Origin: Oscillospiraceae bacterium
Lineage (GTDB): Bacteria > Bacillota > Clostridia > Oscillospirales > Acutalibacteraceae
Direction of reading: 5' to 3'
Length of the DNA: 64,000 nucleotides
Assembly: GCA_015066625.1 (NCBI GenBank)
Contig: SVOC01000004.1
Span: forward strand, 62,001-126,000
The notes under the pieces are model-generated. The model was not told where the DNA came from. It searched no databases and was given only the letters and a program-made list of their open reading frames with translations. Positions 1 to 64,000 of the stretch are shown piece after piece. Position 1 is the first letter of the stretch. Every line of letters starts with the position of its first letter. The position numbers and the translations under genes were made by a program.

Positions 1-2
1 CA

Positions 3-992
3 CATCAAAATCTTGAAATTATTCTGGTTGATGACGGTTCTCCCGACAAAAGCGGAGAACTTTGTGAAAAGCTGGCTCTTGAAGATACCAGAATCAAGGT
101 GATACACCAAAAAAACGCCGGCGTATCCGCTGCAAGAAATGCCGGTATTGCTGATGCGACATCTGACTACATATGTTTTGTAGACTCTGACGACGAAATT
201 GCTTTTAACTTTATTGAAAAATCTCTCAAAGCAATTTGTGATTCCGGAGCAGAGCTCGCAGTTTGCGGTGTTACGTATTATCATACAAATGAAACCTGCT
301 TTGAGAAAAAAGAATCCTGTAATTCTGATTTTTCTTCTTTATCATATGAACAGTGTATGGATTTGTTCAGCGACAGGATTATGCCTCTTTGTGTATCCAA
401 AATCTTTTCTCTCGACATAATACGCAAGAATAATCTCCGTTTTCCCGAGGGGATCACCTGTGCAGAAGACGGCATATTTATGTATAACTACCTCCTTCAC
501 TGTAAAACTGTTTCTTTTTTGGATATTCCTGCTTATCGGTACTATTTTTACAGGTCAAATTCAGGTAGCCGGACATATTCTTTTGAATCTCAGAAAATGC
601 TTTTCTTTTCCAAAAAAACATTACTGGAAAAACACTGTTCAGAGGACGATGTAAAAAAATACTGTGCCCAAAAAGCGGTAGCCGGTATTCGCGCAAGACT
701 TGAGTATATCGCAAAGAAAAACTCAAAAAATTATGATGAAGTAAATGCTGCGTTCGACCTCTTCCTTCCATATATTATTCCGTTGGCAGACAGCAACGAG
801 ATTACCGTCGGTGCAAATCTGGATTGGTTTATAAAAAACAAAAAAGCTATTCTCAACAAAGAAGGAAAATTTTTGCTTGACGAAGCTTTCAAAAAGAGAA
901 AAGCCGAAAAAAGAGCTGTTTATATCGAAGAATTCAAAAAGATGAATATGCGCCAAAAAGTCATATTTATCATAAAGAAACTTATACCGTAA
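3..992 (+). CDS. Family 2 glycosyltransferase, 5' end outside window
   Basis: The reading frame is open from the window edge (codon at 3-5) and reads into the classic GT2 start, with LVDDGSPDKSG at about residues 8-18 of the visible part, NAGVSAARN after it, and the metal/nucleotide-binding VDSDDE at about 60-65. The GTG at 99 is internal and is not the start. GT-A fold enzymes of this type move a sugar from a nucleotide-sugar donor onto a surface polysaccharide or teichoic acid precursor on the cytoplasmic face. The Lys-rich C-terminal third is typical of capsule/teichoic GT2 proteins. It heads a same-strand run with a TagD-like enzyme, an acyltransferase and LicD proteins, which suggests decoration of a wall polymer. 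The donor and acceptor cannot be told from sequence. Confidence 0.9.
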   Translation, partial: HQNLEIILVDDGSPDKSGELCEKLALEDTRIKVIHQKNAGVSAARNAGIADATSDYICFVDSDDEIAFNFIEKSLKAICDSGAELAVCGVTYYHTNETCFEKKESCNSDFSSLSYEQCMDLFSDRIMPLCVSKIFSLDIIRKNNLRFPEGITCAEDGIFMYNYLLHCKTVSFLDIPAYRYYFYRSNSGSRTYSFESQKMLFFSKKTLLEKHCSEDDVKKYCAQKAVAGIRARLEYIAKKNSKNYDEVNAAFDLFLPYIIPLADSNEITVGANLDWFIKNKKAILNKEGKFLLDEAFKKRKAEKRAVYIEEFKKMNMRQKVIFIIKKLIP

Positions 993-1008
993 CGCAGAGG
1001 AGAAAAAA

Positions 1009-1437
1009 ATAAAAAAGTACCAAACAGGAATTACAACAGGTGTTTTCGACCTTTTTCATGTGGGACACCTGAATCTGCTTGAACGTTGTAAGGAGCAGTG
1101 TGAAACGTTGATTGTTGCGGTTTGTGACGACGATTACGTTCGCAATATAAAGAAAAAAGAACCTGTTTATCCTCTCGATGAAAGAGTAAGAATAATAAAC
1201 GCATTAAAGTGTGTTGACGAAACTGTTGTGGTTTCATTTGAAGAAGTGGATGATAAAATGCTGCTTCTGAATAAGCACAAATTCAATGTGCTCTTCTCAG
1301 GCGACGATTGGAAAGGCTCTGAAAGGTACATAAAAACCGAACAACAATTTGCGGAAGTGGGAGTATCGATAGAGTACCTTCCGTATACCCAAGGTGTATC
1401 AACTACTCAGATCAAAGAAAAAATGAGAAACCGGTGA
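1009..1437 (+). CDS. Glycerol-3-phosphate cytidylyltransferase-like (TagD family), apparent AUA start
   Basis: This is a nucleotidyltransferase of the TagD/cytidylyltransferase family, which activates glycerol-3-phosphate (or a related polyol phosphate) as a CDP derivative for teichoic acid-type polymers. The essential N-terminal motif GVFDLFHVGH ends with H17 and H20, counting from the codon at 1009. The C-terminal GVSTTQIKEK (about 129-138) matches the family's STT-K loop. The length of 142 aa fits the family (about 130-140). There is no ATG, GTG or TTG upstream of the motif in this frame: the GTG at 1060 lies inside HVGH and would remove catalytic residues. A strong Shine-Dalgarno, AGAGGAGA at 996-1003, sits just before an ATA codon at 1009, so I place the start there. 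It could instead be a start-codon mutation or a base-call error. Confidence 0.75.
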   Translation: MKKYQTGITTGVFDLFHVGHLNLLERCKEQCETLIVAVCDDDYVRNIKKKEPVYPLDERVRIINALKCVDETVVVSFEEVDDKMLLLNKHKFNVLFSGDDWKGSERYIKTEQQFAEVGVSIEYLPYTQGVSTTQIKEKMRNR

Positions 1438-1458
1438 TTATCCGAAGAAAGGAAACCT

Positions 1459-2538
1459 ATGGCGAACATGACGATAAAAAGAGAAGATGTTACACTGAAA
1501 TCCGATAACGGCAGGCTGGCTGTTTTTGATGTTGTAAAGGGCTTAGGTATGCTTCTGGTAATTTACGCACACGTAAACTATCAGCCGGAAGTGCTCACAA
1601 CCATATATTCATTTCATATGCCGCTGTTCTTTATTGTGTCCGGTATGCTTTTTGACCGAAAGCGTTTTCCTGATTTCAAATCTTTTATCACACGTAAAGC
1701 TGTAACCCTTATTTGTCCGTATGTTTTATTTTATCTGCTTTCAATTTTATATCTGATTGCTGTCAAACTGATTGCGGAAGGTTTCGGCGGTCTTGAGTGG
1801 CAAAGATATTTTACATATTTTCTTCAAATGTTTTTATCGCAAGGTTCCGCCAGGTCAGTGAATGCCCCGTTGTGGTTTGTTCCCTGTCTGTTTGCAACAG
1901 AAATAATTTACTTTTTTATTTCTGTGCTCAACAAAAAACTCATCCTTTTGATATGTGCTTTACTGAGTGCTTTGGGTTGGGTGCTTGAGTCTGGACTGCT
2001 TCCATTTGACAATACTTTGCTTCCGTGGAGTCTGGATTCGGCGCTGTTTGCAACAGGATTTTATGCGTTGGGCAATATACTCTCTGATAATGTAAAAGCC
2101 GTACTTGTTGCTGTTGAAACAAATAAAAAGAAAAAACTTATATGCATGGCAATTACCTTGATTTTTCTTGTGATTACAGTCTGTGTCGGATTATACAACG
2201 GAAAAATTTCTCTTGGCTCAAAAATATTGAATAACGGTTTTTTGCTTTATCTGTCAGGCATTACCGGCACAATATCTGTTTTTGCAGCGGCTCTCATTTT
2301 TGAAAAAAACAAACTTTTACAGTACATCGGCAAAAACTCGTTTTACATAATGTCTGTTCATTACCTCATACGGGAGTTTATTCTTTTATGCTGCCGCTCG
2401 CTTGATATTCCAAAGTATAACAAAGCCAGTATTGTTGAGACAATAATTCCTGTATTACTTGTATTTGCTTTCAGCCTACTGTTTACATTTGTGTACAATC
2501 AAGCAAAATGTTTTATTCAAAGAAAAATCAAATCCTGA
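1459..2538 (+). CDS. Acyltransferase family 3 membrane protein (OafA/WecH-like)
   Basis: This is an integral membrane O-acyltransferase of 359 aa with about ten hydrophobic segments. The family signature at the N-terminus is visible: RLAVFDVVKGLGMLLVIYAH (residues 20-39), with the conserved His at the end, then SFHMPLFFIVSGMLF. Members transfer acetyl or succinyl groups from acyl-CoA to extracytoplasmic sugars. The ATG at 1459 has the ribosome site AAAGGA seven bases upstream. The gene starts 21 bases after the TagD-like gene and ends next to licD, so it is probably one operon modifying the same surface polymer. The acyl group and target are not predictable. Confidence 0.88.
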   Translation: MANMTIKREDVTLKSDNGRLAVFDVVKGLGMLLVIYAHVNYQPEVLTTIYSFHMPLFFIVSGMLFDRKRFPDFKSFITRKAVTLICPYVLFYLLSILYLIAVKLIAEGFGGLEWQRYFTYFLQMFLSQGSARSVNAPLWFVPCLFATEIIYFFISVLNKKLILLICALLSALGWVLESGLLPFDNTLLPWSLDSALFATGFYALGNILSDNVKAVLVAVETNKKKKLICMAITLIFLVITVCVGLYNGKISLGSKILNNGFLLYLSGITGTISVFAAALIFEKNKLLQYIGKNSFYIMSVHYLIREFILLCCRSLDIPKYNKASIVETIIPVLLVFAFSLLFTFVYNQAKCFIQRKIKS

Positions 2539-2567
2539 CTATTACTGCAAAAGTGAGTGAAATTACA

Positions 2568-3401
2568 ATGGATGATAAAATGCTTAAAGATCTGCAAAAG
2601 GTTGAACTTGAAATTCTTCTTGAAGTTGACAGGATATGCAAAAAACACAACATAAGGTATTTCCTTGTTTCCGGCACTCTGTTGGGTGCCGTAAGACACA
2701 AAGGATTCATACCGTGGGATGACGATATAGATATTTGTATGCCTATGAAAGATTATAAAAAATTCTGTAAGGTATCCCGTACTGAAATGAAAAAAGAATA
2801 TTTTCTGCAGAATTCAAGTACGGATTATTCTGACCGCTGGTTTGCAAAGGTAAGAAAAAACAACACAACCTGCATAGAGAAAGGTTATGAAAAAAGCTTC
2901 ATACATCAAGGCGTATGGATTGATATTTTCCCCCTTGTAGGTGTGCACAAAGATAAAAAACAACTTGATAAAGCAACAAAATACGCGACCTTCTCAAAAA
3001 AGCTGTTAAGCAAACGTTTCGCCGCATTCGGAGACTTTAAAGATCTTTCAATTGAAAAAAAGTTTCTCAGGTTTGTGCCACTATGTATCGTGAGAGCTAT
3101 TGCCAGATTTATTATAAATATAACATTCAGACACAACAATAAACATGAATATTGTTACTATTTATGGGGAGATTCCAAGATAAGAGCCCGTTTTCCTTTT
3201 GATCTGTTCGATGAACTGTGTGATATTGAGTTTGAAGGGTATATGCTTTCCGCTCCGAAACGATGGGACGAGTACCTGACATTGGTTTACGGTGACTATA
3301 TGACTCCTCCTCCGCCCGAAAAAAGGAACGGCGGCAGCCACACCATCTCTATTCTCGATTTAAATAACGATTACCGAATTTACACAAAGACAAACAAGTA
3401 A
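2568..3401 (+). CDS. LicD family phosphotransferase
   Basis: LicD proteins have a nucleotidyltransferase fold and attach phosphocholine or another phospho-alcohol to teichoic acids or cell-surface sugars, using a CDP-activated donor. Here the core motif is intact: [22 protein letters not shown] at about residues 35-56, with metal-binding Asp51-53 and Asp55. The conserved [11 protein letters not shown] follows, and a C-terminal [11 protein letters not shown] ends the domain. The length is 277 aa. An upstream in-frame ATG at 2508 would overlap the previous gene by 31 bases, so I use the ATG at 2568, where homology to the downstream copy also begins. Its ribosome site is weak (GTGAGTG). The CDP-glycerol-type enzyme upstream suggests a possible donor source. 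Confidence 0.85.
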
Positions 3402-3420
3402 CAGTTCCCGGGAGATTTTT

Positions 3421-4244
3421 ATGAAAGATATCAATTTGAAAGATTTGCAAAAAGAAGAGTTTAAAATTCTTCTTGAAATAGACCGTATATGCAAAAAATA
3501 TGATATAAAATATTTTCTCAATGCGGGTACTCTTCTCGGTGCCGTGCGCCACAAGGGTTTTATTCCGTGGGATGACGACATAGATATCTGTATGCCTTTA
3601 AAAGACTACAAAAAATTTAAGAAAATCTCAAAAAAGAGCGGAATAAGGATTATTTCCTGCAAAGCTTTGACACGGATTTGACAAGCAACTGGTATACCAA
3701 AATAAGAAAAAACGGTACAACCGCAATCGAAACAGGTTGTCTGGACAAACCTTTTCATTAAGGCATATGGGTTGATGTTTTTCCTCTTATCGGAGTCAAA
3801 AACGATTCCGCCTGGCTGAAATCCGTTGCCGGAAGGGCTGTATTTGCAAAAAAACTTTTGAACATAAAAAACAACTATATCAGCGAACATAAAAGTTTGC
3901 CGACGGTTAAAAAACTGCACCGTCTGATCCCCTTGTGTGCAGTCAGACTTTTTGCGAAAGCAGTATACCTGACAACATTCAGAAGTCCCGAAAAGTATGA
4001 ATTTTGTTATTGTCTGTGGGCACAGAAAAAGTTCAAGGCAAAATATAAGTCGGCGTTATTCATGTCTTCGTGCGATGTGGAATTTAAAGGGCATATGTTT
4101 CCGTCACCCGAAAACAGGAATGAATATCTGACAATAGAATACGGCGATTATATGACGTCTCCTCCGCCCGAAAAACGAAACGGCGGTTTTCACACTCTTG
4201 AAATAATAGATTTAAACAAAGATTACAAATACTACACTAAATAA
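3421..4244 (+). pseudogene. Decayed second LicD copy (frameshift plus nonsense)
   Basis: This is a tandem relative of the preceding LicD protein, starting at an ATG with ribosome site GGGAGA. Residues 1-70 read normally, including [20 protein letters not shown]. The frame then breaks at an A6 run (3630-3635). Adding one A would restore [13 protein letters not shown], which matches KKEYFLQNS in the neighbour. In the restored frame a TAA at 3759-3761 replaces the CAA of the conserved HQG(V/I)W motif; the stop is followed directly by GIWVDVFPLIGV and the rest of the domain to [10 protein letters not shown] near the end. So two independent lesions separate the catalytic N-terminal part from the C-terminal part. 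The remainder is well conserved, suggesting recent loss. A sequencing error could explain the frameshift but not both lesions easily. Confidence 0.85.
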
Positions 4245-4250
4245 GTATAT

Positions 4251-4274
4251 CCCCCGTGGCATATGCCACGGGGG
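4251..4274. terminator. Bidirectional terminator, perfect 24-bp palindrome
   Basis: A fully self-complementary sequence, with CCCCCGTGGC on the left arm and GCCACGGGGG on the right, lies between the converging licD remnant and the S1-domain gene. Short T-rich tracts flank it on the + side (TCGTTATTT). It fits a shared intrinsic terminator. Confidence 0.8.
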
Positions 4275-4283
4275 TCGTTATTT

Positions 4284-5204
4284 CTAAAACTCCGATTCAA
4301 TTATTTTGGGGCTTTCGTCGGGAGAATACTGCCAGCGGTCAATATGTCCGTCGTTAATAAAGTATCTGGGCGGTGAGGCAGGGTAATCCGCATCAAAGCA
4401 GTCAACGATAATCAGCTTTATTTTCATTTTTGAGGGAATAATGCTTTTGATGTAAACCCCTGCGTGGCTGCCCGGCTCAACGCCGTCAGAAAATTCCGCT
4501 AGGCCTGCAAGATTGGGTGTAAGTTCAACAAAAATTCCGTATTTTTCAACTGAGCGCACTATTCCCGGCACGGTTTCGCCAACATTAAACAGCTCTGCAT
4601 TTTCTTCCCATGTACCCAGAAGCTCTTTGTGGCTCAGGGTAATTCTGCCTTCGCCGTCAACACTTTTCACAACGGCAAAAATATTCTGACCGGGCGTGAA
4701 TCTTGCGGAAGGGTGAGGAATCCGTGATACGGAAATGCTGTCTATGGGCATAAGTGCGCTTATGCCTGCACCTATATCGCAAAACACACCGAATCCCTCA
4801 ATATGTGTAACCGTGGCAGGAATAACATCACCGGGGCAGAGTGAAGAAATATAAGTTTCCGTGCAATCCTGCTGTACTTTACGGCGGCTGAGAATTGCGG
4901 TTGTTTCACCGTTTTCGGTACGGAAACCCGTAATTACAAAGCAAACGGGCTTATTGACTCTGGAAATAAGGGCAATATCCCTTACCGTGCCTTCTTCAAT
5001 GCCCGTTGCACCTTCAATTCGGGGAATAATCCCCTTCATACATCCAAGGTCAACGTGGAGATTATGCTCGCCGTCGCAGCGGATAACCCTGCCTTCAAGT
5101 ACTGATTCGCCGTAATATGCGTCACGCAGAGAAAAAGGGCTTGACAGACTGCGTTTGTTTTCTTCTGTTGATATAATCTGACCTTCAGGTTTGAATATTT
5201 TCAT
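4284..5204 (-). CDS. S1 RNA-binding domain protein (three S1 repeats)
   Basis: A 306-aa protein built from about three S1/OB-fold repeats. Roughly residues 33-100 (VLEGRVIRCDGEHNLHVDLG) form the first. Residues 125-195 (GDVIPATVTHIEGFGVFCDIG) form the second. Residues 208-275 (GETVPGIVRSVEKYGIFVEL) form the third. The G-V/I-FV/C-D/E-L/I pattern of each repeat is the RNA-contact face. It resembles the short ribosomal protein S1 homologues of Firmicutes, which bind mRNA, rather than six-repeat proteobacterial S1. The start at 5204 gives an N-terminus of MKIFKPEGQI. It stands alone, convergent with the licD locus and divergent from the DUF951-prfA operon. Whether it is ribosome-associated is inference. 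Confidence 0.85.
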   Translation of the reverse strand: MKIFKPEGQIISTEENKRSLSSPFSLRDAYYGESVLEGRVIRCDGEHNLHVDLGCMKGIIPRIEGATGIEEGTVRDIALISRVNKPVCFVITGFRTENGETTAILSRRKVQQDCTETYISSLCPGDVIPATVTHIEGFGVFCDIGAGISALMPIDSISVSRIPHPSARFTPGQNIFAVVKSVDGEGRITLSHKELLGTWEENAELFNVGETVPGIVRSVEKYGIFVELTPNLAGLAEFSDGVEPGSHAGVYIKSIIPSKMKIKLIIVDCFDADYPASPPRYFINDGHIDRWQYSPDESPKIIESEF

Positions 5205-5291
5205 TTTCCGACCACCGTTCCGCCTTTCGGCTGATTTTTATTGTCAGTTAAATATATATGTTTTATGCCCGGGAAAATTACAAAATTGTTG

Positions 5292-5320
5292 TATACATTC
5301 TTTTTTGTTTGTGGTATAAT
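5292..5320 (+). promoter_or_regulatory. Extended -10 promoter for DUF951-prfA operon
   Basis: A TGGTATAAT extended -10 (hexamer at 5315-5320) has a weak TATACA -35 at 5292-5297 and a 17-base spacer. It lies 35 bases before the DUF951 start. Confidence 0.6.
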
Positions 5321-5355
5321 TTAAAGATAACAAATATATTAACGGAGAGATTTTT

Positions 5356-5547
5356 ATGGATGTAAGGCTGGGCGATACTCTGCTTATGAAGAAAAAGCAC
5401 CCTTGCGGCTGTGATAAGTTTGCCGTTCTGCGTATCGGCGCGGATTTCCGTATAAAATGTATTCAGTGCGGCAGAGAAGTTATGCTTGAAAGAGTGAAGG
5501 TTGAGAAAAACATAAAAAAAATTATCCGTGACAACGAGGAAATATAA
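5356..5547 (+). CDS. DUF951 family protein
   Basis: A 63-aa protein of the DUF951 family, widespread in Firmicutes and of unknown function. It has the family's features: DVRLGDTLLMKKKHPCG at the N-terminus, then the two metal-ligand-like pairs HPCGC and IQCG, then a basic tail. The Cys pattern suggests a small zinc-binding, possibly nucleic-acid-binding module. Ribosome site GGAGAG lies seven bases before the ATG. It ends immediately before prfA, with prfA's GAGGAAA ribosome site inside its last codons, so the two are translationally coupled. Confidence 0.85.
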   Translation: MDVRLGDTLLMKKKHPCGCDKFAVLRIGADFRIKCIQCGREVMLERVKVEKNIKKIIRDNEEI

Positions 5548-6615
5548 ATGCTTGATAAACTGATAAAAGTAGAAGAAAGATTTGAAGATATAAATGCAAA
5601 GCTTTGCGAGTCGGATGTTGTGAATAACATTGCTCAATATAAAAAGCTTATGCAGGAACTTAAGGTTTTAACCCCCATTGTTGAAAAATTCCGTCAGCTT
5701 AAAGGGGCACAGGCAACCCTGCAGGAGGCAAAGGAAATGCTTGACGCAGGCGGTCTCGAAAAGGATTTCCGTGAAATGGTGCAGGAGGAATATGAGGATG
5801 CAACCGAAAAGGTGAGCGTTTATCAGGAGGAGCTTAAAATTCTTCTCCTTCCCCGCGACCCCAACGACGACAGAAACGTTATTGTTGAAATCCGCGGCGG
5901 TGCAGGCGGCGAGGAAGCCTCTCTTTTTGCAGGTGTGCTTTTCAGAATGTATTCGATGTATGCGGAGTCAAGGGGCTGGAAGGCAGAAATTCTCAACTCC
6001 AATCCCACGGAACTCGGCGGGTTCAAGGAAATCAGCTTCAACATTTCGGGCGACGGTGCATATTCACGCTTCAAGTTTGAAAGCGGTGTTCACAGAGTGC
6101 AGCGTGTGCCCGAAACCGAAAGCCAGGGCAGAATTCACACCTCAACCGTAACCGTTGCGGTGCTTCCCGAAGCCGAAGAGGTGGATGTTGAAATCAATCC
6201 TGCTGATTTGCAGATTGATACCTACCGTTCAGGCGGTGCAGGCGGTCAGCACGTTAACAAAACCGAAAGCGCAATCCGCATAACCCACCTGCCTACGGGC
6301 ACGGTTGTTGAGTGTCAGGATGAACGCAGTCAGCATAAAAACAAGGACAGAGCGATGAAAATTCTCCGTTCAAAAATCCTTGAAGCTGAGCGAGAAAAAC
6401 AGCACGATGCCATTGCAGGCGAGCGAAAAGCCCAGGTCGGTACAGGTGACAGAAGTGAAAGAATACGCACCTATAACTATCCTCAGGGCAGAGTAAGCGA
6501 CCACAGAATCAACCTGACCCTTTATAAAATTGAGGCAATTCTCAACGGCGACCTTGATGAAATTATTGACGCTTTGGTAACTGCCGATACAGCCGAAAAA
6601 TTAAAAAATGAGTAA
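5548..6615 (+). CDS. prfA: Peptide chain release factor 1
   Basis: RF1 recognises UAA and UAG stop codons and triggers peptidyl-tRNA hydrolysis. The 355-aa length is standard. The stop-codon recognition tripeptide is P188-E189-T190 (PxT, the RF1 type), in RVPETESQGRIHTS. The catalytic GGQ is at residues 232-234, within SGGAGGQHVNKTES. The Gln of GGQ is normally methylated by PrmC. In many Firmicutes prmC lies directly downstream of prfA, but here the next gene is a Sua5-CoaE fusion and no prmC is present in the window. The gene's last eight bases overlap the next start. Confidence 0.97.
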   Translation: MLDKLIKVEERFEDINAKLCESDVVNNIAQYKKLMQELKVLTPIVEKFRQLKGAQATLQEAKEMLDAGGLEKDFREMVQEEYEDATEKVSVYQEELKILLLPRDPNDDRNVIVEIRGGAGGEEASLFAGVLFRMYSMYAESRGWKAEILNSNPTELGGFKEISFNISGDGAYSRFKFESGVHRVQRVPETESQGRIHTSTVTVAVLPEAEEVDVEINPADLQIDTYRSGGAGGQHVNKTESAIRITHLPTGTVVECQDERSQHKNKDRAMKILRSKILEAEREKQHDAIAGERKAQVGTGDRSERIRTYNYPQGRVSDHRINLTLYKIEAILNGDLDEIIDALVTADTAEKLKNE

Positions 6616-8212
6616 GAATATGAAAACACATTACCTTAACGAAAAAGAAGAAAATTCCATACAGACTGCCGCGGAAATTCTGAAAAACGGCGGTCTTGTT
6701 GCCATACCCACCGAAACGGTTTACGGCCTTGCGGCAAACGCACTTGACGGCAAAGCGGTTGCAAAAATTTTCACCGCCAAAGGCAGACCGCAGGATAACC
6801 CTTTGATTGTCCACGTTGCGTCACTTGACGAAATTTCTCCTCTCGTTGAATCGGTTGACCCCCGACTTTATTCCCTTGCGGAAAAATATTGGCCCGGTCC
6901 GCTGACGGTGATAATGAAAAAATCATCACTTATTCCGGATGAGGTAAGCGCAGGTCTTGATACGGTTGCAATCCGTATGCCTTCCCATGAAACGGCAAGA
7001 AAGATTATTGAAATTTCGGGTGTACCTCTTGCGGCGCCAAGTGCAAACGCATCGGGTAAGCCCAGCCCCACAAAGGCAAGCCATGTTATTCAGGACCTTG
7101 ACGGCAGAATAGATGCGGTTGTTGACGGCGGCGAGTGCTCCGTAGGAGTCGAATCAACGGTTGTTACCCTTGCAACAGAGCCTCCCACACTTCTCAGACC
7201 CGGCGGAATAACTCCTGCCCAGCTTGAAGCCGTGCTTGGTGAAATTCAGATTTCTCCTGCAGTTTTTGAAAAGCTGAAAGAGGGCGAAAAAGCGGAATCT
7301 CCCGGTATGAAATATAAGCATTACGCTCCTGCAGCTCAGGTTACCATAATCAAAGGCGATTTTGAAAGCTTCAAAAAGTTTGTTGTTGCGCAAAAGGAAA
7401 CCGTCTGTGCGGTGTGCTTTAAAGGAGAAGGCAAGCATTTTGAAAATTATATTGAATACGGCAGCGAAAACGATGCAGACTCTCAGGCGCACAGTATTTT
7501 CGATGCTTTGAGAGAGGTTGATAAAACAGGCTGCAATACTGCATTTGTGCGTTGCCCCGTTTCAAGCGGTGTAGGTCTTGCGGTTTATAACCGACTTCTC
7601 CGCTCAGCCGCATTCAGAGTTATTGACCTTGATTTCAGCATTCCCGTCATAGGTCTTACGGGTCAGACGGGTGCGGGAAAATCAACGGTCGGCACCATTC
7701 TGAAAGATAAGGGCTGTTATACAGTTGATACGGATTTGCTTGCACGCAAAGCGGTTGAAAACCCCGAAGTCATTGCAAGGCTTTGCGAAAAATTCGGTGA
7801 TGATATTGTCAGCGTCGGCGTGCTTGACAGACGGGAGCTTGCAAGGCGTGCATTTGCAACACCCGAGGGCACAAAAGCCCTTAATCTTATCACTCACCCC
7901 GAAATAACACGGCTTGCGGTTGAAGAAATACATAAGGCCGAGGCTGAGGGTGCAAAGGCGGCGGTTATTGATGCGGCACTTCTTTTTGAAAGCCCCCTGA
8001 CGGCGGTTTGCGATAAGACGGTGTGCGTTGTTGCGGATGAAAAAATCCGCCTTGAGAGAATTGTGAAGCGTGACGGTATTTCCGAGGCGGATGCCCGTCT
8101 TAGGATGAATGCACAGCCCGATGAAGAATATTATAAATCCAAATCGGATATAATCATAAATAATAACGGCGAAGATTTGGATGTTAAGTTTGATTTTATA
8201 CAGGAAGGATGA
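6608..8212 (+). CDS. Fusion: threonylcarbamoyl-AMP synthase (Sua5) + dephospho-CoA kinase (CoaE)
   Basis: The 534-aa protein joins two enzymes. Residues about 15-205 form the YrdC/TsaC domain (GGLVAIPTETVYGLAANA, then KGRPQDNPLIVH), which makes threonylcarbamoyl-AMP for t6A37 of ANN-decoding tRNAs. Residues about 232-335 form the Sua5 C-terminal domain (SPGMKYKHYAPAA). Residues about 345-534 form a complete CoaE, with P-loop GQTGAGKST at 352-360, DTDLLAR, and DAALLFES, which phosphorylates dephospho-CoA. The junction has no stop or frameshift. The start at 6608 overlaps prfA by eight bases; an ATG at 6620 is also possible. The fusion joins tRNA modification to CoA synthesis, for which I know no direct biochemical link. 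It is most simply an operon fusion. Confidence 0.92.
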   Translation: MSKNMKTHYLNEKEENSIQTAAEILKNGGLVAIPTETVYGLAANALDGKAVAKIFTAKGRPQDNPLIVHVASLDEISPLVESVDPRLYSLAEKYWPGPLTVIMKKSSLIPDEVSAGLDTVAIRMPSHETARKIIEISGVPLAAPSANASGKPSPTKASHVIQDLDGRIDAVVDGGECSVGVESTVVTLATEPPTLLRPGGITPAQLEAVLGEIQISPAVFEKLKEGEKAESPGMKYKHYAPAAQVTIIKGDFESFKKFVVAQKETVCAVCFKGEGKHFENYIEYGSENDADSQAHSIFDALREVDKTGCNTAFVRCPVSSGVGLAVYNRLLRSAAFRVIDLDFSIPVIGLTGQTGAGKSTVGTILKDKGCYTVDTDLLARKAVENPEVIARLCEKFGDDIVSVGVLDRRELARRAFATPEGTKALNLITHPEITRLAVEEIHKAEAEGAKAAVIDAALLFESPLTAVCDKTVCVVADEKIRLERIVKRDGISEADARLRMNAQPDEEYYKSKSDIIINNNGEDLDVKFDFIQEG

Positions 8213-8217
8213 TAAAT

Positions 8218-9621
8218 ATGTCAGAAAAAACACAGGCAGAAATTCTGAAAGAGGAGCTTTTCTACACACCCGACCACGCATCATATTTCTGCAATGACGA
8301 TGAAATTGCGCAGGCGGATGATTTCTGTGAGGGATACAAAAAATTCCTTGATATGAGCAAAACTGAGCGTGAGGCGGCGGCTTATGTGCTTGACCTTGCA
8401 AAAAAAGAAGGCTACACCGAGTTCAATCCCGATGCAGCCTATAAAGCAGGCGATAAGGTTTATTATCTCAACCGTTCAAAGGCTCTCATTCTCTGCACCT
8501 TCGGCACCGAAAGCCTTGCAAAGGGTGCAAAAATCGTTGCGTCCCACATTGATTCACCCCGTCTTGACCTTAAGCCCAACCCCCTCTATGAGGATTCGGA
8601 GCTTGCTCTTTTCAAAACCCACTATTACGGCGGAATCAAGAAATATCAGTGGACTGCAATCCCTCTTTCGCTTCACGGTGTTATTTACCGCAAGGACGGA
8701 AGCTGTGTGACGGTACGCCTTGGCGAAGATGAGGGCGACCCTCAGTTTGTGGTTACCGACCTTCTTCCCCATCTTGATAAAAAGCAGGCAGGCAGACCTC
8801 TTGACGAGGCAATTGCAGGCGAAAATCTTAATATCCTTGTTGGCAGCAGACCCTTCGGCAAGGATAAGGGCAGCGAAATGGTGAAGCTTAATATTATGAA
8901 GCTTCTCAACGATAAATACGGCATTGTTGAGGCTGATTTCCTTTCTGCAGAGCTTGAAATGGTGCCTGCATTCAAGGCGGCGGATATCGGTTTTGACCGC
9001 AGTATGATTGGTTCATACGGTCACGATGACAGAGTTTGCGCCTATCCCTCGGTTATGGCGGAATTTGAAGTTAAAGCTCCTAAGTACACAAGCGTAACCG
9101 TTATCACCGATAAGGAAGAAACAGGTTCAGACGGCAATACGGGTCTTAACTCCGCATATCTCAAGCATTTTATTGCGGATATTGCAAAAACTCAGGATCT
9201 TTGCGGCAGAGATGTGCTCCGTGCTTCAGAATGTCTTTCAGCTGATGTCAATGCAGGTCTTGACCCCACATATCCCTCTGTTCACGATAAGCTTAACGCC
9301 GCATTCATCAACAGAGGCATTGTTGTTACAAAATACACTGGCTCAAGAGGCAAGAGCAGCACAAACGATGCACACGCAGAGTTCATGTCAAAAATCAGAA
9401 CACTGTTTGATAACGGCAAGGTTGCCTGGCAGACAGGCGAGCTGGGCAAGGTTGACGAAGGCGGCGGCGGTACCGTTGCAAAGTATGTTGCAAACCTTGG
9501 CGTTGAGGTTGTTGATGTAGGTGTGCCCGTGCTTTCAATGCACGCACCCTTTGAGGTTGTATCAAAGCTTGATGTTTATATGGCTTACAAGGGCTTCAAG
9601 GCTTTCCTTGAACAAAATTAA
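8218..9621 (+). CDS. M18 family aminopeptidase
   Basis: A 467-aa metallo-aminopeptidase of family M18 (aspartyl-aminopeptidase-like, with a dinuclear zinc site and a cytoplasmic dodecamer in known members). Visible motifs are VASHIDSPRLDL (first His ligand and catalytic Asp), DKEETGSDGNTG (catalytic Glu pair), the Asp-containing YGHDDRVCAY, and the C-terminal His ligand in SMHAPFEV. An ATG nine bases upstream at 8209 is also in frame, but AGGAAGG abuts it directly, so 8218 is the better start. It is the last gene of the DUF951-prfA-sua5/coaE run and probably acts in intracellular peptide turnover. Confidence 0.92.
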   Translation: MSEKTQAEILKEELFYTPDHASYFCNDDEIAQADDFCEGYKKFLDMSKTEREAAAYVLDLAKKEGYTEFNPDAAYKAGDKVYYLNRSKALILCTFGTESLAKGAKIVASHIDSPRLDLKPNPLYEDSELALFKTHYYGGIKKYQWTAIPLSLHGVIYRKDGSCVTVRLGEDEGDPQFVVTDLLPHLDKKQAGRPLDEAIAGENLNILVGSRPFGKDKGSEMVKLNIMKLLNDKYGIVEADFLSAELEMVPAFKAADIGFDRSMIGSYGHDDRVCAYPSVMAEFEVKAPKYTSVTVITDKEETGSDGNTGLNSAYLKHFIADIAKTQDLCGRDVLRASECLSADVNAGLDPTYPSVHDKLNAAFINRGIVVTKYTGSRGKSSTNDAHAEFMSKIRTLFDNGKVAWQTGELGKVDEGGGGTVAKYVANLGVEVVDVGVPVLSMHAPFEVVSKLDVYMAYKGFKAFLEQN

Positions 9622-9798
9622 ATTCACAAAGAGAAAATAGTAAATAAAAAAGCAGATATTTGTCTATTTGTTTACAGTTTGTTCATATTTTTATAACAAA
9701 AATAAAGTATTAATGCAATATTATACAGGTAGATACAGATGTGTCTGTCTTTCCACATTGACAACTTCTTTTTTCATTTTTATTTTCTCTTTCCCCAA

Positions 9799-9829
9799 CA
9801 ATGCCGGATGCTGCACACGTCCGGCATTG
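9799..9829 (+). terminator. Intrinsic terminator after the M18 gene
   Basis: Arms CAATGCCGGA and TCCGGCATTG (9799-9808 / 9820-9829) with an 11-base loop, then TCCTTTT. It lies 178 bases after the stop of the M18 peptidase gene. The bases between (9622-9798) are AT-rich with no ORF or clear motif. Confidence 0.7.
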
Positions 9830-9849
9830 TCCTTTTACTGATTAAAAAG

Positions 9850-9882
9850 CGGCTTGCAAAGGTGATTTTTCTTTGCAAGCCG
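9850..9882 (-). terminator. Intrinsic terminator for the UDG-ribF-typA operon
   Basis: Twelve-base arms CGGCTTGCAAAG / CTTTGCAAGCCG (9850-9861 / 9871-9882) surround a nine-base loop. On the - strand the hairpin is followed by CTTTTT. It ends the - strand operon and may also act on the + strand (TTTTG tail). Confidence 0.8.
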
Positions 9883-9894
9883 TTTTGTTTATTA

Positions 9895-10467
9895 TTAATA
9901 TGTATGGTCGCAGATTTCCTTTATTTTTCTTTGAAGTGCAAGAAAATCTTCCAGAGCATCGGGCTTATGGTTGGGGTTACGCAGAAGTGCAGCGGGGTGG
10001 AAGGTACCCATAAAAAGGATACCACCTTTTTCAATAAACTGACCGTGCTGCTGAGTAACCTTGAAATCCTTTGAAATAAGCCTCTGTGCCGAAATTCTGC
10101 CCAGGCACACAATGATTTTAGGTCTGATAAGTCTTGTCTGCTCTCTCAGCCAGTCAATACAGCAATCCTGCTCCTGAGGGAGAGGGTCTCTGTTTTTAGG
10201 CGGACGGCATTTTACCATATTTGCAATGTAGATATTCTTTTTGCGGTCTAGGTCAACGGCTTCAAGGTATTTATCAAGGAGCTTGCCTCCTCTGCCGACA
10301 AAGGGTTCACCCTGCAAATCCTCATTTTCACCGGGTCCTTCGCCGATGAACATTACCTCGGCATTTTCGTTGCCTACGCCGAAAACAAGGTTTGTTCTTG
10401 TTTCGCAAAGACCGCATTTTCTGCACTGCATACAATCAGCTTTAAGCTGTTCCCAATTTTCATACAT
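9895..10467 (-). CDS. Family 4 uracil-DNA glycosylase (Fe-S)
   Basis: It removes uracil from DNA. The 190-aa protein carries the family 4/5 signature [17 protein letters not shown] (about 44-60), with the catalytic region in the first part, and HPAALLRNP near the C-terminus. Four [4Fe-4S] cysteines are visible: CMQC at about 14-17, then VKCRPP and the QDCC pair 16 residues later. An upstream in-frame ATG at 10542 would add 25 residues lacking family similarity and overlap ribF by 83 bases. I use MYENWEQL at 10467, which overlaps ribF's end by eight bases. It is co-transcribed with ribF and typA. Confidence 0.9.
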
Positions 10468-11365
10468 TGCCCATTTTACCTCGATTTTCAAATATTTCCC
10501 GTGATTTTTCTGCATCCTTATGGATTTGTGCCGAAAGTTCATCCATTGAGTTGAATTTCACCTCATCACGGAGATATTCAAGCAGTCTTACCTCAATTTC
10601 AAGTCCGTAAAGATTGCCGCTGAAACCTAAAATACAGGTTTCACTGCGAAAATCCTCATTTTCAAATGAAGGACGCAGACCGATATTTGTAACGGAAGGA
10701 TATTCCTTGCCGTCAACTATGGTTGCGGAAGCGTAAACACCTTTTTTCGGCTTCACAAAGCCCTTGTCAAAGCGTTGGTTTATGGTTGGTGCACCGATAA
10801 GTCTGCCTCTGTGCTGACCGTCGATAACGGTTTGCTTATAGCGGAATTCTCTGCCCAGCATTGCATTTGCAAGAGGAATATTTCCGCCTTCAACAGCCTG
10901 CCTTATTCGGGTTGAGCTGACGGGACTGCCTTGATAATCAACGGGCTTGCTTACTTTAAGCTTTACTCCGAATTCATCACAAAGACTGCGGAGCTCATCA
11001 ATTCCGCCTTCGTTATTCTTGCCGAAACGGTAATTCCAGCCGCAGCAGACACCCCCTGCATTAAGCTTTTCAATGAGAATTTTCTCAAAAAACTCACGGC
11101 AGGTCATGTCCTTGACCAAATCAAAGGGAACAATTCTTTTTTCCGCACCCGTTGCGGCAATTATTTCGTCACGGAGAGATGATTGCAGCACCTTGTCGGG
11201 AGCTTTACCCGAAAGTGCAAGCATAGGGTGCTTATCGAAAAGGAGAACAAGGGGAGAAAGCCCGTACTTTTTCTGCATTTCAAAAGCACAGGCAATAACC
11301 GTCATATGTCCCTTGTGTAAGCCGTCAAAGCTACCCAGCGTGACGGCTGTTTTTCTTTCGCTCAT
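10460..11365 (-). CDS. ribF: Bifunctional riboflavin kinase / FAD synthetase
   Basis: Converts riboflavin to FMN and then FAD. The 301-aa protein has the N-terminal adenylyltransferase domain with [10 protein letters not shown] (about 12-21) and [12 protein letters not shown] (about 154-165), and the C-terminal flavokinase domain from about 180, with [10 protein letters not shown] (the P-T-x-N site) and [12 protein letters not shown]. The start lies one base downstream of the typA stop, so the two are coupled. No FMN riboswitch is seen upstream, as expected for an internal operon gene. Confidence 0.96.
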
Positions 11366-11366
11366 T

Positions 11367-13187
11367 TTATTTCTTTTTGAACTGCTGTTTCATACGCAAT
11401 TCTTTTGAAAGGATTCGCTTACGAAGTCTGAGTGAAACAGGAGTTACCTCAAGCAGTTCATCATCCTTTATGAATTCCATGCACTGTTCAAGGCTGAGCA
11501 CGCTGTGAGGCACAAGCCTGAGAGCGTCATCGGAGCCGGATGCACGGGTATTGGTAAGATGCTTTGTTTTACATACATTACATACTATATCTTCATTTTT
11601 TGCACATTCGCCAACAATCATACCCTCGTAAACATCAACACCTGCGGGAATGAAAAGTCTGCCTCTGTCCTGAGTGTTGAACAGACCGTAAGCCGTGCTG
11701 ACACCTGTTTCGTGAACAACAATCGAACCTCTTTCACGGGTCTGGATATCGCCTTTATAGGGTGCATAGCCGTCGAAAAGCTGATTCATAATGCCGTTGC
11801 CGTTGGTGTCTGTCAGGAATTCCGCACGGTAGCCGATAAGACCTCTTGACGGAATTTTGAATTCAAGGTGGGTTGAGCCGCCTTCGCGTGAGCCCATATT
11901 TTCAAGCTCGCCCTTGCGTGAGCCAAGCTTTTCGATAACCGCACCCACATACTGCTCAGGCACTTCAACAATAAGAAGCTCCATAGGCTCCATAAGCTGA
12001 CCGTCGATTTCCTTGAAGATAACCTTGGGTCTCGAAACCTGGAATTCGTAGCCCTGACGGCGCATTGTTTCAATAAGAATTGAAAGGTGAAGCTCGCCTC
12101 TGCCCGAAACCTTGAAGGTATCGGTTGTTTCGGTTTCTTCAACCCTCATGCTTACATTGGTTTCGACCTCTTTGAAAAGCCTGTCACGGATATTTCTTGA
12201 TGTAACGAACTTGCCTTCCTTGCCTGCAAAGGGGCTGTCGTTGACGATGAAGTTCATAGAAATTGTAGGCTCGTCAATCTTGATGAAGGGCAGAGCCTCA
12301 ACATATTCGGGCGCACAGGCGGTTTCGCCGATATTGATGCCTTCAATACCTGAAACGCAGATAATATCGCCTGCTTCCGCTTCTTCACATTCCACACGGG
12401 CAAGACCCTCAAACTGATAAAGCCTTGAAACCTTAACATTCTGAGTTGTGCCGTCGGTTTTGCAAAGTGTAATCTGCTGATTTTTCTTTATCCTGCCTCT
12501 TTCAACTCTGCCGACGCCGATTCTGCCCACATAATCATCATAGTCAAGGCTTGAAAAGAGCACCTGCAAAGGCTCTTCGGGATTACCTTCGGGAGGATTG
12601 ATATTTTCAAGAATAGCTTCAAAAAGGGGCTGCATATCGCCGCCTCTGTTGTTGGGGTCAGAGCTTGCATAGCCGTCTCTTGCGCTGGCATAGATAACGG
12701 GGAATTCAAGCTGATCCTCGTCTGCACCAAGGTCAATGAACAAATCAAGCACTTCGTCCACAACCTCATAGGGACGGGCGTTGGGACGGTCAATCTTGTT
12801 GATTACAACAAGAACCTTCTTTTTGAGGTTAAGTGCCTTTTTGAGAACGAATCTTGTCTGAGGCATACAGCCTTCAAATGCGTCAACAAGCAGAAGCACG
12901 CCGTCAACCATCATAAGAATACGCTCAACCTCGCCGCCGAAATCGGCGTGACCGGGAGTGTCGACAACATTGATTTTTGTGCTCTTATAGTGCACTGATG
13001 TGTTTTTTGAGAGAATTGTGATGCCTCTTTCACGTTCAAGGTCGTTGGAGTCCATAACTCGGTCGGCAACCTGTTCGTTATCACGGAAGGTACCGCTTTG
13101 TTTGAGCATTTCGTCAACAAGGGTTGTTTTGCCGTGGTCAACGTGAGCGATGATGGCAATATTTCTTAAATCTTTTTTATTGGACAA
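11367..13187 (-). CDS. typA: Translational GTPase TypA/BipA
   Basis: A 606-aa ribosome-binding GTPase of the EF-G superfamily, implicated in ribosome assembly and stress adaptation. G-domain motifs are visible: AHVDHGKTT (G1, about 14-22), RGITI (G2), DTPGHADFG (G3), [10 protein letters not shown] (G4). The EF-G III/V-like domains follow, with a basic tail [10 protein letters not shown]. The start codon is TTG at 13187, chosen because the protein begins [20 protein letters not shown] and an AGGTGA ribosome site lies about eight bases upstream. No ATG is available there. Its promoter would lie close to or inside the repeat element at 13216-13339. Confidence 0.96.
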
Positions 13188-13215
13188 ATGGGGTCACCTT
13201 TTCTTTAAAAGATAT

Positions 13216-13339
13216 AAGTGAAAAATTAAAAGTGAAGAGTAAAAAGTTTCGGATAGGCTTCGTCTATGACCGAATATATAAATGGGTAAGGGCAAAGCCC
13301 TTCCGTAACTATTCACTTTTCACTATTCATTATTCACTT
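13216..13339 (+). repeat. MITE-like element, family A copy 1
   Basis: A 124-bp element starting AAGTGAAAAATTAAAAGTG and ending TATTCACTT, with imperfect terminal inverted repeats made of GTGAAAAGT-like words. Inside are two hairpins. The first is ATAGGC-TTC-GTCTAT (13253-13267, with one G-U pair). The second is AAGGGC-AAA-GCCCTT (13288-13302). It lies between the upstream region of typA and the 3' end of the GPH transporter gene. There is no coding capacity. Confidence 0.88.
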
Positions 13340-13342
13340 CAA

Positions 13343-14833
13343 TTATTCTTCAACCGCAAAGCCTTCGTTTGCACGCTTTTCGGCAAGGGCCGAAAGCATT
13401 TTTTCCTTTTCCTTGCCTGCAATCTTATAGAAGAACATAGGAATTGAGCAGAGGAGCATACTTAAACCGGGAAGGAGAGATACAAGGGTAAACATTGCAA
13501 ATCTCTGATTGAAGGCAACATCCGTTGCAACCATAATTGCTTCCTTTGAAAGCATTGCTGCAGGGTCCATATCAATTGCCATATAGAGCACGATAATACC
13601 GCAGGTTGAAAATGCGTTGCCTATTTTGTTGATAAAGCCCTGACAGGCCGAGCCCAGACCGTTCTCTCTGTGACCCGTGGTAAGCTCCATATAATCAAGG
13701 CTGTCGCAAATCATTGCATAGGAAATAACGTTGATAACGCCCAGAGGAATTGACTGAACAACGATGAAGGGAGCAAGCACATAAATGCTTGCAAGTCCCG
13801 TTGCATAACCGGTAACCGTGGTCACAACACTGGCGGCAAAGCCTGCAAGGCAGGTTGTGATAACGATTTTCTTATAGTCAAACTTCTTCATAAGCATGGG
13901 CATAATAAGGGTTGTGCCGAACATACCTACGATTGTGCAGACCTGGAAAATGGTTTTAACAAGGCTGATGCTGTTAAGAATATCCGCCTGAGTGGGGTTA
14001 TCCGGTCCGATATAGAATGAATAACGGGCAACGTGGATTGCCGCTGCCTGAACAAGATATCTGCCGCTTGAAAGAATGCCCATCATAACAACAAGCATAA
14101 GGGGCTTGCACTTGAAGATTCTTGAAAGGCTGCCGGGCTGACCGGGGATTTTTTTCTTATCGGGAAGAACTACCCTTTCCTTGATATGGAAATAGCAGTT
14201 AACATACATTATTCCGCCGATAACAACCGCAAAAAGTGCAATGAGAAAATACTTTCTCTTTTCAAAGTCAAGAGGATTGGGTTCGTTGCCGTTTGCGGCA
14301 TAAATCGCATTGAGGATAAGGGGAATTGCAAGGAAAAGAACCTCAGGAAGTGCCGAACCGATGCTGTTGATAATCTTTGTGAATGAGATAACGTCGCTTC
14401 TCTCTTTTGAGTTGGGGGTAAGCACGTTGGGGAGAGTCCAGAAAGGAACATCCGCCATTGTGTAAGCCATACCCCAGAGGATGTAAACCACTGCCGAGAA
14501 AATCATAAGGGGAGTTGTATCCATATCGGGGCTGAGATACATAAGGAGTGTAAGAACGGCAATGACGGGAGTAGCCATAATGATATAAGGCTTCATTCTG
14601 CCGTTTTTCATTGACCTTCTGTCAACGATCATACCCATCATGGGGTCGTTGATTGCATCCCATACTCTTGCGGCAAGCATGAGAACAAGGACAAACATAA
14701 GAGGAAGCTGGAGCACGTTTACGTAATAGTCGCTGATGTAGCTTGACATCATTGCATAAATCATACCCTGACCGCCTGCGCCCAGAGCAAACATCCACAG
14801 CTCTTTTTTGCTGACATACTTCTTATTTTCCAT
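13343..14833 (-). CDS. GPH-family (MFS) sugar:cation symporter
   Basis: A 496-aa integral membrane protein with about 12 hydrophobic segments, of the glycoside-pentoside-hexuronide family. Family features are the N-terminal KELWMFALGAGGQGMIYAM (about 8-26) and the loop ARVWDAINDPMMGMIVDR (about 55-72), whose D-x-x-x-D-P-x-x-G pattern is the cation/sugar-coupling signature. Such carriers import sugars or glycosides with Na+ or H+. The ATG at 14833 has AAAGGA upstream and lies 26 bases after the fused GNAT-oxidoreductase gene, so the two are probably co-transcribed. The substrate is likely a glycoside handled by the neighbouring NAD-dependent enzymes. The specific sugar cannot be read from the sequence. 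Confidence 0.9.
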   Translation of the reverse strand: MENKKYVSKKELWMFALGAGGQGMIYAMMSSYISDYYVNVLQLPLMFVLVLMLAARVWDAINDPMMGMIVDRRSMKNGRMKPYIIMATPVIAVLTLLMYLSPDMDTTPLMIFSAVVYILWGMAYTMADVPFWTLPNVLTPNSKERSDVISFTKIINSIGSALPEVLFLAIPLILNAIYAANGNEPNPLDFEKRKYFLIALFAVVIGGIMYVNCYFHIKERVVLPDKKKIPGQPGSLSRIFKCKPLMLVVMMGILSSGRYLVQAAAIHVARYSFYIGPDNPTQADILNSISLVKTIFQVCTIVGMFGTTLIMPMLMKKFDYKKIVITTCLAGFAASVVTTVTGYATGLASIYVLAPFIVVQSIPLGVINVISYAMICDSLDYMELTTGHRENGLGSACQGFINKIGNAFSTCGIIVLYMAIDMDPAAMLSKEAIMVATDVAFNQRFAMFTLVSLLPGLSMLLCSIPMFFYKIAGKEKEKMLSALAEKRANEGFAVEE

Positions 14834-14858
14834 AAAAGCACAATCCTTTCTCACGGAT

Positions 14859-16703
14859 TTATGATTCGTATTCCTTCATTTTTTCTGCCCATTCTGCTTC
14901 GAACTTTTCTTTTATTCCCGCATATACTTCATCGGGAATTTCGGGATTGCCCTTTGAATAGCCGGGTACAAGCATATCACCTGCAACCTTTGCAACGGTG
15001 CATTCCGTATCGTTTCTCCACTTTTCTCTCTCTTCGGGGTTGCGGAGATCGGGAACATCAAGAGGAATACCGCCCTGAAGCACCGAACGGTAAGCAAACA
15101 TACCGGGCAGGAACATATCCATTGCCTCGTATACGTCGATAACATCCATATTGTCTCTGCCTCTTACGGCTTCAACAACATTGTGCATTACATAGAAATC
15201 CGAACCGCCGTGACCTGTGGGTGCGGCAAGGCGTGAGAAGCTGTCCTTTGTTGACACTTCTTCGGGCTCGTTTCTGTTCTGACCCTCAAACTCATCAAGG
15301 TTCACATAGAGTTTATTTACGTGGTCGCTTTCGCATACATCCTCACGGGCACATTCCATTCTGCCCTTTGAACCGTAAATGCTGTACCATACGGAGTTCC
15401 TTGAAGGACCTACGCCATGGATGCTTTTAAGCACTGCACCGTTTTCAAGGGTAATCATTTCGATACCCACGGGACCTGCCTTTGCACCCATTCTTGCCAT
15501 TCTTGCGTTGAAGGGAAGCTCAAAGCCCGTTACCTTGACGGGTTTAAGACCCGTGATATGAACAAGAGGACCGATTGAATGTGTGCAGTAATAGCAGGCG
15601 TGCATTGTGTTACGCCAATGGTCGGGATCGCCGAAGGTGATGTTGTGCCAGATGCTTTCGCAGTTGTGCATATATTCGCCTTCGCCGTATTCAAATTCGC
15701 CAAGAGCGCCCTCACGGTAAAGCTCTCTCATCTTTTTGGGAGCGCCCATATAGCAGTAGTTTTCTGCATAGAAATATTTTTTGCCTGTTCTTTCAACTGC
15801 TTCGATAAGCTCAACAGCTTCCTTCATTGTCTGAACAGGAAGCACCTCGCTGAGCACATGGAAGCCTTTTTCGAGTGCCTTTACGGCAAAAGGTGCGTGC
15901 TCTGTTGCATAGTTTGCAAGAACAACAATGTCCATATCGTGACCCAGGAAGTCCTCATAATTGTTATAGAAAGTGATATCTCTGCCTGCATAGTCCTTCT
16001 TTGCCTTGTCAAGCAGAATATCGTAATTGTCGCAGATAGCAACGGTTTTTGCGCCTCTGACGTTATCGCAGTGGTTAATCATTGTTCTGCCTCTGCCGAC
16101 ACCTACAACACCGATTTTTATAACGGGTGCGGCTTCGACACGCCTGCAAAAGCTGCAATCCTCATAAACCATATCAACGCTGTCAACGCCAAGCTCGCAA
16201 AGCATCCATTCCCAGCGAGCCTTCATATCCTCGTCGTATTCAACTGGAATGAAGCCTGCGGTAAGGTAGCTCTTGACAGCACCTTTACGCCATTCGTCTG
16301 TGGTGAGTTCAATATAATCAACGCCGTCTTCGCTGAGCTTTTTAACTGCAACGCTGTTGAGATATTTGCCCAGACCTTTGCCTCTGAATTCGGTTTTGAT
16401 GCCTACCATATGCACCTCGCCGTGATTGCCTTCGGGGTGGTCAATAGCGGTTACGGTACCAATATGTTCGCCGTTGTAGTCAAGGAAGAAAACGTCTGTT
16501 TCGTAAACAACATCGTCACGTCCGCCTACACATTCATCAAAGAATTCGGGCTTTTCATCGTCTGCAACAAGGCCGTTTTTACAGCATTCAACCCAGGCGG
16601 CTTTATCGCTTTCGTCTTTGTAATTTGAAATGGAATATCCTTCGGGGAGCTCATACTCCTTTACGGGAGTTCCTTTGAGCCAATACATTTTTAACTGTGC
16701 CAT
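14859..16703 (-). CDS. Fusion: GNAT acetyltransferase + Gfo/Idh/MocA (GH109-like) oxidoreductase
   Basis: A 614-aa two-domain protein. Residues about 20-165 are a GNAT domain, with the acetyl-CoA loop EFRGKGLGKYLN (about 101-112). Residues about 192-600 are a Gfo/Idh/MocA oxidoreductase, with the Rossmann start KIGVVGVGRGR and a substrate domain with ENYCYMGAPKKM and HACYYCTHSIGP. Where typical family members have EKP, this protein has SEVLPVQT. That segment, together with the Tyr/Thr-His-x-x-GP region, resembles the NAD-dependent glycosidases of GH109. That match is from memory and needs checking. The ATG at 16703 is preceded by AAAGGTGA. It lies upstream of a GPH transporter in the same run. 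A linker with CSFCRR (about 175-185) separates the domains. Confidence 0.82.
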   Translation of the reverse strand: MAQLKMYWLKGTPVKEYELPEGYSISNYKDESDKAAWVECCKNGLVADDEKPEFFDECVGGRDDVVYETDVFFLDYNGEHIGTVTAIDHPEGNHGEVHMVGIKTEFRGKGLGKYLNSVAVKKLSEDGVDYIELTTDEWRKGAVKSYLTAGFIPVEYDEDMKARWEWMLCELGVDSVDMVYEDCSFCRRVEAAPVIKIGVVGVGRGRTMINHCDNVRGAKTVAICDNYDILLDKAKKDYAGRDITFYNNYEDFLGHDMDIVVLANYATEHAPFAVKALEKGFHVLSEVLPVQTMKEAVELIEAVERTGKKYFYAENYCYMGAPKKMRELYREGALGEFEYGEGEYMHNCESIWHNITFGDPDHWRNTMHACYYCTHSIGPLVHITGLKPVKVTGFELPFNARMARMGAKAGPVGIEMITLENGAVLKSIHGVGPSRNSVWYSIYGSKGRMECAREDVCESDHVNKLYVNLDEFEGQNRNEPEEVSTKDSFSRLAAPTGHGGSDFYVMHNVVEAVRGRDNMDVIDVYEAMDMFLPGMFAYRSVLQGGIPLDVPDLRNPEEREKWRNDTECTVAKVAGDMLVPGYSKGNPEIPDEVYAGIKEKFEAEWAEKMKEYES

Positions 16704-16745
16704 AGTAATCACCTTTTAAAAATTGATAAAAAAATTGACAGTGTC

Positions 16746-16869
16746 AAGTGAACAGTGAATAATGAAAAGTGAATAGTTAAGGAAGGGCGTTGCCCTTACC
16801 TATTTATATAATCGGTCATAGGCGGAGCCTATCCGAAACTTTTCACTCTTCACTCTTAACTTTTCACTT
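16746..16869 (-). repeat. MITE-like element, family A copy 2 (inverted)
   Basis: A 124-bp copy in reverse orientation, between the start of the GNAT-oxidoreductase gene and the 3' end of the reductase gene. It keeps both hairpins: AAGGGC-GTT-GCCCTT (16783-16797) and ATAGGC-GGA-GCCTAT (16818-16832). The ends AAGTGAACAGTGAAT and AACTTTTCACTT are the inverted arms. Confidence 0.9.
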
Positions 16870-16875
16870 TAAAAA

Positions 16876-16895
16876 GGGGCTGTATCAACAGCCCC
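16876..16895 (-). terminator. Terminator of the reductase gene
   Basis: GGGGCTGT-ATCA-ACAGCCCC, followed on the - strand by TTTTT. It lies 16 bases after the stop codon at 16911. Confidence 0.85.
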
Positions 16896-16910
16896 AATAT
16901 GTTCAAAAAA

Positions 16911-17930
16911 TTATTCGCCTTTCATTTCAAGGAGTTTTACAGTGCCGTCATATGAAGCCTGGCTTACCTTGATTGAATCTGTGATAGCTGCCTTGATATC
17001 ATCCTCTGTTGCGCCGAGCTCAACAGCATACTTTCTGTCGATGAAAAGGTTGATATCCATAATATCTGCAAGTCCGTCAACGTCAATACCGCTTTCAATA
17101 CCCTTTGCGGCATATTCTTTCTTGACTCCGCCGAGACCCATACGCATCATCCAGGGAGCAACGCTGATAATCTTTCTGTTTTCTCCCATGCCCCTTGCAG
17201 CGTAAACAATTTTAAGGAATTCCTTCCATGTCTGGTTATACATGCTGATGGGCCATGCCTTTGCGCCCTTTGATTTTTCTGCTGCGCCGACAATAACCTC
17301 ACCAACCTGGCGTACGGTAAGCATTGCTGTGCCGCCGCCGGGATACATTGTGAACGGAAGCTTATCCATCATCTTGATCTGCTCAATAAGGATAACCCAA
17401 ACAGGCTTTCTGCCGGGCTGTGTGCCGAAGATGTAAGGAAGTTCAAGTACTGCAACATCGAAATTATCATCTGCAAATGAGAATGCAACTTCTTCCTGAG
17501 CAATACGGCTTCTGATGTAGGGATGCTTCTCTGTGAGCTTCATATCGGGACGCTGCTTTGCAAGGTATGCAAAGTATGAACCGAGAATAACAGCACTCTT
17601 CATGCCGACTTCCTTACAGAGAGGAAGAATTCTTTCGAGAGGCTGAATGTTGTATTTGTAGTATGCATCGTAAACGGGTGCGGGGAATTCAACTCTTTCA
17701 TCGATACCTGCTGCGAAAACAAAGCAATCATAGCCTTCCATCATAGCCTTGATTTCGTCGTCTGTCTTTGCATAGATGTTGCAGAATTCAAGCTCCATTT
17801 CCTCGGGAATGGGAGCGCCTTCGGGGAGAGGAGGAAGAGCAACGCTCTTTACCTGATGGCCTCTTTCGATGAAAATTCTTGCAGCTTCACTGCCGAGAAG
17901 ACCTGTGCCGCCAATCATAAATACTTTCAT
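16911..17930 (-). CDS. NAD(P)-dependent epimerase/dehydratase-like (SDR) protein
   Basis: A 339-aa extended-SDR-like protein with the Rossmann dinucleotide motif GGTGLLGSEA (about 7-16) and an acidic/hydrophobic stretch CFVFAAGIDER (about 73-83). The usual Tyr-x-x-x-Lys catalytic pair is not clear: YFAYLAKQRP (about 145-154) could supply Tyr and Lys. Enzymes of this kind act on sugars or nucleotide sugars. The ATG at 17930 has a near-perfect AGGAGGG ribosome site, and an upstream ATG at 17960 has none. It lies in the same direction as the fused oxidoreductase and transporter, suggesting a shared catabolic role, though its own terminator at 16876 and an element separate it from them. Confidence 0.75.
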   Translation of the reverse strand: MKVFMIGGTGLLGSEAARIFIERGHQVKSVALPPLPEGAPIPEEMELEFCNIYAKTDDEIKAMMEGYDCFVFAAGIDERVEFPAPVYDAYYKYNIQPLERILPLCKEVGMKSAVILGSYFAYLAKQRPDMKLTEKHPYIRSRIAQEEVAFSFADDNFDVAVLELPYIFGTQPGRKPVWVILIEQIKMMDKLPFTMYPGGGTAMLTVRQVGEVIVGAAEKSKGAKAWPISMYNQTWKEFLKIVYAARGMGENRKIISVAPWMMRMGLGGVKKEYAAKGIESGIDVDGLADIMDINLFIDRKYAVELGATEDDIKAAITDSIKVSQASYDGTVKLLEMKGE

Positions 17931-18020
17931 TGGGATTACCCTCCTTGAAAAAATATACAAGTATAATATATATTTATTTTTTTAATAAGTCAATAGAGTA
18001 TTGCAAAATTAGACATTTTT

Positions 18021-18144
18021 GAGTGAATAGTGAATAATGAAAAGTGAATAGTTAAGGAAGGGCGTTGCCCTTACCCATTTATATAATCGGTCATAGGCAG
18101 AGCCTATCCGAAACTTTTCACTATTCACTTTTAACTTTTCACTT
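18021..18144 (-). repeat. MITE-like element, family A copy 3 (inverted)
   Basis: A 124-bp reverse-orientation copy with hairpins AAGGGC-GTT-GCCCTT (18058-18072) and ATAGGC-AGA-GCCTAT (18093-18107). Its right end overlaps the stop codon of the Eis-like gene: on the - strand the sequence reads TAAGTGAAAAGT, and the TAA at 18145-18143 is shared. Confidence 0.9.
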
Positions 18145-19297
18145 AAACATTATCCTGCTGACCTGCGTAGAAATCAACGGGGAACCAATTCTGCGTGAAC
18201 GAAGGTGCGGAAAGACGCTTTTCCGAATACTGACCTGCAAAGAATGCGGTGGCTTCAAGGTGGTCAAGCTCAAAATCGGGCTGTGCATCGGTTTCCGTAA
18301 CAATGACGTTTTTGCCGTCAACGGTAATTGCAAGCTTTTCATCCTTTTTGTAGCCGTGAACAAGCACATTCAGTGTGCCGCTGCAAAGATTCATTCTCTG
18401 TGCCTTGATCGCAAGGAAGCCTTCAATGAACTTTGCATAGTTAAGAATGTTCGTCTGCTCAACGTGGCATACGGACATTCCGCAGCAGATTTTCTGCATA
18501 TACGAGCACAGTGCGGTGTCGTATACAGGTACCGTAAATGCAACGCTTTCGCATTCCGTTGTTTTCATTGCACAAAGGAAAAAATCAAGCAAATCATCAA
18601 CGTTGACAGCCTTGAATTCGGAAAAATGACCCTTGCAGTTTGTGGTGAAATATCCTTTGAAACTGTCGCCGTCATAAACCGCATAAGGGGTGCTGCGCCA
18701 GCTTCTGAGAATATCAAGCATATCCTCTTCGTTACGGACAACATAATAGGGCTGAGCCTCGTTAAACTCATTGATTTTTGCGAAAAGCTCCGTATCTTTT
18801 TCCGTAATTTCCCTTGCGGTAAAGGTCGTTTCCGTATTGCCGTTTCTCAGACGGCTGATGTTGCCGATGTTGATTTCAAAATGAAGTGCATTGCCCGAAG
18901 GTGCATAGCCGAAATATTCATATCTCTGCCTCTGACCGCCCAGAATTGAGTAGTCATAGCCTTCCTCAATCATCCATGCCGTAACATCGTTCATCAGCTC
19001 AATCATATAGCCCTTGCGGCGGCAGTCCTTTGCAACGCCTACGTTACCGATGCCCATAATCTTCATCTTTCTTCCTGCGGCAACGGCTTCAAGGGGAAAA
19101 CAGCCTATGGCGGCTTTGATAACACCGTCCTCCTTGAGAATCATATTCCTTTCGCCGCAATTGAATTTATCCTTGTAAAGCTTGGGAAGAAGGTCCATAA
19201 AATTGTTGTGGGGTTCTTCCGAGAAAAATATATCGTTAAGTGCCGCAATAAGCTCTTTTTCGTCGCTTTTACAGCCGAAGCCTTTGGTGATTTCCAT
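18143..19297 (-). CDS. Eis-like GNAT N-acetyltransferase
   Basis: A 384-aa protein with the three-part layout of Eis-type acetyltransferases: an N-terminal GNAT domain (about 1-150) with the acetyl-CoA motif VGVAKDCRRKGYMIELM (about 86-102), a second GNAT-like middle domain, and a C-terminal SCP2-like sterol-carrier fold (about 285-384). The family acetylates amines, including aminoglycosides in mycobacteria. Here the substrate is unknown. The start at 19297 lies just after the stop of the upstream carboxypeptidase gene, whose last bases ATGAGGTAA provide its ribosome site. The stop codon is formed within the end of a repeat element. Confidence 0.85.
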   Translation of the reverse strand: MEITKGFGCKSDEKELIAALNDIFFSEEPHNNFMDLLPKLYKDKFNCGERNMILKEDGVIKAAIGCFPLEAVAAGRKMKIMGIGNVGVAKDCRRKGYMIELMNDVTAWMIEEGYDYSILGGQRQRYEYFGYAPSGNALHFEINIGNISRLRNGNTETTFTAREITEKDTELFAKINEFNEAQPYYVVRNEEDMLDILRSWRSTPYAVYDGDSFKGYFTTNCKGHFSEFKAVNVDDLLDFFLCAMKTTECESVAFTVPVYDTALCSYMQKICCGMSVCHVEQTNILNYAKFIEGFLAIKAQRMNLCSGTLNVLVHGYKKDEKLAITVDGKNVIVTETDAQPDFELDHLEATAFFAGQYSEKRLSAPSFTQNWFPVDFYAGQQDNV

Positions 19298-19301
19298 ATT
19301 T

Positions 19302-20675
19302 TTACCTCATTTTCATAAAGTCGTTGTAGCTGAGAACTCTGTATTTTTTACCGTTTGAGCGCGAAGAAACCTTATCCCTCTTGCGTTTCATGAATATGAG
19401 AATTATCAGTGCAACAATAATCGCTATTGCTGCAATTCTGAATATCCAGTTTGAAAAGACGGTCTTTGCAACGGTGCCTATGGTTGCAAAAAATCCTCTT
19501 TTCACATCCATGCTTGCCACAAGGTCGATTTCCTTTATCACGTTGCCTGCGTAAAGCACCTTTGCACGGCAGATAACCTCGCCTTTTTTGACGGGTGCTT
19601 TCACAAATTCAGGCATGGTTCCCTCAACGGGTTCAACAAGCAGACTGCCCGAATCCGTACCCGCAGGCACAAGACTGTAAACGGTTTCGCCCGGTGAAAG
19701 GGTTACAAAATCCGTGGTTTTAGCATATTTTACGGGGACCTGACCCACAATCTGAGTTGTATCCGAAATGGCAACAAGCTCAATGTTTTTGAACGCCCAT
19801 TCAAACACTTCTTTTGCATCAAGGAATGCGCCGTTCTCATTAACGCCGTCACCGTCAACATCCTCAAAAACAGAGTTGAGAGCAACGCAAACATAGTTAT
19901 AGCCGTCCTTCGATGCAACCGAAACAACACAGCGGCCTGCATCTGAGGTTGAGCCTGTTTTACCTGCCTTTACATACTTGCAGTAGTAGTCCTTGTATGC
20001 ACTGTTCATAAGGTAGTTGGTGTTGAGAATGTTGCGTTCATCCTGCAGATTTGTGGCAGGAAGTCTGTATGAAGTTTTGCCCGCGATTTCCGCAAATGCG
20101 GGAAATTCCATTGCGTGAAGAATGAATTTTGCCATATCCTCGGCAGTAACATACTGGTCTTCGTCGTGCAGACCGTGAGGATTGACAAAATGGCTGTTGA
20201 CACAGCCCAGACGGGATGCAACCTCGTTCATCATGCCGATGAATTTTGCTCTGTCACCGCCGCTTATGTAATCCGCAAGCACGGTTGCGGCTTCGTTTGC
20301 ACTCTGAATAAGCAGGCTTGCAAGCAGATTGTAAACCGTCACAACCTCGCCGGCTTTCAGACCGCCCAGCGAACTGCCCGTGCCGTCAAGCTCTCTTATG
20401 CAGGATTCCTGGACGGTAACGGGTGTGTTAAGGTCAGTGCAGTTTTCAAGCACAACAATGGCTGTAATAACTTTTGTGAGGCTTGCAGGGGGAGTCTGCT
20501 TACCTGCGTTTTTCCTGAAAATCACCTCACCGTTATCGGAGCTGACAAGGAGCAGACAATCCGAATAAAGCCCTAACGATTCCATTTCTTCATCATATGC
20601 GGCGTTTGCACCCACAAAGGAAAATCCGCTTGTCAGCACCGCAATTATCATAAGTATACTTAATATCTTTTTCAT
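19302..20675 (-). CDS. D-alanyl-D-alanine carboxypeptidase (S11, DacF/PBP5-like)
   Basis: A 457-aa serine-type penicillin-binding protein that trims the terminal D-Ala of peptidoglycan pentapeptides. It has a signal peptide (about 1-25), then the S-x-x-K site in PASLTKV (about 63-69), S-x-N in QSANEAAT (about 118-125), and K-T-G in KAGKTGSTSDAG (about 237-248). The PBP5 C-terminal beta domain follows, then a membrane anchor at about 408-430 and a basic cytosolic tail. A C-terminal anchor is typical of the vegetative and sporulation D,D-carboxypeptidases of Firmicutes. It is the first gene of the - strand run and is divergent from the phosphoesterase at 20851. Confidence 0.93.
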   Translation of the reverse strand: MKKILSILMIIAVLTSGFSFVGANAAYDEEMESLGLYSDCLLLVSSDNGEVIFRKNAGKQTPPASLTKVITAIVVLENCTDLNTPVTVQESCIRELDGTGSSLGGLKAGEVVTVYNLLASLLIQSANEAATVLADYISGGDRAKFIGMMNEVASRLGCVNSHFVNPHGLHDEDQYVTAEDMAKFILHAMEFPAFAEIAGKTSYRLPATNLQDERNILNTNYLMNSAYKDYYCKYVKAGKTGSTSDAGRCVVSVASKDGYNYVCVALNSVFEDVDGDGVNENGAFLDAKEVFEWAFKNIELVAISDTTQIVGQVPVKYAKTTDFVTLSPGETVYSLVPAGTDSGSLLVEPVEGTMPEFVKAPVKKGEVICRAKVLYAGNVIKEIDLVASMDVKRGFFATIGTVAKTVFSNWIFRIAAIAIIVALIILIFMKRKRDKVSSRSNGKKYRVLSYNDFMKMR

Positions 20676-20718
20676 TTCAAAACACCGTAAATCAATTATT
20701 TTGTCACAGACAAAACCA

Positions 20719-20724
20719 ATTATA
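20719..20724 (-). promoter_or_regulatory. Extended -10 for the carboxypeptidase gene
   Basis: The - strand reads TGTTATAAT, with the hexamer at 20724-20719, 44 bases before the start codon. No good -35 is evident, consistent with extended -10 dependence. Confidence 0.5.
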
Positions 20725-20786
20725 ACATAAAATAATGAATAAATAAATAGTTTTGCATACGATTTTTATTTTTAACGGGATGTGCC

Positions 20787-20815
20787 TTGATTTTTTCGGT
20801 GGGTTGAGGTATATT
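20787..20815 (+). promoter_or_regulatory. Sigma-A promoter for the phosphoesterase gene
   Basis: TTGATT (20787-20792), a 17-base spacer, TATATT (20810-20815). It lies 35 bases upstream of the start at 20851. Confidence 0.65.
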
Positions 20816-20850
20816 AAGATAAATAATTAAACTTCGGGAGCGTTTGCTTT

Positions 20851-21543
20851 ATGGTATATGTAACGGGCGATATGCACGGCGATTTTTCACGCTTTGATTC
20901 ACCTGCGATAAAACAGCTCAAAAAGGGCGATACACTCATTGTCTGCGGAGATTTCGGTTTTGTGTGGGATAACAGCAAAATCGAACAGAAAATCCTTAAA
21001 AAGCTGGGCAACAAAAAATTCAATATCTGCTTTATCGACGGTACACACGAAAATTTTGAGCTGCTCAATGCTTACCCCGTCACCGAATGGAACGGCGGTA
21101 AGGTTCACAACATCTGCGGCAACCTTTACCATATGATGAGAGGTCAGATTTTTAAAATCGACAATATGACCTTCTTCACAATGGGCGGCGGCGAAAGCCC
21201 CGATATAGACATCCGTTTTGAAGAAAAAGCCTGGTCGAAATACGAATTTCCCAGCCGTGAGGAGCTTCTTGAAGGTGCGGCAAATCTCGAAAAGCAGAAT
21301 TGCAGGGTGGATTACGTTATCACCCACGAGCCTCCCGTTAAAATCAAGGGCTTTTTGAAGCTGAAAGACAGCGAAACCGCAAGCGTTACGGGTCTTAACA
21401 CATACCTGGAAGAGCTTTCCGAAGCCTGCGTTTTCAGACGCTGGTTCTTCGGCTCCATGCATCTGGATAAATACATTTCCAACTCCCATATTGCAGTTTA
21501 TTATAACGTAATCAACGCCATAACCGGCGAAGTGCAAAGATAA
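20851..21543 (+). CDS. Metallophosphoesterase (calcineurin-like)
   Basis: A 230-aa cytoplasmic phosphoesterase with the binuclear-metal motifs in order: GDMHGDFSRF (D-x-H, about 6-15), CGDFG (GD, about 31-35), GTHEN (the GNHE equivalent, with Thr in place of Asn, about 64-68) and THEPP near residue 163. No signal peptide. Substrates in this superfamily range from phosphoproteins to cyclic nucleotides and nucleotides, and I cannot assign one. The GTHEN variant of GNHE/D is the only oddity. A terminator-like hairpin separates it from the next gene. Confidence 0.85.
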   Translation: MVYVTGDMHGDFSRFDSPAIKQLKKGDTLIVCGDFGFVWDNSKIEQKILKKLGNKKFNICFIDGTHENFELLNAYPVTEWNGGKVHNICGNLYHMMRGQIFKIDNMTFFTMGGGESPDIDIRFEEKAWSKYEFPSREELLEGAANLEKQNCRVDYVITHEPPVKIKGFLKLKDSETASVTGLNTYLEELSEACVFRRWFFGSMHLDKYISNSHIAVYYNVINAITGEVQR

Positions 21544-21546
21544 AAC

Positions 21547-21570
21547 AAAATCCGTCGCAAGGCGGATTTT
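21547..21570 (+). terminator. Hairpin-T tract between phosphoesterase and GH39-like gene
   Basis: AAAATCCG / CGGATTTT arms (21547-21554 / 21563-21570) followed by TT and then the ribosome site of the next gene. It may only partly stop transcription, since the next gene starts 17 bases later. Confidence 0.55.
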
Positions 21571-21587
21571 TTGATAGGAGAATAACT

Positions 21588-23249
21588 ATGAAACAATTCT
21601 TTTCCGCCCTTCTTGCGGCGATAATCGGTTTTTTCGGAACTCTTTCGGCAAACATCACCGACCTTGTGAATAACTATGAATTCACCGTTGATGCCTCGCG
21701 ATGCGGCAGTGTGCTTTCAAACCCTGCAAGCAACGTAAATATCTGGTCAATCGACGGCAATCCCTTTGTAAATCAGAAAAACAATGAAGAATACGACATT
21801 TTTGATTTTGTCAATTATGTTCAGTTCATGCAGTGTACGGGCGGCAATGCGGACAGAGATTTATTTATTGACCCTCTGGACAGAACAGTGCTTGATGACT
21901 ACGATTTTACCGTGCTTATCGATAATTGCAGAGGTGTTCTTGAACTGGGCGCAAAGCCCATGCTGAAGCTTGGCAGCGTGCCCCTCAAATATTCCGCAAA
22001 AGCAAACACCGATGCGGAATTCAGCACCAATATCTATCCGCCCGACGACTACAATGTCTATTACAATTATATAGCTGCCATATGTCAGGCGCTTGTTGAC
22101 GAATTCGGCAAGGATGAAGTTCTGACCTGGCGTTTCGGAGTTATGACCGAATATGAAAACGCTTCCTGGTTTATGGCAAACAGCGGCGACCCCGATGAAT
22201 CTGCCGTCGAATTCTGCAAGCTCTATGATTATACGGTTGCGGCACTTGTTGACGTTATCGGCGATGTTTTTGTCGGCGCACATTCAATGACCGTTACAGA
22301 GGGTCTGTGGGATGAGGCGTATTTCATCCGTCACTGTGCAGAGGGCACTAACTACAAAACAGGCGAAAAAGGTACAAGAATCTGCTATCTTTCCGCTTCA
22401 TTTTACGATTCAACTCCCGGCGATTTCACCGACGGCAAAACCCTTGCGGAAACAATAGATTATCTTCGCAAAACAGCCGAAAAATACGGTCTGAATAACC
22501 TTATTTACGGCATTGACGAGGGCAGGATTCTTTGCGGTAATACAAGCGGTGCAATCGATGACCAGCTTCTGACCCGCACCTGCGGCTTTACCTATCAGGC
22601 GGCGTACGATGCAAGAATGTACCGCACAATGTTTATGAACGATATCAACTATTTTTCATCCTGGGCGTACCTTTCAAACGGTCTGCTTGACGGTAATCCC
22701 ACCGTCAGCTATTATGTAGCAAAAAATGCGGCGGAATTTGAAGGTGCAAGGCTTGCAAAAACGGAAAAAACGGGCAGAGGATGGGTGCCCAAGGCAGAGG
22801 TTGAGGCCGTTTCCGCTTACGACGAAGGCACTCAGACCCTTCGCATAATGGCATACAACTTCAAGAATAAGGTTGATTACAAAGCTCCTGCTGACCTGGA
22901 TTTTACGGTCAACGCACCGCAGTTTGAGGGTAAAACCGTAAAGATTACCGCCTATGTTATCGATGATAACTGCAACTGGTTTGACGAATGGCAGCAGGAC
23001 AGAATCACTTACGGTATCGGCGATGAATGTTTTTCATGGTCACCCGACGACCCTGAGGTTGACAACCCCACAACTCTTTCAGACCCCGATGCAAGAGAGC
23101 TTTATTTCACACAGCTCAAACCGAAATATTACGAATGCTCAAAGCTTGTGCCCGTTACTCAGACCGTAACGGCTGAAAACGGCACAATAGACCTGAATAT
23201 TACTCTCCAACCCAACGGGGTAGTGTTCTATGAAATAACGGAAATCTGA
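21588..23249 (+). CDS. Putative secreted glycoside hydrolase (GH39-like, clan GH-A)
   Basis: A 553-aa protein with a signal-peptide-like N-terminus (about 1-22), a TIM-barrel-like region (about 40-420) and a C-terminal beta domain. WRFGVMTEYENASW (about 182-195) sits where clan GH-A enzymes carry the acid/base Glu, in the position of the family's N-E-x motif, and YGIDEGRIL (about 304-312) is a candidate nucleophile strand. SSWAYLSNGL and the late Gly-rich segments resemble GH39 beta-xylosidase/iduronidase-type proteins. The standard Asn-Glu is replaced by Thr-Glu. The assignment is by motif position only, so the sugar substrate is open. It has an AGGAGAA ribosome site. Confidence 0.6.
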   Translation: MKQFFSALLAAIIGFFGTLSANITDLVNNYEFTVDASRCGSVLSNPASNVNIWSIDGNPFVNQKNNEEYDIFDFVNYVQFMQCTGGNADRDLFIDPLDRTVLDDYDFTVLIDNCRGVLELGAKPMLKLGSVPLKYSAKANTDAEFSTNIYPPDDYNVYYNYIAAICQALVDEFGKDEVLTWRFGVMTEYENASWFMANSGDPDESAVEFCKLYDYTVAALVDVIGDVFVGAHSMTVTEGLWDEAYFIRHCAEGTNYKTGEKGTRICYLSASFYDSTPGDFTDGKTLAETIDYLRKTAEKYGLNNLIYGIDEGRILCGNTSGAIDDQLLTRTCGFTYQAAYDARMYRTMFMNDINYFSSWAYLSNGLLDGNPTVSYYVAKNAAEFEGARLAKTEKTGRGWVPKAEVEAVSAYDEGTQTLRIMAYNFKNKVDYKAPADLDFTVNAPQFEGKTVKITAYVIDDNCNWFDEWQQDRITYGIGDECFSWSPDDPEVDNPTTLSDPDARELYFTQLKPKYYECSKLVPVTQTVTAENGTIDLNITLQPNGVVFYEITEI

Positions 23250-23312
23250 TAAAAGACAGCAAAAAACAGTCAAATTTATGGCTTTACTGCGTTAAAAATT
23301 TGTTCACACCCA

Positions 23313-23341
23313 TTGACAGGCTGAACAAAAAGTGTTAATAT
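23313..23341 (+). promoter_or_regulatory. Strong sigma-A promoter of the triple CxxC-H-C gene
   Basis: Consensus TTGACA (23313-23318), a 17-base spacer, TAATAT (23336-23341), with TG at -14/-15 positions. It lies 60 bases before the ATG. Confidence 0.75.
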
Positions 23342-23401
23342 TAGTTATCTTTGATGTTAAATTCATCGGGGACAAATACAATTACGAAAGGACAGACCAA
23401 A

Positions 23402-23893
23402 ATGAAAAAGTTTTTAGCAATCGTTTTCGCACTCATCTTTGCTCTTTCAGCATGCACAGTAGCATTCGCAGGCGCAGATGATCTCACTTGTGACACATGC
23501 CTTGCAAAGCTCGCTGACGAGAAAGCTTACAACGCTCACGTAAACGGCGGCTGCCTTGTTGATTTCAAAGCTTGCCAGTATTGTGAAGCTAAGGTTGCAA
23601 CTGCAAACCTTGAAGCTCACGAAGCAGAGTGCCCCAAGGGCGCAAGCGCTTGTGACAAGTGCGGCGCAGACCTTGCAAACAAAGCAGCAGCAGATGCTCA
23701 CGAATGTGCTCCCGCAGATATCGCAAACAATGTTCTTGACAAGGCTATCGACGCTCTCAAGAACGTTGACTGGGCAGACGTAGCAAACAAGATTGTTGAC
23801 GCTGTTAAGGGCATCGACTTCGAAGGCATCATCGCTAAGATTAAGCCTATCTTTGAGAAGGTTGTTGAGCTTGTAAAGGGCTTCGCAGCATAA
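23402..23893 (+). CDS. Secreted protein with three CxxC-H-C modules, unknown function
   Basis: A 163-aa protein of no recognised family. An N-terminal signal peptide (about 1-24) includes ALSAC, which could be a lipobox or part of a normal signal followed by AFAGA cleavage. Three similar segments follow: TCDTC with a later H and C (about 29-51), ACQYC...H...C (about 56-76) and ACDKC...H...C (about 81-101). Each has the spacing C-x2-C, then roughly 12-14 residues, H, 4-5 residues, C, as in C2HC zinc modules, which are unusual outside the cell. The C-terminal half (about 105-163) is a Lys/Asp/Val amphipathic repeat. The ATG at 23402 is the only one starting a signal peptide. Codon choice is strongly biased, suggesting high expression, in keeping with the strong promoter. 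Confidence 0.7.
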   Translation: MKKFLAIVFALIFALSACTVAFAGADDLTCDTCLAKLADEKAYNAHVNGGCLVDFKACQYCEAKVATANLEAHEAECPKGASACDKCGADLANKAAADAHECAPADIANNVLDKAIDALKNVDWADVANKIVDAVKGIDFEGIIAKIKPIFEKVVELVKGFAA

Positions 23894-23913
23894 TTTAATT
23901 TCTCATAAAACAT

Positions 23914-23939
23914 AAGAGCTGTCCGTGAGGGCAGCTCTT
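23914..23939. terminator. Bidirectional terminator
   Basis: AAGAGCTGTCC-GTGA-GGGCAGCTCTT, followed by TTTTTCTTT on the + strand. It lies between the converging secreted-protein gene and the rlmD-like gene. Confidence 0.8.
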
Positions 23940-23950
23940 TTTCTTTGCCT

Positions 23951-25117
23951 TTATCTTGTAAGTAAAACCACACATTCTATATGGTTTGTGTGAGGAAACA
24001 TATCCACGGGGCAGATTTTGCGTACTTTATACCCCTTTTTTGTAATCATCTGCAAATCTCTTGCAAGGGTTTCGGGGTTGCAGGAGATATAGACAACCTT
24101 TTCAGGTGCGGCAACGGCAAGCGAATCAATGAATTTTTTGCTGCTTCCCGAGCGGGGAGGGTCCATAAAAACAACATCGAATCTTTCGCCGTTTTCCGCA
24201 AGCTCCTGCATAAAGTCGCCTGCATCCGCACAGTAAAACCGTGCATTTTTTGAGTCGTTTCGTTTTGCGTTGGAGATTGCATCCTTCACCGCATCGGGGT
24301 TAAGTTCAACGCCGATGACATTGCCTGCGGTTTTTGCCGCAACAAGTCCGATTGTGCCTATGCCGCAATAAGCATCAAGCACCTTTGTATCATTATCAAG
24401 CTCTGCAAGCTCCATTGCCTTGCCGTAAAGCTTTTCCGTCTGCACGGGGTTAATCTGATAAAAGGATTTGGGAGAAATTCTGAATACACAGCCGCAGAGA
24501 GTATCTTCAATATAGCCGTTGCCGTAGAGAATTTCTTCTCTGTCACCCAGCACAAGGTTTGTATCCTTGGGGTTGATGTTAAGCACAACGGTTGTGATTT
24601 CGGGGTGCATTTCAAGCAGTGCGGCGGTAAATTTTTTCTTCATGGGGAAGTATCCGCTTGCGCCTACGATTACAACCATTACCTGACCGCTTGAAAAACC
24701 TCTTTTGACAAGCACGTGACGGAGAAAGCCGGTGCCCTTATCCTCGTCATAAGTCCGGATTTTGAATTTGGGCACCATATTGCGGATATCAACAATAATC
24801 TTGTCGGCAATTTCATCCTCTGTCATACAGCTGTCAACAGAAACTATTCTGTGACTGCCCGACTGATAAACGCCAGATATGATTTTGCCGCTTTTTGTTC
24901 TGCCGAATGCCGCCTGCACTTTGTTACGGTAGTGATAAGGATTATCCATACCGATTATTTTTTCTACCTTGCCGAATTTTTTCAGCAGTATTTCGCACCT
25001 TGCCTGCTTCCATTTAAGCTGACGCTCATAGGTCATATTCTGAAGCTGGCAGCCGCCGCATTTTTTTGCAAGAGGGCAGGCATCGGGATTTGTTTTTAAG
25101 TTTGATTTATTTGACAT
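23951..25117 (-). CDS. 23S rRNA (uracil-5-)-methyltransferase, RlmD/RumA type
   Basis: A 388-aa SAM-dependent RNA methyltransferase with the catalytic Cys in VVYISCNPETLARD (about 340-353), an AdoMet site DAYCGIGTIGL (about 243-253) and the N-terminal Fe-S cysteines ACPLAKKCGGCQ (about 13-24). The family makes m5U in 23S rRNA. The usual N-terminal TRAM domain is missing, so the protein is shorter than E. coli RlmD (433 aa). The exact target uridine is uncertain. It is convergent with the secreted protein and has secA directly upstream on the same strand, 17 bases away. Confidence 0.85.
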   Translation of the reverse strand: MSNKSNLKTNPDACPLAKKCGGCQLQNMTYERQLKWKQARCEILLKKFGKVEKIIGMDNPYHYRNKVQAAFGRTKSGKIISGVYQSGSHRIVSVDSCMTEDEIADKIIVDIRNMVPKFKIRTYDEDKGTGFLRHVLVKRGFSSGQVMVVIVGASGYFPMKKKFTAALLEMHPEITTVVLNINPKDTNLVLGDREEILYGNGYIEDTLCGCVFRISPKSFYQINPVQTEKLYGKAMELAELDNDTKVLDAYCGIGTIGLVAAKTAGNVIGVELNPDAVKDAISNAKRNDSKNARFYCADAGDFMQELAENGERFDVVFMDPPRSGSSKKFIDSLAVAAPEKVVYISCNPETLARDLQMITKKGYKVRKICPVDMFPHTNHIECVVLLTR

Positions 25118-25133
25118 AATGATTCAATTCACC

Positions 25134-27884
25134 TTACTGCCTTGTACCGCCGCAGCACTTCTTATACTTTTTACCGCTTCCGCAGGGGCAGGGGTCATTG
25201 GGACCTGCCTTTTCTTTCTTTCTGACGGGCTGCTTTTTATCCGTGCCGTCCGATGAGCCGCCGCCTGTTGCGGTTATTTTTGCGGTCTGCTCACGCTTTG
25301 TTTCTTCCTGACTTCTGATAACGATGGTCAGAATCTGTCTTGCGGTATCTTCACGGATTGACTCAATCATTCCGTCAAACATTTCGGAGCCTATATTTCT
25401 GTAAGCAACAACGGGGTCTGTCTGACCGTATGCTCTCAGACCGATACCTCGGCGGAGCTGGTCCATTGCGTCAATGTGATCCATCCAGTATCTGTCAACG
25501 GTGCGGAGAAGAACCATCTTTTCAAGCTCACGCATAATGGGTTCGCCGTTTTCGCCCAAGCCGAAAAGCTCTTCACGCTCGGTATATCTCTTCTCTGCTC
25601 TGTCAAGAAGAAGCTCGCGGGCATCCTCTTTGTCAAATCCGTCGGTAAAATCGTCATCCGATGTAAGCCAACCCTTGAACTTGCTCTTCAAGCCTTCAAT
25701 ATTCCAGTCTTTCTTTGAAATACTGTCGGAACAGAAGAAGTCAACAGCATCGTTGACGCAGTCGGTTATCATCTTCATTATAACGGGTTTAAGCTCCTCG
25801 CCGTTAAGAACCTGATTGCGCTGTGTGTAGATAAGCTCTCTCTGGCGGTTCATAACATCGTCGTACTGAAGAACGCTCTTTCTTATGCCGAAGTTTCTGC
25901 CTTCAATGTTCTTCTGTGCGGTTTCAATGGAGTTTGTAACCATCTTTGCCTCAATAGGCATATCTTCGGGAGTTTTAAGCATATTCATCACGTTGGTAAG
26001 TCTTTCACCGCCGAAAATACGCATAAGGTCATCATCAAGTGAAAGGAAGAAACGGCTTGCACCGGGGTCGCCCTGACGGCCTGCACGGCCGCGGAGCTGG
26101 TTGTCGATTCGTCTTGATTCGTGACGTTCCGTACCGATTATGAACAGACCGCCTGCCTCACGCACTTTTGCTGCCTCAGGCTCAATCTGCTCATCATATT
26201 TCTTTTCAAGCGCGGCATATTCCGCTCTTGCATTAAGGATTTCTTCGTTATCCGTTTCTGCAAAGCCCGTTGCCTCGGCAATAAGCTCTTCGGTGTAGCC
26301 CTTCTTACGAAGCTCGGATTTTGCAAGGTATTCGGAGTTACCGCCGAGCTTGATATCCGTACCGCGGCCCGCCATATTTGTAGCGATTGTTACGGCATAG
26401 GGCTTACCTGCCTGAGCAACAATTTCCGCTTCCTTTTCGTGATGCTTTGCGTTGAGAACCTCGTGCTTTATACCTCTTCTTTTCAGAATTGTGCTGAGAA
26501 GCTCAGATTTTTCGATTGATGCGGTACCGATAAGCACTGGCTGACCCTTTGCGTGACATTCCTCAACAACAGCCATAATGGCTTCATACTTTGCCTTTTC
26601 AGTCTTATACACAACATCCGCCATATCGTTTCTTATCATGGGCTTGTTGGTGGGGATTTCGATAACGTCAAGGCTGTAAATCTGATTGAATTCGGTTTCT
26701 TCGGTCATTGCGGTACCTGTCATACCCGAAAGCTTTTTGTAAAGACGGAAATAATTCTGGAATGTAATGGTTGCAAGAGTTTTGCTTTCGTGCTCAACAT
26801 TAACGTTTTCCTTTGCTTCAATTGCCTGATGCAGACCCTCATTGTAGCGTCTGCCCATCATAATACGGCCCGTGAATTCGTCAACGATAAGCACCTGATT
26901 ATCCTTGACAACATAGTCAACGTCACGGCGCATAACACCGTTTGCCTTGATTGCCTGATTGATGTGGTGAAGCACCGTCATATTCTCGGGGTCCATAAGG
27001 TTTTCGATATTGAAAAATGACTCTGCCTTGGCAACACCGCTTTTGGTAAGGGTTGCTGTCTTTGCCTTTTCGTCAACAACGTAATCGCAGTTATCGTCAA
27101 CAAGGTCTTCAATATTTTCTTTTGAGTTGACTTCCTTGATTCTCACGCATTTAAGCATTGTTGCAAAACGGTTGGCGGTTTTATAAAGCTCTGTTGACTT
27201 CTCGCCTCTGCCTGAAATGATAAGGGGAGTTCTCGCTTCATCAATAAGAATGGAGTCAACCTCGTCCACGATTGCAAAGCTGTGGCCTCTCTGAACCTTA
27301 TGTTCCTTATAAACAACCATATTGTCACGAAGGTAATCGAAGCCCATTTCGTTATTAGTGCCGTAGGTGATATCTGCGGCATAGGCTTCTTTTCTTTCGG
27401 GGTTTTCTTTTTCGTGAATGATAAGACCTACGGTAAGACCCATAAAACGGTACACCTTGCCCATCCATTCGCTGTCACGGCGTGCAAGATAATCATTGAC
27501 GGTAACAATGTGAACACCCTCGCCCGAAAGTGCGTTAAGATATGCAGGCAGGGTTGCAACAAGGGTTTTACCTTCACCCGTTCTCATTTCGGCAATTCTG
27601 CCCTGATGAAGAATGATGCCGCCGATAATCTGCACGGGGAAATGCTTAAGACCGATAACACGCCACGATGCCTCACGGCAGGCAGCAAATGCCTCGGGAA
27701 GAATATCGTCAAGAGTTTCGCCGTTTGCAAGACGCTGCTTGAATTCGGGAGTTTTTGCCTGAAGCTGTTCATCCGTAAGCTTTGAAAATTCATCTTCCAG
27801 TTTAAGCACCTTATCGCAAAGAGGGCGTATGCGCTTTATTTCCTTTGTTGAGTAATCGCCGAAAAGTTTTGTTAAAAGACCCAT
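25134..27884 (-). CDS. secA: Preprotein translocase ATPase SecA
   Basis: The motor ATPase that pushes unfolded proteins through SecYEG. The 916-aa product has Walker A in [10 protein letters not shown] (about 102-111), the DEAD motif as [14 protein letters not shown] (about 205-218), the preprotein cross-linking domain, motif VI in [12 protein letters not shown], and the C-terminal zinc-binding [13 protein letters not shown]. The ATG at 27884 has an AGGTGG ribosome site five bases upstream. An earlier in-frame GTG at 27893 overlaps that site and is rejected. It is transcribed with the RlmD-like gene. Confidence 0.97.
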
Positions 27885-27911
27885 TTTGACCACCTCGAAG
27901 GTATTTTTGTA

Positions 27912-27940
27912 TTGTAATATTTTTCTTTTTGTGATAAAAT
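27912..27940 (+). promoter_or_regulatory. Promoter for dCMP deaminase gene
   Basis: TTGTAA (27912-27917), 17-base spacer, TAAAAT (27935-27940), with TGA just upstream of the -10 (extended -10). It is divergent from secA. Confidence 0.5.
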
Positions 27941-27972
27941 TCTTTCAGATAATAAAAAGGAGTGTCCGTGAT

Positions 27973-28470
27973 ATGCCGAAAAGAAACGATTATATTTCAT
28001 GGGATGAATATTTTATGGGTATTGCCCTTCTTTCAGCCCGAAGAAGCAAGGACCCCAGCACCCAGGTAGGTGCCTGCATAGTCAACAACCGCAACAAGAT
28101 TATGTCCGTAGGTTATAACGGTTTCCCTCTGGGCTGCAGTGACGACGATTTCCCCTGGGACCGCTCAGGCGATGAATACGACACAAAGTACCCCTATGTA
28201 TGCCACGCGGAGCTTAATGCCATACTCAACAGCGGCGGCTCAAGCCTTGAAGGCTGTAAAATATATGTTGCGCTTTTCCCCTGCAACGAATGTGCAAAAG
28301 CAATCATTCAGAGCGGCATAAAGGAAGTATATTATCTTTCCGATAAATATGCCGAAACCGTGGGAGTCCGTGCATCAAAAAGAATGTTTGACAGTGCAGG
28401 GGTAAAATATACCCAGCTTAATCCCGCAAGCGAAGAGCTTGTAATCGACTTCAGAAAAGAAAATATTTAA
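27973..28470 (+). CDS. Deoxycytidylate deaminase family protein
   Basis: A 165-aa zinc deaminase of the dCMP/ComEB type, which turns dCMP into dUMP for dTTP synthesis. Its zinc and catalytic motifs are CHAELNAI (about 77-84) and FPCNECAKAII (about 98-108), with the N-terminal DPSTQVGACIV and the GYNGFP substrate loop (about 46-51). The ATG at 27973 has AAAAGGAG upstream. The longer in-frame opening to 27886 would add a hydrophobic leader not found in the family and is rejected. It is divergent from secA and convergent with the 28467 protein; the two stops overlap by four bases. Confidence 0.92.
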   Translation: MPKRNDYISWDEYFMGIALLSARRSKDPSTQVGACIVNNRNKIMSVGYNGFPLGCSDDDFPWDRSGDEYDTKYPYVCHAELNAILNSGGSSLEGCKIYVALFPCNECAKAIIQSGIKEVYYLSDKYAETVGVRASKRMFDSAGVKYTQLNPASEELVIDFRKENI

Positions 28471-29756
28471 TAGGTGTATACCACCGAACCCGCTGATTTA
28501 CCGTCGGCTGTAAGAGCACGCACGCTCATTACATTTGAGCTGTCAAGCCATACAAAACCTGCGCTCTCGCTGAAAAGCATAGGCTCGGTGTATACGGCAG
28601 GCTCAGCAGAGCCGTCAACGGTGCAGTAGGTAACACTCTGAACGGGTGTGCCGTTTGCGTTGATTTTGCCGTATGATGCGAATACAGCCTTTGTTCCGTC
28701 GGGATTTACCGAAAATACATCTGCATTTTCAATATTGATATCTTTAAGAGTCTTTGATGAACCTGTAAGCAGGTCAATCATCACAAGGCTCTTTTTATTT
28801 ATAAGGTATTTGCCGCACTGTAAGTAATCGGTCTGCCAATCCCCTTCAAACTGAGTGAGCACATTTTCGGTATTGCCTGTTTTAAGGATATTCGCAAAAC
28901 CCTTGTCGTTCTTTTTAAGGTAATGCATACCGTTGCCGTCATTGACAAACCATACACCCAGAACATCCTTGACCTCAATTTTGGGTTTATAGGCATTGGA
29001 AAGCACCATTACGTCCGCACGCAGACCCTTATCAGCTTCATTGTAGTATCTTGAAGAAAGAAAAAGCTTTGCACCACCCAGATTTTTAATGAAATCATCG
29101 GTCAGCAGAGTCCAGTCCTGACGGAAAGTGCCGTTCATATCGATAAGTCTTGTGTGGTTTGAAACATATGTTGATGTTTTGCCGTTTGCAAGGTCGAAAT
29201 TATAGATTTCGGAATAAAGCTTCTCTGTTTTATAGAAATTATCCTTATCAAAATCCGCAAGAAGAAGGTATCCGCCGCCGTAGCCCGCAGGCTTTGCCGT
29301 CAGCTTTACGAATGCATAATCATAAACCTGAACATCCTTGCTCATATCCGATGTGAAAACACCGTAGCCGCAGGCTTTGCCGTCTTTTTCAATATAATTT
29401 ACGGTTACGGGAATTGTTTCGCGGCTTGCTTTAAGGCTTGCCTTTACCTGTTTTGGCGCAAGTGTGCTCGCAACCATCTGGCCGTTTGCGTATTCATAGA
29501 ATTTCACACTGCCTTTAAGGTCGGCTGTGTAGTAGATATTGCCGAAATCGGTGGGCAGATAAATTTCACCGTTTGTGCCTTTGACGGAAAGACTTGCTGT
29601 ATAAGCACTTTCGTCATATGAAAACACAACAGGCTCGGGGTTTTCAATCTGAGGTGAACCGCCTGAATTTTTGGTTGAAACAAAGAAAACAACACCTGTT
29701 GCAACCATAACAACCGCCATAACGGCACAAAGAATTTTTATAACTTTATCGTTCAT
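28467..29756 (-). CDS. Membrane-anchored extracytoplasmic protein, unknown function
   Basis: A 429-aa protein with one N-terminal hydrophobic anchor (about 6-28, ending VVFFVST) and a long predicted extracytoplasmic beta-rich part. It has repeated short strand patterns with Asp/Gly turns (DFGNIYYTADLKG, LADFDKDNFYKTE, FVNDGNGMHYLKKNDKG), as in beta-propeller or TolB-like folds, but I cannot assign a family. The ribosome site GGAG precedes the ATG. It lies 12 bases downstream of the exonuclease III gene on the same strand, so it is possibly co-transcribed without a functional link. Confidence 0.6.
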   Translation of the reverse strand: MNDKVIKILCAVMAVVMVATGVVFFVSTKNSGGSPQIENPEPVVFSYDESAYTASLSVKGTNGEIYLPTDFGNIYYTADLKGSVKFYEYANGQMVASTLAPKQVKASLKASRETIPVTVNYIEKDGKACGYGVFTSDMSKDVQVYDYAFVKLTAKPAGYGGGYLLLADFDKDNFYKTEKLYSEIYNFDLANGKTSTYVSNHTRLIDMNGTFRQDWTLLTDDFIKNLGGAKLFLSSRYYNEADKGLRADVMVLSNAYKPKIEVKDVLGVWFVNDGNGMHYLKKNDKGFANILKTGNTENVLTQFEGDWQTDYLQCGKYLINKKSLVMIDLLTGSSKTLKDINIENADVFSVNPDGTKAVFASYGKINANGTPVQSVTYCTVDGSAEPAVYTEPMLFSESAGFVWLDSSNVMSVRALTADGKSAGSVVYTY

Positions 29757-29768
29757 TTTTATTCTCCT

Positions 29769-30533
29769 TTACAGTTCAATTTCAAGCTCAACGGGGCAAT
29801 GGTCGGAACCGAAAATTTCGTTGTGTATTTTTGCATCCTTCATTTTCTCTTTCAGCTTTTCTGATACGATGAAGTAGTCAATTCTCCATCCCGCATTCTT
29901 TGCTCTTGCGGAAAATCTGTATGACCACCAGCTGTAAACACCTTCAAGGTCGGGGTAAAAATAACGGAAGGAATCAACAAAGCCGCTTTCGAGCATTTCG
30001 CCGAATTTTCCTCTTTCCTCATCGGTGAAGCCGGGATTGCGGCGGTTGGACTTCGGATTTTTAAGATCAATCTCCTTGTGTGCAACATTAAGGTCGCCGC
30101 AGAAAATAACGGGCTTTTTCGCATCAAGAGCGCATATATATTCTCTGAAAGCGTTTTCCCAATCCATACGGTAATCAAGACGCACAAGACCGTCACGGGC
30201 ATTGGGAACATAAACAGTTATGAAATAATAATTTTCAAATTCAAGGGTGATAACTCTTCCCTCGGTGTCGTGCTCGGGAATACCTATGCCGTATGATACG
30301 GAAATCGGTTCCTCTTTTGTGAAAACAGCAGTTCCCGAATAACCCTTTTTCTCGGCATAATTCCAGAACTGATGATATCCGTCAAGGCTGAGTTCTGCCT
30401 GTCCTTCCTGCATTTTGGTTTCCTGCAAGCAGAATATATCCGCATCAAGAGCACCGAAGCTCTCATAAAAATCCTTTTGAAGGCAGGCTCTTATTCCGTT
30501 GACATTCCACGATATAAATCTCTTGACCGCCAT
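29769..30533 (-). CDS. xth: Exodeoxyribonuclease III (ExoA/XthA)
   Basis: A 254-aa Mg-dependent AP endonuclease and 3'-5' exonuclease acting in base excision repair. All the family motifs are visible: SWNVNGIRA (Asn, about 7-15), LQETKMQ (Glu metal ligand), YVPNARDG, GDLNVAH (about 147-153), YSWWSYR, WRIDYF and the C-terminal GSDHCPVELEI with the catalytic Asp-His. The start MAVKRF at 30533 has GGAGGA upstream, better than the ATG nine bases earlier. The 28467 gene is next downstream. Confidence 0.96.
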   Translation of the reverse strand: MAVKRFISWNVNGIRACLQKDFYESFGALDADIFCLQETKMQEGQAELSLDGYHQFWNYAEKKGYSGTAVFTKEEPISVSYGIGIPEHDTEGRVITLEFENYYFITVYVPNARDGLVRLDYRMDWENAFREYICALDAKKPVIFCGDLNVAHKEIDLKNPKSNRRNPGFTDEERGKFGEMLESGFVDSFRYFYPDLEGVYSWWSYRFSARAKNAGWRIDYFIVSEKLKEKMKDAKIHNEIFGSDHCPVELEIEL

Positions 30534-30669
30534 ACCGCACAATCCTCCATTATATATTAGAATATATTATATCATAAAAAATTAACCGTGTCACCTGTAA
30601 ATATTAATATTATGTAAATATTCATAAAAATGCCCCCTCAATTTTGGCAGGTGAAATTCACTTTCACCC

Positions 30670-30698
30670 TTGACAAATGCTTTGTTTTGGGGTATTTT
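30670..30698 (+). promoter_or_regulatory. Promoter of the lipoprotein gene at 30759
   Basis: TTGACA (30670-30675), then TATTTT (30693-30698) at a 17-base spacing. A TATAAT at 30699-30704 would need a 23-base spacer, so it is the less likely -10. About 60 bases separate it from the start codon, which has an AGGAGG site. Confidence 0.5.
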
Positions 30699-30758
30699 TA
30701 TAATTAAGAAGTGTGCGGTTTGCACACAAAAACAAAAATTTTTTCAGGAGGAAAAACC

Positions 30759-31640
30759 ATGAAAAAGCTTCTCGCAATTCTCCTCGCAGCAGCTATGCTC
30801 TTCGCATTTGCAGCTTGCGGTGATGACACAACAGGCGAAACAACAACCACAACAACAGCAGCAGAAGATGTAACAGACGAAGCTCCCGTTGAGGAATCAA
30901 CAGATGCTCCCGCAGTTGACACATCAGATGTATCGGCAGAAGAACCCTCAGCAGAGGATCCCTCAACAGCTGACCCCTCAGAAGAAACATCAGCGGCAGC
31001 TGACGCTGAAATGACAAAGGCTGAGTTCGTTGCTTTCCTTAACGCTGAAACAGCTAAGGCAGCTAAGGGCTCATATAAGTACAACAGAAACTGCTCATAC
31101 ACAGATCCCATCGACGTTGGTAATTCAACAGACGCTCTCAACAGCGTTATCAAAATGGTCGATAAGGACTCAGACCTCAGCTCAGTTGTAGGCGGTTTCC
31201 TTGGTATCGGTACAAAGAAGGGTTCATTCCCCAAAGAGCAGCCCGATGATGACTACAAACTCAAGGCTACCACTCTCAAGGAAGCTGACCTCGGTTCATT
31301 CAGCTGTGCAGACGGCGTTTACAGCTTCACACTTGCAAATGCTGCCAACCCCAAGAAGACAGGCGCTACTCCTCTTCACAGATTCACAAACGACTTCATT
31401 ACACACGAAGAAGTTGACTCAAGCATCAAGGATACAGCAGGCAACCTTATTAAGCTCAACAGCACAGATGTTGACTACACAAACGTAAAAGTTTCAGTCA
31501 AGGTTGCAGACGGCAAGATCGCAGAAATTAAGTATCAGTACGATTTCGCTGCTACTCTTCAGGTTAAGATTCTTGTTGGTAACGTTGACGGCGACGGCGC
31601 TGCCAAGACAACAGGTGAATTCACAGAAATCAAATATTAA
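30759..31640 (+). CDS. Lipoprotein with Thr/Ser/Glu-rich linker, unknown function (paralogue of 57830)
   Basis: A 293-aa predicted lipoprotein. The signal peptide ends in the lipobox FAAC (Cys at about 20). A 70-residue low-complexity linker of Thr, Ala, Glu, Asp, Ser and Pro follows (about 26-92), then a globular domain of about 200 residues with a final KYQYDFAATLQVKI. The domain shares its plan with the protein at 57830: a serine/Asn-rich start, Y-x-L-x-T-x-L, a Cys in the GSFSCADG region and a C-terminal paired strand. No enzymatic motif is visible. The product is probably an abundant surface protein, judging by strong translation signals and biased codons. The ribosome site is AGGAGG. 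Confidence 0.7.
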   Translation: MKKLLAILLAAAMLFAFAACGDDTTGETTTTTTAAEDVTDEAPVEESTDAPAVDTSDVSAEEPSAEDPSTADPSEETSAAADAEMTKAEFVAFLNAETAKAAKGSYKYNRNCSYTDPIDVGNSTDALNSVIKMVDKDSDLSSVVGGFLGIGTKKGSFPKEQPDDDYKLKATTLKEADLGSFSCADGVYSFTLANAANPKKTGATPLHRFTNDFITHEEVDSSIKDTAGNLIKLNSTDVDYTNVKVSVKVADGKIAEIKYQYDFAATLQVKILVGNVDGDGAAKTTGEFTEIKY

Positions 31641-31651
31641 TTGATAAAAAT

Positions 31652-31679
31652 TGCCTCCGCACAGCAATGTGCGGAGGCA
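31652..31679. terminator. Bidirectional terminator
   Basis: TGCCTCCGCAC-AGCAAT-GTGCGGAGGCA, followed by TTCTTTTTT on the + strand and by AATTTTTAT on the - strand. It lies between the converging lipoprotein genes. Confidence 0.85.
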
Positions 31680-31687
31680 TTCTTTTT

Positions 31688-31924
31688 TTATGCAAGTGTG
31701 GTCAGTGAAGTATCCGATGTTGAGGATGATGAATCGGGCATAACATCCGACATCATACTTTCCGTATCGGTTTTTGCTTCGGTCATCATATCCTCAATGG
31801 TTGTGAGGATGGGGTCGTTGTGGGCAGGGTCGGTAATCTTGCCATCCTCAGTGCCGCCGCAAGCGGCAAAAATCACCGAAATGAAAAGCACGGCGGCAAT
31901 AATTGCAAATGAAATCTTTTTCAT
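31688..31924 (-). CDS. Small lipoprotein, unknown function
   Basis: A 78-aa predicted lipoprotein: a hydrophobic signal (about 1-18) ends in IFAAC, giving a lipid-anchored Cys at about 22. The rest is a short Asp/Thr/Ser/Met-rich, low-complexity tail with no recognisable fold. AAAGGAG precedes the ATG at 31924. A longer in-frame start (31996) would put a basic stretch before the signal and is rejected. Confidence 0.6.
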   Translation of the reverse strand: MKKISFAIIAAVLFISVIFAACGGTEDGKITDPAHNDPILTTIEDMMTEAKTDTESMMSDVMPDSSSSTSDTSLTTLA

Positions 31925-31999
31925 AAAAAATACTCCTTTACGCAAAATAATTTTCCGTTTGGAATTATTTTTGCCGTAAAGGAGCTTTTTATTCAAATT

Positions 32000-33826
32000 T
32001 TATTTTATTCTCAGCCACACAAGCATATCGCTTGCACCTCTGTTGGCAAATGCAAAATAGGGAATAAGCTTTATTCTGCGTCTGATACCGTCATTGCGGT
32101 ATGTGCGGTAAAGCGAGTCGGCGGGTGCATCCTCAAAGCCGTCAGCCTCAACGGTGTATGCCTGCATTTCTTCATTGAAAGAAACTGAAGCGTTGAGATT
32201 TTCGCATATGCTCAGGTTGTTGAGAGGTACGCCGTTATCGATTTTTTCCGCACAGTAGACTAAAGGTCCTCTGCAGAGAGCAACTCTGCCCACATCCGCT
32301 TCAACGGTGGGATTTGCACAAACAAGGCGGCATTCCATTGCAAAATCAAGGTTAATTTCTGTTTCATCATCCTTGATTTCAATGTATGCATAGCCTTTTT
32401 CTGTTTTATATGCACCGCTTACCGTGCAGTTTTCTGCCCAGCCGGGAATTCTGACGGCAAGGGTTTTGCCTGCCATACCTCTGACGGTGAGTTTAACTGC
32501 ACCGTTGTTGGGATATTCCGTATTCTGAGTTATTTTTATGCCTTCAAACTCTGCTTGGGACTCAAAATAATGATGAACAAAAACCGTATCATCGTTATAC
32601 GTGTAGAGAATATCACCTATTGATGCAATCATTCTCGCAATGTTGGGAGGACAGCAGGAGCAGTCAAAAACTTCAAGACGCTGAGGCGTGTCATACGTAC
32701 TTCCCTTGTACTGATAATACTCTATGTTTTTGCGATTTCTCTCCATATTGATTTCAAGAGGATTGACATAGAAAAATGCCTTTCCGCTGAGAGAAACACC
32801 TGCAAGAGCACAGTTATAAATGGCGATTTCCGCTATGTCGGCATAAAGTGAATCCGGCTCAATAAGGCTCATTCTTCTTGCAAAAAGAGCAAGTCCGATT
32901 GAAGCGCAGGTTTCCGAATATGCAACATCATTGGGCAGGTCATAATCCTCGGTGAAGCGCTCGCCGTAATGTGTGGAGCCTATACCGCCGGTAACGTACA
33001 TCTGCTTTTCCGCAATGCTGAGGAAAAGTCTTCTGCAAGCATCATAAAGTGAGTCATCCTTCATTCTCAGAGCAAGGTCTGCCATTGCGCAGTAAAGATA
33101 GGTTGCTCTTACGCTGTGGCCCGTCGCTCTTTCCTGCTCACGGACCGGCTTATGTGACTGGTCGTAAGCGTGGCTTATGTAATAAGGGCTTTCTTCGTCT
33201 TTTTCGGATGTACCTCTTGTTTCAACAAAACGGCTGCTCATTTCAAGATACTTTTCATTACCCGTGCAGTCGTAGAGTTTAACGAGAGCAAGCTCGATTT
33301 CTTCGTGACCGGGTGTGCTGAATTCCGCAGAATCCTCAATGAAAAATACTTTTTCAATATAATCCATATAATCGCACATCAGGTGAAGGAATTTATCTTT
33401 ACCTGTGGCTTTATAATATGCAATCGCCGCTTCCGTCAGATGGCCTGCGCAGTAAAGCTCGTGTGCCATACGGTTGACAAAACGGTTATCCGGCTCGCAA
33501 ACGGTGAAATATATGTTGAAATATCCGTTTTCGTCACGGTTTTTTTCAATCAGGTCAACAACGCCGTCAACCACCGCTTCAAGCTTTTTGTCGGGGCAGA
33601 GGTGAATGGTGTAAGCAACGGCTTCAATCCACTTGGCAATATCCGAATCCCAGAAAATATGGGGTCGGTTGGGGTCGCCGTCTTTCCATTCGAATTTAAA
33701 AGCATCAAATCTGCCCGTATCCGAAAAACGGTCATATACCATAGGGATTGTGGCATTTTTATTGATTTCAAAGCGGTTTTTCCAGAAACCGCCGAGAGAA
33801 ACTTTGTCAAAAGTAACAGCTTTCAT
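32000..33826 (-). CDS. Glycoside hydrolase family 127 (beta-L-arabinofuranosidase-like)
   Basis: A 608-aa cytoplasmic protein of GH127 (DUF1680), which releases beta-L-arabinofuranose, as HypBA1 does from plant extensin glycans. The zinc/thiol catalytic pieces are visible: SETCAS (Glu-x-Cys, around residue 310) and DCSCCPPNIAR (the Cys-Cys pair, around residue 393), the nucleophile being the first of the pair in the known enzyme. There is no signal peptide, so it would act on imported oligosaccharides. The ATG at 33826 has an AGAGGTG site. The adjacent upstream gene, 12 bases away, is an unrelated small membrane protein. Actual specificity could differ, since GH127 members vary. Confidence 0.9.
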   Translation of the reverse strand: MKAVTFDKVSLGGFWKNRFEINKNATIPMVYDRFSDTGRFDAFKFEWKDGDPNRPHIFWDSDIAKWIEAVAYTIHLCPDKKLEAVVDGVVDLIEKNRDENGYFNIYFTVCEPDNRFVNRMAHELYCAGHLTEAAIAYYKATGKDKFLHLMCDYMDYIEKVFFIEDSAEFSTPGHEEIELALVKLYDCTGNEKYLEMSSRFVETRGTSEKDEESPYYISHAYDQSHKPVREQERATGHSVRATYLYCAMADLALRMKDDSLYDACRRLFLSIAEKQMYVTGGIGSTHYGERFTEDYDLPNDVAYSETCASIGLALFARRMSLIEPDSLYADIAEIAIYNCALAGVSLSGKAFFYVNPLEINMERNRKNIEYYQYKGSTYDTPQRLEVFDCSCCPPNIARMIASIGDILYTYNDDTVFVHHYFESQAEFEGIKITQNTEYPNNGAVKLTVRGMAGKTLAVRIPGWAENCTVSGAYKTEKGYAYIEIKDDETEINLDFAMECRLVCANPTVEADVGRVALCRGPLVYCAEKIDNGVPLNNLSICENLNASVSFNEEMQAYTVEADGFEDAPADSLYRTYRNDGIRRRIKLIPYFAFANRGASDMLVWLRIK

Positions 33827-33838
33827 AAAAGCACCTCT

Positions 33839-34465
33839 TTATCTTCTTGCTTTTGCCTTTTCTTCTTCGGTATCGCCGATTTCAATAAGGTAGTATGCGC
33901 CTGTCCATACAAGCAGACCGACAAAAATAAAGATAAATCCGTTCTGTATACCGCCAAGCATAAGTTTATCGACAGAAACAAAGTTGCCTACGAGAGAAAC
34001 AAGCCATCCGCCTGAAAACACATCAAAGAGGTTGATTGTTCCGTCTATGAAAAGACCTGCGGCAGAATTGAAGCAGGCAATCATAACGATTGTGCTTATA
34101 AGTCCGCCTGCGCTTGCAATAAGAACGGGAATACGTTTGTTGCTGCAGCAGGACCATACAATAATGAAAAGAGAAATAAGGATAACAAGCACAAAGCATA
34201 CAGCGCAGGTGATGAGTCTGCCTTTGATAGGATTAAGAGCTGCAGGCCAGCTGAAGCTTGCCGAAGTATCGCTGAATATCAAATCGTGCCACATTGCTTC
34301 CTTGCCTGTTATGACATCAATTATGAATTTGATGGAGAAGCTTTCTTCAAGGCCTGCATCGACAAATGATGTTGACAGTTTGAAAAGGAACAAATCAACA
34401 AAAATGGCTACGGGGAAAACCGATGCCGCAATAAGGGCATTGACTATTCTGTAAAGAGCTTTCAT
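33839..34465 (-). CDS. Integral membrane protein, unknown function
   Basis: A 208-aa protein with about four hydrophobic segments: residues 5-30, 82-107, 112-138 and 172-198. The loop between the first two (about 31-80) is polar and probably outside. The tail is short and basic (EEEKAKARR). No family motif is recognised. It lies between glnS and the GH127 gene in one direction and is probably transcribed with the latter, because only 12 bases separate them. A role in sugar uptake is unsupported. Confidence 0.55.
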   Translation of the reverse strand: MKALYRIVNALIAASVFPVAIFVDLFLFKLSTSFVDAGLEESFSIKFIIDVITGKEAMWHDLIFSDTSASFSWPAALNPIKGRLITCAVCFVLVILISLFIIVWSCCSNKRIPVLIASAGGLISTIVMIACFNSAAGLFIDGTINLFDVFSGGWLVSLVGNFVSVDKLMLGGIQNGFIFIFVGLLVWTGAYYLIEIGDTEEEKAKARR

Positions 34466-34485
34466 TTTTACGATTCCTTTCGGTT

Positions 34486-36141
34486 TTATTTCCAGGATGA
34501 ATTAAGAGCAACGGTGCGGTTGAAGACGATTTTTTCATCGGTTGATGTTTTGTCAACGCAGAAATAACCCTGTCTCATAAATTGGAAGGTGTCGCCGCAT
34601 TTTGCGTCCTTGAGTCCGCCTTCAACAAGGCAGCCGTCAAGAATTTCAAGCGAACCGGGGTTAAGATGGTTAAGATAATTTTCTTTGCCGTCTGCCATAG
34701 GGTCTTCAGCATTGAAAAGACGGTCATAAAGACGGATTTCGCAGGGTACGCTGTCAGATGCACTTACCCAGTGGATTGTACCCTTGACCTTTCTGCCGTC
34801 GGGAGCATCGCCGCCCTTGGTTTCGGGGTCGTAGGTGCAGTGAAGGCAGGTAACGTTGCCTTCTTCGTCGGTTTCCCAGCTGTTGCAGGTTATAAGATAT
34901 GCACTCTTAAGGCGGACTTCGTTGCCGGGATAAAGTCTGAAATACTTCTTGGGAGGCTCAATCATAAAGTCGTCACGCTCAACGAAAATTTCTTTTGAGA
35001 AGTGGACGGTTCTTGTGCCCAGTTCGGGTTTGAGAGGGTTGATTTCAACCTCAATAGCTTCGCTCTGACCTTCAGGATAGTTATCGATAACAACTTTGAG
35101 AGGACGGAGAACAGCCATTGCACGGGGTGAGTTCTCATTAAGGTTATCTTTTACGCAGGCTTCAAGCAGACCGTAATCAACAACGCTGTCTGCCTTTGAA
35201 ACGCCGATACGGTTGATGAATTCACGGATTGCGGCTGCGGGATAGCCTCTTCTTCTCATACCGCTGAGGGTAATCATTCTGGGGTCATCCCAACCGTCAA
35301 CAATACCCTTCTGAACCATTTCAAGATTATATCTCTTGCTGGTTACGCAGTAGTTAAGGTTAAGACGGGCAAACTCAATCTGCCTGGGAGGCTCTTCAAA
35401 GCCTACTTCCTTGATGAACCAATCGTAGAGGGGTCTGTGATTTTCAAATTCAAGTGAGCAGAGTGAATAGGTTACGCGCTCCCTTGCATCCGAAAGAGGA
35501 TGTGCAAAGTCGTACATGGGGTAGATGCACCACTTATCACCTGTCTGATGGTGGGGAACATGTGCGATTCTGTACATAACAGGGTCACGCATATTGAGGT
35601 TGGGCGATGCCATATCAATCTTTGCACGGAGAGTCTTTTCGCCGTTTGCAAATTCGCCCTTTGTCATTCTCTCAAAGAGGTCAAGATTTTCTTCAACCGA
35701 ACGCTCACGGTAGGGGCTGTTCTTGCCGGGCTCCGTGAGAGTGCCTCTGTATTCTCTGATTTCATCTGCAGAAAGGTCGCAGACATATGCCTTGCCCTTC
35801 TTGATGAGCTTTATTGCACATTCATAGATGAAATCAAAATAGCTTGATGCATAGAGCACCTTGTTCCACTTGAAGCCAAGCCATTCGATGTCGGACTTGA
35901 TTGCGTCAACATACTCAACATCTTCCTTTGAAGGGTTGGTGTCGTCGAGACGGAGGTTGCACTCGCCGCCGTATTTCTCAGCGGTGCTGAAGTCGATGCA
36001 GATAGCCTTCGCATGACCAATGTGAAGGTAGCCGTTGGGTTCAGGCGGGAAACGGGTCTGAATTCTGGTGTTCACGCCGTTGGCAAGGTCCTCATCAATA
36101 AAGTCATATATAAAATTCGAATTGGTGTTCATTTCTTCCAT
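34486..36141 (-). CDS. glnS: Glutaminyl-tRNA synthetase
   Basis: A 551-aa class I synthetase charging tRNA-Gln. It has the HIGH motif as [14 protein letters not shown] (about 32-45), the KMSKS-like VTSKRYN, and the GlnRS C-terminal two-barrel anticodon-binding region. The conserved [16 protein letters not shown] also marks GlnRS rather than GluRS. Clostridia that have GlnRS need not rely on the GatCAB route for tRNA-Gln, though they may keep both. It is directly next to gltX, which charges tRNA-Glu. The start MEEMNTNSN at 36141 has AAAGGA upstream. Confidence 0.95.
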
Positions 36142-36158
36142 TGTTGTTCTGTCCTTTC

Positions 36159-37817
36159 TTATTTCCAGCTTTCAACAGCTTCGCTGAGCCTTGCCTTTAT
36201 TTCGTCTTCGCCGAGAAGATTCATTATGGAATAAAGGTCAGGTGTGTTTCTGCGTGATGTGAGGGCGATGCGGATAACCGTTGAAACATCGCCTACGTGG
36301 CCCTTGAAAGCATCGGGGTTTTTCTTGTATTCCTTGACATTGGGTGTGAAGCCCAGAGGCTCGCACATATCCTTGATTCTTGCAAACCATTGGTCTTTGT
36401 CGTCTGCAAGTGAGAATTCGCCGATATATTTTTCGGCTATAGCGGCGGCATCTGCCTTTGAAATATTTTCGGGCAGGGCATAGTCCGCGGTATAAAGCTC
36501 CTTGTAGAGATATGAGAAGTAATCCTTGACCTCGCTCCACTTTGCAATATCCTTGCGGGGTTTGGGATTTTCTCTGTCTATATTTACAGCCGCAGTGGAG
36601 AATTCGGGGTCTGCGGTAAACAGTGCATAAAATTCGGGGTCATAAATCTTTGCCCAGGCTGCAACATTTTTGTAGACCTGCTTGGCACTCATAACGGAGA
36701 TAACGTTCTTGCTCACATCGTTAAGCTTTACAAGGTCAAACAGACAGCCGCTTGAACTCATCTTTTTAAGATTGAAGGGGAACTTTGAAATATCCTCTTT
36801 GGGATTTGCTCTGCGCCAATCCTCGAAGTTTGAGTTGATGAGGGTCAGCAGATATTCAAGCACGCTTTCCTTGGGGAAGCCGCCTTCAACAAAATATCCC
36901 ACAGCCGCTTCAGGGTCTTTTCTCTTTGAAAGCTTACGCTTGTCACCGGTTTCTTCATCGATTTTAAGAACCTGGGGTGTATGAGCATATTTGGGCACCT
37001 TGTATCCGCAGGCTTTGAAAAGCTCAATGTGCTTGGGTACGGATGAAATCCATTCCTCGCCGCGGATAACGTGGGTTGTTCTCATAAAGTGGTCGTCGCA
37101 GGCATGAGCGAAATGATATGTGGGAATACCGTCTGATTTGAGAAGAACTTCATCAATTATGTTTTCGGGCATTTCGATTTTGCCTCTGATTACATCGTCA
37201 AAAACAACTTTTCCGTCACTGCCGCCCGAACGCAGACGGAGCACCCAGGGCTTGCCCTCTGCAAGGTTGCTTTCAATCTGCTCAAGTGTCAGGTCGCGGC
37301 ATTTTGCCCATTTTCCGAAATAACCCCAGATAAGAGCATCGCCTTTTTCCTGCTCTTTGCGAAGGTCTGCAAGCTCGTCTGCAGTGCAGAAGCAGGGGTA
37401 TGCAAGACCTTTTTCAACAAGGCTTTTTGCAACTGTCTGATAAATTTCCGCACGCTGACTCTGGGTGTAAGGTCCGTACGCACCCTTTTCCGTGCCGAAG
37501 CCTGTTACGCCTTCGGTGAATTCAACGCCGAAGTAATCAAAGCCGTTGATTATGGCGGAAACACCGTCGTCAATTTCGCGCTTTTTATCGGTATCCTCAA
37601 TTCTGAGGTATGAAACGCCCTTTGTTGCCTGAGCAGTAAGCACATCAACAAGTGCGCCGAAAAGTCCGCCGATATGAAGATAGCCTGTGGGTGACGGTGC
37701 AAAACGGGTTACTCTCGCACCTTCCGCAAGACCTCTTTCGGGATAGAGCTCCTCATAGTAGTCGGGGGTTTTGTCGATATGAGGGAAGAGAAGCTCTGCA
37801 AGTTTTTTGTTATCCAA
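36159..37817 (-). CDS. gltX: Glutamyl-tRNA synthetase
   Basis: A 552-aa class I synthetase charging tRNA-Glu. HIGH motif: [13 protein letters not shown] (about 39-51). KMSKS-like: [12 protein letters not shown], where the LSKRK at about 305 is the ATP-binding loop. The usual C-terminal anticodon-binding region follows. The start is taken as TTG at 37817 (MDNKKL), because the AGGAG ribosome site sits seven bases before it. A GTG at 37826 would lie one base after that site. It is followed by glnS with 17 bases between, as expected for a two-gene operon. Confidence 0.93.
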
Positions 37818-38025
37818 AATACACACTCCTATAAACGATTATAATTTTACTTATACCCTACTATTATTACAGAAATTTTCCCAAGTATCAAGTATTAATT
37901 ACAAATTTTTTCTGCGATATTGCTTCTTTTTTCAAATTCGTCACCCTGCAGGAATAAAAAAACGGTTTTCAGCCGAAAATATGAAGGAAAAACCTGCAAT
38001 AAATAAACGGAAAGAGGTAAACTCA

Positions 38026-38715
38026 ATGAAAAAAAGCATAAGAAAATATCCCAATATTTATGTTGCCCTTGCGGTGTGCCTTGTTGCGGTTGCAATCGGC
38101 ACGGCAATCGGTTTTGTAAAATCTCCCGAAAAAACAACGGATACCGAAACATTCAGCAGAATCACGGTGCAGTGGAGCATGGAAGAAACAGAGCCGCTGA
38201 CCGAGGAGGTCAACATCGGTATCAGCGGCATTGCGGATGAGAGAATTTATTCCGTAACAGAAGCGGAAACAGACGAAAGCAACAAGCCTTATTCAGGCAA
38301 CTTCGCTCTGCCTATGGGTACGGATATTGCCAAGGATTACAGCAACGGTGAAATGGTTGAATCCAAAACAATGGGAGATTGGCGTGTGCATAACGGTGTT
38401 GATTTCGGCGGCAGTGCAGGTAACGAGGTTGTTGCGGTTTCAGACGGCAAAGTTATCTCCGTCACCGACGATATTTTCTGGGGTACTGTTGTTGAAATCG
38501 ACCACGGCAACGGTATGACGGTGCGTTACTGCGGTATGAAGGAAGGAAGCTGTGTGCCCGAAGGTACAGAAGTTGAGAAATATGATAAAATCGGTTCTCT
38601 CGGTCACATTCCCGTTGAAATCAGCGACGAAGACCACCTTCATATTGAAGTGCTTATTGATGGCGAGTATGTTGACCCCCTCAAAGCACTGAACAAAGTA
38701 GGTTTTGACGAATAA
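38026..38715 (+). CDS. M23 family (LytM-type) peptidase, SpoIIQ-like
   Basis: A 229-aa protein with one N-terminal membrane anchor (about 10-28), an Asp/Glu/Thr-rich linker and a C-terminal LytM domain (about 105-220). The zinc ligands are intact: HNGVDFGG (H-x-x-x-D, about 124-131) and HLHIEV (H-x-H, about 205-210). The single-anchor plan, the linker and its length match SpoIIQ, the forespore protein that pairs with SpoIIIAH during engulfment and is active in clostridia. It could also be a vegetative M23 endopeptidase, and no sporulation neighbour is present. The ATG at 38026 has an AAAGAGG ribosome site. The longer in-frame opening to 37807 covers gltX's upstream region and is rejected. Confidence 0.7.
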   Translation: MKKSIRKYPNIYVALAVCLVAVAIGTAIGFVKSPEKTTDTETFSRITVQWSMEETEPLTEEVNIGISGIADERIYSVTEAETDESNKPYSGNFALPMGTDIAKDYSNGEMVESKTMGDWRVHNGVDFGGSAGNEVVAVSDGKVISVTDDIFWGTVVEIDHGNGMTVRYCGMKEGSCVPEGTEVEKYDKIGSLGHIPVEISDEDHLHIEVLIDGEYVDPLKALNKVGFDE

Positions 38716-38724
38716 AACAAAAAC

Positions 38725-38826
38725 ACGCCGTAGGGCGTATATCACTTTCGGCAACGCAGAAAATATCACATTGTAAAGCGATATTTCATCCGTTCCTGCG
38801 GAACGGACATCACATTCCGCAGGAAT
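38725..38826. repeat. Array of small hairpins spaced by ATATCAC/ATTTCAT-like heptamers
   Basis: About five short stem-loops are separated by near-identical seven-base spacers. Examples are ACGCC-GTAG-GGCGT (38725-38738), a degenerate TTTC...GAAA, ATTG-TAAAG-CGAT, CCGTTCC-TGC-GGAACGG and ATTCC-GCA-GGAAT. Spacers are ATATCAC (38739-38745), ATATCAC, ATTTCAT and ACATCAC. Arm sequences differ while pairing is kept. No coding potential. It starts ten bases after the SpoIIQ-like stop codon. Confidence 0.7.
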
Positions 38827-38833
38827 ATATTAT

Positions 38834-38895
38834 GGCGGCTGCAGTGTGTGTCAGGCTCCCCATAGGCATTTTATGCCACCGTCAACGCAGCCGCC
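38834..38895. terminator. Long structured hairpin with T-tail (terminator or small RNA 3' end)
   Basis: Nine-base arms GGCGGCTGC (38834-38842) and GCAGCCGCC (38887-38895) enclose a smaller hairpin (GGCAT-TTT-ATGCC, 38865-38877). TTGTTTTT follows on the + strand. It may end the SpoIIQ-like transcript and the hairpin array, or be a small structured RNA. Confidence 0.5.
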
Positions 38896-38975
38896 TTGTT
38901 TTTGAGGAAACATCCTCAATTCATTCTATGCCCGAGTGCCTGAATTGGGCATAATGAATAAATTTTAAAAAACGC

Positions 38976-39004
38976 TTTACTTTTGCAATCCTTTGTGATA
39001 TAAT
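38976..39004 (+). promoter_or_regulatory. Promoter of rpsO
   Basis: TTTACT (38976-38981), 17-base spacer, TGATATAAT extended -10 (TATAAT at 38999-39004). Roughly 100 bases of leader follow before the rpsO start codon. Confidence 0.7.
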
Positions 39005-39010
39005 CCGTTG

Positions 39011-39110
39011 TGCACGTGCCCGCTTCTCGGATTTCGGAGCAAACCTCAATGAGGTATTCACCTGCCGTAACCTGGGAACCGAGGCAAATAATTAAATGAG
39101 GTGAAAAGAA
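39011..39110 (+). promoter_or_regulatory. Structured rpsO leader, likely S15 autoregulatory site
   Basis: The leader contains a local hairpin ACCTC-AAT-GAGGT, and CTCGG near its start can pair with CCGAG just before the ribosome site GAGGTG. This gives a multi-branched fold that could include the translation start. Ribosomal protein S15 binds its own leader in many bacteria to repress translation. That this leader works that way is inference from position and pairing. Confidence 0.45.
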
Positions 39111-39374
39111 ATGACACAGGCAGAAAAGACCGCAATCATGCAGGAATACGCTCTCCACGAAGGTGACACAGGTTCACCCGAAGTTCAGATCGCAGTTCTT
39201 ACAAAGAGAATCAACGACCTTACCGAGCATCTTAAGGTGCACAAGAAGGACCACCACTCAAGACGTGGCCTCCTTATGATGGTTGGTCACAGAAGAAACC
39301 TTCTTGCATACCTTCAGAAGGTTGACATTGAGCGTTACCGTTCAATCATTGCAAGACTTGGTATCCGTAAATAA
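39111..39374 (+). CDS. rpsO: 30S ribosomal protein S15
   Basis: An 87-aa protein, the standard length. It binds 16S rRNA helices 20-22 early in 30S assembly. The conserved features are [16 protein letters not shown] (about 17-32), the [15 protein letters not shown] stretch (about 40-54, the rRNA-contact region) and RNLLAYLQK. The neighbours rpsO-pnp form a classic pair that is conserved in many bacteria. Here a terminator and a repeat element lie between them. Confidence 0.98.
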
Positions 39375-39383
39375 TTCGTCAAT

Positions 39384-39414
39384 AAAGCAGGCAGGAACTC
39401 ATCTTGCCTGCTTT
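39384..39414 (+). terminator. Terminator-like hairpin after rpsO
   Basis: AAAGCAGGCA / TGCCTGCTTT (39384-39393 / 39405-39414) with an 11-base loop. The T-tract (GTGTCGTTTT) is weak, so read-through into pnp is possible. Confidence 0.65.
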
Positions 39415-39540
39415 GTGTCGTTTTAAAGGTCAGGTTAATATGTTAAAGTATTAGCCTGTTACCGCTTTAAATCGGCACAGAAAATGCATCTTTCAGGCGG
39501 CTGTTTTCCCCGGTTTTAGCGGTAAATCGAGTTTCTGAAC

Positions 39541-39682
39541 AATTATGAATTCGTAATGCATAATGCGTAATTATTGACGGGTTACACCCGTACCCATTTC
39601 GTACGCACCCGTTAACAATCTTTTTATACAATCGGAGCGAAGCGACCCTTAATTACGAATTGCGAATTAAGAATTACGAATT
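39541..39682 (-). repeat. MITE-like element, family B copy 1 (inverted)
   Basis: A 142-bp element between rpsO and pnp. The ends are AATTATGAATTCGTAATG and ATTAAGAATTACGAATT, complementary to each other. It contains the shared hairpin, here ACGGGT-TAC-ACCCGT (39577-39591), and CGGAGCGAAGCGACCC near the other end. The rest of the 39415-39757 gap is unremarkable sequence. Confidence 0.85.
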
Positions 39683-39757
39683 GATCAGGGATTGGATTTA
39701 TTGCTAAACCCAAACCTGCCGCCTGTGGAAATAAAATTTTACAGAGAGGTAAAAGAA

Positions 39758-41959
39758 ATGTTTTTTGAAGCTTTCAAGAAGTACGAAACAGAAATCGCAG
39801 GCAGACCTTTTGTTGTTGAAGTAGGCAAAATGGCTCAGCTTGCAGGCGGCGCATGTCTTGTCCGTTACGGCGAAACAAACGTGCTCTGCACAGCCACAAT
39901 GGCAGCAAAACCCAGAGAGGGCGTTGACTTCTTCCCCCTTTCGGTTGACTACGAAGAGAAACTCTACTCAGTAGGCAGAATTCCCGGCTCATTCCAGCGC
40001 CGCGAAGGCAAGGCAAGCGAAAAGGCAACCCTCGCTTCACGTGTTATCGACAGACCCATCAGACCTCTTTTCCCCAAGGATATGAGAAACGATGTAGGTG
40101 TTGTTGCAACCGTTATGTCAGTTGACCCCGACTGCCAGCCCGAAATCGCTGCAATGCTCGGCGTTTCAATCGCTATCTCAATTTCAGAGATCCCCTGGGA
40201 GGGTCCCGTTTCAAGCTGTGTTGTAGGTCTTGTTGACGGTAAGTATGTTATCAACCCCACTCTTGAAGAGAGAGCAAAGAGCGAAATGTATGTTACCGTT
40301 GCTTCAACAAGCGAGCTTGTTGCAATGATTGAAGCAGGTGCAAACGAAGTATCAAACGATGATATGTATGACGGCATTATGTTCGCTCATAAAGAAAACC
40401 AGAGAATCGTTGAATTCATCAATCAGATCAAGGCAGAATGCGGCAAGGAGAAGGTTGACTTCCCCTCAAACGATCCCGACCCAGAAATGTACGAAGCAAT
40501 CAAGGATTTCGCAATTGAAGATATCCGCTATGCTCTTGATACAGATGATAAGAGAATCCGTGACGAGCGCCTTAAGCCCGTTTATGACAAGGTTCACGAG
40601 AAGTTCGATGAAATCTACCCCGATATGGAGGTTAAGATTGAAGAATGCCTTTACAAGGTTCAGAAATACGTTGTTCGCCGCTGGCTTCTTGACGACGGCA
40701 AGCGTGTTGACGGCAGAGGCATCAACGAAATCCGTCCCCTTAACGCAGAGGTAGACCTTCTTGACAGAGTTCACGGCTCAGGTATGTTCACCAGAGGTCA
40801 GACTCAGGTTCTTTCAATCACAACACTGGGCCCCATGAGCGATGCTCAGCTTCTTGACGGCCTTGATGAGGAAGAATCAAAGAGATATATGCACCACTAC
40901 AACTTCCCCTCATACTCAGTCGGCGAAACAAAGCCCAGCAGAGGCCCCGGCAGAAGAGAAATCGGCCACGGCGCACTTGCAGAGCGTTCACTTGTTCCCG
41001 TTCTTCCCTCAGTTGAAGAGTTCCCCTACACAATCCGTGTTGTTTCCGAAGTTCTTTCATCAAACGGCTCAACATCACAGGGCTCGGTTTGCGGTTCAAC
41101 ACTTTCACTTATGGCAGCAGGCGTTCCCATCAAGGCACCCGTTGCAGGTATTTCCTGCGGTCTTATCACAGAAGGTGACCGCTTTATGACAATGGTTGAC
41201 ATTCAGGGTCTTGAAGACTTCTTCGGCGATATGGATTTCAAGGTTGCAGGCACAAAGAAGGGTATCACATCAATTCAGATGGACCTTAAAGTACACGGCC
41301 TTACTCCCGCAATCATCAGAGAAGCTCTTGACAAGACTTACACCGCAAGATGCTATATCCTTGACGAAATCATGCTTCCCGTTATCGCAGAGCCCAGAGC
41401 AGAGCTTTCAAAGTGGGCTCCCAAGATGCTTACAACAAAGATTGACCCCGAAAAGATCGGTGATGTTATCGGTAAGCAGGGCAAGGTTATTCAGAAGATC
41501 TGCGCAGAGTGCAACTGTAAGATTGATGTTCAGGAAGACGGCAACATCTTCGTTTCATCAACAGATATCGACGATGCACGCAGAGCTATCTTCATTGTTG
41601 AAACAATTGCCAACGACCCCGAGGTCGGCGCAATCTACAAGGGCGTTGTTACCCGCCTTATGAGCTTTGGCGCATTTGTTGAAATCGCACCCGGCAAAGA
41701 GGGTATGGTTCACATCAGCCAGCTTGACGTAAAGAGAACAGAAAAGGTTGAAGATGCTGTTAACGTCGGCGACGAAGTTATCGTTAAGGTTCTTCCCAAG
41801 GATGACCAGGGCAGACTCAATTTCTCACGCCGTGAGGCACTTATCGAGGTTGAGGGTCTTGTTCCCGAAAACACTGTTTCAGATGCTCCCAGAAAGCCCA
41901 GAAGAGATTTCCGCGGCGACAGAGGCAACAGACAGAGAAGAGAAAACAACAACGACTGA
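39758..41959 (+). CDS. pnp: Polynucleotide phosphorylase
   Basis: A 733-aa 3'-5' phosphorolytic exoribonuclease of mRNA decay. It has two RNase PH-like domains (about 8-225 and 315-540), with the active-site loop of the second seen as SNGSTSQGSVCGSTLSLM. A KH domain follows (GKQGKVIQKI) and an S1 domain (GVVTRLMSFGAFVEI...HISQL, about 620-690), ending with an Arg-rich tail. The start MFFEAFKKYE at 39758 has the GAGAGG site. An in-frame TTG at 39692 gives 22 extra residues without family similarity and overlaps the repeat's flank. Confidence 0.97.
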   Translation: MFFEAFKKYETEIAGRPFVVEVGKMAQLAGGACLVRYGETNVLCTATMAAKPREGVDFFPLSVDYEEKLYSVGRIPGSFQRREGKASEKATLASRVIDRPIRPLFPKDMRNDVGVVATVMSVDPDCQPEIAAMLGVSIAISISEIPWEGPVSSCVVGLVDGKYVINPTLEERAKSEMYVTVASTSELVAMIEAGANEVSNDDMYDGIMFAHKENQRIVEFINQIKAECGKEKVDFPSNDPDPEMYEAIKDFAIEDIRYALDTDDKRIRDERLKPVYDKVHEKFDEIYPDMEVKIEECLYKVQKYVVRRWLLDDGKRVDGRGINEIRPLNAEVDLLDRVHGSGMFTRGQTQVLSITTLGPMSDAQLLDGLDEEESKRYMHHYNFPSYSVGETKPSRGPGRREIGHGALAERSLVPVLPSVEEFPYTIRVVSEVLSSNGSTSQGSVCGSTLSLMAAGVPIKAPVAGISCGLITEGDRFMTMVDIQGLEDFFGDMDFKVAGTKKGITSIQMDLKVHGLTPAIIREALDKTYTARCYILDEIMLPVIAEPRAELSKWAPKMLTTKIDPEKIGDVIGKQGKVIQKICAECNCKIDVQEDGNIFVSSTDIDDARRAIFIVETIANDPEVGAIYKGVVTRLMSFGAFVEIAPGKEGMVHISQLDVKRTEKVEDAVNVGDEVIVKVLPKDDQGRLNFSRREALIEVEGLVPENTVSDAPRKPRRDFRGDRGNRQRRENNND

Positions 41960-41969
41960 TAAAAAACAG

Positions 41970-41995
41970 AACCGCTCCGAAAAATCGGAGCGGTT
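41970..41995 (+). terminator. Terminator of pnp
   Basis: AACCGCTCCGA-AAAA-TCGGAGCGGTT followed by TTTTG, 11 bases after the pnp stop. Confidence 0.9.
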
Positions 41996-42025
41996 TTTTG
42001 CTGTTTATATCGGAGTACATTACTC

Positions 42026-42055
42026 TTTGCACTTTGAACTTTGCACTTTGCACTT
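42026..42055. repeat. Solitary element arm, family C words
   Basis: A 30-base run of CTTTGCACTTTGAACTTTGC-like words that ends in CACTTAA. It resembles one arm of the family A/B elements, but no partner arm or internal hairpin is present. It sits between the pnp terminator and the phosphoesterase terminator. Confidence 0.55.
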
Positions 42056-42081
42056 AAAAAGCACCCCGAAGGGTGCTTTTT
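42056..42081 (-). terminator. Terminator of the secreted phosphoesterase gene
   Basis: GCACCC-CGAA-GGGTGC (42061-42076) flanked by A and T tracts on both sides, so it works on either strand. It lies three bases from the gene's stop codon. Confidence 0.85.
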
Positions 42082-42083
42082 TC

Positions 42084-43508
42084 TTAAAAGTGTCCGCCTC
42101 TGATTGCAACAACAACCTCGTCTATTTTCATATAAACAAGTCCCAGAACCTCAACCGCTTTGTAAAGGGCGGTGCGGATGAATGTGCTTACGGGTCTTGC
42201 CTTGAAATCCTTGGTTTTCTCGATTGTAATGCTGTCAAGAAGCTCGCTGTTATCGCCTCTGAAAGTCTTGACCGACATTGTTGAATCGGTGAATTCGATG
42301 GTTGAATATGTTGTCACATCTGCGTTTTCAAATGAATATGCGGTGTGAGGCCATTTATCCATACCTTCCATTGAACCCTGGTCACAGCAGGCATTTGTGT
42401 TAAGATAAATAATACCGTTGGGGTCTGTGTAGGTCTTGCCGCTTTCAGCTTTGCCTACAACAATGCCGTCCTTGATGAAATGGCTTCTGCCCTGCATATG
42501 TGTGTGGCCCGTGAACACCATATCAAGGTCATACATTGTGAATATGGGCTGGAATACCGCATTGAGAAGAATACCGGTTTCGGGTTCAAGGGCTGCAATG
42601 CCGGGTGCATAAAGACCCTGATGCATAACACCGATACGCCATTTTGCATCGGGATTTGCCTTGACAGCCTCTGCTGCCATAGCTCTGTGGTCTGCCGCCG
42701 AGCCTGAGCAGGCGTCAAATACAAGGTAAAGCACATCACCGTAGCGGAACCAGAAATCTCTGTCCAGACCGGTAAAATATTTGCCGAAATATTCGTTGGG
42801 CATATGTGTGTAATAATCATACATCATGCCCTTTTTGTCGTGGTTGCCGATTGCAAGTGCCATAGGCAGGCTTCTTGTGTATTCAGGCATAAGCAGGGTC
42901 TGCCATTCGTCGGCAGCCTTACCTGTTGAAGTGTTGTCACCGGGTGAAAGCAGGAAGCTGATATCGGGATTCTTTGAAAGTGCCTCATCAAGCACGCTCT
43001 GCCATACATAACCGATTCTTGACTGCTCTTCGGGGTTATCCGTTGACTGACCGCCGATCTGAATATCGCCTATGAGCATCATTTTGTAGCTGTCGAAACC
43101 TTTTGATTCATACTTGTAAGCTTCGCTCCAGCCATTTTCGCTCAGCCACTGATAATAATAGGTTGTGTTTTCTTCAATACCCGTCATTGTGACACGGCAT
43201 ACAAGCTGCTCATCGTTTTCTGCGGGAGTTGTTTCGCCCGTGAATTCAACATAATCCGTCATTGCCGCATTTTTTGCAAGCCTTACCTTGGGCTGTGCCT
43301 TGTCTTTTGCGGCGTGCCAGCAGATGTTGAGCTGAGTCTGGTCTGCACCTACACAAAGTGCAGGCAGAGTGTTTTCGTCACGAAGCTCTGCATAAACTTC
43401 TTTCCATTCATCCTCGGTCAATGACTTGTTGTCAAATGCGGCAAAGGATGTGATTCCGCAGCTTAAAAGCATTGCGGCAGCGAGTACAAGAGAAATAATT
43501 CTTTTCAT
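42084..43508 (-). CDS. Secreted purple-acid-phosphatase-like metallophosphoesterase
   Basis: A 474-aa exported phosphoesterase. A signal peptide (about 1-23, AFA-type site) is followed by an FN3-like purple acid phosphatase N-terminal domain (about 45-140, with VGADQTQLNICWHA and ENTTYYYQWLSENGWS). The catalytic domain then carries GDIQIGG (about 152-158), SPGDN (GD-type ligand), GNHDKK (about 227-232), and GHTHMQGRSH (about 335-344), which give the binuclear metal site. Such proteins release phosphate from phosphomonoesters outside the cell. The ATG at 43508 has an AGGAGG site. The C-terminal tail is amphipathic (YKAVEVLGLVYMKIDEVVVA). Confidence 0.85.
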   Translation of the reverse strand: MKRIISLVLAAAMLLSCGITSFAAFDNKSLTEDEWKEVYAELRDENTLPALCVGADQTQLNICWHAAKDKAQPKVRLAKNAAMTDYVEFTGETTPAENDEQLVCRVTMTGIEENTTYYYQWLSENGWSEAYKYESKGFDSYKMMLIGDIQIGGQSTDNPEEQSRIGYVWQSVLDEALSKNPDISFLLSPGDNTSTGKAADEWQTLLMPEYTRSLPMALAIGNHDKKGMMYDYYTHMPNEYFGKYFTGLDRDFWFRYGDVLYLVFDACSGSAADHRAMAAEAVKANPDAKWRIGVMHQGLYAPGIAALEPETGILLNAVFQPIFTMYDLDMVFTGHTHMQGRSHFIKDGIVVGKAESGKTYTDPNGIIYLNTNACCDQGSMEGMDKWPHTAYSFENADVTTYSTIEFTDSTMSVKTFRGDNSELLDSITIEKTKDFKARPVSTFIRTALYKAVEVLGLVYMKIDEVVVAIRGGHF

Positions 43509-43583
43509 ATATATCTCCTCCTTGCTTTTCATTCTATCAAAGAAAAAACCAAAAGTCAAACAGCATTTTTCTTGCTAAAACAC

Positions 43584-43612
43584 TTTACAAATAAAAAAAT
43601 TTGTTACATAAT
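43584..43612 (+). promoter_or_regulatory. Promoter of the ABC exporter gene
   Basis: TTTACA (43584-43589), 17-base spacer, CATAAT (43607-43612). It is divergent from the phosphoesterase gene. Confidence 0.5.
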
Positions 43613-43661
43613 ATATACTGAATATATATACAGTCGGACTGCATTGAAAGAGGAAATAATT

Positions 43662-45437
43662 ATGGAAGGTAAAAAAGAAAGAAAAAGCAATACTCAAAAA
43701 AATATTGCACTCATCAAGCGGTTTTTTCCTTATTTGAAAAAACATCTGGGCACGGAGCTTGTGGTGCTTGCCTGTGCACTGATTTCGGCAGCCTGCGAAA
43801 TCATTCTTCCCCTTGTTGTAAGAGAAATTACGGATAAGGGCGTTGAAAACCCCGCAGGGCTCACAACCGCACTGATTTTAAAAATTTGTGCCGCTTACAT
43901 AGCACTCAGAGGTATTGACAGCATATCAAGCTACTGCCAGTCCTTCTGGGGTCACAAGATGGGCACAAAAATAGAAAACGCAATGCGTGAGGATATGTTT
44001 GACCATTTGCAGACCCTTTCTTTTACCTTCTTTGACAACACAAAGGTTGGTCAGCTTATGAGCCGTATGACCTCAGACCTTTTTGATGTTGCCGAATGGG
44101 CACACCACTTCCCCGAAATGGTGCTTATGACAGTGGTGAAATTCCTTGCAAGCTTCATTATTTTTGCTTCAATGGATATCCGTTTTGCCCTTGCGATTTT
44201 TATTCTGATGCCCTTCATGATAATTTTTACCAAGAAATCACGCACAAAAATGCGTGACACCTTCAAGCAGGGCAGACATCAGGCAGGTGAAATCAACGCA
44301 AGAATTGAGGACAGCCTGCTGGGTGTACGAGTAGTACGTTCTTTTACCAACGAAAAGGTTGAAAAAGAAAAATTCGCAAAGGGCAACGAGCAGTATGTTG
44401 TAATCAGAAACAGAAGCCACGGCTATATGTCCAGATTCCACGCAACCGTTAAGTTTATTGACGGTATTACATATATAGTTGTTGTTGCAATCGGTGCAAT
44501 TCTTATGCGCGAAGGCATTACATCCGCAGGCGACTTTGCCGCAAGCCTTCTGCTTATTTCAACCCTTCTGGGTTCAATAAGAACCATCGTTGATTTCAGT
44601 GAACAGTTCAGCCGAGGTATAACGGGTGTTGAGCGTTTTGCCGAAATTATGGAAGAAGTCCCCGAAATATCAGACGGTGAAAATGCGGTTGATATCGGCG
44701 AGGCTCAGGGCGAAATCGAGTTCAAAGATGTTTCGTTCAGCTATGTCAAAGGTGAAAAAGAAATCCTTAATCACCTCAATCTGCACATCAGAAAGGGCGG
44801 CAATGTTGCCCTTGTAGGTCCCAGCGGCGGCGGAAAAACAACGCTTTGTAACCTCATACCCCGCTTTTACGAAGCTGAAAGCGGCGAAATACTTCTTGAC
44901 GGCAAGAATATCAGGGATATAACCCTGCGTTCGCTCCGTTCAAACATCGGCGTTGTTGCTCAGGATGTATACCTTTTCTCCGGCACAATCCGTGATAACC
45001 TTATTTACGGCAAAGCCGATGCCACGGAAGAAGAGATTATCGAAGCAGCAAAAAAAGCGGGTGCACACGATTTCATAAGTACACTGCCCAACGGCTACGA
45101 TACATATGTTGGCGAAAGGGGCGTAAAGCTTTCGGGCGGACAGAAGCAGAGAATTTCAATCGCCCGTGTATTCCTGAAAAATCCACCTATTCTGTTGCTT
45201 GACGAAGCCACCTCCGCACTGGATAACGAAAGCGAAAAGCTTGTTCAGGAGTCTCTTGAACGCCTTGCAAAGGGCAGAACCACACTCACCATTGCCCACA
45301 GGCTTACCACAATCCGCAATGCAGACGAAATCGTTGTTCTAACCGAGGACGGCATTGCAGAGCAGGGAAGCCATAAGGAGCTTATGGCAAAGGGCGGTAT
45401 TTACAGCAATATGTACAGTATGTATGCGACTATGTGA
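43662..45437 (+). CDS. ABC transporter, fused permease and ATPase (MsbA/exporter type)
   Basis: A 591-aa half-transporter: an N-terminal membrane domain with six helices (about 20-310) and a C-terminal ATPase with Walker A GPSGGGKTTL (about 387-396), signature LSGGQKQRIS (about 488-497), Walker B ILLLDEATSALD and the H-loop IAHRLTT. It would work as a dimer to export lipids, drugs or peptides. No partner gene is beside it, so it is likely a homodimer. The ATG at 43662 follows AGAGGAAA. A longer in-frame start at 43572 covers the promoter region and is rejected. The substrate is unknown. Confidence 0.93.
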   Translation: MEGKKERKSNTQKNIALIKRFFPYLKKHLGTELVVLACALISAACEIILPLVVREITDKGVENPAGLTTALILKICAAYIALRGIDSISSYCQSFWGHKMGTKIENAMREDMFDHLQTLSFTFFDNTKVGQLMSRMTSDLFDVAEWAHHFPEMVLMTVVKFLASFIIFASMDIRFALAIFILMPFMIIFTKKSRTKMRDTFKQGRHQAGEINARIEDSLLGVRVVRSFTNEKVEKEKFAKGNEQYVVIRNRSHGYMSRFHATVKFIDGITYIVVVAIGAILMREGITSAGDFAASLLLISTLLGSIRTIVDFSEQFSRGITGVERFAEIMEEVPEISDGENAVDIGEAQGEIEFKDVSFSYVKGEKEILNHLNLHIRKGGNVALVGPSGGGKTTLCNLIPRFYEAESGEILLDGKNIRDITLRSLRSNIGVVAQDVYLFSGTIRDNLIYGKADATEEEIIEAAKKAGAHDFISTLPNGYDTYVGERGVKLSGGQKQRISIARVFLKNPPILLLDEATSALDNESEKLVQESLERLAKGRTTLTIAHRLTTIRNADEIVVLTEDGIAEQGSHKELMAKGGIYSNMYSMYATM

Positions 45438-45449
45438 CAAGGCTTTTTT

Positions 45450-45632
45450 AATTCGTAATGCGAAATTCGTAATTAAGGGTCGCTTCGCTCCGGATTTATA
45501 TATGTTTGCATTTGCACGGCGACGGTTATTGTAACTTTATTTCAATTTTAAAAAAATTTTTGGCTGTTGAAAATTCAATATAATGGGTAAGGGCGGAGCC
45601 CTTCCGACATTGCGCATTACACATTGCGAATT
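45450..45632 (+). repeat. MITE-like element, family B copy 2
   Basis: A 183-bp element. The left arm AATTCGTAATGCGAAATTCG and the right arm GCGCATTACACATTGCGAATT-like sequence are complementary. It carries GGGTCGCTTCGCTCCGG, matching copy 1 in reverse, and the shared hairpin AAGGGC-GGA-GCCCTT (45589-45603). A TATAAT at 45579-45584 sits inside it but lacks a good -35. It makes up most of the gap between the exporter and fucU. Confidence 0.82.
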
Positions 45633-45694
45633 GAATCTACCCCTAACTGTTCACTATACATTCAAAATAATAAAAGCAGAAAGGATAAATCACC

Positions 45695-46120
45695 ATGCTT
45701 AAAAACATCTCTCCCATCATCTCACCCGAACTCCTTAAAATCCTCATGGAAATGGGTCACGGCGACGAAATCGTTATCGGCGACGGCAACTTCCCCTCAG
45801 CATCAATTGCTCAGCGTCTTGTGCGCCTTGACGGCCACGGTGTTGACGAAATTCTTGCCGCCATCCTTAAACTTATGCCTCTTGATACCTATGTTGATGC
45901 TCCCGTTGCACTTATGGATAACGGCGATGCATCAAATCCTCCTCCCATCTGGAGCGACTACAAAAAGACTATCACCGCCGAAGAAGGCGATAAAAACATT
46001 GAGCTTGTTGAGCGTTTTGCATTCTATGACAGAGCAAAGAAGGCATATGCGGTTATTGCAACAGGCGAAACAGCAATTTATGCAAACATTATTCTTAAAA
46101 AAGGTGTTGTAATTCAGTAA
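45695..46120 (+). CDS. fucU: L-fucose mutarotase (RbsD/FucU family)
   Basis: A 141-aa protein that interconverts alpha- and beta-L-fucose to feed the isomerase. Family features are the N-terminal SPELLKILMEMGHGDEIVIGDGNFPS (about 10-35, with the catalytic His) and the C-terminal FYDRAKKAYAVIATGE (about 109-124) and YANIILKKG. FucU rather than RbsD is favoured by the following fucI. Ribosome site AAAGGA. It opens the fucose operon, preceded by a repeat element. Confidence 0.88.
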   Translation: MLKNISPIISPELLKILMEMGHGDEIVIGDGNFPSASIAQRLVRLDGHGVDEILAAILKLMPLDTYVDAPVALMDNGDASNPPPIWSDYKKTITAEEGDKNIELVERFAFYDRAKKAYAVIATGETAIYANIILKKGVVIQ

Positions 46121-46125
46121 TTTGC

Positions 46126-46246
46126 AAGTGAAAAGTTAAAAGTGAAGAATGAAAAGTTTCAGATAGGCTCCGCCTATGACCGAATGTATTGGGTACGGGT
46201 GAAACCCGTCCTTAACTATTCACTTTTCATTATTCACTATTCACTT
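46126..46246 (+). repeat. MITE-like element, family A copy 4
   Basis: A 121-bp copy between fucU and the kinase gene. Hairpins: ATAGGC-TCC-GCCTAT (46163-46177) and ACGGGT-GAA-ACCCGT (46195-46209). In the second, both arms differ from copies 1-3 yet still pair. It is inside an apparent operon, so it is likely transcribed. Confidence 0.9.
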
Positions 46247-46260
46247 AAAAAGGAGTAACA

Positions 46261-47727
46261 ATGAACAAAAAAGTATTAGCCATTGACTTCGGTGCTTCAA
46301 GCGGCAGAGCTATTGTCGGCAGCTTTGACGGCGAAAAAATCAGCCTTGAAGAAGTTCACCGTTTTTCCAATGACCCCGTAAAAGTGGGGGATACAATGTA
46401 TTGGGATGTTCTGCGTCTTTTTTATAACATCAAGCAGGGCATTGTAAACGCAAAGCTTGCAGGCGGATTTGACAGCATCGGCATTGATACCTGGGGTGTT
46501 GATTTCGGTCTGATTGACGAATTCGGCTGTCTGCTTGAAAATCCCGTGCATTACCGTGACGAAAGAACCGTGGGTCTTATTGAGGAATGTGCAAAGACCG
46601 TTCCCAACGAAGAATTCTACGGTGCAACGGGTATTCAGTTTATGGAGCTTAATACCGTTTATCAGCTTTATGCACTGAAAAAATACCGTCCCCATATTCT
46701 TGAAAGGGCAGACAGACTTCTCTTTATGCCCGACCTTTTCGGCTATATGCTGACGGGTAAAATGACTACCGAATATTCAATCGCAACCACCTCACAGATG
46801 GTTGATATCAAAACAAAGGGCTGGGCAACCGGTATCCTTGACAGACTGGGAATCCCTTCACGCCTGCTTGGCGAAATCAAGCCCTCGGGCAGTATTCTGG
46901 GCAAGGTGCGTAAGGATATCTGCGAAGAATGCGGCATTGATGAGGTCGATGTTATCAGCGTATGCGGTCACGATACACAGAGTGCACTGACTGCCGTTCC
47001 TGCGGAAAGCAAGGATTTTGCCTTCCTTTCAAGCGGCACCTGGTCGCTTTTCGGAACGGAGCTTGATGAGCCCATCGTCAACGAAAAATCCGTTGCGATG
47101 AATGTTACCAACGAAGGCGGCTACGGCGCAACCGTAGGCTTCCTCAAAAATATTATCGGACTGTGGCTTATTCAGGAAAGCCGCCGCCACTGGAACAGAC
47201 ACGGCAGCGACTATTCATATGCAGACCTTGAAAAGCTTGCCCTTGCGGCAGAGCCTTTTAAATGCTTTATCGACCCCGATGCTCCTGAGTTTGTGCCTCA
47301 CGGCAATATTCCTCAGAGAGTCCGTGATTACTGCGAAAAGACGGGTCAGCCCGTTCCCGAAGGCGTGGGCGAGGTTATGCGCTGCATCTATGAAAGCCTT
47401 GCAATGAAATACCGCCTGACCCTCGAAAATCTTGAAGACTGCACGGGCAAAACCTACCCTGCAATCCATGTTATCGGCGGCGGTACCAAGGATACACTCC
47501 TTTGCCAGATGACTGCTTCATCCTGCAACCGCAGAGTTGTGGCAGGCCCCATTGAGGCAACAGTTCTGGGCAATATCGCCGTTCAGCTTCTTTCCTGCGG
47601 TGCACTCCAAAGCATTGAGCAGGCAAGAAAGGTTGTCAAAGCAAGCGAAAAAACCGTGGAATATTCTCCCGAAAATGCCGAAGCCTGGGCAGAAGCATAC
47701 GAGAGATTCAAAAAAGTAATAAAATAA
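46261..47727 (+). CDS. Rhamnulokinase-type sugar kinase (probable L-fuculokinase)
   Basis: A 488-aa FGGY kinase that phosphorylates a ketose. The sequence follows RhaB closely: [15 protein letters not shown] (about 6-20), [15 protein letters not shown] (about 77-91), [22 protein letters not shown] and [10 protein letters not shown] (about 258-267) with NEGG downstream. By its place between fucU and fucI it most likely phosphorylates L-fuculose, although RhaB-type kinases can also use L-rhamnulose. Ribosome site AAGGAG lies six bases before the ATG, just after a repeat element. No aldolase gene follows in the window. Confidence 0.85.
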
Positions 47728-47755
47728 ATTCATCGAAATAGAAAGGAAGATTACA

Positions 47756-49552
47756 ATGGCAAAAAGCAGACTTATCGGCGATTATCCCGTTATCGGTATT
47801 CGCCCCATCATCGACGGCAGAAGAGGACCTCTCAAAGTAAGAGAATCCCTTGAAGACCAGACCATGAACATGGCAAAGGCAGCTAAGGCTCTCTTTGAGG
47901 AAAATCTCCGTTATTCAAACGGCGAACCCGTAAAGGTTGTTATCGCTGACACAACAATCGGCCGTGTTGCAGAGGCAGCAGCCTGTGCAGCAAAGTTCAA
48001 GAAGGAAGGCGTTGACATCACCCTTTCCGTTACTCCCTGCTGGTGCTACGGTTCAGAAACAATGGATATGGATCCCAACACAATCAAGGGCGTATGGGGC
48101 TTCAATGCTACCGAAAGACCCGGTGCCGTTTACCTTGCAGCCGTTCTTGCAGCTCATGCACAGAAGGGTCTCCCCGCATTCGGTATCTACGGCAAAGACG
48201 TTCAGGATGCTGACGACACATCAATGCCCGACGACGTTAAAGAAAAGCTTCTCCGCTTTGCACGCTCAGCCGTTGCAGTTGCAACAATGAGAGGCAAGAG
48301 CTACCTGCAGATCGGCTCAACCTGCATGGGTATTGCAGGCTCGGTTATTGACCCCGACTTCATTGAAGAATATCTCGGCATGAGAGTTGAATCCGTTGAC
48401 GAGGTTGAAATCATCCGTCGAATGACCGAAGGCATCTATGATGAGGCTGAATATCAGAAGGCTCTTGCATGGACAAAGGCAAAGTGCAAGGAAGGCTTCG
48501 ATAAGAACCCCGAATTCGTAAGAAAGAGCGATGAACAGAAAGAAAAGGATTGGGAATTCGTTGTCAAGATGATGTGCATCATCAAGGACCTTATGAACGG
48601 CAACGAAAATCTTCCCGCAGGCTGCGAAGAAGAAGCTGTTGGCCATAACGCTATTGCAGCAGGCTTCCAGGGTCAGAGACAGTGGACAGACTTCTATCCC
48701 AACGCTGACTTTGCAGAGGCACTTCTCAACACCTCGTTCGACTGGGAAGGCGTAAGAGAGCCCTACATTCTTGCAACAGAAAATGACGTTCTCAACGGCA
48801 TCGGTATGCTGTTTATGAAATTACTTACAAACAGACCTCAGATGTTTGCAGACGTGCGTACTCATTGGAGTGCAGATGCAGTCAAGAGAGTTACAGGCTA
48901 TGACATCGAAGGCAAGGCAAAGGATGCAGGCGGTTTCATCCACCTTATCAACTCAGGTGCCTGCTGCCTTGATGCCTGCGGCGAAGTCAAGGACGAAAAC
49001 GGCAACGGTATCATGAAAGAGTGGTACAACGTTACCGAAGAAGACGCTGACAAGATTCTTGAAGCTACAACCTGGAACGCAGCCGACAACGGCTATTTCA
49101 GAGGCGGCGGATATTCATCACGCTTCCTTACCAGAGCTGAAATGCCTGCAACAATGATTCGTCTTAACCTCGTTAAGGGTCTCGGCCCCGTTCTTCAGAT
49201 TGTTGAAGGCTGGACTGTTAACCTTCCCGACGAAGTTTCAGACATTATCTGGAAGAGAACAGACTACACATGGCCCTGCACATGGTTCGCACCCAGATGC
49301 AACGGCGAGGGTCCCTTCAAGTCAGCTTACGACCTTATGAATAACTGGGGTGCAAACCACGGTGCTATTTCATACGGTCACATCGGTGCAGATATCATCA
49401 CAATGGCATCAATGCTCCGTATTCCCGTTGCTCTCCACAACGTTCCCGAAGAGAAAATCTTCCGTCCTGCTTGCTGGGGTGCATTCGGCACGAAAGACCT
49501 TGAAGGCGCAGACTTCAGAGCTTGCGAAAACTACGGTCCTCTCTACAAATAA
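47756..49552 (+). CDS. fucI: L-fucose isomerase
   Basis: A 598-aa Mn-dependent isomerase converting L-fucose to L-fuculose, close in length to the E. coli enzyme (591 aa). The family's blocks are seen: [22 protein letters not shown] at the N-terminus, [22 protein letters not shown], the metal region [11 protein letters not shown] and [10 protein letters not shown] (about 329-352), and the C-terminal [13 protein letters not shown] with a catalytic His. The start has AAAGGAAG upstream. Codon use is strongly biased, suggesting high expression. Fucose is common in mucin and milk glycans, which fits a gut habitat. Confidence 0.96.
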
Positions 49553-49564
49553 TCAAAAAAATAA

Positions 49565-49592
49565 GACCTGCACGGTTCGTTCCGTGCAGGTC
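49565..49592 (+). terminator. Terminator of the fucose operon
   Basis: GACCTGCACGG / CCGTGCAGGTC (49565-49575 / 49582-49592), six-base loop, then ATTTTTTCC. Confidence 0.9.
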
Positions 49593-49601
49593 ATTTTTTC
49601 C

Positions 49602-49629
49602 TTGCTTTTTCGTCAGAAAATGATATAAT
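49602..49629 (+). promoter_or_regulatory. Promoter of the PI-PLC-like gene
   Basis: TTGCTT (49602-49607), 16-base spacer, TGATATAAT extended -10 (TATAAT at 49624-49629). It overlaps the tail of the fucose operon terminator. Confidence 0.6.
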
Positions 49630-49660
49630 AATTCCGATTTGGAAAAAGGAGAGAATAAAA

Positions 49661-50797
49661 ATGATTGAAGTTATCCGCCGCATTGTGGGATTCGTCCCGT
49701 CGCTCATATCGTTAATAACGGCGTTTTTTACCGTGCTTTCGGTAAATACGGAGCTGTTTGAAACCGATAAAATCAATCAGATAAACCGTATTGAAGCCCT
49801 TGAACAGGCATATGAAAACGGTGAAATTCTGCCCGTTGACGAAGCCTCATTTTTTGACGGAAATCTTGAAGAGGAGCTGAAAGCGGGAATGAAATTGAAC
49901 GAAGTCAGCTTTCTCGCAACTCATAACAGCTATCAGGCACCCGCTTTCGATGTAACAAAAAAGCTTTTCAGCAGTCTTTCAGGCATAACCTTTGGTATTT
50001 ATGACGGCAAAAAGGCGGACTTTTGGAGCGAAACTCCCACAGACCAGCTTAACTGCGGTATCCGCAGCCTCGAAATTGATATCGAAACCTTTGACCGTGA
50101 CGGAGAAGTTTCCTTCACCTGTATGCACAGCCCCTATTTCGAGATGTCAACTTATTGCAGTGACTTTGCATTGGGTATGAAAGAGATTGCGATGTGGTCA
50201 GACAATAATCTGGGTCATCTTCCCGTAACAATTATTATCGAACCCAAAAGTGCATTTTTGCCTATGAAAAATATGAAGTCTTTCAGTGTTGATTATGCCG
50301 TTGAGCTTGACAAATTGCTGAGAGAAACTCTGGGTGAAAAGCTTTTCACACCTGCGGATATGCTCCGTGGGTATGAATCTTTCGGCGAAATGAGAGCAGC
50401 GGATGACTGGTGTAAAATCAGTGATATGCAGGGCAAGATACTTGTTCTTCTCCACGAAGGAAATGTTACGGAAGGATACATTGCGCGTGACCCGTCAATA
50501 AAATCTCAGGCTATGTTCCCTATGCTCAGGGAAGAGGATATTGACCGTGACTGCACATCGTTTATTCTTTGCAATGACCCGGAAACTCTGATTGAAATCC
50601 GTGAAGAAATCGACGAAAAAAAGGTGATTGCCCGTACCCGCGCGGACAATTTTGATTCTGTTTCGGAAAAATGCCGTGAACAGGCATTTGAAAGCAAAGC
50701 GCAGATAATTTCAACAGATTATCCGCCCCGAACCGATTCAACAGCAGAAAGCTATATCGTTTCGTTCGGAAAGCTCACGACAATGAGAAAAAGATAA
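49661..50797 (+). CDS. Exported Ca2+-dependent PI-PLC-like phosphodiesterase
   Basis: A 378-aa protein with an N-terminal signal or anchor (about 8-28), then a TIM-barrel phosphodiesterase. The motif FLATHNSYQAP (about 85-95) holds the first catalytic His, CGIRSLEIDIETFDRDG (about 128-144) the metal-binding acidic residues, and TCMHSPYF (about 149-156) the second His. These are the pieces of the bacterial calcium-dependent phosphatidylinositol phospholipase C group, which differs from the metal-free B. cereus enzyme. The substrate could be phosphoinositides or related glycerophosphodiesters. It stands alone in its direction with its own promoter and is convergent with galU. Confidence 0.78.
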   Translation: MIEVIRRIVGFVPSLISLITAFFTVLSVNTELFETDKINQINRIEALEQAYENGEILPVDEASFFDGNLEEELKAGMKLNEVSFLATHNSYQAPAFDVTKKLFSSLSGITFGIYDGKKADFWSETPTDQLNCGIRSLEIDIETFDRDGEVSFTCMHSPYFEMSTYCSDFALGMKEIAMWSDNNLGHLPVTIIIEPKSAFLPMKNMKSFSVDYAVELDKLLRETLGEKLFTPADMLRGYESFGEMRAADDWCKISDMQGKILVLLHEGNVTEGYIARDPSIKSQAMFPMLREEDIDRDCTSFILCNDPETLIEIREEIDEKKVIARTRADNFDSVSEKCREQAFESKAQIISTDYPPRTDSTAESYIVSFGKLTTMRKR

Positions 50798-50802
50798 AAA
50801 AT

Positions 50803-50830
50803 CACCCCGTGTTGTGATGAACACGGGGTG
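50803..50830. terminator. Bidirectional terminator
   Basis: CACCCCGTGT / ACACGGGGTG (50803-50812 / 50821-50830), with T-rich tails on both sides, between the converging PI-PLC-like gene and galU. Confidence 0.85.
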
Positions 50831-50842
50831 TATTTATGTTAC

Positions 50843-51727
50843 TTAAAATGTTTTTACAAGTTCTTTGAGGTATGCCTTGAAGTCGTCGCCGATTTCAGGG
50901 TGGTCAAGAGCAACCTCGCAGTTTGCCTTCATAATGCCAAGCTTGTTACCCATATCGTAACGCTTGCCGTCGAAATCATAAGCAAGAAGCTTGCCTGCCA
51001 TACCGAGCTCGGTAAAAACATCCGTAAGATAGAATTCCTTGCCTTCGGGAGTAGCTGCAAGACCTTTTTCGATAAGCTCAAAGGTTTCGGGAGGCATGAC
51101 AATTCTGCCCAGAATAGCATAAAGTGAAAGAATCTGGTCGGGTGTGGGCTTTTCGATGATTCTTGTGCAGTTCATTGCTCTGTCTTCGCCCTCAATGGGT
51201 GAAACGTCAAGTGTGCAGTAAAGACGGATGAGTTCTTCAGGAACTTCATTTACACCCACAACGCCCTTGCCGTATTTTTCGTAGCAGCGTGTAAGCTGTG
51301 CGGTAACCGGGTCATCGGAAACAATAACGTCATCGCCGTAAAGCACCGCAAAGGGTTCGTCGCCTATAAAGGATTTGCCGCAGAGAAGTGCGTGGGCAAG
51401 ACCCTTTGTTTCTTTCTGACGGATGAAATATATGTTTGCAAGGTTTGCAACCGCTTTAACATCTTCATAAAGCTTTTCCTTTGAAGGCACGCCTTTAAGG
51501 CCTGCTTCAAGCTCAAAGGAATGGTCAAAATGGTCCTCAATTGCGCCCTTGCCTCTGTTTGTGATGATAAGGATATCCTCAATGCCTGCGGCAACAGCTT
51601 CTTCAACAATATACTGAATTGCAGGCTTATCAACGATGTTGAGCATTTCCTTGGGTACTGATTTTGATGCGGGAAGAACTCTTGTGCCGAGACCTGCGGC
51701 GGGAATAATCGCTTTTCTGACTTTCAT
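50843..51727 (-). CDS. galU: UTP--glucose-1-phosphate uridylyltransferase
   Basis: A 294-aa enzyme making UDP-glucose for wall and capsule polymers. Its nucleotidyltransferase motif is KAIIPAAGLGTRVLPASK (about 4-21), with VPKEMLNIVDKPAIQY next, the metal-binding YGDDVI (about 130-135), then GVNEVPEE and FYLTDVF. The start at 51727 has a GGAGGAAA site. The alternate ATG 15 bases upstream overlaps this site. The upstream gene on the same strand is the RING/zinc-ribbon membrane protein, 18 bases away, so the pair may be co-transcribed. Confidence 0.95.
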   Translation of the reverse strand: MKVRKAIIPAAGLGTRVLPASKSVPKEMLNIVDKPAIQYIVEEAVAAGIEDILIITNRGKGAIEDHFDHSFELEAGLKGVPSKEKLYEDVKAVANLANIYFIRQKETKGLAHALLCGKSFIGDEPFAVLYGDDVIVSDDPVTAQLTRCYEKYGKGVVGVNEVPEELIRLYCTLDVSPIEGEDRAMNCTRIIEKPTPDQILSLYAILGRIVMPPETFELIEKGLAATPEGKEFYLTDVFTELGMAGKLLAYDFDGKRYDMGNKLGIMKANCEVALDHPEIGDDFKAYLKELVKTF

Positions 51728-51745
51728 ATCAATTTCCTCCAAAGG

Positions 51746-52819
51746 TTAAATAATTTCTCTTATGAAATCCGCTATATAATAAAGTGCGTTTATAAGCATT
51801 GTTTCGCCCAGAAGGCTTGCGGCGAATGCCAACGGTGCAAGACCGCCTTTGTGGGCAATCATCATTCTCCTCATATGGCTTGCCTGAACTGTTTCGTTTA
51901 TGAGTTTGAGGTCGTCAAGGATTTTTTTGTAATAAAGACGGTTTGCCGCAAGAGCACAGATAAGGCGGAGAACCGTAGTTACCGACATTGTTATAAGCAA
52001 CGGTTTTTTTGCTTTTTCAATAAATTCTTTTGATGCCTTTTCTATTTCCGGCGCAAGCTCTTCAAGCTGTTCCTCCGTCATTTCTTCGTAAGCACCCGTT
52101 TGGGCAACTTTGTTGCTGTATTCATCGGCTGCGGCGGTAACCTGATCTGCCAGACCCGAAAGAAGAATTGATGCAGTTACGAATGCCACAAGGAAGAATG
52201 CTCCTGCCTTGTAAAGCTTTCTGTAAAAGAACCAGTAGGGTGCAAAGAAAAATGCGGCAAAGTTAAAGCTGATTTTTTTACCCGATTCAAATTTTTTGAA
52301 TTTTCTGATATATCGGTGGGGACTTGCCTGAACATAGGTTGCAAGGTCGCCTGCTGTATTTTCTCCTATTTTTTCATCTGCGGGAATATCCGTGCCTGCA
52401 ATGTAGCCTGCATTGCCGCCCGATATATTCAGCGGAGCTCCGCACTGATTGCAGTGAAGCGCATCATCGGAATTTTCTTTGCCGCAGAAGGCACATTTTT
52501 TGCTTCCTTGCTCTTCCTGCTGACCGAAAAGTGCACCGCAGTTGCCGCAGTGAAGGGCGTCGGCAGGGCTTTCGCTTTTACAGATGTGACAAATACGAAC
52601 ATCCGACTTCTCTTCTGTTACGGCAGGCTCTTCATAAACCTCTGTTTTATTTTTACTCCACACATAGCCCGAAGCGTGCAGGTCGTCGTTGCCGCATCTT
52701 CCGTTTTCCATCCAGCATTCTCTGTGCTGAGGGGTTGCGCAAACAGGGCACACAACAACATCGTCGCCCTCTGCCAGCGGCTTTCCGCATACGGGGCAGG
52801 GCACATTTTCATAATTCAC
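51746..52819 (-). CDS. RING-like / zinc-ribbon DUF2628 membrane protein
   Basis: A 357-aa protein with three kinds of parts. At the N-terminus (about 8-42) is a RING-like finger, CPVC then CPVCATPQHRECW and GRC, as in the bacterial RING family 1. Two zinc ribbons follow: CHIC...CGNC (about 77-93) and CAFC...CNQC (about 109-126). The C-terminal half is a DUF2628-type membrane domain, with FNFAAFFFAPYWFFYRKLY (about 197-215) and about three hydrophobic segments. Proteins of this plan have no known function. The bacterial RING may act as a zinc-binding scaffold; ubiquitin ligase activity is not implied. It lies upstream of galU in the same direction. Confidence 0.78.
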   Translation of the reverse strand: MNYENVPCPVCGKPLAEGDDVVVCPVCATPQHRECWMENGRCGNDDLHASGYVWSKNKTEVYEEPAVTEEKSDVRICHICKSESPADALHCGNCGALFGQQEEQGSKKCAFCGKENSDDALHCNQCGAPLNISGGNAGYIAGTDIPADEKIGENTAGDLATYVQASPHRYIRKFKKFESGKKISFNFAAFFFAPYWFFYRKLYKAGAFFLVAFVTASILLSGLADQVTAAADEYSNKVAQTGAYEEMTEEQLEELAPEIEKASKEFIEKAKKPLLITMSVTTVLRLICALAANRLYYKKILDDLKLINETVQASHMRRMMIAHKGGLAPLAFAASLLGETMLINALYYIADFIREII

Positions 52820-52979
52820 GGGCTTTCACCTCACAATATTGCCATAATAATACATCATATATATTACTCGATTGTTACGAAAAAAGCAATTATTAATTAA
52901 AAATTAATTCTATCTTCTTTACTTTTTTTATTTTTATAGTTATAATATACCATGAAATATTATGCACGGGAGATTATAT

Positions 52980-54098
52980 ATGATTCAGTTTGAAGAATTA
53001 AGACTTTCACTTCTCGAATACGAAGAAAAGCTGAACCAGCTTCGTGAGGCTCTGGGCCTTGACGATATGGTTAAAGAGGTTGAAGCTCTTGAAGCTCAGA
53101 CCGCAGAGGAAGGCTTCTGGAATGACCTTGCAAATTCACAGAAGGTTCAGCAGAGAATAAGCCAGCTCAAAAACAAGGTTGGTGCCTACAATTCACTTGA
53201 AAATGAGTTCAACGATACCCTTGTTCTTATTGAGCTTTCAAATGAGGAAGAAGATCTGGAAATGCTTGATGAGTGTAAGGCAGGCGTTGAAAGCTTTGTT
53301 TCAAAGCTTGATGCAATGACCCTGAGCACTCTGCTTTCGGGCGAATACGATTCAAAGAACGCCATTCTTACCTTCCACGCAGGTGCGGGCGGTACCGAAG
53401 CTCAGGACTGGAATCAGATGCTTGTAAGAATGTATCAGCACTGGGGCGAAAAGCACGGCTTCAAAATCAGCATGCTTGACTTCCTTGACGGCGATGAAGC
53501 AGGCCTTAAATCTGCGGTTGTGCTTGTTGAAGGCGAAAATGCCTACGGTTATCTCAAAGGCGAAATGGGCGTTCACAGACTTGTCCGTGTTTCACCCTTC
53601 GATGCTTCGGGCAGACGCCACACTTCGTTTGCGTCACTTGAAGTTATGCCTGAAATTGACGACACCGTTGAGGTTGAAATCAACCCCGATGACCTGAGAA
53701 TCGACTACTACCGTTCAAGCGGTGCAGGCGGTCAGAAGGTTAACAAAACATCATCTGCGGTTCGTATCACACATATTCCCACGGGTATTGTATGTGCCTG
53801 CCAGGTTGAAAGAAGCCAGCATCAGAACAGAGATGTTGCCATGAAAATGCTTAAATCAAAGCTTATCGAAATCAAGGAAAGAGAGCATCTTGACAAGATT
53901 GACGATATTAAGGGAGAGCAGAGAGAAATTGCCTGGGGCAGCCAGATTCGTTCATATGTATTTATGCCCTATACCCTTGCAAAGGACCACAGAACAGGCT
54001 TTGAAGCAGGTAACATCAACGCTGTTATGGACGGCGATATTGACGGCTTCATCAATGCTTATCTTAAGATGGAATCCCTTAAGGACAGCGGAAATTAA
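52980..54098 (+). CDS. prfB: Peptide chain release factor 2 (no programmed frameshift)
   Basis: RF2 recognises UAA and UGA. The 372-aa protein has the SPF recognition tripeptide at S205-P206-F207 and the catalytic GGQ at 250-252, in SSGAGGQKVNKTSS. The region where many bacteria have a CUUUGA +1 frameshift site (about residues 20-30, NQLREALGLDDM) is uninterrupted here, with no in-frame UGA, so autoregulation by frameshifting is absent. The ATG at 52980 follows an upstream GGGAGA. The 18-base upstream ATG at 52962 is less well placed. It is followed by cyclase and sugar transferase genes. Confidence 0.96.
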   Translation: MIQFEELRLSLLEYEEKLNQLREALGLDDMVKEVEALEAQTAEEGFWNDLANSQKVQQRISQLKNKVGAYNSLENEFNDTLVLIELSNEEEDLEMLDECKAGVESFVSKLDAMTLSTLLSGEYDSKNAILTFHAGAGGTEAQDWNQMLVRMYQHWGEKHGFKISMLDFLDGDEAGLKSAVVLVEGENAYGYLKGEMGVHRLVRVSPFDASGRRHTSFASLEVMPEIDDTVEVEINPDDLRIDYYRSSGAGGQKVNKTSSAVRITHIPTGIVCACQVERSQHQNRDVAMKMLKSKLIEIKEREHLDKIDDIKGEQREIAWGSQIRSYVFMPYTLAKDHRTGFEAGNINAVMDGDIDGFINAYLKMESLKDSGN

Positions 54099-54122
54099 TT
54101 AAAAACAAAAGGTGGGATAACC

Positions 54123-54740
54123 GTGAAACTGATTGATATTTCAAGAAAATTCTTCGGCGGCGAGGTTTATCCCGGTGACCCTATGCCCGAGGCGGAGCAG
54201 ATTTGTGAAATCGGCGAAGCTTCGGAGTGCAACCTTTCGGTTATTCACGCTTGCGTACACAACGCAACCCATGTGGATGCGCCCCTTCACTTTATCAGTG
54301 ACGGGGATACAATAGAAAACCTGCCCATTGAAAGCTTCATAGGTCCCTGCACGGTTATGCAGGTGCCTGCAGGAGTTATAACGGGCGATTATGTTGACCG
54401 CCATTTCCCTAAAAAATGCGGACGTCTGCTTATAAAAGGCGGCGGCAAAGCGTTTTTTATGGATTCATCTGCCCAGGAGCTTGCAGAAAGAGGGCTTGTG
54501 CTTATCGGTACGGACTCACTTTCCGTCGGCTGCAAGGGTAACCAGACAGGGCCGCACAAGGCATTTTTGCAGAATAATGTTGCCGTGCTCGAAGGGCTTG
54601 ACCTTTCACAGGTGCAGCCCGGCGAATATTTCCTCTTCGCTCCGCCCGTTTGCTATAACGGTCTGGAAGGTGCACCCGCAAGGGCTGTGCTGATTGAGGA
54701 TTATATTTTCTGGTCAGGGTCAAAAAGAGGTGTAAAATGA
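54123..54740 (+). CDS. Cyclase family protein (KynB-like metal-dependent hydrolase)
   Basis: A 205-aa protein of the cyclase/kynurenine formamidase family. The metal motif is HNATHVDAPLHF (about 46-57), the H-x-x-x-H-x-D-x-P-x-H signature. The rest follows the family: VYPGDP, GRLLIKGG, LIGTDSLSV (about 136-144) and the C-terminal FAPPVCYNGLEGAPARAVLI. Known members hydrolyse N-formylkynurenine or similar amide/lactone bonds, with a divalent metal. The substrate here is unknown. The start at 54123 has a GGTGGG site, and the end overlaps the next gene by four bases (ATGA). Confidence 0.88.
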   Translation: MKLIDISRKFFGGEVYPGDPMPEAEQICEIGEASECNLSVIHACVHNATHVDAPLHFISDGDTIENLPIESFIGPCTVMQVPAGVITGDYVDRHFPKKCGRLLIKGGGKAFFMDSSAQELAERGLVLIGTDSLSVGCKGNQTGPHKAFLQNNVAVLEGLDLSQVQPGEYFLFAPPVCYNGLEGAPARAVLIEDYIFWSGSKRGVK

Positions 54741-55327
54741 AACGGTTTTTCGATTTCACGGTAAGCCTGCTGGTAATTCTGGCGCTGCTTCCCGTATTCC
54801 TGATAATCGGTATTATCATTGCAATCGATGCGGGCAACCCCGTTATCTATAAGCAATACCGTGTGGGAAAGGATAACAAGCTTTTCTACATCTATAAATT
54901 CAGAACGATGAAAAATAACACAAGGCTTGCCGCTACAAAGGATTTGACGGAGGCGGACAGCGTTATTACCAAAAGCGGCAGAATTCTCCGCAAGACAAGT
55001 CTTGACGAATTGCCTCAGCTTTTCAATGTGCTGAAAGGCGATATGAGTTTTGTGGGTCCCAGACCCCTTATCCCCGAAGAGAAGGAAATAAGGCAAATCC
55101 GCAAGGATTACGGAATATACTCCGTCAGACCCGGTATTACGGGATGGGCTCAGGTCAACGGCAGAGATATGCTCAGCGACGAAGAAAAAGCCCTGTTTGA
55201 CAAGGAATACATTGACAAACAGAGCCTGATTTTCGATATCAAAATTATGATTAAAACCGTTATGGTAGTGCTCAAAAGAGAGAATATTTCCGAAGGCGGC
55301 GAGCCGGATAATAAACATAAGGTTTAA
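54737..55327 (+). CDS. Bacterial sugar transferase (undecaprenyl-phosphate type)
   Basis: A 196-aa enzyme of the WbaP/PglC-like monotopic phosphoglycosyltransferase family. It has the N-terminal re-entrant membrane segment (about 5-30), YKFRTM (about 53-58), the catalytic Asp-Glu as KTSLDELPQLFNVLKGDMSFVGPRP (about 87-111) and the C-terminal RPGITGWAQVNGRD. It would start a polysaccharide by moving a sugar phosphate to undecaprenyl phosphate. Unusually, no other glycan assembly genes lie next to it. It is translationally coupled to the cyclase gene. Its last codons overlap the start of a repeat element. Confidence 0.9.
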   Translation: MKRFFDFTVSLLVILALLPVFLIIGIIIAIDAGNPVIYKQYRVGKDNKLFYIYKFRTMKNNTRLAATKDLTEADSVITKSGRILRKTSLDELPQLFNVLKGDMSFVGPRPLIPEEKEIRQIRKDYGIYSVRPGITGWAQVNGRDMLSDEEKALFDKEYIDKQSLIFDIKIMIKTVMVVLKRENISEGGEPDNKHKV

Positions 55328-55447
55328 GTGAAAAGTTAAAAGTGAAGAGTGAAAAGTTTCGGATAGGCTCCGCCTATGACCGATTATATTTTGGGTGTGG
55401 CAACGCCCACCCTTAACTATTCACTTTTCATTATTTACTGTTTACTT
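55326..55447 (+). repeat. MITE-like element, family A copy 5
   Basis: A 122-bp copy that starts inside the sugar transferase stop codon (TTTAAGTGAAAAG) and ends TTTACTTAA near the VanY-like stop. Hairpins are ATAGGC-TCC-GCCTAT (55363-55377) and a second, GGGTG-T-GGC / GCC-CACCC (55393-55412), with one bulged T. Both ends read TTAAGTR when taken inward. Confidence 0.9.
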
Positions 55448-56252
55448 AACAAATTCCTAAATATTCTTCAAGGCACTGACCGCTTGCCTTCATTGCCTTG
55501 GCGGCTTCAACGCCTACATATCTCCAATGCCAGGGTTCGTAAATTATCTTTGTGATATCCTGCTTATCCTTGGGGTAGCGGAGAATGAAGCCGTAATCGG
55601 CGGCATTTTCGCTGAGCCATCTGAATTCATCGGTGTCTTCAAAGCTTTCGTAAAGGCTGCAGATATCCATTGCAAGGCCTGCATTATGCTCGCTTGTGCC
55701 GGGAGGAAGAATAATGGTTGCCGCCATCTGGGTAGCTTCTGTTCTTCCGTAGCCTTCGCTGATATACTTCTGGATTTTATTTTCAAAATTATTTTTCTGT
55801 CTTTCAACGGAGCGGTAGCCCGAAACTGGAGTAAGCTCAATTCCGTCTTCAAGGGCGGCAAGATACATTTCGTTGTAGTGAGGAGCAACCCTGTAATCAA
55901 GCTTGAGGCTGTTCTCGTCATCGGTAATGCAGGGAGCAAGAGTAACCTCATAGTCATCGGGGAGAATGTAATCTCTGTTTACGAGAATCATTTTCCAGTC
56001 AGCCACATCCATATTTGCATATGCGGGCATAAATCCGGCATAAGCATATTCATAATCCTCAATAATATTTGCGGAAGTCTGCGGAATTTCTTCGGTTGCG
56101 TCGGTAACAAAGCCGCCTGTCTGATCGTCTGAGGGGAAATCGGATTCGCTGTCAATGGCAGGGTCGGGCTTATCCGTAAGGCAGGATATACCGTAACCAA
56201 GAAGCACAACCGCAAGTATGCCCAGCAATATAAGGGTAAGATTTTTTTTCAT
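55446..56252 (-). CDS. VanY-like D-alanyl-D-alanine carboxypeptidase (M15)
   Basis: A 268-aa protein with an N-terminal membrane anchor (about 5-23; a LLGYGISC lipobox-like end is possible), an acidic linker and a C-terminal M15 zinc peptidase domain (about 95-260). Motifs: SGYRSVERQ (about 150-158), GTSEHNAGLAMDI (about 190-202; the HxxxxxxxD ligands) and EPWHWRYVG (about 242-250). VanY-type enzymes cut the terminal D-Ala from peptidoglycan stem peptides; in non-resistant bacteria they are wall-remodelling enzymes. The ATG at 56252 has a GGAGG site. No vanR/S/H/A/X genes are nearby, so vancomycin resistance is not suggested. Confidence 0.9.
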   Translation of the reverse strand: MKKNLTLILLGILAVVLLGYGISCLTDKPDPAIDSESDFPSDDQTGGFVTDATEEIPQTSANIIEDYEYAYAGFMPAYANMDVADWKMILVNRDYILPDDYEVTLAPCITDDENSLKLDYRVAPHYNEMYLAALEDGIELTPVSGYRSVERQKNNFENKIQKYISEGYGRTEATQMAATIILPPGTSEHNAGLAMDICSLYESFEDTDEFRWLSENAADYGFILRYPKDKQDITKIIYEPWHWRYVGVEAAKAMKASGQCLEEYLGIC

Positions 56253-56382
56253 GTAATCAATCCTCCGTGGGAGATTTGTTCGCACAGTTCATTTTAGTCT
56301 AAAAAAACAAATATGTCAAACAAATATAAATTTGTTTATATAAAATTCAAAAAGGGGAAAGCCCGTGAAAGGAGAGTTTGTT

Positions 56383-57654
56383 GTGAAAGCAAACGAAAGC
56401 GTAAACAATTATGAATCAACGCGCCGTATGTATGCAAACTATGCCGCAAGAAGCATCAAGAAGGTTTGCAAGGAAATCGGTCCCAGATTCGCAGGCTCCG
56501 AAGAGGAGAAAAAGAGCATTGAGTATATGGCGGAGGATTTAAAATCCTGCTGTGATGAGGTAAAAACCGAATCATATCCCGTTCATCCCAAAGCATTTAT
56601 GGGCTGGATTCCTTTTTCGGTTGTTGCCATGACAGTAGCAAGTGTTGTTTTCTTCCTGGCACAGTTTTTCGTAATCGCACCCCTCTTTTATGTATCATTG
56701 GGTCTTACAATTATCTGTCTCTTCTTTATAATCACGGAATTCCTTTTCTATAAAGAAACCCTTGACCCGTTTCTTCCAAAAAAGACTTCTCACAATGCCT
56801 ACGGCATAAGGAAGCCTTCGGGCGAGGTTAAACGCCGCATTATTTTCTGCGGTCACGCCGACTCTGCGATGGAATGGCGTTTCACCTATTGGGGCGGTCC
56901 CAAGCTTGTTATCCCCGTTATCGGCGGCAGCCTTGTTGGTATTGTTGTTTCGCTTGTGTTCAATATTATTGCCGTTGTAATGAGCTTTGTTAACCCCGAT
57001 TTCATTACCTCAACCGCAACTGATGTTTTCAGCTATATTCTTCTCGGTTTTGTTGTTATTTTCCTTGTTGCATCACTTTTCTATGATAAAAACCGCATTG
57101 TTGAAGGTGCAAACGACAACCTTACAGGCTGTTTCACATCAATCGCAATTCTCAAATATCTGCAGGATAACCACATCAGCCTTGAAAACACCGAGGTTGT
57201 TGCACTTTGCGCAGGCTCGGAAGAAATCGGTCTGAGAGGCTCAAAGTATTTTGCAGAAGCCCACGGCAAGGAATTCAGCGATGTTGAAACTGTTTTTGTT
57301 GCGCTTGATACTCTCCGTGACTTTGATTTTATGGCTATCTATAACAAGGATATGACGGGCCTGGTTACTAACGACCCCGATGCCTGCAAGCTTGTTAAAG
57401 AAGGTGCAAAGTTGGCAGGCTACGATGTGCCTTATAAGACTGTTTCTCTGGGTGCAACCGATGCCGCCGCAGTTACCAAGACTAAAAACGGCATGAAAGC
57501 GGCAGCCTTTGCCGCAATGGACCCCGCTCCCGCACGCTACTATCACACAAGACTTGATACTCACGAAAATCTTGACCTTAAAACCATTGAAGCAGGTCTT
57601 GACATCTGCCTCAACACTCTTTTCCTTTATGACGAGAAGGGTCTTGACCTTTAA
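56383..57654 (+). CDS. Membrane-inserted M28 family metallopeptidase
   Basis: A 423-aa protein whose catalytic domain is the M28 zinc aminopeptidase type: FCGHADSAMEW (about 155-165), GANDNLTGC (about 246-254), GSEEIGLRGSKYF (about 284-296) and HTRLDTHENL near the C-terminus. There are two pairs of hydrophobic segments. One pair (about 74-122) precedes the first His, and the other (about 174-236) lies between the first His and the Asp motif. This inserts membrane helices within the catalytic domain, as in Fxna/ERMP1-like or other membrane M28 proteins. The GTG at 56383 is chosen because AAAGGAGAG ends six bases upstream. An upstream in-frame GTG at 56365 overlaps it. Confidence 0.82.
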   Translation: MKANESVNNYESTRRMYANYAARSIKKVCKEIGPRFAGSEEEKKSIEYMAEDLKSCCDEVKTESYPVHPKAFMGWIPFSVVAMTVASVVFFLAQFFVIAPLFYVSLGLTIICLFFIITEFLFYKETLDPFLPKKTSHNAYGIRKPSGEVKRRIIFCGHADSAMEWRFTYWGGPKLVIPVIGGSLVGIVVSLVFNIIAVVMSFVNPDFITSTATDVFSYILLGFVVIFLVASLFYDKNRIVEGANDNLTGCFTSIAILKYLQDNHISLENTEVVALCAGSEEIGLRGSKYFAEAHGKEFSDVETVFVALDTLRDFDFMAIYNKDMTGLVTNDPDACKLVKEGAKLAGYDVPYKTVSLGATDAAAVTKTKNGMKAAAFAAMDPAPARYYHTRLDTHENLDLKTIEAGLDICLNTLFLYDEKGLDL

Positions 57655-57794
57655 TTCTTATGCAAATTACACAAACGCAAACAACCGATTTTTTTCACTT
57701 TCCACAAAAATTTTTATTTCATAAAATTTGGATGTACTTTGTTTGATAATATGTTATAATACCCTTATTAGTATACAGAATTTGCTTAATGCAA

Positions 57795-57808
57795 GCGGTG
57801 AAAACCGC
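57795..57808 (+). promoter_or_regulatory. GNRA-capped hairpin in the 57830 gene leader
   Basis: GCGGT-GAAA-ACCGC, close to the AAAGGAG ribosome site. An extended -10 (TGTTATAAT, 57752-57760) lies upstream, so this is in the transcript leader. Confidence 0.4.
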
Positions 57809-57829
57809 CTGTGAAAGGAGATTTACCAA

Positions 57830-58717
57830 ATGAGCAAGAAATTAATGGCAGCAATCAGCATGATTCTCGTGTTTTCATTCCTTTTTGTTTTCGCAGGTTG
57901 TGATTCAACCGGCGGCGAGGAAGAAACCACCACAACAATCAACGTTAAAACTCCCCTTCCCACAGATATCACAACATCTGTTGACGAAGAAAGCCAGGTT
58001 ATCACAGACACAACCTATTCACCTGAAGCTCTTGCGGCAAACACAGCAACCATTTTTGAATATTTTAACCTTCATGTAAACGAACTTAAAGGCGTTAAGG
58101 CAAAGGTTGATATGAGCCAGGATAAGAGCATCGGCAAGGTTAAGGATGCAGAAGGCAACGACCTTGCAATGAGCGAGAACGCTTATGTAAACTCAGCAAT
58201 CACAAGCCTTGACAGCTATATGCTCCACAATGACGGTGCAACAGCCGAATACGGCGATGACCTTGTTCCCTTCCTTCCCGTTAAGGGCGCTGCTTATGTT
58301 AGCGCAATCACACTTGACGAAGTTGAAAGCGCAACCTGCGTTGACGACGGCACACAGAGAACAATCACCGTTACTCTCAAAAACACTCCCAACCTTCCCG
58401 CAACTCTTGAAAAGGCTTACGATATGGGCAATGTTGCCGATGTTATGGCAGAGTTCAAGAAGGCTGACAAGTATCTTTCGGTTGCAGAGCCTACCCTTAC
58501 ATATAAGGATTGCCAGATTATCATTATTGCCAATGTTGAAACCGACGAAGTTCACACCATCAAGTATGTAAAGAACATCGATGTTGCAACAGAGGTTACG
58601 GGTCTCGGTTCAATCGAGGCAATGGGCACAGTTCCCGTTCAGTTCCGTTACAGCAACACAGTAACATATACTCTGGACAGAACAGCTCCCGAAATGGAAA
58701 CAGCAGTTGCTGAATAA
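57830..58717 (+). CDS. Lipoprotein, unknown function (paralogue of 30759)
   Basis: A 295-aa predicted lipoprotein with signal peptide and lipobox VFAGC (Cys at about 24), a short acidic/Thr linker (GGEEETTTTINV, about 28-60) and one globular domain of about 220 residues. The domain resembles that of the 30759 protein: NSAITSLDS / LNSVIKMVD, YVSAITLDEVESATC / YKLKATTLKEADLGSFSC, then a paired strand ending in KYVKNIDVATEV / KYQYDFAATLQV. No catalytic motif is visible. AAAGGAG ribosome site. Confidence 0.68.
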   Translation: MSKKLMAAISMILVFSFLFVFAGCDSTGGEEETTTTINVKTPLPTDITTSVDEESQVITDTTYSPEALAANTATIFEYFNLHVNELKGVKAKVDMSQDKSIGKVKDAEGNDLAMSENAYVNSAITSLDSYMLHNDGATAEYGDDLVPFLPVKGAAYVSAITLDEVESATCVDDGTQRTITVTLKNTPNLPATLEKAYDMGNVADVMAEFKKADKYLSVAEPTLTYKDCQIIIIANVETDEVHTIKYVKNIDVATEVTGLGSIEAMGTVPVQFRYSNTVTYTLDRTAPEMETAVAE

Positions 58718-58730
58718 TAATTGAAAACAG

Positions 58731-58758
58731 TTAACCCCCGTCAACTGACGGGGGTTGA
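58731..58758. terminator. Bidirectional terminator
   Basis: TTAACCCCCGTCA-AC-TGACGGGGGTTGA followed by TTTTTG, between the converging lipoprotein gene and the GH4 gene. Confidence 0.9.
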
Positions 58759-58764
58759 TTTTTG

Positions 58765-60087
58765 TTATTGATAATCTTTCATGTATTCGCCATGGGCTTC
58801 GATGAGTTCGTCAACCATTGCCTTGATGTCGTCAATGGAAAGCTCGGCGGCGGTGTGGGGTTCAAGCATGGCTGCCATATAGATATCCTCACGCTTCTTT
58901 GTGACTGCTGCCTGAATTGTAAGAAGCTGAGCGTTGATATTGGTCATATTCATTGCCGCAAGCTGAACGGGAAGCCTGCCTACGTGGCAGGGATGAATGC
59001 CTTTGCCGTCAATAAGGCAGGGCACTTCAACGCAGGCATCTGCAGGAAGGTTATCGATAAGACCTGTATTCAGCACGTTACCGCCGATTTTATAGGGATT
59101 GCCCGTAACGATTGACTCCATAATGTAGGAAGCATATTCACCCGAACGCTCGTGGGTAATCTGACCGTTATCGAGAATTCTTTCCTTCTCAGCCTTCCAG
59201 CCTGCAATCTGGTTTACACAGCGTCTGGGATATTCGTCAAGAGGGATGTTATATCTTTCAATAAGTTCGGGATATTTTGATTTGATGTAGAAGCAGTTGT
59301 ATTCGGCATTGTGCTCACTGGATTCGGTGCAGTAGTAGCCGAAATTTTTTATGTATTCAAATCTTACCATATCGCTGTGCTTTTCGGTTGCATTCTTTTC
59401 AGCAGCACGGCGGCGGATTTCGGGGTAAAGGTCGTTGCCGTCCTTATCCTCAACCTCAAGAAGCCAGCCCATATGGTTGATACCTGCAATAAGCTCTTTT
59501 CTGCCTTCAAGCTTATCTTCCATACCGAGATGATTGAGCAAATCCCTTGTGCAGCTCTGAACACTGTGGCAAAGACCGATTGTTTTAATCTTTGTGTATC
59601 TCTGCATATAGCCCGTAAGAATAGCCATGGGGTTTGTGTAGTTAAGGAACCATGCATCGGGGCAGACCTCTTCCATATCGTCGGCAAAATCCTTGAGCAC
59701 GGGGATTGTACGCAGACCTCTCATAATGCCGCCGATGCCCAAAGTGTCGGCAATTGTCTGGCGCAGACCGTATTTCTTCGGAACTTCAAAGTCGATGATT
59801 GTGCAGGGGTCATAAAGACCCACCTGAATGGCGTTAACAACAAAGGTTGCACCTCTGAGAGCATCCTTTCTGTTTTCAACGCCGCAGTATTTTTCGATTT
59901 TTGCTCTGCCTTCGTTGACGTTTTTGTTCATTGCGGAGAGAATGATGTAGCTGTCTTCAAGGCGTTCCTCGTCAATGTCATAAAGAGCGATAACGCTTTC
60001 GCGCAGGGCGGGTGTGCACATACAGTCACCCAGAACATTTCGCGCAAAAACGGTGCTGCCTGCACCCATAAAAGTAATTTTAACCAT
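58765..60087 (-). CDS. GH4 family alpha-galactosidase (MelA-like)
   Basis: A 440-aa NAD- and Mn-dependent glycosidase. The N-terminal Rossmann motif ITFMGAGSTVFARN (about 4-17), FLNYTNPMAI (about 148-157), GLCHSVQSC (about 172-180, with the metal-ligand Cys) and INHMGWLLEV (about 202-211, His ligand) are all present. The CHSVQ form is typical of alpha-galactosidases (MelA), acting on melibiose-type sugars, rather than the CN-type 6-phospho-glucosidases. It would be cytoplasmic and act on imported galactosides. The transporter is not beside it; the nearest carrier is the GPH protein 44 kb away, so it is not a demonstrated partner. Confidence 0.92.
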   Translation of the reverse strand: MVKITFMGAGSTVFARNVLGDCMCTPALRESVIALYDIDEERLEDSYIILSAMNKNVNEGRAKIEKYCGVENRKDALRGATFVVNAIQVGLYDPCTIIDFEVPKKYGLRQTIADTLGIGGIMRGLRTIPVLKDFADDMEEVCPDAWFLNYTNPMAILTGYMQRYTKIKTIGLCHSVQSCTRDLLNHLGMEDKLEGRKELIAGINHMGWLLEVEDKDGNDLYPEIRRRAAEKNATEKHSDMVRFEYIKNFGYYCTESSEHNAEYNCFYIKSKYPELIERYNIPLDEYPRRCVNQIAGWKAEKERILDNGQITHERSGEYASYIMESIVTGNPYKIGGNVLNTGLIDNLPADACVEVPCLIDGKGIHPCHVGRLPVQLAAMNMTNINAQLLTIQAAVTKKREDIYMAAMLEPHTAAELSIDDIKAMVDELIEAHGEYMKDYQ

Positions 60088-60164
60088 AACAAATCTCCTT
60101 TTGGAATTTATAGCTTTAATATATCACATCGTTAAAGCTTTTACAATAGTGAAAACAAAAAAAT

Positions 60165-60191
60165 AACGGGTGTGCAAAAAGCACACCCGTT
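60165..60191 (-). terminator. Terminator of the CxxC acidic protein gene
   Basis: AACGGGTGTGC-AAAAA-GCACACCCGTT, followed on the - strand by TTATTTTTTTG. It ends the efp-side operon. Confidence 0.9.
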
Positions 60192-60203
60192 TGCTGTCTT
60201 TAA

Positions 60204-60629
60204 TTATTCGTCGCAATCCTCGCAGCCGCAATCGCAATCATAGTCAATCTCAAATTCGAGAAGCTCGTTGCAGTTGGGGCAGTTGATGCTGCCTTCTTCA
60301 AGGATATCACCGTCAACGCAGATAACCTCGCCGCAACTGGGGCATTCAACGTCGTAATATTCTTCCTCGTCTTCGTCGCAACAATCATCGCAGCAGCAAT
60401 CGTCAAGGTCTTCATAAACGAAGCCTTCAAGCTCGTCAAGGTCCTCGTCAACAGCGTCAAGCTGCTCGCTGATGAGGTCAAGGCCGTCTTCAAGATCGCT
60501 TACTGAGAGTGCGATGTCGTCAAGAACATCAATCATAGCCTTAATGAGCTTTGCTTCGGGCTTGCTTTCATCAAGTGCAAGACCTTCTGCAAGACCTTTA
60601 AGGTATGCAACCTTTTCAGTAACAGTCAT
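60204..60629 (-). CDS. Acidic Cys-rich zinc-ribbon protein (CD1247-like N-terminus)
   Basis: A 141-aa cytoplasmic protein. The first 75 residues form an acidic helical segment that starts TEKVAYLKGLAEGL, like the N-terminal domain of clostridial CD1247-type proteins. There follow a Cys/Asp-rich stretch (DDCCCDDCCDEDEE, about 77-90) and a zinc ribbon with two Cys pairs, CPSC (about 96-99) and CPNC (about 117-120). The tail is DCDCGCEDCDE. The Cys clusters could bind metal or act in redox. Function is unknown. It lies 25 bases from efp on the same strand, but any connection to translation is inference. Confidence 0.65.
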   Translation of the reverse strand: MTVTEKVAYLKGLAEGLALDESKPEAKLIKAMIDVLDDIALSVSDLEDGLDLISEQLDAVDEDLDELEGFVYEDLDDCCCDDCCDEDEEEYYDVECPSCGEVICVDGDILEEGSINCPNCNELLEFEIDYDCDCGCEDCDE

Positions 60630-60653
60630 TTTTGTTTCCTCCGTTAAATATAA

Positions 60654-61211
60654 TTATGCACGGCTGAGATATTCGCCTGTGCGAGTGTCAACAACAATCA
60701 TTTCGCCCTCGTCGATGAACAGGGGAACCTTAACCTCTGCGCCTGTTTCAAGAGTAGCGGGCTTTGTTGCGTTGGTTGCAGTGTTGCCTGCGAAGCCGGG
60801 GTCAGTCTTTGTTACCTGAAGAGTAACTGAGTTGGGGGGCTCTACGCCGAAAACGCTGCCCTTGTATGAAAGAACGCGGCAGGTTTCATTTTCCTTAACA
60901 AACTTGAAGTTTTCGGGAAGAGTGTCTGCACCGATGGGAACCATGTCGTAGGTTTCGGGGTCCATGAAGTAGTAAAGGCCGCCGTCCTCGTATGAATATT
61001 CCATTTCCTTACGCTCGATGTAAGCGGTGGGGAACTTGTCGGTGGGGTTGAAAGTACGCTCAACAACTGCGCCGCCGATAACGTTTCTGATCTTTGTTCT
61101 TACGAAAGCTGCGCCTTTGCCGGGCTTAACGTGCTGGAATTCGATAATCTGATAGACCTGACCTTCCATTTCGAAGGTTACGCCGTTTCTGAAATCGCCT
61201 GCTGATACCAT
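60654..61211 (-). CDS. efp: Elongation factor P
   Basis: A 185-aa tRNA-shaped factor that rescues ribosomes stalled at polyproline. Features: three OB/KOW-type beta domains, EFQHVKPGKGAAFVRTKIRN (about 24-43), where the modified residue sits at the tip of domain I in KPGKGA (Lys at about 32). EYSYEDGGLYYFMDPETYD and the C-terminal VDTRTGEYLSRA are typical. In Firmicutes efp often follows an M24 proline peptidase gene, as it does here. Ribosome site AAGGAG. Confidence 0.97.
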   Translation of the reverse strand: MVSAGDFRNGVTFEMEGQVYQIIEFQHVKPGKGAAFVRTKIRNVIGGAVVERTFNPTDKFPTAYIERKEMEYSYEDGGLYYFMDPETYDMVPIGADTLPENFKFVKENETCRVLSYKGSVFGVEPPNSVTLQVTKTDPGFAGNTATNATKPATLETGAEVKVPLFIDEGEMIVVDTRTGEYLSRA

Positions 61212-61302
61212 AAGTTATTTCTCCTTATATATATGTTTTCGCAATTATTTTATACTATTCACTTATATTTTTCAAGTCTTTTTTGTGAATTATCTGCCAG
61301 CT

Positions 61303-62358
61303 TTAAAGAATTATAAGATTTTTCGGGGATTTTGTAAGGTTTTCAAAGCCGTTTTCGGTTATAAATGCCATATCTTCGATGCGCACACCGAATTCATCGG
61401 GCAGATAAATGCCCGGCTCAACGGTCACAATATCGCCGGCTTTGAGAATTGCATCGCTTTTGGGTGAAAGTCTGGGTGCTTCGTGAATTTCAATTCCCAC
61501 ACCGTGACCGGTGCCGTGGCCGAAATATTCGCCGTAGCCTGCATTTCTGATAATATCTCTTGCGGCGGCATCCGCATCAAAGCAGGAAACACCTGCTTTG
61601 AGGGTTTCAAGGCTTTTAAGCTGTGCATCAAGCACGGTTTTGTAAATTTCTGCCTGCTTTGAGGATACTTCACCCACTGCAACTGTGCGTGTCATATCGC
61701 TGTGATATCCGTCAACAACCGCACCGAAATCCATGGTTATGAAATCGCCTTTTTCGATTTTTTTGTCGCAGGGTACACCGTGGGGCATTGAAGAATTTTT
61801 ACCGCTGACCGCAATGGTTTCAAAAGAAACGCACTCTGCACCGTTTTTCAGCATAAAAAAGTCCAGTTCAAGGGCAATTTCACGCTCCGTAACGCCGATT
61901 TTTATGAAATCGAGAATACGGTCAAAGGCTTTTTCCGCAATTGACTGAGCTTTGAGAATTTTATTCTTTTCATCCTCTGTCTTTATTCGTCGGAGAGCAT
62001 CAATTGCGCTGTCTGCATTGCCTGCAATACAGGTACAGGGTGAAATTTTTTTGATTTTTTCAAAATCGGAAACACTAAGGCGCTGTGCCTCGGTGTAAAG
62101 TGCGTTGATACCGAATTTAGCGATGTATTCGGGAAGTTGCTGCGAAAGAGAGGTGAGCAAAACAGACTCACAGACGGCAATCTGCTTCTGTGCCGCTTCA
62201 ATATATCGGCTGTCAACAAGAAAAACCGCTTCGTTTTTCGTGATAAGCAGGTAGCCGTCGGATGAAGCAAAGCCCGTAAGCCAACGTCTGTTTTCGGGGG
62301 ATGCAATCAGATATGAACCGCCGTTTTCAAGGGATAGCTGAAGATTTTTTATATTCAT
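61303..62358 (-). CDS. M24 family Xaa-Pro peptidase (YqhT/PepQ-like)
   Basis: A 351-aa metallopeptidase acting on Xaa-Pro bonds. The creatinase-type N-terminal domain (about 1-125, ending before LRRIKTEDE) is followed by the pita-bread catalytic domain. Metal ligands are visible in MDFGAVVDGYHSDMTRT (two Asp, about 211-227), GHGTGHGVGIEIHEAPRL (His, about 283-300), VEPGIYLP (Glu) and GVRIEDM (Glu). It sits directly upstream of efp in the same direction, the arrangement seen in B. subtilis (yqhT-efp). The proline link with EF-P is suggestive but not proven. Confidence 0.92.
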   Translation of the reverse strand: MNIKNLQLSLENGGSYLIASPENRRWLTGFASSDGYLLITKNEAVFLVDSRYIEAAQKQIAVCESVLLTSLSQQLPEYIAKFGINALYTEAQRLSVSDFEKIKKISPCTCIAGNADSAIDALRRIKTEDEKNKILKAQSIAEKAFDRILDFIKIGVTEREIALELDFFMLKNGAECVSFETIAVSGKNSSMPHGVPCDKKIEKGDFITMDFGAVVDGYHSDMTRTVAVGEVSSKQAEIYKTVLDAQLKSLETLKAGVSCFDADAAARDIIRNAGYGEYFGHGTGHGVGIEIHEAPRLSPKSDAILKAGDIVTVEPGIYLPDEFGVRIEDMAFITENGFENLTKSPKNLIIL

Positions 62359-62360
62359 TT

Positions 62361-63095
62361 TTATACCTCTTCGGGATTGAACATAGGCATAAGCTGCAAT
62401 TTGAAAAGATTTGCCTTGTGCTTTCTGTCAATAAGCTCTTTCTTTTCGGGGTCGTCGATTTTGCCTGTGCGGATATAAACATCAAGCTCCGCATAGGTGA
62501 AACCCAGATTTTCTTCGTCGGTTTTACCGCAAAGACCGTCAATGGGAACTTTTTCAACCAAATCATAAGGCAGCCCCAGAAGATGCCCGATTTCCTTTAC
62601 CTCCGTAACGGTCAGGTTGCACATGGGCGAAAAATCTCCCGCCGCATCGCCGTAGCGTGTGGAATAGCCTACCCAATCTTCGGAAAGGTTGCAGGTGTTC
62701 ACAACTCTGCCGTTAAGCGACTGGCTGACCGCATAAAGGGTGCTCATTCTGATACGGGGAGGAAGATTGACCTTTGACTGCTCAGAAAGAGGCAAATCCT
62801 CGGGGAATGCGCCGAGAATACCGTCAATAGCCGCCTTTACATTGATTTCATAGTGCCTGATTCCCAGATGATTCACAAGCTTGTAAGCGGCATCGATATC
62901 GTGCTGCACGCCCTGAGGCATAAGCACGCCGATAACTCTGTCCTTGCCCAGTGCCTCAACGCAGAGAGCCGCCGCAACAGAGCTGTCCTTACCGCCTGAA
63001 ATGCCGATTACGGCATTGCAGCCCTTGCCGTTTTCTTCAAAAAAATTTCTTATCCATTCAACACATTGGTTTTTGACTTTGGGTGCGTCAAACAT
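62361..63095 (-). CDS. nadE: NH3-dependent NAD+ synthetase
   Basis: A 244-aa enzyme that amidates deamido-NAD using ammonia, the last step of NAD synthesis. It lacks an N-terminal glutaminase domain, so it is the ammonia type. The PP-loop ATP motif is ISGGKDSSVAAALC (about 31-44), and the substrate-binding NLSEDWVGYSTRYGDAAGDF (about 138-157) and VPIDGLCGKTDEE are present. The start at 63095 (MFDAPKVKN) has a GAAGGTG site; the longer in-frame opening to 63233 overlaps cysK. It is followed two bases later by the M24 peptidase gene. Confidence 0.95.
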   Translation of the reverse strand: MFDAPKVKNQCVEWIRNFFEENGKGCNAVIGISGGKDSSVAAALCVEALGKDRVIGVLMPQGVQHDIDAAYKLVNHLGIRHYEINVKAAIDGILGAFPEDLPLSEQSKVNLPPRIRMSTLYAVSQSLNGRVVNTCNLSEDWVGYSTRYGDAAGDFSPMCNLTVTEVKEIGHLLGLPYDLVEKVPIDGLCGKTDEENLGFTYAELDVYIRTGKIDDPEKKELIDRKHKANLFKLQLMPMFNPEEV

Positions 63096-63114
63096 ATTAT
63101 CACCTTCATAAATT

Positions 63115-64000
63115 TTACTCAAACATAGGCGTGGAAAGGTATCTTTCACCGCCGTCGGGAAGAAGTACAACGATTTTTTTGTCTGCATTTTCGGGTCTTT
63201 TTGCAATTTCCGTTGCGGCGTGAAGTGCCGCACCCGATGAAATTCCGATAAGAATACCCTCGGTTTTAACCGTCAGCCTTGCGGCGGCATATGCCTGCTC
63301 TGTTGTGACGGTTATTATTTCATCATAAATACCTGTATCGAGCACTTTGGGGATAAAGCCTGCGCCGATGCCCTGCAAGCCGTGAGCACCTGCTTTGCCC
63401 CGGGAAAGGAAAGGCGAGTCCTCAGGCTCAACCGCAATGATTTTTACATCGGGATTTTTTTCTTTAAGATATCTGCCCGTGCCTGTTATTGTGCCTCCCG
63501 TGCCTACACCTGCAACAAAAATATCAACCTTGCCGTCGGTGTCATCCCATATTTCGGGGCCCGTCGTTTTATAGTGTGCGTCGGCATTTGACGGATTATC
63601 AAACTGAGCGGGAATAAAACTGCCTTCAATCTGTGCAGCAAGCTCATTCGCTTTTTCGATAGCGCCTGCCATACCCTTTGAGCCTTCGGTCAGCACAAGC
63701 TCCGCACCGTAGGCGGCAAGAAGCTTTCTGCGTTCAAGGCTCATTGTTTCGGGCATTGTGATTATGACTTTCAGACCCATCTGCGCCGCAACCGAGGCAA
63801 TGCCTATGCCTGTATTTCCGCTTGTGGGTTCGATAATAACCGAATTTTCATTTATTTTACCCTCTGCCATGGCGGAATGCAGCATTTCAAAGCCCACTCT
63901 GTCTTTTGAACTGCCTGCGGGGTTTCTGTATTCAAGCTTTGCAAGGATTTCAGCCGTTGCATCTGCCGCTTCTGCGTATGCCGAAAACCTGACAAGAGGA
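63115..64000 (-). CDS. cysK: Cysteine synthase A, 5' end outside window
   Basis: A PLP-dependent beta-replacement enzyme that makes L-cysteine from O-acetylserine and sulfide. The visible 294 residues include KLEYRNPAGSSKDR (with the PLP Lys, at about 63910-63950), SGNTGIG (PLP phosphate loop), AHYKTTGPEIWDD, VGTGGTITG and the C-terminal SSGAALHAA. The start codon lies outside the window, since the frame is open to 64000. Downstream nadE begins 20 bases after the stop. The core length and motifs match CysK; a cystathionine beta-synthase-like role is less likely, given the lack of a second domain in the visible part. Confidence 0.93.
   Translation of the reverse strand, partial: PLVRFSAYAEAADATAEILAKLEYRNPAGSSKDRVGFEMLHSAMAEGKINENSVIIEPTSGNTGIGIASVAAQMGLKVIITMPETMSLERRKLLAAYGAELVLTEGSKGMAGAIEKANELAAQIEGSFIPAQFDNPSNADAHYKTTGPEIWDDTDGKVDIFVAGVGTGGTITGTGRYLKEKNPDVKIIAVEPEDSPFLSRGKAGAHGLQGIGAGFIPKVLDTGIYDEIITVTTEQAYAAARLTVKTEGILIGISSGAALHAATEIAKRPENADKKIVVLLPDGGERYLSTPMFE

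Follow-up and report, generated by a model that had tools for sequence, protein, structure and literature searches.

Inverted pairs of heptamer-hairpin modules as mobile, non-autonomous elements in a gut Clostridia genome

Among the intergenic tandem repeats of prokaryotes, heptamers are reported to be the most abundant, with their function unexplained. Comparable tandem 7-bp intergenic words are reportedly found among the small dispersed repeats of Nostoc described by Elhai et al. in 2008. MITEs are small, non-coding and dispersed, have inverted ends and show element-free sites in relatives, and PATE-like elements are moved by the TnpA of IS200/IS605, which like RAYT is a Y1 HUH transposase. 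The cyanobacterial STRR are tandem 7-bp heptamer tracts between genes that are said to form hairpins (PMC2670836). The TAACTGA repeats of Beggiatoaceae, Cyanobacteria and Bacteroidetes are intergenic direct 7-mer repeats, which are mostly located upstream of start codons in sets of 2-6 and for which translational regulation was suggested (PMC4679880). REP doublets, i.e. BIMEs and REPINs, come with RAYT transposases (PMC3116915, PMC3733652).

Here, we analysed elements of one family (family A) in a 64,000-nucleotide stretch of DNA, referred to as the window, from an uncultured gut Clostridia genome that is 97.7%-complete (own genome, G000). Like BIMEs and REPINs as these papers describe them, the elements are short, extragenic, non-coding palindromes that apparently replicate as inverted doublets, with tandem clusters and stem sequences that differ among families (PMC3116915, PMC3733652). 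Unlike the REP sequences described there, they lack the GTAG/CGTC tag, their foot being AGTT plus 2 nt in most of the 123 collected and 49 aligned modules, about four heptamers lead each hairpin, no RAYT was found in the genome, and the association with Y1 genes is absent in the order and weak in the genus. Tandem 7-bp units between genes are shared with STRR (PMC2670836), but, in contrast to STRR as described, the heptamers here keep a constant register relative to a bulged hairpin, and the mobile unit comprises two modules and has element-free sites in relatives. The reverse complement of the TAACTGA repeat, AGTTATC, resembles the AGTKAAN of our elements; TAACTGA repeats are described in that report without the paired hairpins that the elements have (PMC4679880). 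IS91-like derivatives differ in that no gene for their Y2 transposase was found in this lineage (0/38 genus genomes, own genome included).

Anatomy of the elements

The first-pass annotation had listed five dispersed, non-coding copies in both orientations, and all five were confirmed, each with inverted arms and two hairpins, three of them in + and two in - orientation (L-to-R reading):

13216-13339, +: family A element, 3 bp off the stop codon of ORF 13343-14854 (-), which encodes an MFS transporter
16746-16869, -: family A element, adjoining a hairpin that by eye resembles a terminator, downstream of ORF 16911-17960 (-)
18021-18146, -: family A element, overlapping the stop end of ORF 18143-19297 (-)
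46126-46246, +: family A element, between the same-strand FucU/RbsD and FGGY kinase genes (probable operon)
55326-55447, +: family A element, between the convergent sugar-transferase and VanY genes

The family A elements have no coding capacity. A Pfam scan assigned nine of ten genes near elements to ordinary families and gave no match for the tenth. Each element consists of one module in an inverted pair, with inverted ends of about 33 bp. The module starts with four AGTGAAN heptamers, followed by AGTT plus 2 nt and then by a bulged hairpin with the layout GG, 6 bp, 3-nt loop, 6 bp, 2-nt bulge and CC. The copy at 55326 serves as an example:

55326-55358, +: L arm, four heptamers AGTKAAN plus AGTT
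55359-55383, +: L hairpin, TCGG-ATAGGC-TCC-GCCTAT-GA-CCGA
55384-55392, no strand: A+T spacer separating the two modules, by sequence
55393-55412, -: R hairpin (outside-in reading)
55413-55447, -: R arm, inverse-orientation heptamers

Modules stack and recombine. They were found singly, in tandem, nested and as mixed pairs, they stack as (L)1-4(R)1-2 and also join to modules of another heptamer family, and at C25:13327 and C31:157772 the two arms within one element belong to different families. Folded as single-stranded DNA, the five window copies reached z values of -5.0 to -7.0, with 0/200 dinucleotide shuffles as good for each of them; RNA folds of three strands of two copies gave z values of -6.0 to -7.9.

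Alignment A1 and model R1 derive from 49 modules, selected among 123 for having at least 5/6 stem pairs, so the 99.2% pairing is not independent evidence. When arms were picked by arm sequence alone, in loci that had been fetched around element matches, 47/52 in own loci and 32/41 in relatives were then followed by a stem with at least 5/6 pairs in fixed register, compared to 1.4 and 1.6 for shuffled tails, respectively. The GG and CC were also in place for 43 of these arms in own loci and for 24 in relatives. Two measures indicate compensatory stem changes and two others do not: the 54/384 cells with a double change and the covariation score, both from rows chosen for pairing, were each reached by 0/500 shuffles, whereas the 4 stem pairs with a double change were reached by 158/500 and the 9 further stem pair types by 438/500.

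Between genomes, the hairpins vary while the period of 7 persists; the scan for period-7 arrays is free of AGTGAA bias, yet its stretches were chosen around R1 matches, where arm conservation is by construction because R1 selects AGTGAA arms. In the window, 12 period-7 arrays were found versus a mean of 0 in 5 shuffles, and the only other periods from 4 to 15 with arrays were 6 (one), 14 (seven, harmonic) and 15 (one). Pairing between the two arms was rejected as the explanation of their likeness, since their variable seventh bases pair in just 57/268 cells; we used this raw share alone, as in the corresponding shuffle (mean 119) the two readings of quasi-palindromic elements are mixed. The mostly unpaired seventh bases and the mixed-family arms fit a binding array better than a stem. 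A role as stop signal in all three frames, with TGA once per 7 nt, would be possible for AGTGAAN and fails for the stop-free AGTGCAA arms.

Mobility and insertion sites

A search of the own genome for further copies gave 53 matches to the 55326 copy, with both readings of some copies counted, and 28 near-full family A copies (spanning at least about 110 nt of the 135-nt query). The module pattern, with at most 1 mismatch, matched 59 times (29 forward, 30 reverse) versus 0 for the reversed control. Empty sites in relatives were found for all five window copies: the relative G020 is element-free at 5/5 sites, with flanks of 88-97% identity, and at further C31 sites family A was absent at all 11 with both flanks alignable (13 tried). 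At the 18021 site, G020 carries about 30 nt of other sequence instead. The element at 46126 is absent from G020 and G036, and the one at 55326 from G020, G036, G039 and G022. At this latter site, G008 has a different hairpin array and G023 has an element in opposite orientation; element identity to G023 is up to 93%, compared to only 75% and 82% for the host flanks. The family A elements thus multiplied in the own lineage after the split from the close relative. They are mobile and non-autonomous, and their mobilisation in trans, proposed in the first-pass annotation, is well supported by the further genome copies, the element-free orthologous sites and the lack of coding capacity. Neither of the two outcomes named there as speaking against it, a genome free of additional copies or placement fixed across orthologous sites, was observed.

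Insertion occurs without target-site duplication. The mean flanking repeat was 2.49 nt versus 2.63 in re-paired controls, and none of the 16 registers tried showed a significant excess, the highest still being reached by 36/200 controls. A TTAA duplication, hinted at by single sites, was present on both sides in just 2/33 entries. Elements often touch gene ends, and their flanks are T-rich. Element edges lie at most 5 nt from a called stop in 12/29 cases, a preference that is partly built in because the arms hold stop codons in all three frames and would end read-through ORFs by themselves; the AA/TT ends of the 55326 copy complete the stop codons of both convergent neighbours. One composite element has a T-box leader on one side and a pheS-like gene on the other, a placement that disfavours a strong terminator. 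By eye, no U-tract was seen after the hairpins, where the A+T spacer or a heptamer arm comes next. Rfam gave no match in the window at gathering score and only a T-box and a ZTP riboswitch in C31:70000-129999, and a known cis-acting RNA was set aside on these grounds.

Mobilising enzyme and rival explanations

With somewhat less than even confidence, we read the elements as non-autonomous mobile inverted pairs of heptamer-hairpin modules that resemble REP doublets and are moved by a putative enzyme acting in trans. Such an enzyme may read each module from outside inwards, binding the four heptamers as an iteron-like array and cutting at the structure formed by the bulged GG/CC hairpin. By anatomy and analogy, it would act on single-stranded DNA. 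Its product would be joined at T-rich gene ends, sometimes within older copies, and slippage between the 62-bp direct repeats could give rise to the (L)n(R)m arrays.

A rather unlikely alternative is that the elements are of REP/REPIN type and moved by RAYT, or PATE-like and moved by IS200/IS605 TnpA, and that this genome has since lost the enzyme or carries it in broken form. The bulged inverted hairpin doublets, their extragenic location, the tandem arrays and the absence of duplications are all in line with a Y1 enzyme, and the sole Y1 gene of the own genome is an IS200-type frame with an in-frame stop. As a group, Y1 genes were weakly linked with the elements in the genus, where 12/13 element-bearing versus 10/25 other genomes carried any Y1 gene by Pfam (p 0.002) and 12/13 versus 14/25 by Pfam plus the RAYT profile (p 0.03), in neither case corrected for kinship. 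However, the association was absent from the order, with Y1 in 22/52 module-bearing versus 69/193 other genomes (Fisher p 0.42), and in the genus RAYT alone showed no link either (8/13 versus 10/25, p 0.31); RAYT or IS200 as mobiliser, attractive from the first genus counts, lost ground accordingly, with the weak genus link of all Y1 genes taken together remaining. Moreover, the RAYT genes of relatives carry GTAGGGG words rather than AGTGAA heptamers, RAYT had no match in the own genome (97.7%-complete), and AGTGAA modules are absent up to a distance of 1.5 kb from the own IS200-type frame, a fixed distance and not mapped IS ends. The own genome also yielded no reverse transcriptase genes. For the dense C31 cluster, an internal transposase was considered and put aside, the first residues of the called ORFs there suggesting housekeeping genes.

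Spread without any dedicated enzyme, in which template switching and ectopic priming would take place at terminators and gene ends while the DNA is replicated or repaired, appears improbable. It would agree with the failure to find a candidate enzyme, with hairpins that vary between genomes at a constant period of 7, with the tandem (L)n(R)m arrays and with the T-rich flanks. What counts against it is that the whole 122-bp element is copied as a unit with defined ends to many distant sites, and that four heptamers and hairpin keep a fixed register.

The first-pass annotation had also called the elements MITE-like. Classical MITEs would be internally deleted DNA transposons whose terminal inverted arms are recognised by a DDE transposase. 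Mobility and inverted ends hold from this reading, and the elements are also short, ORF-free, intergenic, dispersed and missing from orthologous sites of a relative. The absence of target-site duplications, however, means that they are not classical MITEs; their ends are modular, the modules occurring singly, in tandem and mixed instead of as one fixed internally deleted transposon, and no full-length partner or autonomous relative with the same ends was noticed in the genome stretches read. We therefore consider a MITE origin in the strict sense very doubtful. The remaining reading, structured RNA or 3'-end elements (terminators, stabilisers) retained by selection at these genes, is extremely unlikely despite the strong RNA folds, the compensatory stems and the edges near stop codons, as close relatives lack the element at orthologous sites, both orientations are equally common, U-tract and Rfam match are missing in the window, and copies also sit between the FucU and kinase genes and between T-box and pheS-like gene; an effect on transcript ends or mRNA stability is possible as a side effect.

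Distribution and other heptamer families

Similar modules match 52/245 genomes of the order and also some viral contigs. In the phylum, own genome excluded, the pattern was found in 5/298 genomes versus 3/298 for the reversed control, and owing to these near-equal counts we make no claim beyond the order. Some of the heptamer tracts studied here are arms of elements that moved since two close relatives split, and mobile heptamer arms thus offer an explanation, open to testing, for some of the seven-base repeats of many bacteria that have so far had none. As a speculation that we regard with considerable doubt, a large part of the unexplained intergenic heptamer tracts of bacteria might be iterons, the arms through which an enzyme recognises mobile hairpin modules of a so far overlooked class. 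This class would be common to many families of this order and their phages, and its putative enzyme would read words of seven nucleotides on single-stranded DNA, next to a hairpin that changes fast. If the mobiliser were indeed a new single-strand transposase, a new kind of enzyme, one reading tandem 7-mers, would be added. As one of the two relatives carries the family and the other lacks it, searching their gene content for this mobiliser is feasible.

The window also holds related sequences with other heptamers:

39541-39684, no strand: related element with AATTCGN heptamers (family B)
42017-42061, no strand: tract of AGTGCAA-type heptamers next to a terminator-like hairpin (family C, without hairpin module)
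45447-45639, no strand: related element whose two ends both carry AATTCGN-type arms, with a longer middle and the same R hairpin geometry

The family B element at 39541-39684 is absent at the G020 and G039 sites, and the left end of the related element at 45447-45639 is absent from G020 and G036. Given these members of the same design with other heptamers, family A is one of several families.

Modular architecture of family A

All five intergenic elements of about 122 bp that the first-pass annotation grouped as family A are present at the positions reported, lie in both orientations and carry inverted arms with two internal hairpins. They are listed here with the other heptamer elements of the window; strands are read from the L to the R module, the two inverted halves of an element, each made of a heptamer arm (AGTGAAN type) and a bulged hairpin.

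13216, plus strand, family A copy
16746, minus strand, family A copy
18021, minus strand, family A copy
39541-39684, family A plan with AATTCGN arms
42017-42061, AGTGCAA tract
45447-45639, family A plan with AATTCGN arms
46126, plus strand, family A copy
55326, plus strand, family A copy

The design is thus broader than family A as first described. The five copies are 121-126 bp long and run from arm to hairpin, A+T spacer of about 9 nt, second hairpin and second arm, with the arms reading inwards; each arm holds four AGTKAAN heptamers with AGTT at the end, a few bases being variable. Folding as single-stranded DNA was strong (z of -5.0, -6.8, -7.0, -6.9 and -6.1), and RNA folding likewise for three strands from two copies. 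Period-7 arrays numbered 12 in the window, five shuffles yielding 0 on average, and scanning the other periods from 4 to 15 gave one array of period 6, seven of period 14 (a harmonic) and one of period 15. The window also holds a direct repeat of 206 nt (2559-2764 and 3412-3617, 75% identical) that overlaps the adjoining ORFs.

From a first set of loci, 123 distinct modules were collected, picked for pairing. They read as a heptameric stretch followed by GG, 6 bp, a 3-nt loop, 6 bp, a 2-nt bulge and CC, with AGTT plus 2 nt before the GG in most. The L hairpin has the stem ATAGGC/GCCTAT and the bulge GA; R stems are AAGGGC, GTGGGC, ACGGGT or GCGGGC, with mostly AC as bulge. When the pairing test was repeated on arms picked by arm sequence alone, a stem of at least 5/6 pairs followed at fixed register in 47/52 cases in the source genome and 32/41 in relatives, compared to 1.4 and 1.6 with shuffled tails; GG and CC were also in place in 43 and 24 of these cases, respectively. 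Across the stems of 48 distinct aligned modules, neither the double-change cells (54/384) nor the covariation score (0.407) was reached in 500 shuffles, but two other counts, 4 pairs showing a double change and 9 additional pair types, were not above shuffles.

Each heptamer is a hexamer plus N, with any base at position 7, either of two bases at positions 2 and 4, and mostly fixed bases elsewhere. Pairing between the free seventh bases of opposite arms occurs in only 57/268 cells, and an L arm can be coupled with an R arm from a different heptamer family (C25:13327, C31:157772; two contigs of the source genome). By their sequence, the arms therefore look like two inward-reading binding arrays and not one stem.

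Spread of the elements in the source genome and its relatives

The elements form a genuine family of mobile hairpin elements, modular and armed with heptamers, whose spread in this lineage postdates the split from the close relative G020. In the source genome (2.37 Mb, 97.7% complete), a search with the 55326 copy gave 53 matches, some copies being matched in both readings, of which 28 were counted as near full length, in keeping with the dispersed family first proposed. The module pattern matched 29 times forward and 30 times reverse, and a reversed control pattern 0 times. Mean pairwise identity among 26 aligned near-full copies was 0.854 (0.645 to 0.984).

The empty sites to be looked for in related strains were found at all five window positions in G020, with flanks 88-97% identical and, at 18021, about 30 nt of other sequence. 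At 13 sites tried on contig C31, 11 were alignable on both sides (83-95% identical) and family A was present in 0/11; G020 carries an AGTGCAA-type heptamer tract at site 90768 and about 480 nt of other sequence at site 98620. The 55326 site is empty as well in G036, G039 and G022, and holds an element in opposite orientation in G023. In G008, its orthologue holds a different array, in which GTGATAT words and short hairpins with differing stems alternate up to a final R-type hairpin; this is another heptamer-hairpin architecture. Family A matches at E 0.001 or better occur in 13/38 genomes of the genus, the source included, and in 7/23 more distant genomes, in which they are weak; G020 and G014 have one weaker match each. 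Identity to the 55326 copy reaches 93% in G023, compared to 75% and 82% for the host flanks at this site, which either horizontal movement or constraint would explain.

Of the 28 near-full copies, 11 cluster on C31 (79-134 kb), among ORFs that resemble housekeeping genes as judged by their first residues. The arrays there have the form (L)n(R)m, with n 1-4, m 1-2 and an L stacking unit of about 62 bp, and the arms of their outer modules are frequently AGTGCAA-type or shortened. This would be expected if family A had entered the centre of older elements and slippage had changed the module numbers afterwards. Three further copies, on C16, C17 and C7, lie inside a different short inverted repeat (TATACTTTTTGAAA type) already holding an L-type hairpin, and occupy the same place within it:

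L002, near 1475-1625, nested family A copy
L007, near 1475-1625, nested family A copy
L013, near 1475-1625, nested family A copy

At C31:79800-80020, two similar terminator-like hairpins flank the element; G020 has one.

Insertion sites and candidate mobilisers

A target duplication, for which the first-pass annotation had advised a search, is absent: the flanking repeat averaged 2.49 nt over 71 entries, quasi-palindromes being entered in both readings, compared to 2.63 nt after flanks were re-paired. In a scan of 16 registers, limited to 33 entries whose ends are intact and again holding some elements twice, once per reading, no register showed a significant direct-repeat excess; the strongest was reached by 36/200 controls. 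Flanks are T-rich going in. Element edges, set from fixed offsets, lay at most 5 nt from a stop codon in 12 of the 29 clusters compared with called ORFs, a further cluster at a locus edge being dropped; in intergenic DNA of G020, 6% of insertion points fall 0-5 nt past a stop, or 16% with regions weighted equally. This excess is partly built in, because the arms carry stops in all frames and the control permits no overlap. Gene context (21 tandem, 6 convergent, 2 divergent) showed no clear difference from background (51, 18, 12); the 55326 copy is counted as tandem, though convergent by its Pfam-supported neighbours.

A single Y1_Tnp match was obtained in the source genome (C4:94831-95184, minus strand). 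It is a frame with one in-frame TAG, which we take from its residues to be IS200-type, and no AGTGAA module lies within 1.5 kb of it. Five RAYT sequences from the genus were made into a profile, which found no RAYT in this genome. Within the genus, RAYT occurred in 8/13 element-bearing and 10/25 other genomes (p 0.31; a marginal G027 match, falling on the IS200-type gene of that genome, is omitted). Any Y1 gene occurred in 12/13 versus 10/25 by Pfam (p 0.002) and in 12/13 versus 14/25 by Pfam plus the RAYT profile (p 0.03), both uncorrected for kinship. Across the order sample, Y1 genes did not follow modules (22/52 bearing versus 69/193 other genomes, p 0.42; 245 genomes in each scan, identical among those listed). 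IS91-type Y2 genes were found in 0/38 genus genomes, and reverse transcriptases in 5/13 bearing and 13/25 other genus genomes, none in the source genome. Among RAYT-like genes of relatives, GTAGGGG words lie inside the coding frames of L120, L121, L122, L123, L125, L126 and L128 and at the frame edge of L127; L129 and L131 have none.

Function, known systems and wider distribution

A role as strong terminators is unlikely, because no U-tract was seen after the hairpins, one family A copy is flanked by a FucU gene and an FGGY-kinase gene on the same strand, and a composite element separates a T-box leader from a pheS-like ORF:

C31:103359-103578 (L032:13360-13579), T-box leader
C31:103619-103870, composite element
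C31:103901, start of the pheS-like ORF, named from its first residues

The elements may still act on transcript ends or stability, as the first-pass annotation had proposed.

In the literature searched, in which subscription papers were mostly outside coverage, no account of hairpin elements with heptamer arms was seen for Clostridia. Small mobile repeats of cyanobacteria, reportedly described by Elhai et al. in 2008, may come close to the present elements. The family represents a miniature element of the REP-doublet kind, in a variant that is new. REP doublets (REPINs; PMC3116915) are closest in mode of working. Two large REP groups carry a GTAG or CGTC tag (PMC3733652), which is absent from family A; a text search of that paper, on GTAG repeats, gave no match to 'Firmicutes' or 'Clostrid'. 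REP doublets also have a RAYT, which was not found in the source genome of family A. STRR tracts of cyanobacteria are usually 7 bp and of unknown function (PMC2670836), TAACTGA heptamer repeats have been reported (PMC4679880), and heptamers were the most abundant intergenic tandem repeats, function unknown, in a survey of 7006 genomes (PMC6344855).

The module model R1, built from 49 of the 123 modules and favouring AGTGAA arms, matched 52/245 genomes of the order at rough E-values, in 15 families by table count. The hairpins adjoining the heptamer tract had other sequences in most of the loci inspected, several of which lie beside terminator-like hairpins. Twenty stretches (366 kb) chosen around R1 matches held 61 period-7 arrays, the other periods giving 1 (period 5), 7 (6), 1 (8), 12 (9), 2 (10), 3 (11) and 12 (12); further heptamers there were AATGAGG, AGAGGTT and AATGCAG, and in G079 period 9 is commoner than period 7. 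A stricter pattern matched 6/299 genomes of a phylum sample, the source included; since its reversed control also matched 3 genomes, the signal beyond the order is at background level. This pattern also matched viral DNA, in 13 stretches from 12 contigs. Inspection by eye shows that some of these stretches contain a second tract, in inverted orientation (L178, L182, L183), and others a single one; in L184 and the identical L177 and L180, from unannotated contigs, an AGTGAAN tract runs straight into ATG without a hairpin. Four AGTTATC words in tandem, corresponding to the published TAACTGA repeat read as its reverse complement, are present in 30 stretches of viral contigs (L188-L217).
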